From an uncultured Clostridia bacterium (GTDB lineage: Bacteria > Bacillota > Clostridia > Christensenellales > UBA1242): a stretch of DNA of 37,538 nt. Positions 1 to 37,538 of the stretch are shown piece after piece. The notes beneath the pieces are model-generated. The model was not told the DNA's origin. It was given only the letters and a program-made list of their open reading frames with translations, and made no database searches. The stretch is taken from positions 1 to 37,538 of the forward strand of contig CALWEM010000026.1 of assembly GCA_944377315.1 (NCBI GenBank), read 5' to 3'. Both the position numbers and the translations under genes were made by a program. The number at the start of each line of letters is the position of its first letter. Position 1 is the first letter of the stretch.

Positions 1-45
1 GTGGCACTTGTTGCAGTTGTCATCTTCTTGGTTGTTGCTCTTTGA
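1..45 (+). CDS. 3' end of a membrane protein (partial)
   Basis: Frame 1 is open from the window edge to a TGA at 43-45 and encodes only VALVAVVIFLVVAL. This uniformly hydrophobic stretch reads as the last part of a transmembrane helix ending at the C terminus. The other two frames are also open here but give no sensible protein character, so the frame choice rests on hydrophobicity alone. The family cannot be named from 14 residues. Confidence 0.45.
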   Translation: MALVAVVIFLVVAL

Positions 46-123
46 TTTTTTAAAAATACAGAAAATTTGAAAATTCAACATAATTTTTTGTTGAATTTTT
101 TTATTTCTGTGAAAAATTTATAT

Positions 124-573
124 ATGAAAAGGTTATCTATATTAATTTTTCTTGTTTTCGCTCTTTTTGCGTCCACTTTTTCAAAGGATATGACAAATCC
201 ACTTTTTGAAAGCGAGAAAGTGCAAAGCGTTTGTTTGGTTGTCGATCAAGGGGTTTTAAGTGGTGAGATTGTTCAGTGTGGTGACAAGGATTTTGTTTAT
301 CTTTCGCCAACTGAAGCGAAGAAGTGTCTTCAAAAATATCAAACATATTCTCTTCAATTTAATCTTGAAAATATCACATTGCAAGAATTATTGAAATTGC
401 TGGCTGGAAAGGTTCTTTTCTGTCAAACGCTTGAAGATTTGGAAATATATTATTGCTACACTCCTTTTGAACAAAATTGTATTTATATGGACGGCAAAAA
501 AGTTAATATGCAAGTTGCAATTTCAGACGAAAAAATTGTTGCAGGTTTTCCGCTGATTTTGACAGGGTATTGA
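124..573 (+). CDS. Small exported cysteine-rich protein, possibly YwmB-like
   Basis: The product is a 149-residue protein. The ATG at 124 was preferred over a TTG at 67 because it places a clean signal peptide (MKRLSILIFLVFALFAS) at the N terminus. No strong Shine-Dalgarno site precedes either start. There is no lipobox, so the protein is probably secreted or anchored by an uncleaved signal. The mature part has six cysteines (in SVC, VQC, KKC, LFC, YYC, QNC) and ends in GFPLILTGY. Position just ahead of spoIIQ, and that C-terminal motif, recall YwmB-type proteins that lie near spoIID/spoIIQ in other spore formers, but this protein is shorter and the match is from memory. Treat the family as a hypothesis. 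Confidence 0.6.
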   Translation: MKRLSILIFLVFALFASTFSKDMTNPLFESEKVQSVCLVVDQGVLSGEIVQCGDKDFVYLSPTEAKKCLQKYQTYSLQFNLENITLQELLKLLAGKVLFCQTLEDLEIYYCYTPFEQNCIYMDGKKVNMQVAISDEKIVAGFPLILTGY

Positions 574-598
574 TTATTGAAAATATTAAAATAATCAA
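570..598 (+). other. AT-rich hairpin after the small exported gene
   Basis: TTGATTATT at 570-578 is a perfect inverted repeat of AATAATCAA at 590-598, with an 11-base loop. The stem overlaps the stop codon at 571-573. No run of T follows on the + strand, so it is not a standard intrinsic terminator; it may protect the 3' end of the message. Confidence 0.4.
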
Positions 599-712
599 AA
601 ACATATAAAAATCACATAAAAAACAAGAAAAAACTGCAAAAAAATTAAAAATTTATAAAATTTATGTTTAAACTTTCAAATCTTTGTCCATAAAGAAGGT
701 ATGGAGGAAGAT

Positions 713-1267
713 ATGGAATTAAGTAAACAAAACAAAATCAAAAACTTTTTCAAAAGATATGGCGTGATGATGATTGCAGGTGCTTTTGTTGTGGCAATTG
801 CTTTGGCGGTTGGGCTCACTTTGCCAGCAACTCAACAAGTTTCCACTGTGAATCTTGATTTTACTTCACCAATGCTCAACGCTGAAATAACAAAGGATTA
901 TTCGGAAACAGAACTCCAATTCAATGAAAACCTTGGAAGATGGGAAATACACCTTGGCATTGACTTCAAAAGCGATGACAACAAAGTGTTTTCTGTTTTG
1001 GACGGCACAGTTTTGAGTGTGGAAAACAACTCTCTTGAAGGATATGTTGTCACAATTGAACACGAAGACGGCTTCACAAGTGTTTATTCTTCACTTGACG
1101 AAAATGTTTTGGTGGAAGAAGGTGACACTGTCAAAGGTGGCGAACAAATTGGCGAGAGTTCAGCAACTGCAACTGGTGAATTTGATGAAGCCCAACTCCA
1201 TTTCACACTCTTGAAAGATGGTGTTGAAGTTGACCCAAATCTCTATATTGATTTGGAAAATAAATAA
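713..1267 (+). CDS. spoIIQ: SpoIIQ-like LytM (M23) sporulation protein
   Basis: The product has 184 residues: a short cytoplasmic N terminus, one membrane helix at about 17-37, and a LytM/M23 domain from about 75. In the known system SpoIIQ sits in the forespore membrane and binds mother-cell SpoIIIAH to build the engulfment zipper and feeding-tube channel. The motif HLGID gives zinc ligands H80 and D84, and QLHF gives H163. The first histidine of the usual HxH is Q161, and the YxHL histidine is serine (YSSL, 125-128), so hydrolase activity is doubtful. The tail LHFTLLKDGVEVDP closely follows the SpoIIQ pattern. The start at 713 is chosen because GGAGG at 703-707 is spaced correctly; an in-frame ATG at 701 overlaps that site. 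spoIIID follows at 1802. Confidence 0.85.
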   Translation: MELSKQNKIKNFFKRYGVMMIAGAFVVAIALAVGLTLPATQQVSTVNLDFTSPMLNAEITKDYSETELQFNENLGRWEIHLGIDFKSDDNKVFSVLDGTVLSVENNSLEGYVVTIEHEDGFTSVYSSLDENVLVEEGDTVKGGEQIGESSATATGEFDEAQLHFTLLKDGVEVDPNLYIDLENK

Positions 1268-1290
1268 CAGTTTATGCTGTTATTTATACA
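1262..1290 (+). terminator. Intrinsic terminator after spoIIQ
   Basis: AAATAACAG at 1262-1270 pairs perfectly with CTGTTATTT at 1277-1285 around a TTTATG loop. The arm includes the stop codon of spoIIQ. The downstream T run is short, so termination may be moderate. Confidence 0.65.
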
Positions 1291-1309
1291 TAAAAAATAT
1301 TTAAACTAT

Positions 1310-1380
1310 GAAAAAATGCAAAATTTTTAATAAAAATTGCGATTTTTTATGGTTTTTTATATGTTTTTTCATAATTTTTA
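1310..1380 (+). repeat. Intergenic AT composite hairpin, copy 1
   Basis: The copy begins with GAAAAAATGC (1310-1319) and ends with TTTTTTCATAATTT (1364-1377). The outer arm GAAAAAA pairs with TTTTTTC, and the inner arm AAAAAT (1332-1337) pairs with ATTTTT (1342-1347) around TGCG. The same layout recurs at 2096-2135 and 32347-32392. Apart from the spoIIQ terminator, this element and the acpP promoter, nothing else was seen between spoIIQ and acpP. Confidence 0.55.
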
Positions 1381-1457
1381 TCTTTTTTTTAATATTTAAT
1401 TATACTTTCTTTATTTTTCACTTTGCCAAAATTATTTTATGAAAGAGTGAAAATAAG

Positions 1458-1487
1458 TTGCTTTTTAAGTTTATGATATGGTAATAT
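1458..1487 (+). promoter_or_regulatory. Sigma-A type promoter for acpP
   Basis: TTGCTT (1458-1463) is followed after 18 bases by TAATAT (1482-1487), which is preceded by TGG, giving an extended -10. Predicted transcription begins near 1494, leaving a very short leader with GGAGGG at 1498-1503. Confidence 0.5.
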
Positions 1488-1508
1488 ATATGTGGACGGA
1501 GGGCAAAT

Positions 1509-1736
1509 ATGATTGAAAAGATAAAAGAAGTTTTGGCAGAACAACTTGGAATTCACAAAGAAGAAATAAGTGATGACGCAAACATTTTGGAAGATTTGGG
1601 CGCTGACTCATTGGATGTTATTGAAATGTTGATGAATTTGGAAGATGAATATGGCGTGACAATTCCAGATGATAAAATTAATCAAGTGAAAACTGTTTCG
1701 GAAATTGCCAAACTTATTGACGAATGCAGAAAATAA
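1509..1736 (+). CDS. acpP: Acyl carrier protein
   Basis: The 75-residue acidic helical protein has the family's usual length. LGADSLDVIE carries Ser34, the site of 4'-phosphopantetheine attachment, and the rest follows the four-helix ACP pattern (IPDDKINQVKTVSEIAKLI). It carries growing acyl chains on its thioester for fatty-acid and phospholipid synthesis in the cytoplasm. A Shine-Dalgarno site GGAGGG at 1498-1503 supports the start. No fatty-acid synthesis genes are adjacent; it lies between spoIIQ and spoIIID and has its own promoter. It could be the housekeeping ACP or a second, specialised one; the window alone cannot tell. Confidence 0.95.
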   Translation: MIEKIKEVLAEQLGIHKEEISDDANILEDLGADSLDVIEMLMNLEDEYGVTIPDDKINQVKTVSEIAKLIDECRK

Positions 1737-1801
1737 TTTTTGACAAATAAAGTCATAATTCGACACACTCCTTCATAAGGTAACTTATGGAGGATTTTTT
1801 T

Positions 1802-2059
1802 ATGAAAGCATACATTGAAAAAAGAACTCTCTTGGTGGCAAACTATATTTTATCAACTCATATGACAATCAGAAAAACGGCGGAAAATTTTAACCTTTCA
1901 AAAAGCACAGTGCACTATGACTTGCAATATCGTTTAAGAAAAATTGATGGAAGTTTGTATGAAGATATCAAAAAAATTTTGGATTTGAATTTTGCTGAAA
2001 AACATATTCGTGGTGGTCTTGCAACAAAAAGAAAATATTTAAAAAATAAAAAAACTTAA
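1802..2059 (+). CDS. spoIIID: SpoIIID sporulation transcription factor
   Basis: The 85-residue DNA-binding protein starts MKAYIEKRTLLVANYI. The helix-turn-helix lies at about 24-46 (MTIRKTAENFNLSKSTVHYDL), followed by the family's basic C-terminal stretch (EKHIRGGLATKRKY). SpoIIID regulates the sigma-E regulon in the mother cell and helps switch on sigK. The start at 1802 is chosen because GGAGG at 1789-1793 lies 8 bases upstream and the protein then begins as in known SpoIIID; the in-frame ATG at 1787 overlaps the ribosome-binding site. In Bacillus and many clostridia an mreB-like gene follows; here the giant lipoprotein gene does. TTGACA occurs at 1740-1745 but no convincing -10 follows it. 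Confidence 0.93.
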   Translation: MKAYIEKRTLLVANYILSTHMTIRKTAENFNLSKSTVHYDLQYRLRKIDGSLYEDIKKILDLNFAEKHIRGGLATKRKYLKNKKT

Positions 2060-2095
2060 AAATAATAAAAAATTAATTAAAAAACGCAAAAAAAT

Positions 2096-2135
2096 TGAAA
2101 AAATGCGATAAAAATTGATATTTTTTGATTTTTCA
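2096..2135 (+). repeat. Intergenic AT composite hairpin, copy 2
   Basis: TGAAAAA (2096-2102) pairs with TTTTTCA (2129-2135). The inner arm AAAAAT (2110-2115) pairs with ATTTTT (2120-2125) around TGAT. The upstream bases 2041-2103 hold a series of A-tracts spaced near one helical turn, so the region is probably curved. Together with the promoter at 2249 this is all that was seen between spoIIID and the giant gene. Confidence 0.55.
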
Positions 2136-2248
2136 CAAATATTTTGGAATGATTTTTGAATGATAGAGGATGGATTTTTTCTCTATTTTTCTTTTTTTAT
2201 TTTTCAAAAAATAATAAAATTCTCAATTTATTTTTGTTTTATTTTTAT

Positions 2249-2278
2249 TTGACATTGCTTGCAAATATATTTTATAAT
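2249..2278 (+). promoter_or_regulatory. Perfect consensus sigma-A promoter of the giant gene
   Basis: TTGACA (2249-2254), an 18-base spacer and TATAAT (2273-2278) match both consensus hexamers exactly. The predicted start is near 2285, leaving a leader of about 66 bases. A 14-base perfect palindrome TTATTTATAAATAA (2279-2292) covers the predicted start site. TTGCAAATAT occurs in the spacer (2259-2268) and again in the leader (2325-2334), where it is part of the palindrome ATTTGCAAAT. These could be operator sites. Confidence 0.7.
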
Positions 2279-2351
2279 TTATTTATAAATAATACTCGAA
2301 TTTTCTGATTAATTTTATTCGCATTTGCAAATATTAGTTAAGGAGGCATTA

Positions 2352-2420
2352 ATGAAAAAAATCGCGTTTGGCTTTTTGACTTTGATGATGCTTTTTGGAG
2401 GTGTGTTTCTCTCTGCTTGC
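2352..2420 (+). other. Lipoprotein signal peptide and lipobox of the giant protein
   Basis: The signal has two lysines, a hydrophobic core and the lipobox LSAC, ending with Cys23 at codon 2418-2420. This directs Sec export, diacylglyceryl transfer by Lgt and cleavage by LspA, placing the mature N terminus on the outer face of the membrane. Confidence 0.92.
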
Positions 2421-5400
2421 GGTGAGAAAAAAATTTCACTTTCTGTTTCTTCAAACGAAGTGACCATCTCCACAAACGGACAACAAACCTATCAGGATAT
2501 TGTTGTCACTTTGAACGAGTCAGGTGACGGAATCAATGTGCAGGTTGAGTCGCAAAACGATGTTGTGAGTGTGACAACTCCAACTCGTTCTTCTCAAAAT
2601 GAATACACTTTCCGTGCCACTGCTTTGAAAAGTGGACAGTCGCGAATTCGTGTTTCTTCCATTGAAGATGCGTCAGTTTATGAAACCATCAATGTTCAAG
2701 TGGACACGATGCTTGAAGGTATGACATTGTCCGAAGATTTAATCAATGAAAAAGGACAAAGCGAACTTTTTGTGGTTAAAAATAGTGTTGAAGGAAAGGA
2801 TTTGACTTTTTCCAACTATTTCAATATTTATCCGCTTGATGCGAATGTGAAAGACATTGCTTGGACCTTCCAAGAAAACAATGAAACCACAATTTTGCGT
2901 AATGAACAAGTGGTGGCAGAAATTGTTGACAATCAAACTTTGTTTGTTTATGAAGATTATAATTCAAGCGAAATAACCCTCCTTGCTTCTTTTGTCCAAA
3001 TGCCAAGTGTGCAAGAAGAGATAACTTTCCAAGTGATTAATGATTCGACAATTGAAGAGTTCTATCTTGGAAACAGTGAAGAAGACAGAATCTTGGTCAG
3101 AAATGACCCAAATCAATCAAGAGTGAGTGGCCGAATTGTGGTTGACACTTTTGATGAAAATATGACAATGGATATTGTTGTTTACAGAAAATATCAAAAC
3201 GGAAGCATATATTTTCTTCCAGAAAAAGACTATGAAGATTATTTCTCACTCGACCAAGTGGTTTATAACTATGAAAATGGCAAGCGTGTTATTGATTTCA
3301 CAATTGACGCTCAAGTGGTGGAAGGACGAAAGAAATTGAGCGGTGATGTCTATGTTGCTTTCAATCTTGAATATAAACAATATGCATACGGAGTTTCCAC
3401 TGCCGAAAGTTACGATGATTATCTCAAAATTTCCACATACTTTGTGGCAGACACCATTCTTGTTCGGGATGAGACAACAAGCTCAATTGCCGATAAAACA
3501 ATTGACTTATATTCAAACTATGTGACCACAAATGGATACAAAGTTTTGGCCACTCTTTCACCAGATGATGTGGTTTTGAGCGACAATACATATCAAATCG
3601 CCATCGATAATATGGACAGAGACCCAAACTATTACATTAATATCTATCGCGAAAATGATTATGTTAATTATTTGAGTTTCACAAGATATGAAGATTCTTC
3701 AACTTGGCTTTCTGAACCAATTGAAAGTGGCACTTCAATATATTTGAGAGCAAGCAGTTTGGGAGAATATGGCAGTCAAACCAATTTTCCATTGAGATTT
3801 GTTGCCACTTCAAACGGCACGGCAACTGAAACTGTTTATGCCAATCTCTATCAAGTCACCGACAATGCCATTTTGGATATTTACGAATTGACGGTTGACG
3901 AAGCGACTGGTGAAGTTAGTGAAAACGAGTTTGCTTTTGACCAAGTGTATTACATCTCTTCCAGTGATAACTCAATGACGCGAGATTTCAATTTGCGCAT
4001 TAAAGGATTTTCTTCTTCGACTGGTTTGGACCTTGTTTACAATAGAAACAATTTTGACATTTCCTTCAAGGAAGTTGGAAGAAATGAAGATAAGACAAAT
4101 GTTGAAAATTCCTATGTCGATATTTTGGTGACAGTGAATGTTTTGAAGGAAGGGTATTCTGGTGGATTAAACTTTTCTTTCACTCACAAAACAGGTGCGA
4201 AAAGTGAAGCGATTTCAATTTTTGCATTTGCTCCACTTGAGAGTGCACAAGTGGTCAACAACAGTATCGGCTCAAACAATGTTTTCTATGACGAAACAAC
4301 TTCTCAAAGTTTTGTTGTGACAGGAGAAGGTGCTGACACTGTTGTCACACAAAATCCAAACCACACCACAAACGGAACTTTGTCCAAACTTTTGATGTCG
4401 GCTGGAACTCACATAAGTTTGAATCTTGAATATGACAATGCCACATTAAACTCCAATGAAGAAATGGCTGGCTATCAATTTATGTTTATGGATTTTGACG
4501 CTTTCAATGAAGTTAACCAAATGAATTTGGACTATATCGACAAATCCGATGAAGAAAAACAGGAAATTTTTGAAAATCTCAATCCTTATATTGATGCCTA
4601 TAACTATAACTTTTCAAGCAATGAAAACACTTATTTCACATATTCTGACGGCAAATTGAAGGTAAATGACAGCGAGTTTGTTGTTTATGTTGCAGTGATT
4701 TTCTATGGCTTTGATGAAGAACATAATGAATTTAATCTTATGAGAATTTTCAAACTCGAAAGTTTCTATCCAGTGACCTCTCTTCGAAGCAATATCAGTG
4801 ATGTGACTTTGTATTCTTTTGAAAGCATAAGTTCAAATGATGACAGGTCGCAAGTTAAAGTGTCAGTGAATTTGCGTCTTGACAAAGAAAAACCAACATA
4901 TAATGATTTGTCAAATTTCTCAATTTCATTAAGAAATGGTATTTTGAGCGTGAGAAACACCGATGAAGAACTTATTGAAAGAGATGACAATGGAAATATT
5001 TTGAGTGTGGGCTTGACACGCGAAACAATAATTGAAAACGATTTTGTGACCTTGACTGGATTTTCTCTTGTCAAATATGACCAAACAAGCACGGGTGAAA
5101 ATGTTATTGAGTTTAATATTCAAACAAAATCAACTCAATTTAATTTAAGTTGGGTGGAAATTGTCAACTTGAATTATCAACTTGAATATAACGGCACAAT
5201 TGTTTCAGATTTAAGCACAAATATCAATATCGACATTTTGAGAGCAGACCGTGTTGAAAATATCACTTGGGTGAACAGAACGGAAAACAGCGAAGTGTAT
5301 TTGAACATTGCAACAAATGATGTGACAGAACAATTCTTCACAATTTCCACATCGGTTTCACCTAACTATGCAGAAAACCGCAATTTGACATATTTCTATC

Positions 5401-8400
5401 AACCACACGATGAAGATTCCAGCGTTTTGAATATTGAAACAAACTTAATAAGCCAATCTTTCAATTTGACAATTGGTAACAGTGCAAAAGGTGGCTATGG
5501 ATATCTTTATATTTTGCCAGAAGATATGGTGAAAATTGTTGGCGGTGTTCGACAAATTGTTTATTACACTGTGGGCGACAATGGCGAACTTGACAAGACA
5601 GCGAAATATCTCAATTTCTCACAGATTGACACATATTACGAAAGTTTGCTTGACGGCACATATGTCAATGAAGATGGCGAAGTTGCTGGAAACTATTTCT
5701 TAAACAATGACAATGAAAAAATCTATTACAGCGACATCATTTTGAGAATTATGGTTATTGTTGCAGATGGTCAAAGTGAAGAAACTGCAATTCGTGTTTA
5801 CACTGAAGAAGATTTGAAGAATATGCAAAGCAATTTGTATTACAGAGTGATGAATAGTCTTGAGCTTGACGGCTGGACATCAATTGAAAACTTTTCTGGA
5901 ATGGTTTTTGGTCATACTGATGATGTGACCTTGACATTCACAAACAACAGTCAAACTTTCATCAACAATTTGACTGGAACAGTGAAAGACTTGATAATGG
6001 TTGGCGATGTGACTGGTGGTGGCTTTGTTGCCAATTATGTCCTTGACAACGGCGTTGTGGATAATATCACTGTTGATGTTAACTATCTTGAAAACAACTA
6101 TGCTCCAAGCACTTTGAAAGGTGGAGTGTATGTTGGTGACAAATATTATGCGGGCGGTATTGCCGGCGAAAATCGTGGCACAATTTCAAACTCAAAGGTT
6201 TATGGACTTGAAATCGACCTTGTGCAAGGTGGAAATTATCTCAACACGGTTGCGGGTGGTATTGCTGGAAATAACTATGGCAAAATTGATGCTTGCGGTG
6301 TGGAATTCTATAACTTTATTAGAGATGTGGAAAACGAGGCAGGCGAAGTGACGCAAGAAGAATACACCAACAAATTCACAGCGGAAATTGTGGGTGGTCT
6401 TGTTGGAAATGGCAGTTTTGTTGAACAAGGTAACGCAACAACAAAATACACTCAAATCTCCAACTCATATGTTTATGCATACAGTTTGCTGACTGACAAT
6501 GGCGTGGATGTTTCAACCTTTGATGGTTCAATCACAAATGTTTTGAATGGACAAGGTGACAATGTTATGGTGGGGGCATTTGTTGGCACACTTCAAACAA
6601 GCGACAACAGTAACACATATTTCAAACTCACAAATTCCTTTGCATATGTCGGACAACACACAATTGATAACAATTTTGGTATTGGCAGTGTCAGTGGCTC
6701 GGGAAGAAGAGAATATAAAAATTCATATATTTCATACCTTTCTGTTGTTGAAGGCGACACAAACACATATCAAATTCAAATGGACTACATTTTGTCCGGT
6801 CAAAGCGGTGGAACAAGTTTTGCAAAAGAAACCATTGTCTATGGCGAAAGTGTGGACTATTCCGATTTTGATGGCTCTGTTTGGGAAATCGCTGAAATTG
6901 ACGAACAAGTTAACTTTGGTTTTGCATATTTGAAAAATGTTCATCAAAATGTTTTTGTTTCAGTTGACCAAACCATTCAAAATGTGGAAGGCAAGATGAT
7001 TAATGCTGATGCTGAAAGCGAAAATGGCAGTGTCAAAGCGGGAATTTTCTTCCTTTATGAAGTGCAAGAAAACCTTGCAAACGATGGTGCAAAAAGCGAA
7101 CTTGAAAGAAAGAACACAATCAACATCACTGAACTTTTTGGTATCACAGAAAATGAAGCAAAGAGTTTGCTTTTGAGTGTGGACAGAATAAATTATATTG
7201 ATTTCACGACAAGCAGTTTGACAGCAAAAAGAAACAATCTTAACCTTGGTGAAACCATCAAACTCACTCTTCACAGTCGTGTTGATTTCAGTCAAGCAAT
7301 GACTTATGAAATTATGGTGGTAAATTATGTGCCAGAAGTCGTTTTGTCGGTTGATGAAAGTGTCTTGGGCGAAGGACAAATTTTAAACATTCAAACCGGT
7401 CAAAACAATCAAAAACGGGTGCAAGTTGTGCTCGACCACTCCATATATTTGGGCGGACAAGAATACACTTTGGTTAACGACAATGAATATGCCTACAGTG
7501 CTTCTTTGGACGAGATTAAGAATATTGATGAGAAAGGCGAAAAATATGTGACCGAAATTGTTTCTGAAAATGGAGTGAACTTCATCGCAAAAAGTGCCAC
7601 AAAGGAAAATATTGAAGCACTCATCAGAATTGAACTTAAAAAGTTGGCAAGCTATGAAAACTTTAGTGTGGCATTAAGTGATTACAGACAAAAGAATTTC
7701 TACATTTCGACATACTTGGGCGCAAACAGTGTTTCTGTGTTTGAAAAAGAATTGAACATTTCTCCACTTGAACCAGCAAATTTCAAAGTGGTGATTAATT
7801 CGGACAGCCAGGATGAAGACTTGGCACTCACTTTCACATACAATGGAAAAGATTATTTTGTCGAAGGTGGCAAACTTGTCATCAACGACAATTTGGTATT
7901 GGATGTTGAGTGGGAGATGAAGGAAAATGGCAATGAAAAAACTTTCAATGTTTATATGAATGTCAACAAGGAATATCGTCACAAAGTTGACAAAACATAT
8001 AACTTTGTGATTGGCGTCAATGCAAAAAGCCAAAAGAACAACAAAACATATCTCAAAACAATTGATTTTTCTGTTAAAAAACAAGGTATTGATAAGGTTA
8101 ATGTGACGGCATACACAATTGAAAGCAGAATAATCAACAATTCAAGGTGGTATTACACTCCAAGCACCACAATTTCATCGACATTAGTTCCAGGTTCGGA
8201 CAGTATTTTGGCGATGGATGTCAGCCCAATTTTTGCTCATTTTTCAAGAATTGATGTTTTGTATGATGTCACATCAAATGGAAATATCGGCACGGTGCAA
8301 ATAAGCCGTTTGTCCTATAATTCGACCTATGGCTACTATATCGACTCTTCCACCACCACAAATATTTCCACAGCCTCGGTTTCTGGACTTCGAATAACTC

Positions 8401-11400
8401 CGACCGACAATGACCTACAAAATGGTATATATTATTTTAGAATTAATGTTTCTTCAAGCTTTTCATCAAATAGTAGCATCAATTTGACCTTTAATTTCTA
8501 TGATGAAGATGAATTGGTTGCTTCTGACAGTTATAGCTATATCATCGATTACCTAAATTCAGCGACCATTCTCGTTAATGGGCAATCAAGTGTTATGGTG
8601 GCAAAAGGTGAAAGCGTTGAAGTGAGTATTTCCTTGGAACTTAACCAATCTTTGACAAACAACAGCATTCGTCTTGAAGGTGCTGGTGATTATATCACAT
8701 TGAGCGATATCGAAGAAACGGTTTCAAATTCGACAAGAAATTACAAAGCAACCATAAACACAAGCGTGCTTTCCACTCTGCAAGACGGCAATTCAACAGG
8801 TGTGTTCTATGTTTACGCGTCAGTTTCAAGATATGTGAATGGCGTTATGGACTATATTGAAAGTTACGCCACAATCTATCTTCTTGATTTCACGCTTAAT
8901 GAGAATGGCACAAAAATTGTCGGCTCGACTCAACAAGTGCAATATGGTAATGGCACTTATGACTCCTTTGTTTCATACATAAATGCTGAACAAACTTTGG
9001 CGTTCTCATATGTTTTGGACCCAGAAGAATATAACTTTGACAGCTCCAATGTCAATGAGTATAACGCTGTCTATGGCGAAAATGGGCTTATGGCAAAACA
9101 AACAGAATTTATGCGCAATGGCAGTTATCGTGATGATGTTGGTGGCTACTTTATTAACTATGAATATGATTCTGGCATCTATCGCGAAGTCCCAATTGAA
9201 GAGCGTTTGTTGATTATTGGAACAGATGATTCGGAAACTCCAATATATAATTCTCAAACTGGTGAGTTTTTGGAAAATGAAATTGTGGAATTTAGTTCTG
9301 GTGCAAATAGCACGGTGAAGATAAAAGGTCTTCGAATTGGCAGTATTCATATGCGTCTTGAAACTATTGTGATTTCTGGAAACAAGACATTTACACTTTT
9401 ATATGACTTTGTTATTACCATCAATGTGTGGTCAGATGAAGAAGTGCCAGTGCCAATCTATACGGCTGAAGAATTTTTGCGATATGCCGAAGGAAATCGT
9501 GATGACAATGGCAACACTTCAAGCGGTGATTATATCTTGATGAACGATATTGTTCTTCAAAACTACACTCCACTCGACACAACTTTCTTGAAATCTCTTG
9601 ACGGAAATGGTTATCAAATTTATATTGACAGTTTCAACACCAATGTTGACGGCACAAGTTTGAATATTGCATTATTTGATGAAGTTGTGGAAGGCACAAC
9701 ACTCAAAAATGTGCGAGTTAATATCTATAATGGTGGGCAGTTGACGGTGAATATACGAGATTATCAAAATGTCAATATTGCCGGCTTTGCTCTCACCAAT
9801 AATGGTATCATCTATAACTGCGAAGTTGTCGCATACTATGATGAGAACTTGTCGTCATCAAAAATTTCTTCAAGCACAGGTTTGGTGGTTAACTTTGTTA
9901 AAGGCACAGGCACTGACAATGTGTATTTGACTTCACAAGATGTGGAAGCGGGAGATATTAATATTGTCGGCTTTGTTGTCGAAAACAACAATATCATCAC
10001 AAACAGCCGTGTTGGTGGCGAAAGTGTCGGAATAATTGTGGAAATTGACGAAACAAAATATTACAGCGAACTTTCTCTTCCGCTCTTCACCATTCGCGGT
10101 CAAGGAACAGTCAATGGTTTTGTTCAATCAAACTCTGGCACAATTTCCGCTTCCTTTGTCAATAATGTTCAGATTGAAAACTTGATGAATTCAACTTCAT
10201 CAGTAACATCAGGATTTGTGAACAACAACTCTGGCGAAGTGCACACATCTTATGTTCAAGGTGCAAATTTCGCAGATGATTTCTATTTTGACGCTTCTTC
10301 CATTGTTTCAACTGGAAGAGTGGCAGGCTTTGTTTATAACAACACCGGTTTGGTGAAAAATTCTTATGTCAATATTGCTTTTGAAGTTGATGCAACAAAG
10401 AGTTATTTATCTGCGGGCTTTGTTTATCAAAACAGCGAAGTGGCAGAAGTTCTTCTTTGCTATGCTGCTGCAAAAATGACCAATTCGGATATCAATGAAA
10501 TGAGCTTCTCCGGCGTTAATGAACGCGGACAAGACTTGAATCTTAATGAAGACGGAATAAGGTATTCGTATTATTACAGCAAGGAGCGTGTCGACAAAAC
10601 TCCACAAGGAAGTTATGACACGGGTGCTTTTGCCATCACTGATGTGGCATATGAAGAAAGTTATTATCGTTTCAGTTTCTCTTCAACTGACGGAGCGTAT
10701 GACGGCATTTGGACAATGACCAATAAAAACAAAAACGAAAATGATGACGGCACAAAAGTTATCACTTTGGTTTCTGCAAATCATATCGCATTCTCCAACA
10801 GAGAAATTATCTATAATGGTGGCGACAGCGATGATTATTACTATCTTCCAACACAACTGACTGACATAAACACCTATCGCGTGCTTGATTTTGCCAATGG
10901 CTCAATAAACAACCCAATCATCATTCGTTCTGCTGCCGATTTTGCCAAGGCGACAGGAAAAGCACAAGAAACAGAGATTTCTTCCTATAAACAATATTAC
11001 ACAAACACCACGGTTTTTGGAACTTATCGACTTGTCAACGACCTTGACTTCTCTGAAATTGACCAAGATGTCACTGGTGATAACAATATCATTTTGACAA
11101 CCACAACAAAATCATTCTTGGGAATTTTGGATGGTAACTCTTTCACCATTTCAAACATCAGTTTGGGCGCATCCACTCAAGTTGACAACTATGGCTTGTT
11201 CAGAGAACTCAAAGATGCCACAATAATGAATGTTGATTTCAAAGTCACATCTGTGCATAATGCAAATGCCAACATTGTCGGTGCATTGGCTGGAACGGCA
11301 GTAAACACAAGACTCATCGGACTTTCACTCTCTCCAAACGATGACAGAGTCGATGATGAAAGCGTGCAAGCAATTTCCATTTTGGGAAATAATATTGTTG

Positions 11401-14400
11401 GTGGCGTTGTTGGAATTGTTATTGGTGATTCAAAATTGAATGATATCACAGTGACCGACATCGATGTTGCATCAAGATATTATGATAATTCCAAAACAAT
11501 AACCTATAATGACAGATACACAGGCGACACATTGAGAGAACTTATATACAATGGTTCTTCTCTCGGCAGTGCGGTCAAATATCTCTCCTATGCGGGTGGT
11601 ATTGCCGGCTATGTTGATATCTACAAATATATCGGCGATGACTATGTTCAATATTCCACACAGACCGATTTGACTGACTATAATGTTGTTTCTATCAAGG
11701 CATTGGATTCTGTTGATATATATGGCGAAGTTGCCGGTGGACTTTTTGGCTATCTCGGGAAATCGTTGATGGCGTATGACCTTGGAATTGAACTTGACGC
11801 TGATATGGCTCTCAACAATCCGTCTTACATCACTTCAAAGAATTTGTTTGCAGGCGGTATTGTTGGTGAAAGTTATGCTGGACTTTATGCTGTCTATGCA
11901 AAATATTCCACAACTCTTCAAAAGACAATTGAAGAAGGAATGTATAACTATTATAATGGTGGCACAAGTGAAAGAGGACAATTGAGTATCTTCTCATACA
12001 CAGCTCTTGACACCAAGCATCCTGGATATTACAATAATCCTCTTTATATCGGTGGTATTGTCGGATATGCAAAAGCCGGATATGTGACGATTGCATACAA
12101 CAAACTTAATGTTGTTTCAAATGTGAAAAACAATGAAATCAACTATCAAACAGAAGCAGTGGGTGGTATTGTCGGCTATATTAATTCAGAATATCGTTAT
12201 GATTCAGACTTCATAAACAACAAAGTTTCAATTTCATACTACTTAAATCAAACATATTTCAGCGGTGTTATATATTCTGAAAACACGGCTGACGCTGGCG
12301 GAATCATTGGACAAGTCAATGTGGACAGCGATATTGCTTTGAACAAGGTGAACAGTATTCCATATTATGATGCTTCTCGTTCACTTGAAAATGTCTACTC
12401 CTTGATTGCAGGATTCAGAAATGACAGCGAAGAAGATAACCGCGAATTTCCAAACAATCTATATTTACTTGACTCGAGAAATGGCTATCATAATGTGGTG
12501 AACAATGCTCAAAGTTCTGTGTTTGGAAACACAAGAATGAGCGTGGCTGTCACAAATCAATTCCTTGTGGATGCAAAAACCACTGAAGAAGTGACAAGTG
12601 ATAACACTGAAACTTACATCAAAGGTCAAACCACAAAGGAAACATTGGCAACAATTTCAAACGGATATGTGCCAATTCTGGAAATTGAGTCCATCAAAAA
12701 TCTTGCCACAATTGAAGCACAACACTCTTCGATGTCCTCCTTCTTCTTGCATAATGATTGGGACGAAACGCGCTGGGAACACGAAGCTGATGAAATCTTC
12801 CCAGACATTGTTTTGTATCCAAAACTTGAAGTTTTGTTCCTTGATGCCGATGAAAGAAGCATTGCAGATGTTTTAGCCCAAATAAGCACCGACAGACCGA
12901 ATGCCACGGTTGTTGTCAGAGGAAGAGTGAATCAAGACTCTCCAGCGAGTGGCTACAGCGATGTTGACTTAAGGACATATTTGAAGAAAAATCCAGACAT
13001 TTCGCTCAAAGAATTTGGTGGAACATTCGTGTCATATTCGAACTATATGAATTCCAGCGATGAAGGAATTTTGACTGAAGTTGTGTATCAAAACATTGGT
13101 AACAACACAATAAATGTCATCGGTGGTGATGCTGGTGATGAAGTTGGACTCATCTTGTCAGCGAATGATGTTCTCTTTGATTCAACAGCTGAAGGTTTCA
13201 CTTTGGACGGCATAAATATCTATGTGGCAAATGAAGATTCAGAAAGTGCTGGGACAGGAGAAAGCGATTTATCCACACTTGAACTCGATGGTCCAATCAT
13301 CACAGAAAAACTTGAAAATGCAAATATCATTGATGTCACAGTGTTCTTCAATGGTGATTTAAACTATACACTTGAAAGCAGTGAAGGTAATGGTGTTCTC
13401 GCCAATGTTGCGAAATCATCAAGTTTCCAAAACATTAACTTTGTGTTTAGATATAAGAGCGAAAACAACAATCAAAAAAATCCGCAAATGAATTTGAATG
13501 TCAAAGCAACCACTGGCGGGTCAAGTTCAAGAAAATTTGGGCTTATTGTTGGTGAAAGCGAGCAAAGTTCAGTTTATTCTTTAAACACAATTTCAAATGT
13601 TTATCTCTCATCTGAACCAACACAAACAATGGGAAATATTGTTGACCAGAGCGAAAACATCAAACTTGAAGTGAAGATAACGAATGACAATCGCATAAGC
13701 ACAAGTGGCACAGGTAGTTTAAATAAGAATTCGCTATATTTTGGCTTCTTGGTTGGAAATGTATTTGTGAATTCAGGTGCAAGTTCTTTGCCACTCAATT
13801 TTGGAATGACAAACTTGACAGATGACACAATCAGTGGAATCAATATGATTTTGGAAGGTGCAGAAAATCAAAATGCAGAAGAAAGTGGCTATGGAGAAGT
13901 TTATTTGGGTGGCTACTTTGGAAATGCAAACTTGACAGAAGTCACAATTGTGAGCACTGGTTCAACACCAATGTCTTCACTTATTAGGAATTTCAATATT
14001 GTTCAAAAGGTTAACATTGAAGAACTCAATCTTGGACTTGGTTTCGGCACACTGACAGGTCAAGGACAGATGACAGTGGCATATTCCACACCATCTGGGT
14101 TGGATATCACTGGCGGGCTTTATCAAATAGTGGGTGTGACAACCGGTATTGGACAAAATGAAAATGGTGTGAATATTGGAAGTTTTGCAGGTGCATCAAG
14201 ATTCAACATAAATTTGTCCACAATTTTGAATGTCGAATTTGAAGTTTTGGGTGACCAACCAAATGAGATTGTTCTTCACAATGAGTTTACATCTTCTGAA
14301 ACACAAGTTGATATTGATGTCTATGACAAACAAACAGACCCAAGTCAAGAAGGTGAAGACGGAACTGTCAGTGGTGAAAATCCGAACCGAAGCGTCAGCG

Positions 14401-17400
14401 GAATTTATTCAGCATATGAGTTTGGACATCCTTCTGATGACAACACTAATGAAGTTAATAACAACGTTTGGGTGGCAAAAGGTGATAAACAAACTGCGGT
14501 TGAAACATACAAAACCAATGCAGAAACAAACATCGGCACTTTCATTGGACTTATGAATGCGGGGACATTCTCGTTCTCACAAATAACTTTCAGTGAATTG
14601 AGTGATGTTCAAATTAAAAATGAAAATAAAAATGAAACAAATGCAAAAACTGTCAATGTTGGGGCAATTGGCAAAGTTTCAGGCGGGTCAATGACAATGG
14701 CAAACAGCACTGCCAAATATAACGCCACAAACTATTTTGTGGAAACAGACGGCACTGCCAATGTCGGCGGACTTATTGGAAACGGAACTTTGACAAACTT
14801 TAATGTGGGATCATATATGTATGGTGGCACAGTGGTATCTTTTGCCAAAACAATAAATTTTGGCGGACTTGCCGGAAATGTGGAGCTAAAAGCGAGCGGG
14901 CTTTTGCAAGAAATTGTTTATGGCGGAACACTCAAAAACTTCATAAAAGAAGATGACAAGACAATTGTTGCTGGTGGTGTGATTGGCACAATAAAAAATT
15001 CTGGCTATTTAAATATTGGTAGCAGTAGTGGAAATATCAAAGGCGCTTATTCATATGGTGATGTTTTTGTCAACTATGATGACGAACAGGATGAGAATAA
15101 TGAAGGAAAAATAATAAAAAGAACTTTAGATAAAATAGCTTTCGGTGGGGTGATTGGCGAAGTTGTTGCCGGTAATGAAGGTAATGGTAAGGAAGGCAAC
15201 AATGGTGCACTTTATATCTTAAAAAGCTATTCTCTCGCCACGCTTTATAACGACAGACTGCCGAAAGGTGGATTAAATGCAGCTCAATATGCCAACAACG
15301 CTTTTGTTGGAATGAACAGTGATCTTGTTAATATTGGTGGCAACAATGCCGAAAACTATTATTCTTCCGGTGTGACTTTGTCATATCAATATATGGAAAA
15401 TAATAGAAACATCGATGTTTCATATGGCTTTAATGATGATAATTATTATGGCTATTCATCAAACGAGATTAGTGGAAACGCAAGTGAAAACAACACTCTC
15501 AATGGAAAAATCAGTTCAGATGACGGAAGCGGAATTGTGGAAGTGATGAGAGAAATGGTTGGAAAATATAATTCCGACATTAAGTTTGATCTAGGCTCAA
15601 AACTCAATCCAATTGAAATTAATAATTCAACATCTTTTGCTGGAATTTCAAGTTCCGATGATATTAAACATATGAAAATGAAATATTATTATATTTCCAA
15701 AGACTTTGAAACTTCCAACCGAATTGAAGGAGAATTAAACAATGTTGTTATTGTTGGAAACGGCAAGACAATCACTTTGAATTCCACCCAAGATCCCGAA
15801 AAAAGTGGTGTTACTGGTGGCACAACAATGGGATTATTTGAAAATATCGGCACCGCGCCTGATTCTTACACTGCAATCTCTGGCATTGTGGTTGATATGG
15901 ACTTTAATTTTGTGATAAACAAAAATGATGAAAATAGTGAAGACCCCCTTACTTTTGCTGGACTTGTTAACAATGCGGGTATGTCAGAAGATAATGCTGG
16001 CACAGACAGAAGCATCATAATATACGCCGTTGGTGCGACCGGAAGCGTTGAGTTCGGCGGAAAAGGATATGTCGATTTTGCTGGACTTGTTGGAAATATG
16101 TATACTGGAATGTTGTCAAATTCGTATGTCGACCTTGACATATTCTATCACGCGGGCTATGGTTTAGATGATGGCAATTATTATCCAAAATCCACAATAA
16201 AAGCTGTTTTTGGCACAGGTGACGGAATTGTCGATGTGTTCAACACTTTTGCAAATGGTCAAGTCAAGAGTTATGTGCCTTCAAATATATACACTTTCAA
16301 CTCTGCTTCCGAAGAGTCAGGCAACATTCAAATCACAAATTCATATTCGGTTATGCAAGTTGTGACAGAAGACTATGGCTATGGTGTTGCGTATAATATT
16401 GATAATTTCCAAGGAAACATATCTCTTTCGTATTACAGTGATTATTCAGGCAATATTGGCACGAAAACCACTGCAACAACGCAAGCAAATGGCAAAACGA
16501 TATACACAACAACAAAAGAAACTGGTGGTGGGACGAAAGCCCTTGTGAATCAGTTGTCAATCGGCTTTAATGATGAAAACAAAGTTATGCAAAAAATAAA
16601 TATTAGTAAAGGTGATATTTATTCACAATGGTTCTATTCACCATTCAGAAACAATGGCTATGGCACAACTGGGTTTGTTTATTTGAGAAACACAACAGCA
16701 TATTCGCGTGTGCAAACTGGCATTTCTGATGATGTTATTCAAACAAGCGACGGAGACAAATCGAAGGCATACAGAACATATGAATACGCAAAACTTTCTG
16801 AAGAAGAGTTGGCAACCTTAAATTCAAGGGATGGCACAGTGAATGGAAATGAAAGAGATTATTTCTTGGCAATAACCAATGTCGGAAAATTCTCTCAAAT
16901 TCAAGACCTTGAAAGTTCTGGTTCTGGTCTCACAATCACTGGCAATTCCTTCCAAAACTGCAAATTCTTCCTTCGCTATGATATTAATTTAAGTGATTTA
17001 GGAAATAATGGTGATGATGCTTGGAATTATATTAATAATGATTTGGGAACAGATAGTCAGATTGTTGTTATTGATGGGCAAGACCATCTCGTTGAATTTG
17101 AAAATAGCGCTGGACTATTTGGAACAGTTTATGCAAACATTGAAAATTTAAGAATTATAAATCACAAAGAATTTTCGACAAATAACAAAGAATTTTCGAC
17201 CCCAAATGGTAAATCAAGTTATTTATATGGTGTGCTTGCAGGTGCTTACACTGGGAGCTTGATTAATGTTTCTGTTCAAGGCGATATTAGTGTTAATGTC
17301 GAGAAGAATCCCGGTCTATACTATATCGGCGGTGTTGCAGGGCAATTCACTGGAACAATGAGTTCTGTTGAGAGTATTGTCACAATAAGTGCAGATTATG

Positions 17401-20400
17401 GGGCTGGAATTGTCGGCGGTGTTGTTGGGCAATTCACCGGTGAAAATGACAATGGCAGAGATTATGGACTTAAAGAGACAACTTTTGCTAATGCACAAGA
17501 ACAAACTGGTGAGAATAATTCGTCTGAAGAAACGACAAATGTCAATGTGTCAATAATAAACGGAGAAATAACCTACACTTCATTTAACGGCTCGATTGTG
17601 ATGAAAAATTCAAACATTTCTGCCAATGTAACCCATAATACACAAATAATCAATGAGACTGATGTGTATTATAAAGTTGACAAGAAAAATTTGACAACCA
17701 CGGGCTTGACAATAGAGACAACTCACACTTCAAACACTTCATCGTCAGAAGATGATAGCACTGGGAAAGATATTTCAAATGCAGGAGAAAAACCAAAATA
17801 TTCTGGAGAATTAAATGCTGTTGCAGGTGGAATTGCTGGATATGTTGAGTCTGGCAACATTGAATATTCATATAACAATGCCACAATAATGAATCAATAT
17901 TATGGCACTGTCACACAAAGCTCAAGCTTTGCAATAAGAAATTTGGCAAGTGGTGGAATTGTTGGATATCAGAAAGAAGGAAGTGTTGACAATTCAATCA
18001 ACACAGGCTATATTGTTTCTGGAAATAACAGAAATGAAGGTGTGGCTCTTTCTGGCGGTATTGTTGGATATTCCAAAGGGTCTGTTTCAAATTCAATCAA
18101 CGATGCCAAAGTGCAATCGGTGAGCTATGTTGACCCAAGTTATTATAATATTAATTTGGACAAATCAAAGGGATTGACTGCTGGTGGTGATAAAATTAAA
18201 TTTGTAATTACAATTGAATATAATATTACGACAACAATTGTAGAAAATGCAAGCGGTGGACAAGAAAAAGATCCAGAGTATGAGATGCCAAGACTTGTTC
18301 ACGCCTATGGCATTGGCTATTTCAATTCGCAATCTCAAAAAACTGCCGATGATCAATCAAACGCCAACCTTGATGCTGAAGAAACCATCAACGATGGCAA
18401 CATTGGTTACACAGTGAGAAAAATCGAGCCAGAACGCACGGCTCAACACTATGGTGGCGGAAGTTCTTTACCTACAGGCACTCTTGATGACTATCAAGAA
18501 AGTTATGACTATTATGTCGGCGAAGGTGAAACACAAGACATTCGTGTGAGTGCATATGACGCATATGGTTTCCCAAGCCGTTTGAATTATTACTATGAAT
18601 ATAATCTCACAATTCAAGGTTTTAAACATAATTATAGTAATGATTATGGTGAATTTTTAGGCTTTAGCATAAGTGATAATACGCCAAATACAACAAGTGG
18701 CGATGCGAGAGCATCAAAAATGAGTAATGTTGATTATAATGATCTTTATCCGGGCGGAACAACAAGCTATTATTTCTCCTTGCCGTTCTATAGCACTGAA
18801 ACTGACACTAATGGTGAGAATTATAATAATGGCAACTCATATGACGAACTTGTGGAGGATGCAAGTGGACGCAACAGCAACATAAGTGCGACAGGAAACA
18901 ATCTTGATGAAAGTGCTCTTAAGGAAAAATATAATGAGATTAACGAATATAGAGAGAAAGAAGAAGACGAAAAGTCAATCAATGTTGCCGGCGAAATATA
19001 TAACTATGTGAACAGCGGTGATGAGTTTATTCAATACACTGGTGGTATTGCTTTGTCTGGTCGTGCCCAAATAACTCTTCCGACATATTCATATAGAGAT
19101 GAGTTAGGCGAAAATGTAGATAACGACATCCAAATGATTCCAAGAGCGGTGGCGTCAATAAAATTTAAGTTGCTCGGAAACGATGGAAACGGATGGAAAG
19201 ATCTTGGAATTCAAGCAATGGGTGCAAACACGGAAATTATGAAAGACGGCGATTTATATTATCTTGACTATGAAGCATATTTCAACAAGACCGAGTTGCA
19301 AGCGCTGGCTGGCAAGGACATCGGTTACAACTCACTGCAACTCACAGCAGATTACACCTTGACATATGAAGTGCAACAATCAATCACTCTCACAAAGAGA
19401 AATATGGAAAAATTCAACATAAATAAGGGTGAAGATGGTGTTGACTATGGTATTCAAATAAAAATGGTGATGGAACAAGGCAATGCCTATAACTGCTATT
19501 CTTTGGGTGGCTTCTTGCAAGACTTTGGTTATGCACAATACTATCAATCCTTCATTCCATATGGTGAAAATGAATCTCCACTTGCCTTCAATGTGAACTT
19601 CACAAACAACGAATCTGGCGAAGTTTACTATCTAAACAACAAGGGTGTGTTGACGCAAGGGAATGGACTTGATGACGAAAATGCCACAAAGCTTCTTTTG
19701 TGGTATAATGGGAGCAATGAGAGCGAGTTATCATCATATATTGGACTTATCAATCTTGGACAAAATTCAGCAACAAAACGCGACAGCCTTTTGGAAGAAC
19801 TTGGGAATAAATACACAATGAATCTCACTTTCTATGCACAAGGAAGCGGTGAATTTGACAATATTATTGGTGGTGCAACAGAATTTGCCAGTGAACAAAC
19901 GATGAGCAAAACATTCGCTTCTCACATTTTGTCAAGCAACGCCGCCACGAGCGATTATCCAGAAGGGTTTGTTTGGTATGATGCTGTGGAGATTGTTAAT
20001 GATACCAATAATAATATGGCCACGGTGAAAATTTATGCTTCCACCATTGACAAAGCAAATCCAAGCGAGATTGATGTTACAATGACTGTTACCAATCAAT
20101 CTGGTGGTAATGTTAACACAACTTTTGAATTTGTTAAAGGTGAAAGTGGTTACACGATCGAGAATGCAACAGGGACTATTAGTAACTTTGCAACATATGA
20201 AGTGACAATAACTGACACAACATTTACATTCACTTTCACTAGAAGTGAGAGCAGTAGCAATCCGCCACAGGTGGTCGATAATTCTGTTGTAATCACATAT
20301 TATGACAACAGCGTGACATTCAACAAAACAGAGTTGGTTGGACTTGAGTTGTCAATGGGTGACACGCCAGTGCAAGGAAAATATGAATATGACGGAACTG

Positions 20401-23400
20401 GTGTGTATGTGGAGAACGAACAGGGCAAGTTGGAGAGTGCAGGGGAAGGTGAATACACTATTTCTACGAGTGGAAACAATATTATTGTCACAAAAAATGC
20501 CTCTGGAGCGGTCACTCAAACGGTATATTTGAAATATACTTTTGATGGAATTAGTGAAGGCACAACAGGAACATTCCAAATTGTGAGTGGATCTGGTGGT
20601 AAGGTTGTTTACATCAACACTGAAGGGTTCTATTACACATTGGAGAGCGATGAAGATGGGTATCCAACGGACAAACTTGCAGAAAACGAAGATGGGAAAA
20701 ATTACACCGAGATGCAAGACACAATCACTCTTGAAGACGGCTCAACCCTCTCAACAAGATATCAGTTTTATAAGATAAGTGGTGTGAACAGTTATCGCGG
20801 AGTCACATTGAACTCTTCAAATTCATATATCATCACACAATATTCAATGGGCAATGCAAAAGTTTATAAAATTGTCCAAGAAAATCAAGAAAAAGTAATC
20901 GCCACAATCTATAATTTAAGAGAATCAAACGCAAATGAGGTGGAAGTTGGTGCAGTATCGTATTGGGAAGATGGCGAAGGTGTTGATTATGTTGTGAAAG
21001 ATAATAAATACTATATTTCAACATATGCTGTTGTAGGCGAAAATGGTGTTCGAGAATTTGAAAGTGAAAGCAAATGGGAAGATGTAACGAAACAATATGG
21101 AGATCTTGAGCAGTATTTTCAATTTGCTGGATTAATAAGTGTTTCATATCAAGAAGAGAACGACCAAGTAGATTATGGCTTTAATTTTCAATATTTGGTA
21201 AATCTAACTTCTTCAGATTTAGTTGGTTTTGATTATGAATTCAATGAAGTAACTGGAGTAATAGAGACTCCGGTAGATGGACATTATTCTGAACTTAATG
21301 AGACCAGAACCAATCTGGGAGAAGGAAAAGTCACTCAAAACACTTTTTCAATAAATTCAGATGGCACATTCAAAATCCAAGGAGAAACTTATGTAATATA
21401 TGAAAAATCTTTGACAATAAATTTGGGTTCGCTTGTTAATGTTCCTAATATTGAATATGAACAAAGAGGAGACAGTCCTGATATCGTTGATGTTATTAAA
21501 GATGGAGAAAAAGTCGGATACATCAAAGTAAATTATAATGAAGCGGGAGATAAAATCACGGGTGGAACAATCTATTATTCAAATGGAAATGCAGTTTCAG
21601 GCTCTAGTGTTGAAGCTACATATGATGAAGAAGGTAATTTAACAAGTATTAAATATAATGGTATTGAAAAAATTATTGGAACGGTTGAAAGTACCGAAAG
21701 TGAATACATTCGATATGTGATTAGATCTAAATCTGATTATACAACTATAAATGGTAAGGAGACATCAAAATATCACGAAATAGTTATTGATATACCTTTC
21801 ACAAGTATTTCTTCTGTGTTATATGAGAAAAATTCTCTCTTGGTGGCAAATTCAATAAGTGCAAATTCAGATAGTAGTTATGCCGCCAATACTGCATCAG
21901 TGAGATTCACAGACGATAGTTTGAGAAGTTATATTGGCAAAGAAGTGGAATTTGCTTCTTCAAACTATGGTCCAAGTGAAAGAGAACAAGAAAATGCACT
22001 CTCTTATGGCTCTTCGTCAATTGATTACACTTTTGATTTGAAAGTTCCGGCAGAGAATGCGTATGTTAACATCACTTCATCAAACAGCGATTTTGAGCTT
22101 GAAGATACTGAAGTTGATGATGATAAAAAAGATGACAACACTATTTACAAAACAATTTCAATCGACACAACTAAAACTAGTGTTCCGTTTGGTGAACACG
22201 AAGGGGATGTGTTGTTTGAATTTGGAATTCAAAACAGCAATCAAGAAGAATATGAAATAACTTCTGATGTTGCTGATGGTGATGCTGACAAAATTGATTT
22301 AAGCAATGTTAAAGATGGCAATATCATCATCAACAGCAATATATATGTTGACGATATGTCAATCACAATTGGAATGGAAGTGCGTGGTTATGATCATATT
22401 GTCACACAAAAAATTTCGCTTTCCACTTTTGATTATGCTGTGAAAGTGAGCAGTAGTGGGAAGAGCAGTGGAAAATTGCAAGACACAAACTTTGCAATTA
22501 TGGGTGATGCGAAAGACCGTGGACTTTACAAGAGTGGACAAAATGTTTTTCTTGTCGAATCATCAGGTGCAAAAGACATACGAGTCAAAGATATTGAATT
22601 CTATGGTTCATTAAGACAAATTGACCCAATCACAAATGCTCAAAAAACTTCTCAAGGAGAATCTTCAGGGACAATCACAGCAATTATGGCAACAGGAAAT
22701 GTTTCAAACATCACTTCAAATCTTTCAATGATAGGCAAAGATGGTGAGTCGGCTGACAGTGTGACAGAATCCACTCTCAAAAGTTCAGGAGAATCGGTGA
22801 ATGTTCTTCTGCAAGCATATGAAGACAACATCATAACCAACAAAAGCATTATTGTCAGCGGTAATGGCGGTAATGGTAGCAATGGTGCTGATGGTGTTAG
22901 ATCAGAAATTGGAAGTTCAAAGGTTAAAGGTGAAAATGGTGTGAATGCAGGAGATGGTGGAACTTTCGGAGGCATAAATAATAACGAAAAAGGAATCACA
23001 ATAAATGGTGCTGATGGCACTGCCGGAAATGGTGGAAATGGTGCTGACGGATTGAATGCAACCAAGAAAACTGAAGGAGTATATTCGCAGAGCGGTGACT
23101 CATATAACTATAAGTCAGACAAAACTGGTGGACTTGCAGGTGGCGGTGGAGCCGGTGGTAACAGCGGTGAAACTAATAAGAAACCTGGTCAAACCAACAG
23201 ACAATACAAAGATTTACCAGGAAGTGGTGGAACTGGCGGACTTGGTATGTATTATACTTCAAGTAGTAATTATGAAGAAGAATATATGCAAAATATATCT
23301 GATTATTCGACTGATGGTAATGCAACGGGTTATTCAGGAGCGAAGTTAATACAATCAAATTATAGTTCTTGGATAAAAACTTCTGGTGGTGGCGGAACAG

Positions 23401-24479
23401 CTGGCGATTGTGAAGATACAGACACAGAATCAGGAACAGCTGGCGATTGTGAAGATACAGACACAGAATCAGGAGCAAATGGCAAATTTGTCACAGCAAG
23501 TGCTTCGCATTATTTGAGAAGAGGTTATAATGTTTACAGAGAGAACAAAACTTCAACTCCAGGTTATTATTGGAATTATAAATATGGTAATCAAGGTGGT
23601 GAAAGATTGTTTGGGAATCTTCAAATGACCTCAACATTTTCATATTATGGAACAACCCCAGAAGATACGGGACCTTGGGACAGAGAAAGCAAATATATTC
23701 CAGAATCAAGTGTAAAAGATTATTATTATCAGGAAAATGCTGCTCTTGCGGCAATGAATATCGGAATTATGGTTATAATGGGGGGATTAAAATCCTTGCC
23801 GTGGGGAGTGATCGCAGTAGGTCTTGGAGCAATTGATGTGGTAATAGCTGCTGGTTTTCTTGCTGCTAAAAACACAGGAATGGTTTGGGGAGAACGAGAT
23901 GTAGATTTCTTTGCGAGCAATGATGATGATAAAGGATTTTGGGATGGTATATTAGAGGATTTAGGTGGTAATGCACAAATGATTATAGATATTATAACAA
24001 CACTTGGTGGTTTTGATTATACTGAAAAGCCAACTGTTTTTGAAGGGGGAACGGAATATTTTAGTGATGGTGGAATAAATGACTATTGGTGGTTATATAG
24101 TGAGAAGAATAAAAAAAATAATGGTAAGGTTTCTGATTTTGCAGACGCGTTTAATAATTATTTAAACGGCATTAACAACAATAGGTATTATAATCGAGGA
24201 TGGAACAAAAATCCTTGGGAAGATAATTTCTATGGTGGTGCTGGCGGTGGTGATGGCTCTGGAACAAAAGGCAATGGTGGAACATCATACACAAAAGAAA
24301 TCTATGGTTATTCAAGGCAAGATGAAGGAAATATTATGTTAAACTATGATGTTTCAACAACAAATGGCTACAAGTGCTTTTTCACAAGAAATGATATGGT
24401 GACGTCTGCTGGAATTTATGGTGACGCTGGAAAAGGCGGAACTACAAGTGGGCTTAGCCAATTAAACAATATTATATAA
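2352..24479 (+). CDS. Giant 7,375-residue surface lipoprotein with GLUG repeats
   Basis: One uninterrupted reading frame. The start at 2352 is preferred over an upstream TTG (2325) because AGGAGG (2341-2346) is correctly spaced and MKKIAFGFLTLMMLFGGVFLSAC is a textbook lipoprotein signal with Cys23 as the lipidated residue. The domains in order, by approximate residue, are: Ig-like/beta-rich 24-1140; GLUG cassette 1140-1530; Ig-like 1530-2365; GLUG cassettes 2367-5373 in five blocks; beta-rich unknown 5375-6830; Gly/Asn-rich 6830-7050; and a C-terminal region with a hydrophobic hairpin at 7130-7172. No LPXTG signal, catalytic motif or S-layer homology domain was seen. I count only nine cysteines including the lipobox. 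GLUG motifs are known from adhesins and other large surface proteins of Gram-positive bacteria. I infer an extracellular, lipid-anchored, mostly beta-solenoid fibre; the ligand and role are unknown. A RadC-like gene starts 16 bases downstream with no terminator between. Confidence 0.93.
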   Translation: MKKIAFGFLTLMMLFGGVFLSACGEKKISLSVSSNEVTISTNGQQTYQDIVVTLNESGDGINVQVESQNDVVSVTTPTRSSQNEYTFRATALKSGQSRIRVSSIEDASVYETINVQVDTMLEGMTLSEDLINEKGQSELFVVKNSVEGKDLTFSNYFNIYPLDANVKDIAWTFQENNETTILRNEQVVAEIVDNQTLFVYEDYNSSEITLLASFVQMPSVQEEITFQVINDSTIEEFYLGNSEEDRILVRNDPNQSRVSGRIVVDTFDENMTMDIVVYRKYQNGSIYFLPEKDYEDYFSLDQVVYNYENGKRVIDFTIDAQVVEGRKKLSGDVYVAFNLEYKQYAYGVSTAESYDDYLKISTYFVADTILVRDETTSSIADKTIDLYSNYVTTNGYKVLATLSPDDVVLSDNTYQIAIDNMDRDPNYYINIYRENDYVNYLSFTRYEDSSTWLSEPIESGTSIYLRASSLGEYGSQTNFPLRFVATSNGTATETVYANLYQVTDNAILDIYELTVDEATGEVSENEFAFDQVYYISSSDNSMTRDFNLRIKGFSSSTGLDLVYNRNNFDISFKEVGRNEDKTNVENSYVDILVTVNVLKEGYSGGLNFSFTHKTGAKSEAISIFAFAPLESAQVVNNSIGSNNVFYDETTSQSFVVTGEGADTVVTQNPNHTTNGTLSKLLMSAGTHISLNLEYDNATLNSNEEMAGYQFMFMDFDAFNEVNQMNLDYIDKSDEEKQEIFENLNPYIDAYNYNFSSNENTYFTYSDGKLKVNDSEFVVYVAVIFYGFDEEHNEFNLMRIFKLESFYPVTSLRSNISDVTLYSFESISSNDDRSQVKVSVNLRLDKEKPTYNDLSNFSISLRNGILSVRNTDEELIERDDNGNILSVGLTRETIIENDFVTLTGFSLVKYDQTSTGENVIEFNIQTKSTQFNLSWVEIVNLNYQLEYNGTIVSDLSTNINIDILRADRVENITWVNRTENSEVYLNIATNDVTEQFFTISTSVSPNYAENRNLTYFYQPHDEDSSVLNIETNLISQSFNLTIGNSAKGGYGYLYILPEDMVKIVGGVRQIVYYTVGDNGELDKTAKYLNFSQIDTYYESLLDGTYVNEDGEVAGNYFLNNDNEKIYYSDIILRIMVIVADGQSEETAIRVYTEEDLKNMQSNLYYRVMNSLELDGWTSIENFSGMVFGHTDDVTLTFTNNSQTFINNLTGTVKDLIMVGDVTGGGFVANYVLDNGVVDNITVDVNYLENNYAPSTLKGGVYVGDKYYAGGIAGENRGTISNSKVYGLEIDLVQGGNYLNTVAGGIAGNNYGKIDACGVEFYNFIRDVENEAGEVTQEEYTNKFTAEIVGGLVGNGSFVEQGNATTKYTQISNSYVYAYSLLTDNGVDVSTFDGSITNVLNGQGDNVMVGAFVGTLQTSDNSNTYFKLTNSFAYVGQHTIDNNFGIGSVSGSGRREYKNSYISYLSVVEGDTNTYQIQMDYILSGQSGGTSFAKETIVYGESVDYSDFDGSVWEIAEIDEQVNFGFAYLKNVHQNVFVSVDQTIQNVEGKMINADAESENGSVKAGIFFLYEVQENLANDGAKSELERKNTINITELFGITENEAKSLLLSVDRINYIDFTTSSLTAKRNNLNLGETIKLTLHSRVDFSQAMTYEIMVVNYVPEVVLSVDESVLGEGQILNIQTGQNNQKRVQVVLDHSIYLGGQEYTLVNDNEYAYSASLDEIKNIDEKGEKYVTEIVSENGVNFIAKSATKENIEALIRIELKKLASYENFSVALSDYRQKNFYISTYLGANSVSVFEKELNISPLEPANFKVVINSDSQDEDLALTFTYNGKDYFVEGGKLVINDNLVLDVEWEMKENGNEKTFNVYMNVNKEYRHKVDKTYNFVIGVNAKSQKNNKTYLKTIDFSVKKQGIDKVNVTAYTIESRIINNSRWYYTPSTTISSTLVPGSDSILAMDVSPIFAHFSRIDVLYDVTSNGNIGTVQISRLSYNSTYGYYIDSSTTTNISTASVSGLRITPTDNDLQNGIYYFRINVSSSFSSNSSINLTFNFYDEDELVASDSYSYIIDYLNSATILVNGQSSVMVAKGESVEVSISLELNQSLTNNSIRLEGAGDYITLSDIEETVSNSTRNYKATINTSVLSTLQDGNSTGVFYVYASVSRYVNGVMDYIESYATIYLLDFTLNENGTKIVGSTQQVQYGNGTYDSFVSYINAEQTLAFSYVLDPEEYNFDSSNVNEYNAVYGENGLMAKQTEFMRNGSYRDDVGGYFINYEYDSGIYREVPIEERLLIIGTDDSETPIYNSQTGEFLENEIVEFSSGANSTVKIKGLRIGSIHMRLETIVISGNKTFTLLYDFVITINVWSDEEVPVPIYTAEEFLRYAEGNRDDNGNTSSGDYILMNDIVLQNYTPLDTTFLKSLDGNGYQIYIDSFNTNVDGTSLNIALFDEVVEGTTLKNVRVNIYNGGQLTVNIRDYQNVNIAGFALTNNGIIYNCEVVAYYDENLSSSKISSSTGLVVNFVKGTGTDNVYLTSQDVEAGDINIVGFVVENNNIITNSRVGGESVGIIVEIDETKYYSELSLPLFTIRGQGTVNGFVQSNSGTISASFVNNVQIENLMNSTSSVTSGFVNNNSGEVHTSYVQGANFADDFYFDASSIVSTGRVAGFVYNNTGLVKNSYVNIAFEVDATKSYLSAGFVYQNSEVAEVLLCYAAAKMTNSDINEMSFSGVNERGQDLNLNEDGIRYSYYYSKERVDKTPQGSYDTGAFAITDVAYEESYYRFSFSSTDGAYDGIWTMTNKNKNENDDGTKVITLVSANHIAFSNREIIYNGGDSDDYYYLPTQLTDINTYRVLDFANGSINNPIIIRSAADFAKATGKAQETEISSYKQYYTNTTVFGTYRLVNDLDFSEIDQDVTGDNNIILTTTTKSFLGILDGNSFTISNISLGASTQVDNYGLFRELKDATIMNVDFKVTSVHNANANIVGALAGTAVNTRLIGLSLSPNDDRVDDESVQAISILGNNIVGGVVGIVIGDSKLNDITVTDIDVASRYYDNSKTITYNDRYTGDTLRELIYNGSSLGSAVKYLSYAGGIAGYVDIYKYIGDDYVQYSTQTDLTDYNVVSIKALDSVDIYGEVAGGLFGYLGKSLMAYDLGIELDADMALNNPSYITSKNLFAGGIVGESYAGLYAVYAKYSTTLQKTIEEGMYNYYNGGTSERGQLSIFSYTALDTKHPGYYNNPLYIGGIVGYAKAGYVTIAYNKLNVVSNVKNNEINYQTEAVGGIVGYINSEYRYDSDFINNKVSISYYLNQTYFSGVIYSENTADAGGIIGQVNVDSDIALNKVNSIPYYDASRSLENVYSLIAGFRNDSEEDNREFPNNLYLLDSRNGYHNVVNNAQSSVFGNTRMSVAVTNQFLVDAKTTEEVTSDNTETYIKGQTTKETLATISNGYVPILEIESIKNLATIEAQHSSMSSFFLHNDWDETRWEHEADEIFPDIVLYPKLEVLFLDADERSIADVLAQISTDRPNATVVVRGRVNQDSPASGYSDVDLRTYLKKNPDISLKEFGGTFVSYSNYMNSSDEGILTEVVYQNIGNNTINVIGGDAGDEVGLILSANDVLFDSTAEGFTLDGINIYVANEDSESAGTGESDLSTLELDGPIITEKLENANIIDVTVFFNGDLNYTLESSEGNGVLANVAKSSSFQNINFVFRYKSENNNQKNPQMNLNVKATTGGSSSRKFGLIVGESEQSSVYSLNTISNVYLSSEPTQTMGNIVDQSENIKLEVKITNDNRISTSGTGSLNKNSLYFGFLVGNVFVNSGASSLPLNFGMTNLTDDTISGINMILEGAENQNAEESGYGEVYLGGYFGNANLTEVTIVSTGSTPMSSLIRNFNIVQKVNIEELNLGLGFGTLTGQGQMTVAYSTPSGLDITGGLYQIVGVTTGIGQNENGVNIGSFAGASRFNINLSTILNVEFEVLGDQPNEIVLHNEFTSSETQVDIDVYDKQTDPSQEGEDGTVSGENPNRSVSGIYSAYEFGHPSDDNTNEVNNNVWVAKGDKQTAVETYKTNAETNIGTFIGLMNAGTFSFSQITFSELSDVQIKNENKNETNAKTVNVGAIGKVSGGSMTMANSTAKYNATNYFVETDGTANVGGLIGNGTLTNFNVGSYMYGGTVVSFAKTINFGGLAGNVELKASGLLQEIVYGGTLKNFIKEDDKTIVAGGVIGTIKNSGYLNIGSSSGNIKGAYSYGDVFVNYDDEQDENNEGKIIKRTLDKIAFGGVIGEVVAGNEGNGKEGNNGALYILKSYSLATLYNDRLPKGGLNAAQYANNAFVGMNSDLVNIGGNNAENYYSSGVTLSYQYMENNRNIDVSYGFNDDNYYGYSSNEISGNASENNTLNGKISSDDGSGIVEVMREMVGKYNSDIKFDLGSKLNPIEINNSTSFAGISSSDDIKHMKMKYYYISKDFETSNRIEGELNNVVIVGNGKTITLNSTQDPEKSGVTGGTTMGLFENIGTAPDSYTAISGIVVDMDFNFVINKNDENSEDPLTFAGLVNNAGMSEDNAGTDRSIIIYAVGATGSVEFGGKGYVDFAGLVGNMYTGMLSNSYVDLDIFYHAGYGLDDGNYYPKSTIKAVFGTGDGIVDVFNTFANGQVKSYVPSNIYTFNSASEESGNIQITNSYSVMQVVTEDYGYGVAYNIDNFQGNISLSYYSDYSGNIGTKTTATTQANGKTIYTTTKETGGGTKALVNQLSIGFNDENKVMQKINISKGDIYSQWFYSPFRNNGYGTTGFVYLRNTTAYSRVQTGISDDVIQTSDGDKSKAYRTYEYAKLSEEELATLNSRDGTVNGNERDYFLAITNVGKFSQIQDLESSGSGLTITGNSFQNCKFFLRYDINLSDLGNNGDDAWNYINNDLGTDSQIVVIDGQDHLVEFENSAGLFGTVYANIENLRIINHKEFSTNNKEFSTPNGKSSYLYGVLAGAYTGSLINVSVQGDISVNVEKNPGLYYIGGVAGQFTGTMSSVESIVTISADYGAGIVGGVVGQFTGENDNGRDYGLKETTFANAQEQTGENNSSEETTNVNVSIINGEITYTSFNGSIVMKNSNISANVTHNTQIINETDVYYKVDKKNLTTTGLTIETTHTSNTSSSEDDSTGKDISNAGEKPKYSGELNAVAGGIAGYVESGNIEYSYNNATIMNQYYGTVTQSSSFAIRNLASGGIVGYQKEGSVDNSINTGYIVSGNNRNEGVALSGGIVGYSKGSVSNSINDAKVQSVSYVDPSYYNINLDKSKGLTAGGDKIKFVITIEYNITTTIVENASGGQEKDPEYEMPRLVHAYGIGYFNSQSQKTADDQSNANLDAEETINDGNIGYTVRKIEPERTAQHYGGGSSLPTGTLDDYQESYDYYVGEGETQDIRVSAYDAYGFPSRLNYYYEYNLTIQGFKHNYSNDYGEFLGFSISDNTPNTTSGDARASKMSNVDYNDLYPGGTTSYYFSLPFYSTETDTNGENYNNGNSYDELVEDASGRNSNISATGNNLDESALKEKYNEINEYREKEEDEKSINVAGEIYNYVNSGDEFIQYTGGIALSGRAQITLPTYSYRDELGENVDNDIQMIPRAVASIKFKLLGNDGNGWKDLGIQAMGANTEIMKDGDLYYLDYEAYFNKTELQALAGKDIGYNSLQLTADYTLTYEVQQSITLTKRNMEKFNINKGEDGVDYGIQIKMVMEQGNAYNCYSLGGFLQDFGYAQYYQSFIPYGENESPLAFNVNFTNNESGEVYYLNNKGVLTQGNGLDDENATKLLLWYNGSNESELSSYIGLINLGQNSATKRDSLLEELGNKYTMNLTFYAQGSGEFDNIIGGATEFASEQTMSKTFASHILSSNAATSDYPEGFVWYDAVEIVNDTNNNMATVKIYASTIDKANPSEIDVTMTVTNQSGGNVNTTFEFVKGESGYTIENATGTISNFATYEVTITDTTFTFTFTRSESSSNPPQVVDNSVVITYYDNSVTFNKTELVGLELSMGDTPVQGKYEYDGTGVYVENEQGKLESAGEGEYTISTSGNNIIVTKNASGAVTQTVYLKYTFDGISEGTTGTFQIVSGSGGKVVYINTEGFYYTLESDEDGYPTDKLAENEDGKNYTEMQDTITLEDGSTLSTRYQFYKISGVNSYRGVTLNSSNSYIITQYSMGNAKVYKIVQENQEKVIATIYNLRESNANEVEVGAVSYWEDGEGVDYVVKDNKYYISTYAVVGENGVREFESESKWEDVTKQYGDLEQYFQFAGLISVSYQEENDQVDYGFNFQYLVNLTSSDLVGFDYEFNEVTGVIETPVDGHYSELNETRTNLGEGKVTQNTFSINSDGTFKIQGETYVIYEKSLTINLGSLVNVPNIEYEQRGDSPDIVDVIKDGEKVGYIKVNYNEAGDKITGGTIYYSNGNAVSGSSVEATYDEEGNLTSIKYNGIEKIIGTVESTESEYIRYVIRSKSDYTTINGKETSKYHEIVIDIPFTSISSVLYEKNSLLVANSISANSDSSYAANTASVRFTDDSLRSYIGKEVEFASSNYGPSEREQENALSYGSSSIDYTFDLKVPAENAYVNITSSNSDFELEDTEVDDDKKDDNTIYKTISIDTTKTSVPFGEHEGDVLFEFGIQNSNQEEYEITSDVADGDADKIDLSNVKDGNIIINSNIYVDDMSITIGMEVRGYDHIVTQKISLSTFDYAVKVSSSGKSSGKLQDTNFAIMGDAKDRGLYKSGQNVFLVESSGAKDIRVKDIEFYGSLRQIDPITNAQKTSQGESSGTITAIMATGNVSNITSNLSMIGKDGESADSVTESTLKSSGESVNVLLQAYEDNIITNKSIIVSGNGGNGSNGADGVRSEIGSSKVKGENGVNAGDGGTFGGINNNEKGITINGADGTAGNGGNGADGLNATKKTEGVYSQSGDSYNYKSDKTGGLAGGGGAGGNSGETNKKPGQTNRQYKDLPGSGGTGGLGMYYTSSSNYEEEYMQNISDYSTDGNATGYSGAKLIQSNYSSWIKTSGGGGTAGDCEDTDTESGTAGDCEDTDTESGANGKFVTASASHYLRRGYNVYRENKTSTPGYYWNYKYGNQGGERLFGNLQMTSTFSYYGTTPEDTGPWDRESKYIPESSVKDYYYQENAALAAMNIGIMVIMGGLKSLPWGVIAVGLGAIDVVIAAGFLAAKNTGMVWGERDVDFFASNDDDKGFWDGILEDLGGNAQMIIDIITTLGGFDYTEKPTVFEGGTEYFSDGGINDYWWLYSEKNKKNNGKVSDFADAFNNYLNGINNNRYYNRGWNKNPWEDNFYGGAGGGDGSGTKGNGGTSYTKEIYGYSRQDEGNIMLNYDVSTTNGYKCFFTRNDMVTSAGIYGDAGKGGTTSGLSQLNNII
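2421..5760 (+). other. N-terminal Ig-like, beta-rich region of the giant protein
   Basis: The first ~90 mature residues (SLSVSSNEVTISTNG... then a strand ending SGQSRIRVSS) have the look of a bacterial Ig-like (BIG) domain. What follows continues as alternating hydrophobic strands rich in Asn, Ser, Thr, Tyr and Asp without a motif I can name. No repeats are obvious at DNA level. Confidence 0.5.
5775..6940 (+). repeat. GLUG cassette 1 of the giant protein
   Basis: It opens with the header typical of such regions (AIRVYTEEDLKNM, then a 'relationship to wild outline' strand FSGMVFGHTD). It continues with GLUG-type repeats such as GGIAGENRGTISNSKV, GGIAGNNYGKIDACGV and GGLVGNGSF. Each repeat is expected to be one short beta hairpin or solenoid rung. 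Confidence 0.75.
9450..10890 (+). repeat. GLUG cassette 2 of the giant protein
   Basis: The header is PIYTAEEFLRYAEG, followed by YILMNDIVL and LKSLDGNGYQIYI, the classic lead-in. Repeats then run AGFALTNNGIIYNCEV, VGFVVENNNIITNSRV, NGFVQSNSGTISASFV, SGFVNNNSGEVHTSYV and AGFVYNNTGLVKNSYV. This block uses GF(V/A) in place of GG(I/L), a subtype distinct from the other cassettes. Confidence 0.8.
10905..12500 (+). repeat. GLUG cassette 3 of the giant protein
   Basis: The header NNPIIIRSAADFAKATG is followed by TYRLVNDLDFSEI and SFLGILDGNSFTISNISL. Repeats include AGGIAGYVD, AGGLFGYLG, AGGIVGESYAG, IGGIVGYAKAG, VGGIVGYIN and AGGIIGQVN. Spacing between repeats is long (30-60 residues), with tyrosine-rich inserts. 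Confidence 0.8.
12840..15590 (+). repeat. GLUG-like cassette 4 of the giant protein
   Basis: This is the largest block and the most divergent. Recognisable repeats are LGGYFGNANLTEV, IGSFAGASRFNI, IGTFIGLMNAGTF, VGAIGKVSGGSM, VGGLIGNGTLTNF, FGGLAGNVELKAS, AGGVIGTIKNSGY and FGGVIGEVVAG. The lead-in (SIADVLAQISTDRPNATVVVRG) differs from the other headers. Confidence 0.65.
15597..16680 (+). repeat. GLUG cassette 5 of the giant protein
   Basis: The header KLNPIEINNSTSFAGI is followed by KYYYISKDFE and VVIVGNGKTITL, then GLFENIGT, FAGLVNNAG and FAGLVGNMYTGMLSNSYV. It is shorter than its neighbours and ends in the strand GTTGFVYLRN. Confidence 0.65.
16855..18470 (+). repeat. GLUG cassette 6 of the giant protein
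   Basis: The header FLAITNVGKFSQIQDL is followed by KFFLRYDINLSDL and IVVIDGQDHLVEF. Repeats then run AGLFGTVYANIENL, YGVLAGAYTGSLINV, IGGVAGQFTGTMSSV, VGGVVGQFTG, AGGIAGYVESGNIEYS, SGGIVGYQKEGSVDNS and SGGIVGYSKGSVSNS. A 7-residue tandem duplication lies at its start (17164-17205). Confidence 0.75.
17164..17205 (+). repeat. 21-base tandem duplication
   Basis: ACAAAGAATTTTCGAC occurs at 17164-17179 and again at 17185-17200, a 21-base period that duplicates KEFSTNN as KEFSTPN. The frame is kept and the second copy has diverged slightly at its end. Confidence 0.75.
22855..23510 (+). repeat. Glycine/asparagine-rich segment of the giant protein
   Basis: The stretch has dense runs such as GNGGNGSNGADG, AGDGGTFGG, ADGTAGNGGNGADG and GGLAGGGGAGGNSG, interrupted by charged spacers. 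It may form a glycine-rich helix bundle or a flexible linker. No collagen-like strict G-x-y periodicity is kept for long. Confidence 0.7.
23394..23471 (+). repeat. Perfect 39-base tandem duplication
   Basis: Two identical 39-base units lie at 23394-23432 and 23433-23471, duplicating GTAGDCEDTDTES. The identity suggests a recent slippage event inside the glycine-rich segment. Each unit carries one cysteine and a cluster of acidic residues. Confidence 0.9.
23739..23867 (+). other. Hydrophobic hairpin near the C terminus of the giant protein
   Basis: Residues about 7130-7172 form two hydrophobic stretches (AALAAMNIGIMVIMGG and WGVIAVGLGAIDVVIAAGFLAA) separated by LKSLP. They are glycine- and alanine-rich enough to be tightly packed membrane helices. 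Roughly 200 residues follow, rich in Trp, Tyr and Asp, with a second glycine-rich patch. Confidence 0.7.
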
Positions 24480-24495
24480 AAGGAGAAAATTAATT

Positions 24496-25233
24496 ATGGA
24501 TAATTCTGATATTAGTCACGAAGGACACAGAAAAAGATTGTTGGACACGGTGATTAACGCCGGTCTTGAAAATTTGAGCGATGTGCAGATTGTGGAGTTT
24601 ATGCTCACTTATGTGTTCCCAAGGGGAGATGTCAATCCCCTTGCACACCGCCTTTTGGATGCCTATGGCACACTGGGGAATATTTTGGAAGCAAAGCCGA
24701 TTGACCTTATGAGTATTCGCGGAATCAACGAGCGCTCTGCCAAGAAAATCCACGCTTTGTCTGATTTGTTCTTCTCATACACCACTTCAAAAATGAAAGA
24801 AGTGACAACCTATGATGATGTCAGAGAGATTATTGACCTTGTCGAACTTCTCCTTCGTTTCCGTAAGACTGAAAATCTGGTCCTGCTGGGCTTTAGTGCA
24901 TCAAATCTCCTTTGTGGAAGCAAGCGTGTCGTTTCAAACGAAACCGACTCCGTTTCAATGAAACTTTTTGAAGTTACCGCTTTTCTCTCTTCCGTCCGTC
25001 CACACTCCTTGGTCGTTGCTCATTGCCATCCTTCTGGCATCGCTTTTCCGTCCAGTCAAGACGAAGAAGCCTTCAGTTTTCTCAAAAATCTCTGTTTTGA
25101 CTGCGGTGTCAATCTTATCGACAGTTACATTGTTGGAGAAAATGGCGTGTATAGCCAAAATCAAAACATTTTGAAACGACAATATTTTGATATTGAAGAT
25201 GTCAAAGATGTCGTCTTCAACAAACATCAATAA
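24496..25233 (+). CDS. radC: RadC-like JAB-domain protein, copy 1
   Basis: The 245-residue protein has the RadC layout: an N-terminal helical/HhH part (HEGHRKRLLDTV... VNPLAHRLLDAYGTL... SIRGINERSAKKI) and a C-terminal JAB/MPN domain. The JAMM zinc motif is HCHPSG at 176-181 with S186 and D189. Glu159, 17 residues before the first His, fits the catalytic glutamate. The family was named for DNA repair but its true role is unsettled. AGGAG at 24481-24485 supports the start. The gene begins 16 bases after the giant gene with no terminator between, so it may be co-transcribed with it; a terminator follows at 25232. A paralogue lies at 34143. Confidence 0.85.
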   Translation: MDNSDISHEGHRKRLLDTVINAGLENLSDVQIVEFMLTYVFPRGDVNPLAHRLLDAYGTLGNILEAKPIDLMSIRGINERSAKKIHALSDLFFSYTTSKMKEVTTYDDVREIIDLVELLLRFRKTENLVLLGFSASNLLCGSKRVVSNETDSVSMKLFEVTAFLSSVRPHSLVVAHCHPSGIAFPSSQDEEAFSFLKNLCFDCGVNLIDSYIVGENGVYSQNQNILKRQYFDIEDVKDVVFNKHQ

Positions 25234-25261
25234 AGTGGCTTTAAAAGCCATTTTATTTTTG
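25232..25261 (+). terminator. Intrinsic terminator after radC copy 1
   Basis: TGGCT (236-240 of the 25 kb block, i.e. 25236-25240) pairs with AGCCA (25246-25250). The stem extends outward through AAAG/TTTT and is followed by ATTTTTG. This closes the giant gene-radC unit. Confidence 0.75.
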
Positions 25262-25295
25262 TATAAATTCGGCTGTTTTTTGAAAAAATATACCT

Positions 25296-25661
25296 ATGCT
25301 GGATGTCAAATCTAAACTTGTGCTTAAAATCTTGGCAAAGGAAACAAGTGGTGGAAGTTACAAAATCTTCGAAAGCGAAGATATCATTTCTCTTTTGCCA
25401 AAACGCTTCCGCACTGACAGCGAAGGTATTCGACATATTCTCACTCATCTCGAAAGGCAGGATTTTATCTCGATTAAATATGACGATGATGACACATATT
25501 GCCTTTGCGTCCTTCCTTTCGGCTTTGAAGAAGTGGAAGACGCTCCAGTCAAAGAGCGTGGGCGTGTGAACAAGTTGACCATCCTTTTTTCCTTCCTTTT
25601 TGGGCTTTTGGGTGCGCTTATTGGTGGGATTATCACTTTTCTTTTCATCAAATTTCTTTAG
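25296..25661 (+). CDS. Winged-helix-like protein with C-terminal membrane helix, A
   Basis: The 121-residue protein has residues 1-75 that look like a winged helix: KLVLKILAKE, a helix IISLLPKRF, a recognition-like helix SEGIRHILTHLERQDFISI, and a wing YDDDDTYCLCVLP. A charged linker (VEDAPVKERGR) leads to one membrane helix, LTILFSFLFGLLGALIGGIITFLFIKFL, at the very C terminus. It therefore has a tail-anchored topology with the putative DNA- or protein-binding domain in the cytoplasm. No Shine-Dalgarno site precedes the ATG. The next gene encodes a diverged paralogue of the same design. I do not recognise a named family. Confidence 0.75.
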   Translation: MLDVKSKLVLKILAKETSGGSYKIFESEDIISLLPKRFRTDSEGIRHILTHLERQDFISIKYDDDDTYCLCVLPFGFEEVEDAPVKERGRVNKLTILFSFLFGLLGALIGGIITFLFIKFL

Positions 25662-25694
25662 AATAAAATGTGTGTTTTGAAAGAAAATAATGTT

Positions 25695-26054
25695 ATGACA
25701 AAGAAAGAAAAACTTGTGATGACATATCTATGCAACAAGTGTCAAAAAAAGAAAACTTATCTCATTTCTCCTCAAGAGTTAACTTCTGCACTCTCCAAGA
25801 AGTTTGTTCTTTCTGTCGCCGAAATTGATGAAATTATGGTCTCTTTGTCCAACCAAAATTTTATTGACTTTGTCGCGTCGGACGGCAAAAATGGTTATTA
25901 CTATTGCGTCACTTTGAAAAAATGTGGGCTGTCATACAACTCTGACAGGAAAAATCAAAAGAAAACTTTGGGTATTTTGGTGCTTCGCTCCATTTTTCTC
26001 GCCACTGTCAGTTTCGTTTTCGGTGTTATCTTGAAGGCTATTTTCAAAAGTTAA
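25695..26054 (+). CDS. Winged-helix-like protein with C-terminal membrane helix, B
   Basis: The product has 119 residues. The start at 25695 ([12 protein letters not shown]) is preferred over ATG 25668 because it aligns with the start of the preceding paralogue (MLDVKSKLVLKIL). Corresponding segments are [31 protein letters not shown] and GYYYCVTL, followed by a basic linker (SDRKNQKK) and a terminal membrane helix ([23 protein letters not shown]). Two cysteines (CNKC) sit in the first loop. Ribosome-binding signals are weak. The uvrB promoter overlaps its 3' flank. Function unknown. Confidence 0.7.
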
Positions 26055-26060
26055 ATTTTC

Positions 26061-26089
26061 TTTTCAAATTCTTTTTTTTGTGTTATAAT
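26061..26089 (+). promoter_or_regulatory. uvrB promoter (extended -10, leaderless)
   Basis: TATAAT at 26084-26089 is preceded by TGT, giving an extended -10, with a weak -35 TTTTCA at 26061-26066 and a 17-base spacer. The predicted +1 is 26096, the A of the uvrB ATG. No LexA-type box was seen. Confidence 0.65.
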
Positions 26090-26095
26090 ATCTCT

Positions 26096-28072
26096 ATGAG
26101 AAAAGATGTCAAATTTGAATTGGTGAGTAAGTATAAGCCAGCGGGCGATCAGCCAAAGGCTATTGATGAACTCGTGGAAGGTCTTGATGAAGGTTTGAAA
26201 GACCAAGTCCTTTTGGGCGTGACTGGCTCGGGTAAAACTTTCACAATGGCAAACATTATCGCTCGCGTCAACAAGCCGACTCTCGTGATTGCTCACAACA
26301 AAACGCTGGCGGCTCAACTTTGTAATGAATTTCGTGAGTTTTTTCCAAACAATCGTGTGGAATATTTTGTTTCCTATTATGATTATTATCAGCCCGAAGC
26401 ATACATCGTCTCTTCCGACACATATATCGAAAAAGATATGAGCGTCAACGATGATATCGACAAACTCCGCTCGTCTGCCACTTTCTCCTTGCTTGAACGC
26501 AGTGATGTGATTGTTGTTGCGTCTGTGTCGTGCATATATGGCTTGGGTATTCCGGAAGAATATATGAAACTCCATATCTCTTTGCGTCCGGGTGAAGAGT
26601 TTGACCGCGATGAACTCATCTCGCAACTTATTAATATTCAATATTCGCGGAACGACATCGACTTCAAGCGAACCACTTTTCGTGTTAAAGGCGACACGAT
26701 TGATATTTTTCCAGCTAACCAATCGGAAAGTGCCATCAAAGTTAGATTTTTCGGCGATGAAATCGAAAAAATATACGAATTTGACCCAGTGACTGGAAAT
26801 CTCTTGAGAGAATTAAATTATATCGCCATTTACCCAGCCACGCACTACGCTGTCGGCTCGGCAAGAATGCAAAATGCCTTATCTCAAATTGAAAGTGACA
26901 GACAAAAGGCGGTCGATAACTTTTTGAAGGAAGGTAAACCGCTGGAAGCAGAGCGTATCGGTCAGCGGGTGGCGTATGACCTTGAGATGATGAGAGAAAT
27001 TGGCTATTGCAGTGGAATTGAAAATTACTCGCGTTATTTTGACGGCAGAAAAAAAGGTGAACCGCCTTACACTCTCATCGATTATTTTCCAAATGATTTT
27101 TTGACCATTATTGATGAAAGCCATATGACGATTCCGCAAATCCGTGCGATGTATAACGGCGACCAAGCAAGAAAAAAATCGCTTGTGGATTATGGTTTTC
27201 GTTTGGAAGCGGCAAAAGATAATCGTCCACTCACTTTCTCCGAATTTGAGAAAAAACTTCGTCAAACCATCTATGTTTCGGCAACGCCGGCAAAATATGA
27301 ACTTGAAAAAGCGGGACAAGTGGTGGAACAAGTTATTCGTCCAACTGGGCTTCTTGACCCAACAATTGAAATCCGACCAATCAAGAACCAAGTGGAAAAT
27401 TTGATGCAGGAATGTGAAAAAACAATTGCGCGTGGAGCGAGAATTTTGGTTACCACCTTGACAAAGAAAATGGCGGAAAGTTTGACAACATACCTTTCTG
27501 ACCACTCTTTCAAGGTGAAATATTTACACTCTGAAATTGACACAATGGAGCGTGTTGAAATTATCAATGGGTTAAGAAAAGGCGAATTTGACATTTTGGT
27601 GGGCATCAATCTTCTTCGTGAAGGGTTGGATATGCCGGAAGTGGAATTGGTTTGCATTTTGGATGCCGACAAAGAAGGTTTTTTGCGAAGTGAGGGAGCG
27701 TTAATCCAAACTGTTGGTCGTGTTGCAAGAAATGCCAACGGCAGAGTTATTATGTTTGCCGACAATGTTACTGACAGTATGCAAAGAGCGATTGATGAAA
27801 CAGCGAGAAGAAGAAAAATTCAAATGGAGTATAATCGTGAGCATAACATTGTGCCAAAAACAATTATTAAAGAGATTAAAAACACCTTGGAAATTGGGAA
27901 AAAGGTGGATGAACACAACATTAAGCGAAGAGATATTCCAACAGAAATTGATCGCTTGACTTCAATGATGAAAATTGCCTCTTCTCAACTTGATTTTGAA
28001 AGAGCAATTGAATTGAGAAACAAGATTGCATATTTGAAAAAGAAATTAAACAAAAAAGAAGAAATTGAATAA
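26096..28072 (+). CDS. uvrB: Excinuclease ABC subunit B
   Basis: The 658-residue protein has the family's usual length. Walker A is GVTGSGKT at 41-48, the damage-probing beta-hairpin region includes [10 protein letters not shown], the DEAD-like box is DESH at about 340, and helicase motif VI reads QTVGRVARN. The C-terminal UVR domain ([16 protein letters not shown]) binds UvrC. UvrB is loaded on damaged DNA by UvrA and positions UvrC for the dual incisions of nucleotide-excision repair. The start at 26096 gives [19 protein letters not shown], as in the family, and coincides with the predicted transcription start; an in-frame ATG at 26078 lies upstream of the -10 and cannot be used from this promoter. 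uvrA follows after one small gene. Confidence 0.98.
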
Positions 28073-28088
28073 CTTTTTGAAAATAACT

Positions 28089-28117
28089 TTGTGACTTTTT
28101 GGAAAATGTGGTATAAT
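28089..28117 (+). promoter_or_regulatory. Promoter of the 135-residue unknown
   Basis: TTGTGA (28089-28094), a 17-base spacer and TATAAT (28112-28117), preceded by TGG. The bases TGTGGTATAAT are identical to those of the uvrA promoter. The predicted start is near 28124. Confidence 0.65.
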
Positions 28118-28142
28118 GAAAAAGAAAGGTAGGAGGAAAAGT

Positions 28143-28550
28143 ATGAGCAAAAATTATAAATGTGGGAATTTTACATTTGATGCCAAGACTCGCACAATGA
28201 AGATTGGAGAAAATGGACCGTATAGTTTTGTTGGTATTTTAATTCTTCCGCAAGAAGAAAACAACCTTCAAGTTTTTGGTGACTATGAAGATGCTTTGAC
28301 AACGGACTTGGCAGGTTTCAGAGATGTTTTTGGTGATATTTTGACTCAAAAAGATTTTGAAAAACTTCACAAACTTGCAAAAGAAGACAAGTTGGTGGGA
28401 ATATCTTGCAATTTCAATGATAAGGGTGAGTTTCAAGCTGGAATTGTGGAACCTGAAAAAGAAGATGTGTCAAAACATTTTTCAACCATTCAAGATGCCA
28501 TCAAAGATTTAAGAGAAAGGACTCTTGTTGACGAAGGTATGTCCAGATAA
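28143..28550 (+). CDS. Unknown 135-residue protein between uvrB and uvrA
   Basis: The start at 28143 has AGGAGG at 28131-28136. The product is a soluble acidic protein with no signal peptide or membrane helix: it begins MSKNYKCGNFTFDAKTRTM, has a beta-rich middle and ends in a helix (FSTIQDAIKDLRERTL). I recognise no family. It has its own promoter, matching the uvrA promoter in its -10 region, and sits between two nucleotide-excision repair genes that are usually adjacent. The only clue to its role is that position. Confidence 0.8.
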   Translation: MSKNYKCGNFTFDAKTRTMKIGENGPYSFVGILILPQEENNLQVFGDYEDALTTDLAGFRDVFGDILTQKDFEKLHKLAKEDKLVGISCNFNDKGEFQAGIVEPEKEDVSKHFSTIQDAIKDLRERTLVDEGMSR

Positions 28551-28579
28551 AAAAATAAGGTAAACAATTCAATTTTGAC

Positions 28580-28608
28580 TTGTTTACTTTTATTTTTTGT
28601 GGTATAAT
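28580..28608 (+). promoter_or_regulatory. uvrA promoter (extended -10, leaderless)
   Basis: TTGTTT (28580-28585), a 17-base spacer, and TATAAT (28603-28608) preceded by TGG. The predicted +1 is about 28615, one base before the uvrA ATG at 28616. Confidence 0.65.
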
Positions 28609-28615
28609 TATATTT

Positions 28616-31444
28616 ATGAAAGACGCAATAATAATTAAGGGTGCAAGAGAAAATAATCTTAAAAACATCAACTTGGAACTTCCAAGGAACAAGTTTATTG
28701 TTTTTACTGGCGTGAGTGGCTCGGGTAAGAGTTCGCTTGCTTTTGGCACGATTTTTGCCGAGGGACAAAGAAAATATATGGAAAGTCTGTCATCGTATGC
28801 GCGTATGTTTTTGGGGCAGAGCCAAAAACCAGATGTGGACACGATTGAAGGGTTGTCACCGGCGATTTCAATTGACCAAAAGACAACAAATCACAATCCT
28901 CGTTCAACAGTTGGAACAGTGACAGAAATTTATGACTATTTTAGATTATTGTTTGCGAATGTCGGGACGCCATATTGTCCGCATTGTCACAAACCGATAA
29001 AGCAACAAACAATTGACCAAATTGTGGACGGTATAAAGGCGTATGGCGAAGGGACAAAGGTGGCAATTTTAGCACCAGTTGTCCACGACCAAAAGGGAAC
29101 ATTTCAAAATCTTTTCGAAAGTTTGAAAAGAAGTGGCTACACGCGTGTGGAAGTCGATGGGAATACCTTTCTTCTTGAAGATGAAATAAATCTCGACGAA
29201 AATATTCGTCATAATATCAATGTTGTTGTGGACAGAATTGTCATCAAAGAAGGGAAAGACGCTCGGCTTGCAGGCAGTGTGGAAAACTCTTTGAAATTGG
29301 CGGAAGGATTGGTGATAGCCAAAACTGATGAGAAGGAAGAACTTTTTTCGATTAACTATGCTTGTCCAACTTGCGGTCGGGCGTTGGGTGAAATCACCCC
29401 GCGTCTATTTTCCTTTAACGCTCCATATGGTGCTTGTCCAACCTGTTTGGGACTTGGATATACCACTGACATTGACGACAAAGCGGTTTTGAAATATTCC
29501 AATCTTTCCATAAGTCAAGGTGCTTTTGACATAACAGGTTGGAAATTTGAAGCGGGTGGAATGGCAAGGGGATATTTTGAAGCACTTTCCAAAAAATATG
29601 ATATTGACCTTGACAAACCAGTTTGCGAACTCGAGAAAGAAAAAATCAAAATTCTTTTGTATGGCTCGGGAAATGATGAAATTGACATTGAAGTTTCAAG
29701 TGACAAAAAAACAAAATACAGCAAGCGTTTCATTACCACCACTTTTGAAGGTATTGTCAACAACCTACGCCGAAGATACAAAGAAACCAACAGCGAATGG
29801 GTGAGATTTGAAATTGGTCGATTTATGCGTGAGCAAGATTGTCCAACTTGCCACGGCAAACGACTTAATGAGAGTGCTTTGGCAATCAAGATTAAAGGCA
29901 GGGATATTTTTGATTATTGCAATCAAAGTGTCAAAAATTTGCTTGAAACTGTCAAAAATTTGGAATTTGACAAAGCAAAAGCAACAATTGCCGAACCGAT
30001 TGTGAAAGAAATATTGAAACGACTGCAGTTTTTGGAAGATGTAGGGCTTGGCTATCTCACTTTGAGCCGTTCGGCAGACACTCTTTCTGGTGGCGAAGCA
30101 CAGCGTATTCGTCTTGCCACACAAATTGGCAGTGGACTTGTCGGAGTGTTGTATATTTTGGATGAGCCATCCATTGGGCTTCATCAACGCGACAACGAAA
30201 AACTTTTGCGCACACTGAAAAATCTCAAAGACCTTGGAAACACTTTGATTGTGGTTGAACACGATGAAGACACCATTCGTTCGGCGGACTATCTTGTTGA
30301 TGTTGGGCCATATGCTGGCGTCAATGGTGGTGAAATTGTCGCTTGTGGCACAGTGGAAGAAGTGAAGAAAAACAAAAAATCAATAACTGCCAAATTTTTG
30401 CGTGGTGATGACAAAGTGGAAATTCCAAAAGAGCGAAGAAAACCAAAAGATTTCATCACCATCAAAGGAGCAAAAGAAAACAATTTGAAAAATATCGATG
30501 TGAAAATTCCAACTGGCGTTTTCACAGCAGTGACTGGTGTTTCAGGAAGTGGCAAGAGTTCGCTTATTAATCGCATTCTTTTTCCATATTTGTCCAACGC
30601 TCTTAACAACTCAAAATTGCCACTGGGAAATTGCAAAGAGATTGAAAATATTAATGTTTTGGACAAAGTTATTTGCATTGACCAAGCACCAATTGGACGC
30701 ACACCTCGCAGTAATCCAGCAACATACACAGGAGTCTTCACGGCGATAAGAGAACTTTTTGCTTCCACAATTGACGCCAAAATGCGTAGCTTCAATGCTG
30801 GCAGATTTTCTTTCAATGTCAAAGGTGGAAGATGCGAAGCGTGTGAAGGCGCAGGTGTCAAAGAAATCGAAATGTATTTCTTGCCTGATGTCACTGTTCC
30901 GTGTGAAGTCTGCAAGGGAAAGAGATATAACCGTGAAACTTTGGAAGTTAAGTATAAAGGAAAAACCATCAGTGATGTTTTGGATATGACGGTGGAAGAA
31001 GCGCTCAAATTTTTTGAGAATATTCCATCAATAACCAACAAACTGCAATCGCTCTATGATGTCGGGTTGTCATATATCAAACTGGGTCAGCCAGCGACAG
31101 AACTTTCTGGTGGAGAAGCACAAAGAGTGAAACTTGCCACCGAACTAGCAAAACGCGAAACCGGCAAAACGATGTATATTCTGGACGAGCCAACGACTGG
31201 GCTTCATATATATGATATCAAAAAGTTAATCAAAATTTTGAATCGTCTTATTGGTAACGGGAATTCTGTTATTGTCATTGAGCATAATCTTGATGTCATC
31301 AAATGTGCTGACTATGTCATTGACCTTGGGCCTGAAGGTGGCGATGAAGGTGGAACGGTGGTGGCAACTGGCACGCCAGAAAAAGTGTCAAAATGCAAAG
31401 AAAGTTACACTGGACAATTTTTGAGAAAAATTTTAAATTCATAA
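28616..31444 (+). CDS. uvrA: Excinuclease ABC subunit A
   Basis: The 942-residue protein has two ABC ATPase halves. The first Walker A is GVSGSGKSS at 32-40 and the second is in GVFTAVTGVSGSGKSSLI. Two ABC signatures LSGGEAQR are followed by Walker B segments LDEPSIGLH and LDEPTTGLH. Zinc-finger cysteines are visible in CPHCH, CPTCGRALG/CPTCLG, CPTCHGKR and CEACEGAG/CEVCKGKR. UvrA is the damage-sensing dimer that hands DNA to UvrB. The start at 28616 gives MKDAIIIKGARENNLKNI, as in the family; no Shine-Dalgarno site is present, in line with the predicted leaderless message. Downstream DNA holds phased A-tracts but no GC-containing terminator. Confidence 0.98.
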   Translation: MKDAIIIKGARENNLKNINLELPRNKFIVFTGVSGSGKSSLAFGTIFAEGQRKYMESLSSYARMFLGQSQKPDVDTIEGLSPAISIDQKTTNHNPRSTVGTVTEIYDYFRLLFANVGTPYCPHCHKPIKQQTIDQIVDGIKAYGEGTKVAILAPVVHDQKGTFQNLFESLKRSGYTRVEVDGNTFLLEDEINLDENIRHNINVVVDRIVIKEGKDARLAGSVENSLKLAEGLVIAKTDEKEELFSINYACPTCGRALGEITPRLFSFNAPYGACPTCLGLGYTTDIDDKAVLKYSNLSISQGAFDITGWKFEAGGMARGYFEALSKKYDIDLDKPVCELEKEKIKILLYGSGNDEIDIEVSSDKKTKYSKRFITTTFEGIVNNLRRRYKETNSEWVRFEIGRFMREQDCPTCHGKRLNESALAIKIKGRDIFDYCNQSVKNLLETVKNLEFDKAKATIAEPIVKEILKRLQFLEDVGLGYLTLSRSADTLSGGEAQRIRLATQIGSGLVGVLYILDEPSIGLHQRDNEKLLRTLKNLKDLGNTLIVVEHDEDTIRSADYLVDVGPYAGVNGGEIVACGTVEEVKKNKKSITAKFLRGDDKVEIPKERRKPKDFITIKGAKENNLKNIDVKIPTGVFTAVTGVSGSGKSSLINRILFPYLSNALNNSKLPLGNCKEIENINVLDKVICIDQAPIGRTPRSNPATYTGVFTAIRELFASTIDAKMRSFNAGRFSFNVKGGRCEACEGAGVKEIEMYFLPDVTVPCEVCKGKRYNRETLEVKYKGKTISDVLDMTVEEALKFFENIPSITNKLQSLYDVGLSYIKLGQPATELSGGEAQRVKLATELAKRETGKTMYILDEPTTGLHIYDIKKLIKILNRLIGNGNSVIVIEHNLDVIKCADYVIDLGPEGGDEGGTVVATGTPEKVSKCKESYTGQFLRKILNS

Positions 31445-31462
31445 AAAAAGAATAAAAAACTT

Positions 31463-31500
31463 AAAAAAATCGAAAAAAATCGAAAAAAATTGATTTTTTT
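31463..31500 (+). other. Phased A-tracts (probable curved DNA) after uvrA
   Basis: Three A7 tracts start at 31463, 31473 and 31483, exactly 10 bases apart, separated by TCG. The last runs into TTGATTTTTTT, giving an AT-only hairpin of six or seven pairs. Ten-base phasing of A-tracts is the classic cause of intrinsic DNA bending. Confidence 0.7.
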
Positions 31501-31517
31501 AATAAAATTGGAGCAAA

Positions 31518-32300
31518 ATGAGAGTTTTTAATTTGTCATCAGGCAGTGATGGAAATGCCACATATATTGAAACTGAAAATTCACGAATACTTGTGGATGA
31601 TGGTATTTCTTGCTCCGAAACAGTGAAACGATTGGGACTTATTGGCGTCAAGGGAGAAGATATTGATGCCATTGTTCTCACTCACGAACATACTGACCAT
31701 ATTAAGGGTGTTGATGTTTTTTCAAGAAAATTCAATGTGCCGGTCTATGCTCATAACGATGTTTGGAATGGGTTGTATCCAAAATTAAAGAATATTAAGG
31801 AAGAAAATATCAGAGTTTTCACAGAGAATTTTGAAATCAAAGATTTGTTAATTAATCCAATTGAAATTCCGCACGATGTTGTGTGTTTTGGGTTTGCCAT
31901 TGAAAACGGAAACAGCAAGGTGAGTTTGCTCACCGACCTAGGGCATACAAATGACAAAATTTTTGAAAGTGTGAAAGGAAGTCGATTGGTATATTTGGAA
32001 GCAAATCACGATTTGAATATGCTCAAAAACTGTCTGAAATATCCTCTCTCACTCAAAATGAGGATTGCCGGAAAGAACGGGCATTTGTCAAATGACGCTT
32101 CAAGTGAATTTGCTGAAAAATTGGTGAGAAGCGGAACGAAACAAATCGTTTTGTCACATTTGAGCAAGGAAAACAACACACCTGAACTTGCCTATACATA
32201 TATTTCAAAAAAACTGGCGGAAAAGGGAATTCAAGAAGGAGTCAATGTGCGCATTGATGTTGCATTGACTGTTCCGGTCAGAATTTTTAAGTTGAAATAA
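31518..32300 (+). CDS. walJ: WalJ/YycJ-type metallo-beta-lactamase-fold hydrolase
   Basis: The 260-residue protein starts MRVFNLSSGSDGNATYIE, the family hallmark. The HxHxDH zinc motif is HEHTDH at 56-61; further ligands fit the H of IPHDVV, the D of LLTDLGH and the late H of LSHLSKENN. Members of this family are cytoplasmic metal-dependent hydrolases linked to the WalKR cell-wall operon and to DNA processing or coordination of division; the substrate is unsettled. Here no walRK genes are present, so it is separated from its classic operon. TTGGAG at 31508-31513 is the ribosome-binding site. No promoter was recognised; it may be read through from uvrA. Confidence 0.88.
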   Translation: MRVFNLSSGSDGNATYIETENSRILVDDGISCSETVKRLGLIGVKGEDIDAIVLTHEHTDHIKGVDVFSRKFNVPVYAHNDVWNGLYPKLKNIKEENIRVFTENFEIKDLLINPIEIPHDVVCFGFAIENGNSKVSLLTDLGHTNDKIFESVKGSRLVYLEANHDLNMLKNCLKYPLSLKMRIAGKNGHLSNDASSEFAEKLVRSGTKQIVLSHLSKENNTPELAYTYISKKLAEKGIQEGVNVRIDVALTVPVRIFKLK

Positions 32301-32346
32301 AAATATATTAAAAATAAAAATTAACAAAAAATAGCGAAAAAATAAA

Positions 32347-32392
32347 GAAAAAATGCATAAAAAATTGATTTTTTACTATTTTTTCATAATTT
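32347..32392 (+). repeat. Intergenic AT composite hairpin, copy 3
   Basis: GAAAAAAT (32347-32354) pairs with ATTTTTTC (32378-32385). The inner AAAAAA (32359-32364) pairs with TTTTTT (32369-32374) around TTGA. It ends with TTTTTTCATAATTT, as copy 1 does. It lies between walJ and the bidirectional terminator. Confidence 0.6.
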
Positions 32393-32396
32393 ATGT

Positions 32397-32440
32397 ATAA
32401 AAAATGATATCGTTAGAAATTTAGATATCATTTTTTATTT
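32397..32440. terminator. Bidirectional terminator between walJ and the small lipoprotein gene
   Basis: AAAATGATATC (32401-32411) and GATATCATTTT (32424-32434) form a perfect 11-base stem with a 12-base loop. It is preceded by an A run and followed by a T run, so it can serve both the + strand walJ message and the - strand gene that ends at 32444. Confidence 0.85.
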
Positions 32441-32443
32441 AAT

Positions 32444-33112
32444 TTATTCCGATTTTGCAAGCACACTGCCATCACTTGTCGAGATGATAACTGAAAAATT
32501 TCCACCTTCATTGTCAATGCAAGTGAAGCACCAATAAAAATCATCGAATTTGTTTTCTTTTTGGTTCAAAACTCGAAGATAGCATTCGCCGTTGAAGTGT
32601 GAAAAACTTTTGAGTTCTTCAAGTTCGGTTTGCAAGTTTTCGCAAGCAATATTGATTGCTTCGTTTGACTGAATTGTGAAATTTGAAGAGGTTTTTTCAA
32701 GTTCAACCACATTGCCGTCAAAATTCACAAAAACACTTTCACCAATTTCAATTTCATTAACAATGTCAGCCATAAATGTGCCACTCAAATCATTATATTC
32801 CATTTCCACGACTTTTGAAGCGTCACCACTTGCCACTTGGACTTTGATTATCTTTTCATTCAAATATTCCTTGAAAGAAAGTGTCAAAAGTGCAAATTGA
32901 ACACTGTCTGTCTTTTTACCGTCATAGAAATATTCTTCTTCTCGTTCGCCAACACTTAATGTGGCAACAAAATCGTCATTCTCGGCATAATAGAAATCTT
33001 GTGTGAGTTCAGACATATTCTCTCGCACAACATCATTAATCGTTTTACCGCAACCAGCAAGACCCAAACATACCAAACATAAGCTTAAACATACCAAAAT
33101 TTTTTTCGTCAT
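32444..33112 (-). CDS. Small lipoprotein of unknown function
   Basis: The 222-residue protein starts MTKKILVCLSLCLVCLGLAGC; the lipobox is LAGC with Cys21 as the lipidated residue. The mature part is acidic and beta-rich (FVATLSVGEREEEYFYDG, IKVQVASGDASKVVEMEY, SVFVNFDGNVVELE), ending with NFSVIISTSDGSVLAKSE. No catalytic motif or named domain was recognised. The ribosome-binding site AAGGAG lies upstream on the - strand (about 33119-33126). It is divergent from fba and convergent with walJ. An outer-face membrane lipoprotein is the only supported call. Confidence 0.88.
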   Translation of the reverse strand: MTKKILVCLSLCLVCLGLAGCGKTINDVVRENMSELTQDFYYAENDDFVATLSVGEREEEYFYDGKKTDSVQFALLTLSFKEYLNEKIIKVQVASGDASKVVEMEYNDLSGTFMADIVNEIEIGESVFVNFDGNVVELEKTSSNFTIQSNEAINIACENLQTELEELKSFSHFNGECYLRVLNQKENKFDDFYWCFTCIDNEGGNFSVIISTSDGSVLAKSE

Positions 33113-33150
33113 ATTTTTTTCTCCTTTATTTTAATTTTTAACAATTTATG

Positions 33151-33179
33151 TTGGTAAAAAATGAAAAATATGTTAAAAT
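33151..33179 (+). promoter_or_regulatory. fba promoter
   Basis: TTGGTA (33151-33156), a 17-base spacer and TAAAAT (33174-33179) preceded by TGT. The predicted start is near 33186, 25 bases before the ATG. The divergent lipoprotein gene must share this 98-base intergenic region; its own promoter was not clear. Confidence 0.55.
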
Positions 33180-33210
33180 ATAGCATATTAACACTAATTT
33201 TGGAGGAAAA

Positions 33211-34131
33211 ATGAAATCGCTTGAATTTTATTATAAAGATTGCTTAAAAAATGGTTATGCCTTGGGAGCGTATAATTTTGTTAATTTGGAAATTTTGAAG
33301 GGAATATGTTCAGGATGCTTGATGAGCAAGTCGCCTTGTCTTGCAAGTGTCAGTGAAGGGGCGTTTTCCTATTTGGGAGAAGATTTTGTTATGCCAATTT
33401 TTAGGACTGCCAAAGAGCATTATAATCTTCCAATTTTCTTGCATCTTGACCACGGCAAAAGTTTTGAAATGTGCAAAAAAGCGGTTGACCTTGGATTTGA
33501 CTCTGTTATGATTGACGGAAGTGGTCTGTCATTTGAGAAAAATGTGAAATTGACCAAAAAGGTTGTGGATTATGCGCACAAGAAAAATGTTTTTGTGGAA
33601 GCCGAATTGGGAGTTTTGGCGGGCGTCGAGGACAAGATTTCTGCTTCAGAGCATATATACACCGATCCAAAGCAAGCCAAACTTTTTGTGGAAAAGACGG
33701 GTTGTGACAGCCTTGCTGTGGCAATTGGAACAAGTCACGGAGCATACAAGTTCAAAGGCGATGCCATATTGCGATTTGACATCCTTTCTGAAATTGAAAA
33801 AGAGTTGCCAAATTTTCCACTCGTTCTTCACGGTGCGTCAACTGTTCCGCAAAAATATGTGGAAGAAATCAACAAATTTGGCGGTGAAGTGACTGGTGCA
33901 AAGGGAGTGGAAGAAAAACTTTTGAAAGAAGCCACCACAAAACATAACATTTTCAAAATTAACACTGACACAGATATTCGTCTTGTCTATTTTGCAGTTT
34001 TAAGGAAACATTTGTTTAAAAACAAGAACAATATTGATTTGCGAAAGTTCAACAATGAAGCAATCAAAGAAATTGCCGACTATGTTTCAAAAAGAAATGA
34101 AGATATCTTTAATTCAGTAAACAGAATTTAA
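33211..34131 (+). CDS. fba: Class II fructose-bisphosphate aldolase
   Basis: The 306-residue protein has the class II signatures: LHLDHG with Asp80 and the zinc ligand His81, SVMIDGS, the EAELG segment with Glu132, GTSHGAYKF with zinc ligand His176, LVLHGAS with zinc ligand His207, and the substrate-binding INTDTDIR. It catalyses reversible cleavage of fructose 1,6-bisphosphate into DHAP and glyceraldehyde 3-phosphate in glycolysis. A related use on tagatose bisphosphate cannot be excluded. GGAGG at 33202-33206 sets the start. A RadC-like gene follows 11 bases after the stop, so the two are probably one transcript. Confidence 0.93.
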   Translation: MKSLEFYYKDCLKNGYALGAYNFVNLEILKGICSGCLMSKSPCLASVSEGAFSYLGEDFVMPIFRTAKEHYNLPIFLHLDHGKSFEMCKKAVDLGFDSVMIDGSGLSFEKNVKLTKKVVDYAHKKNVFVEAELGVLAGVEDKISASEHIYTDPKQAKLFVEKTGCDSLAVAIGTSHGAYKFKGDAILRFDILSEIEKELPNFPLVLHGASTVPQKYVEEINKFGGEVTGAKGVEEKLLKEATTKHNIFKINTDTDIRLVYFAVLRKHLFKNKNNIDLRKFNNEAIKEIADYVSKRNEDIFNSVNRI

Positions 34132-34142
34132 GGAGTGCAAAA

Positions 34143-34868
34143 ATGGAAAAGAAAAAAGACGATGACATCACTCATCAAGGTCACAGATTAAGATTGTCAA
34201 ACCTAATTCAAAAGTCAGGAATTGAAAATGTGAGCGATATTCAAGCAGTTGAGTTTTTTCTCACATACATAATTCCGCGTGGTGATGTCAATCCGCTTGC
34301 ACATCGCCTTTTGGACAGGTTTTCAAATTTTGGAAATATTGTTGATGCCAGCGAAAACGAACTTATGAAGGTTAAGGGTATCAACAGGAGAAGTGCACAA
34401 AAAATCAAACTCTTTAGTGATTTGATGTTCTATTATTCTTCCAGCCGAATGAGCAAAAAACTTAATCTTGACAACACCGAAGAATTTTTGGATATTGTGG
34501 AAGAACTCTTGCGTTTCAAAACCACGGAAAATCTCGCACTTTTTGGTTTTGATTTCAGTTACAATTTTATTGACAAGCGAATATTTGACAGAAATTCCAT
34601 CGATGAAGTTGGTGTCAGTCCATACACTGTTCTCGACTTTATTTCATCAATCAAGCCAAAATATGTTATCATTGCTCACAATCATCCGGGTGGTATTGCA
34701 CGCACTTCGCAAGATGATGAAGAAGCCAAAGCCTTCATTTCAAATTTGATTTCACCTTTTGGTGTCAAACTCATCGATTCATTGATTATTGGCATTGATG
34801 GTATATATAGTCAAGACAGAAAAAATTTCTATCGTTTTTTCAGAAATATTGATGATATTTTATATTAA
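34143..34868 (+). CDS. radC: RadC-like JAB-domain protein, copy 2
   Basis: The 241-residue paralogue of the protein at 24496 has the same helical N-terminal part (HQGHRLRLSNLI, IIPRGDVNPLAHRLLDRFSNFGNI, KGINRRSAQKIKLFSDL) and the same JAB domain with HNHPGG at 179-184, S189 and D192. At the place of the likely catalytic glutamate of copy 1 (17 residues before the first His) it has Thr162, and no nearby acid aligns well, so catalysis may be altered. AAGGAG overlapping the end of fba gives the start. It probably depends on the fba promoter. Confidence 0.83.
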   Translation: MEKKKDDDITHQGHRLRLSNLIQKSGIENVSDIQAVEFFLTYIIPRGDVNPLAHRLLDRFSNFGNIVDASENELMKVKGINRRSAQKIKLFSDLMFYYSSSRMSKKLNLDNTEEFLDIVEELLRFKTTENLALFGFDFSYNFIDKRIFDRNSIDEVGVSPYTVLDFISSIKPKYVIIAHNHPGGIARTSQDDEEAKAFISNLISPFGVKLIDSLIIGIDGIYSQDRKNFYRFFRNIDDILY

Positions 34869-34926
34869 AATTGCACGAAAAATTGATAGCTGAAAATAGA
34901 TGACAAAAAAATAACTAACTCTTATA

Positions 34927-34955
34927 TTGATAAAAAATTTTACTTACTATATACT
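34927..34955 (+). promoter_or_regulatory. Promoter of the ABC exporter gene
   Basis: TTGATA (34927-34932), a 17-base spacer and TATACT (34950-34955). The predicted start is near 34962, 15 bases before the ATG. This is the one promoter here besides the giant gene's that lacks the TGn extension. Confidence 0.6.
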
Positions 34956-34976
34956 TAAATGGTCTAGGGAGAGGGG

Positions 34977-36755
34977 ATGAAAATTTCATCTTATTTTAAA
35001 AAGCACATTTTCATCATAATTGTGTATGTTTTAATGTATGCTATGATGACAGGGCTAAATGTTGCAGTAACGATTTTGCTTGCTGATTCTGTGGAATGCA
35101 TTACCTTTGAAGAATACGATAATGCCATAAAATATTTTTCCATCGCCATTCTTTGTCTTTTAACTAAAATCCTTTTAAACCTGTTTCATTCTTTAATATA
35201 CAATAAATATTTCGCTCTTATTGTCAGAGATATAAGCCTTGATTGTGTGAAGCAGGCGTTTAAATTAAATTCTTTAACATACCAAGATCACAAAACGGGC
35301 GAATTTACTCAAAGAATTGTTGGCGATCCAAACAGCATTATTGGAAATTTGGATTCTTTTGTTCAATACATATCTGTCATTATTTCTGCTTTGGTTGTTA
35401 TAACATATGTCTTTTTCCTAAATTGGATAATTGCTTTAATTGTTGTTGTGGTGACAATAGTTGCCATTGTGATTGATATTATTCGCGTTAAGTTAAGAAA
35501 TAAAAACAAAAATAAAGCATTGAAACTTAAAGATCAAGTTTATTCGATTGTTGACGAAGTTGTGAAAAGTGAACGAGATATCAAAACTTCAGGGTTAGAG
35601 AAAAAACTTGAAGTTACCACCAAAGAAAAATATGATAAATATATTAACCAAGACATCAAAACAGCCAAAACAAACACAATGTTAAGTATGTTGAGAGTGT
35701 TTATGACAAATATAGGAATATATGGAACGCTTCTTTTAGGCATAATCTTAATGGAAAAAGGCATTGTCACAATAGGTATTTTTATGGTTATATATTCATA
35801 TAACGGCACCATTCGCTCTTTCCCAACATATTTGAGCAGTGTGCTGAATGTTTTTAGCGATATCAAAATTTACACCAGAAGAATTAAGCAATTGTTCGAT
35901 GAAGAAGAATTTGTGACAGAAAAGTTTGGAAATATAAGACTTGAAAATGTGAAAGGTCAAATCAAATTCGATAATGTTGGATTTAAGTATAAAGTTTATG
36001 ATTATAAACGCGATGAGAAAACTGACAAACTTGAAAAAATCTTGAAAAGTGAGAATGAAGTTCTGAAAAACTTAAGTTTTGAAATTGAACCAAACACGAC
36101 TGTTGCCTTTGTCGGAAGAAGCGGAAGTGGCAAATCGACAATTCTTTCGCTTATGGCAAAGATGTTGGAAGCGGATGTTGGAAAAGTTTTGATTGATGGA
36201 GTTGACATCAAAGATTTGGACAAAGAAACTTTGAGAAAATCAATTTCGCTTGTGAATCAATTTCCTTACATTTTTGATATGAGCATAAAAGAAAACTTGC
36301 TTCTTGCAAAAGAGGATGCGACTGATGAAGAGATTAATAATGCCATAAAAGATTCCTATCTTGATGAGTTCATTAAAACATTGCCGGAAGGTCTTGACAC
36401 AATTGTGGGAGAAAGCGGAATCAAACTTTCAGGTGGACAAAGACAACGCCTTGCGATTGCAAGAGCACTTTTGAGAAAATCAAGTATAATTATTTTTGAT
36501 GAAAGCACCAGTTCTCTCGATAATTTTGCACAGGAACATATCAAAAAATGTATTGACGGACTCAAAGGTAAGAGTACAATTGTGATTGTGGCTCATCGTC
36601 TTTCCACAATCAAGAATGTTGACAAAATTTACTTTTTGGAAGAAGGCAAGATTTCTGATATCGGCTCTTTTGATGCGTTATATAAATCCAACAAAGATTT
36701 TAAAGATATGTTCACACTGGAAAATTTGCAGAATAATTTGCAATCAGAAGGCTAA
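34977..36755 (+). CDS. ABC exporter half-transporter (MsbA/Lmr-like)
   Basis: The 592-residue fused protein has an N-terminal membrane domain of about six helices (within about 10-285) and a C-terminal ATPase. Walker A is GRSGSGKST at 380-388, the Q-loop is in SLVNQFPYIF, the signature is LSGGQRQR at about 484, Walker B is SIIIFDEST with the D-loop SSLD, and the H-loop is VAHRLS. It should act as a homodimer, or with a partner not in this window, to export a lipid, peptide or drug. A charged insert of about 22 residues (KVYDYKRDEKTDKLEKILKS and following) sits between the aromatic A-loop strand and the next strand, longer than usual. A ribosome-binding site (AGGGAG, 34967-34972) precedes the ATG. 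No substrate gene is adjacent. Confidence 0.92.
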   Translation: MKISSYFKKHIFIIIVYVLMYAMMTGLNVAVTILLADSVECITFEEYDNAIKYFSIAILCLLTKILLNLFHSLIYNKYFALIVRDISLDCVKQAFKLNSLTYQDHKTGEFTQRIVGDPNSIIGNLDSFVQYISVIISALVVITYVFFLNWIIALIVVVVTIVAIVIDIIRVKLRNKNKNKALKLKDQVYSIVDEVVKSERDIKTSGLEKKLEVTTKEKYDKYINQDIKTAKTNTMLSMLRVFMTNIGIYGTLLLGIILMEKGIVTIGIFMVIYSYNGTIRSFPTYLSSVLNVFSDIKIYTRRIKQLFDEEEFVTEKFGNIRLENVKGQIKFDNVGFKYKVYDYKRDEKTDKLEKILKSENEVLKNLSFEIEPNTTVAFVGRSGSGKSTILSLMAKMLEADVGKVLIDGVDIKDLDKETLRKSISLVNQFPYIFDMSIKENLLLAKEDATDEEINNAIKDSYLDEFIKTLPEGLDTIVGESGIKLSGGQRQRLAIARALLRKSSIIIFDESTSSLDNFAQEHIKKCIDGLKGKSTIVIVAHRLSTIKNVDKIYFLEEGKISDIGSFDALYKSNKDFKDMFTLENLQNNLQSEG

Positions 36756-36784
36756 AATTAAAAATATTTTATTGTCCAAAAATG

Positions 36785-36813
36785 TTGCAAAATGATTCAT
36801 AATATGTTACAAT
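36785..36813 (+). promoter_or_regulatory. Promoter of the last gene
   Basis: TTGCAA (36785-36790), a 17-base spacer and TACAAT (36808-36813) preceded by TGT. The predicted start is near 36820, leaving an unusually long leader of about 99 bases. Confidence 0.6.
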
Positions 36814-36819
36814 AATTCT

Positions 36820-36918
36820 ATAAAAAGTGGAGTAATTTATAAAATTTTATAATTTTTTCACTTTTTAATCATTTTATTTTTATAAAGTGAAAAATATAAA
36901 GGAAAAGGAGACTAAAAA
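36820..36918 (+). promoter_or_regulatory. Structured 5' leader with competing hairpins
   Basis: AAAAAGTG (36822-36829) can pair with CACTTTTT (36859-36866). The same middle segment can instead pair, as TTTTTCACTTT (36854-36864), with AAAGTGAAAAA (36884-36894). The first pairing encloses a perfect palindrome TTATAAAATTTTATAA (36837-36852) and is followed by a T-rich stretch. The layout resembles a terminator/antiterminator switch, but the stems are AT-rich and weak. AAGGAG at 36905-36910 is the ribosome-binding site. Confidence 0.45.
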
Positions 36919-37485
36919 ATGGCAACAAAAACATTAAAATTGACATCATTAAATCCAGCTGAATACCCTGACATTGAAATCGAGTGTGAAGTGATTGATG
37001 ATATGAAGGCTTATGCCGAAGCGCTTATTGAATATCAAAAAACACAAGGTGTTAAAGTTGAAAGTGCAAAAAAAACCGCCAAGGTTTCTGCAAGATTAGG
37101 TAAAATTGGAGAAGAAGTTGACACCAGACCAAGAGTTAGGAGAGATGGCAAGGTATATGTTATCGGCGAAACAAAAGGTAAAGTGAAAGTCGAAGGGAGT
37201 ATGATAGTTCAAAATCCAGATGGTGAAGAATATATTGTTAAACCTGATAAGTTTGATGCTAAATACAAACCAACTGAAACACCAGGAGTTTATGAACCAA
37301 AAGACCAACCAATCAAATGTATTCCAATAACAAAAGATATAACTTTCTTGGCTCCTTGGGGAGAAGAAATGTATGGCGTTAAGGGTGCAGTTTTGAATGT
37401 TTCAAATTTAGATGATATTTATGCAATTCAAAATGAAGCGTTTGAAAAAACTTATACATTTGTTGAGCCAGAAAAAATCAAATAG
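36919..37485 (+). CDS. Unknown 188-residue protein, possibly PGDYG-like
   Basis: The soluble protein has no signal peptide. Residues 1-65 form a helical, lysine-rich part (MATKTLKLTSLNPAEYPDIE, MKAYAEALIEYQKTQ). From about 95 it has a beta-rich domain with MIVQNPDGEEYIVKPDKFDAKYKP in two halves, GVYEPKDQPI, ITFLAPWGEEMYGVKGAVLNV and DDIYAIQNEAFEKTY. The D-G-E-x-Y-x-V...F...Y pattern recalls PGDYG-type domains, from memory only. It is a single-gene transcript with its own promoter, a long leader and a strong terminator. Function unknown. Confidence 0.82.
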   Translation: MATKTLKLTSLNPAEYPDIEIECEVIDDMKAYAEALIEYQKTQGVKVESAKKTAKVSARLGKIGEEVDTRPRVRRDGKVYVIGETKGKVKVEGSMIVQNPDGEEYIVKPDKFDAKYKPTETPGVYEPKDQPIKCIPITKDITFLAPWGEEMYGVKGAVLNVSNLDDIYAIQNEAFEKTYTFVEPEKIK

Positions 37486-37493
37486 CATAATAA

Positions 37494-37529
37494 AAAACAC
37501 ATACAAAGTTTGTATGTGTTTTACTTTTA
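37494..37529 (+). terminator. Strong intrinsic terminator after the last gene
   Basis: AAAACACATACAAA (37494-37507) is perfectly complementary to TTTGTATGTGTTTT (37509-37522). With the inner bases open as a loop it gives an 11-base stem, followed by ACTTTTA. Confidence 0.85.
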
Positions 37530-37538
37530 TGAAAAACA

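Follow-up and report, generated by a model that had tools for sequence, protein, structure and literature searches.

The stretch of DNA analysed here (the window, 37,538 nt) is the whole contig C26 of a MAG of the clostridial family UBA1242, whose bin (G000) measures 1.01 Mb and is 98.5% complete. It carries a giant gene encoding a predicted lipoprotein with a calculated mass of 810 kDa, a pI of 4.3 and only nine cysteines. This single gene accounts for 2% of the ~1-Mb genome and lies within the conserved gene order spoIIQ-acpP-spoIIID-giant-radC-uvrB-uvrA. The features of the locus are the following (window coordinates; residues are those of the giant protein):

701-1267, forward strand: M23 peptidase (SpoIIQ-like), conserved upstream neighbour (PF01551, 9e-21; synteny)
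1509-1736, forward strand: acyl carrier protein, conserved upstream neighbour (PF00550, 6e-18; synteny)
1787-2059, forward strand: SpoIIID, conserved upstream neighbour (PF12116, 6.9e-31; synteny)
2249-2278, forward strand: sigma-A promoter of the giant gene, TTGACA-N18-TATAAT (12/12 match)
2341-2346, forward strand: Shine-Dalgarno sequence AGGAGG, 5 nt upstream of the ATG
2352-24479, forward strand: giant lipoprotein gene, 7,375 codons, ATG start, single open frame
2352-2420, forward strand: lipoprotein signal peptide, lipobox LSAC (residues 20-23) followed by G, predicted lipidated Cys23
2430-5801, forward strand: Ig-like beta-sandwich string, residues 27-1150, proposed wall-spanning stalk (AlphaFold2 model, fold matches)
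5949-6611, forward strand: first GLUG-like block, residues ~1200-1420, with GG(I/L)(A/V)G-type motifs at 1267, 1301, 1347 and 1407 (weak Pfam Glug match)
9534-10661, forward strand: right-handed beta-helix A, residues 2395-2770, within the stretch of highest conservation (AlphaFold2; pectate-lyase-like folds)
10893-12176, forward strand: GLUG-type beta-helix B, residues ~2848-3275 (AlphaFold2; IgA1 protease fold matches)
13869-15071, forward strand: GLUG-like block, residues ~3840-4240 (internal profile match to 3229-3328, best E 2.5e-9)
16749-18191, forward strand: GLUG-like block, residues ~4800-5280 (internal profile matches to 2858-2974 and 3232-3336)
18849-22451, forward strand: fast-evolving distal region, residues 5500-6700 (lowest conservation)
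23394-23474, forward strand: 39-bp segment perfectly duplicated in tandem, within the C-terminal coding part, the sole such repeat found
23742-23870, forward strand: hydrophobic segments, residues 7131-7173; the two nearest relatives look hydrophobic there
24496-25233, forward strand: RadC, conserved downstream neighbour (PF04002, 1.5e-14; synteny)

Given the base composition, the probability of a stop-free run of 7,375 codons is ~10^-246, and the remaining five frames across the same interval contain between 258 and 755 stops each. Long tandem repeats able to mask an assembly collapse were not found in the gene. An earlier note on this DNA had described an intact frame with a lipobox, a ribosome-binding site and a consensus promoter, encoding a protein of ~0.8 MDa under strong selection. 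The start signals, the frame and the mass were all recovered from the sequence. The closest relatives found (G098 and G101) carry giant frames of 7,387 and 7,349 codons, to which the window giant is 55% identical at the amino acid level over ~6,900 aligned residues. Nucleotide identity at codon positions 1, 2 and 3 was 66, 73 and 43-46%, a pattern that is a coding signal and reveals purifying selection over the full length of the gene. Identity to these relatives peaked at residues 2001-3500 (66-69%) and reached its minimum at residues 5501-6500 (34-37%). Alignment of 19 orthologues (A2) showed conservation up to about residue 5500 and variability beyond it, with somewhat better conservation near residues 6800-7000; divergence is rapid over the last 2,000 residues. 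A frame of 30,488 residues in the relative G029 was discarded as an artefact of masked N runs.

Cys23 is invariant in the 19-sequence alignment. Among the 67 loci that include the start region, 63 presented both the lipobox pattern and a start codon. As for the other four, a lipobox was recognised by eye in two (L115, LSAC; L147, FYAC), a third is cut by the contig end and preserves only part of it (L150, AAC), and the fourth exception is the 5′ end of L123. Genome G000 encodes both Lgt and LspA, no sortase was recognised in it, and the giant, which ends in SGLSQLNNII, contains no LPxTG sorting signal. Lipid anchoring at the N terminus, also part of the earlier description, gains support from the lipobox, which each intact N terminus examined was seen to carry. 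These features support the prediction that the giant is a Sec/SPII lipoprotein with Cys23 fixed to the membrane. We also considered whether a membrane hairpin at the C terminus generally provides a second anchor, and rejected this, as the hydrophobic segment was not found in most orthologues.

The spacer of the giant promoter, 18 nt, is one nucleotide longer than the optimum of 17. When the 240 bases upstream of each orthologue were searched for TTGACA-N16-19-TATAAT, a sigma-A-type site with at most one mismatch appeared in 58 of 62 orthologues, compared with 1.6 expected from shuffled sequences. The upstream regions of the neighbouring genes at the same loci, against which the strength of the giant promoter was judged, showed a site of this quality in 7 cases only. 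This conserved near-consensus promoter argues for strong vegetative expression of the giant. A GGAGG-type site also precedes the start codon in most orthologues.

Gene order is widely conserved as well. In most assembled relatives the giant is preceded by the spoIIQ-like M23 gene, acpP and spoIIID, and followed by radC, two small membrane-type proteins, uvrB and uvrA; the upstream block adjoins the giant in other genera too. In several relatives, such as G004, G028 and G032, the locus has lost the upstream block and spoIIID is found at another place, but radC-uvrBA still adjoins the giant. The loss of the block in one group of relatives indicates that the neighbourhood of the giant is old and not obligatory. 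The RadC copy adjoining the giant differs between relatives. In the window, a second RadC-family gene (34143-34868) forms with the first a pair that flanks the uvrB-uvrA block. A small putative lipoprotein with an LAGC signal, unassigned to any family, is encoded at 32444-33112, and is found near MBL, aldolase and radC genes in several relatives.

Structure prediction with AlphaFold2 covered residues 1-1150 and 2395-3300, that is, ~2,050 of the 7,375 residues. The first model (pLDDT 81.8, pTM 0.42) consists of a signal helix and a series of beta-sandwich domains whose relative placement is not fixed. Its best fold matches were S-layer proteins, invasin/intimin-type proteins and Ig-chain proteins (InvD, InvE, FdeC, SbsB, SbsC and Sap among them), with Z scores of 8-11 and one or a few domains matched in each. 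A Z near 8 is weak for any single family; the Ig-like class, by contrast, is consistent across many matches. The second model (pLDDT 84.5, pTM 0.87) comprises two right-handed beta-helices. Helix A resembles polygalacturonases and polysaccharide lyases (Z ~15, 5-14% identity). Helix B matched the IgA1 protease structure 7uvk with a Z of 26.2 (3.1 Å over 270 residues, 21% identity) and 3n6z with a Z of 23.8, the next fold group falling near Z 15. The beta-helix matches come from VIA-align re-alignment; Foldseek comparison of the 906-residue beta-helix model with the PDB gave nothing at E below 0.001, and a PDB sequence search with profiles A1 (built from the alignment of the most conserved part, residues 2395-3300) and A2 gave zero matches.

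Outside the modelled parts, comparison of the profile with itself related blocks near residues 4081-4240 and 5121-5280 to residues 3229-3336, and the GLUG-like block at ~3840-4240 is related to helix B through its internal profile match. GG(I/L)(V/A)G-type motifs also occur at residues 4992-5234. Because these blocks are related to residues 3229-3336, duplication probably built up the rod. Pfam and NCBIfam scans returned no family above threshold in the giant. The Pfam GLUG model (PF07581) reached 15 bits, against a cut-off of 20.5, in one 1,500-residue piece, and found nothing in the other pieces. The assignment of the giant to the GLUG proteins thus holds for the beta-helix fold and the GG(I/L)(V/A)G repeats but not for the Pfam model. 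The models, with their Ig-like string and beta-helices, support the proposal that the protein is elongated, at least in the parts covered.

Profile A1 matched 281 of the 309 genomes of GTDB family UBA1242 (176 of 190 when only good-quality genomes were counted), with orthologues in 38 of its 42 genera. The ~9% of genomes lacking a match may be incomplete MAGs or cases of loss or divergence. Orthologous frames are mostly of ~4-8 kaa and free of internal stops, and some of the shorter ones sit on short contigs. With the N-terminal 1,000 residues as query, an orthologue was found in 29 of 61 genomes, all of one genus. Across a class-wide sample of 393 genomes, full-profile matches were confined to UBA1242 members; other Clostridia gave GLUG-level matches of roughly 90-220 residues. 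Matches in a scan of public genomes were uncultured gut Clostridia, including Candidatus Caccopulliclostridium gallistercoris (contig DVOJ01000004.1), whose genus is placed in UBA1242 (PMC8035907). The coordinates of its match are identical to those in genome G080, a member of the window's family, which was identified as UBA1242 on this ground. A phage origin was considered and discarded: tblastn found no relatives of the giant in viral contigs, and fold matches in the viral library were mostly generic beta-helix matches. The split of an orthologue into separate genes, named in the earlier note as a possible refutation, was looked for and found in none of 19 assembled orthologues; the exception among these checks, the 5′ end of L123, may reflect a contig or sequence break. 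Homologues with the same neighbours, which the note had proposed to seek in related genomes, turned out to be widespread. The giant is a near-universal, family-wide protein of UBA1242 with a conserved core, lipobox and neighbourhood, and its description as a singular oddity was too narrow, all the more so as this genome encodes at least three giant lipoproteins.

The two further giants of G000 measure ~3.6 kaa each, and the three genes together amount to ~43.6 kb, 4.3% of the genome. The second (L182, 3439-14184, reverse strand, contig C19) is a 3,581-residue frame with GLUG motifs, related to the window giant in both profiles. In G000 and G098 it has a VirB4/TraG-like ATPase gene (L182, 14322-17093) on one side and rpoB on the other, and four more relatives keep one or other of these flanks. 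Inspection by eye of the G000 and G098 loci revealed no other type IV secretion genes, and the idea of such a cluster was dropped. The third (L183, 4359-15128, forward strand, contig C18), a 3,589-residue frame upstream of a TypA-like GTPase gene, has no GLUG motifs and resembles the window giant in its first 44 residues only. In addition, there are at least eight multi-copy GLUG proteins of ~0.9-1.6 kaa (L155, L156, L157, L158, L159, L161, L163 and L164); a C-terminal domain (FSDLVADLLGGY...RDVGSNL) is common to most of them, and a lipobox-like signal was noted in several. A genome of another UBA1242 genus (G273) encodes two giant GLUG lipoproteins (L190-L191 and L192-L193), with frames of 7,036 and 5,475 residues and 35 and 26 GLUG-like motifs, respectively.

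UBA1242 has been described as lacking biosynthetic pathways and standard uptake transporters, those for sugars, amino acids and peptides being reported missing, and has been proposed to consist of obligate symbionts or parasites, a partner dependence that others inferred from the genomes (PMC12306168). The genome paper names no contact machinery and makes no mention of giant proteins. The window encodes at 33211-34131 a class II fructose-bisphosphate aldolase (PF01116, 6e-84), an enzyme reported missing from UBA1242 (PMC12306168). Since the cell apparently needs the metabolites of others, the most economical role to propose for the giant is that it attaches the cell to a partner or to mucus, and its near-universal presence, often in the same chromosomal place and under its own strong promoter, makes it the best candidate for touching other cells. 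We infer that it acts in adhesion, and consider it somewhat probable that it serves this genome-reduced bacterium as an elongated contact adhesin tethered by lipid. In such a mechanism the giant would be transcribed from its own strong, conserved sigma-A-type promoter, Lgt and LspA would fix Cys23 to the membrane, and the Ig-like string would carry the rest of the protein through the cell wall. About ten Ig-like domains, at an estimated ~4 nm each, would reach ~40 nm, a span sufficient for crossing a Gram-positive wall. The beta-helices would form a long rod, whose repeated faces may bind, along with the variable tip, the surfaces or glycans of other cells, and the bacterium would in this way be kept in contact with a partner supplying metabolites. 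It counts against this reading that beta-helices occur in enzymes and structural proteins too.

A bolder version, possible yet doubtful, would make the giant the dedicated attachment organ of a whole family whose members live on gut bacteria as obligate epibionts or parasites. We suggest with equal reserve that such an organ, having arisen independently, would be the lipid-tethered Gram-positive counterpart of the giant adhesins found in Omnitrophota, Patescibacteria and Nanohaloarchaeota, and, just as tentatively, that the window giant may work with the two smaller giants to hold the partner cell.

The main rival to the adhesin reading is a structural coat, in which the giants and the smaller GLUG proteins would make up the main surface layer, tethered by lipid and standing in for an S-layer or capsule. 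A near-universal protein with its own strong promoter would suit this role too, and so would N-terminal domains matching the S-layer proteins SbsB, SbsC and Sap and the company of at least eight further GLUG proteins and two more giants. Exposure to phages or immunity would agree with the rapid evolution of the distal part, and the coat would then protect against phages, lysins or host defences and not bind a partner. However, a protein of 0.8 MDa would be costly as a lattice unit, no S-layer anchoring domain was recognised in the giant, and its great length would suit reach better than covering. We regard both the coat and its protective role as unlikely.

The likeness of helix A to polygalacturonases and polysaccharide lyases, and of helix B to IgA1 protease, could also point to an enzyme that degrades, or binds and cuts, polysaccharide or glycoprotein in a pectate-lyase-like or IgA-protease-like manner, feeding the cell. 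This we judge improbable: enzyme families at threshold are missing in Pfam and NCBIfam scans, the HExxH metalloprotease motif is absent in 19 of 19 orthologues, and for helix A the fold alone is shared, at the low identities given above. The GLUG part of IgA1 proteases is itself a separate beta-helix domain and on its own no sign of protease activity. Moreover, UBA1242 is reported to lack the standard sugar, amino-acid and peptide transporters (PMC12306168).

The position of the giant directly after spoIIID and the spoIIQ-like gene, an adjacency conserved across many genera, raises the question of whether it belongs to the spore programme, for instance in the spore coat. Indeed, among G000 and 20 relatives, Spo0A was found in 21 of 21 genomes and SpoIIID in 20 of 21, despite genome sizes of ~1 Mb. 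Against this, the giant has its own conserved vegetative sigma-A-type promoter, and one genome (G319) has a giant and no detected SpoIIID. The functional link with sporulation is further weakened because spoIIID has moved away in the relatives mentioned above, where the giant stays beside radC-uvrBA, and we find a spore role very improbable. Finally, even though the evidence consists of MAG assemblies, we can practically dismiss the possibility that the frame arose from misassembly or belongs to a decaying gene whose product is not a single protein, as independent assemblies of many species hold orthologous frames of 5-8 kaa and the codon-position signal runs along the whole length.

Read as a contact adhesin, the giant offers a concrete, testable contact candidate for UBA1242, an uncultured lineage that is widespread in the gut, and metaproteomes and metatranscriptomes already available from gut samples can be searched for its peptides and transcripts. 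As a bacterial giant whose orthologues extend over dozens of genera, largely in synteny, it also makes it possible to study how such proteins evolve, with a constant core and a fast tip.

We compared the giant with the known systems that resemble it. Giant1-5 of Apilactobacillus kunkeei are likewise extracellular proteins of 3,000-8,000 residues, with beta-solenoid domains and an elongated predicted build, and occupy much of a small genome, 6% versus ~4.3% for the three giants here (PMC12863079). According to their description, they are encoded by five consecutive genes, are confined to fructophilic lactic acid bacteria, and have an N-terminal beta-solenoid followed by further C-terminal domains, with no mention of a lipid anchor (PMC12863079). 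The UBA1242 giant, in contrast, spans most genera of a family, and has a lipid-anchored N terminus, Ig-like domains first and internal GLUG-type beta-helices. SPEARE of Nanohaloarchaeota also reaches thousands of residues, is mostly extracytoplasmic, belongs to partner-dependent cells with reduced genomes and has been proposed to act in attachment; it is anchored by a transmembrane segment and includes domains of the serine-protease, laminin-G and restriction-enzyme-like kinds (PMC6642349). None of these domains appeared in family scans of the UBA1242 giant. Omnitrophota, small-celled and with host-dependent traits, have frames of over 20 kb too, proposed to serve adhesion or as a coat, which are poorly conserved and often have many transmembrane helices (PMC10066038), unlike the single lipid anchor and the one family-wide orthologue found here.

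Smaller proteins share parts of the architecture. Gram-positive IgA1 proteases (7uvk, 6xjb and 3n6z) have a fold like that of residues ~2848-3275 (Z 23-26, 18-22% identity), but they belong to the M26 family, whereas the giant lacks HExxH and only a little of its length is of GLUG type. An N-terminal string of Ig-like domains is shared with the invasin/intimin-type and S-layer proteins named above; in the giant, scans gave no Big_2 or S-layer family at threshold, and neither an outer-membrane barrel nor an SLH domain was recognised. The serine-rich repeat protein (SRRP) of L. reuteri (5nxk), a beta-solenoid, gave a weak Foldseek match (E 1.1). No description of the UBA1242 giant was found in the open literature, and subscription papers may hold one. 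The features compared do not support membership of the A. kunkeei, SPEARE or Omnitrophota groups: in its way of working the giant resembles the giant surface proteins already known, yet it forms a family of its own that has no name.
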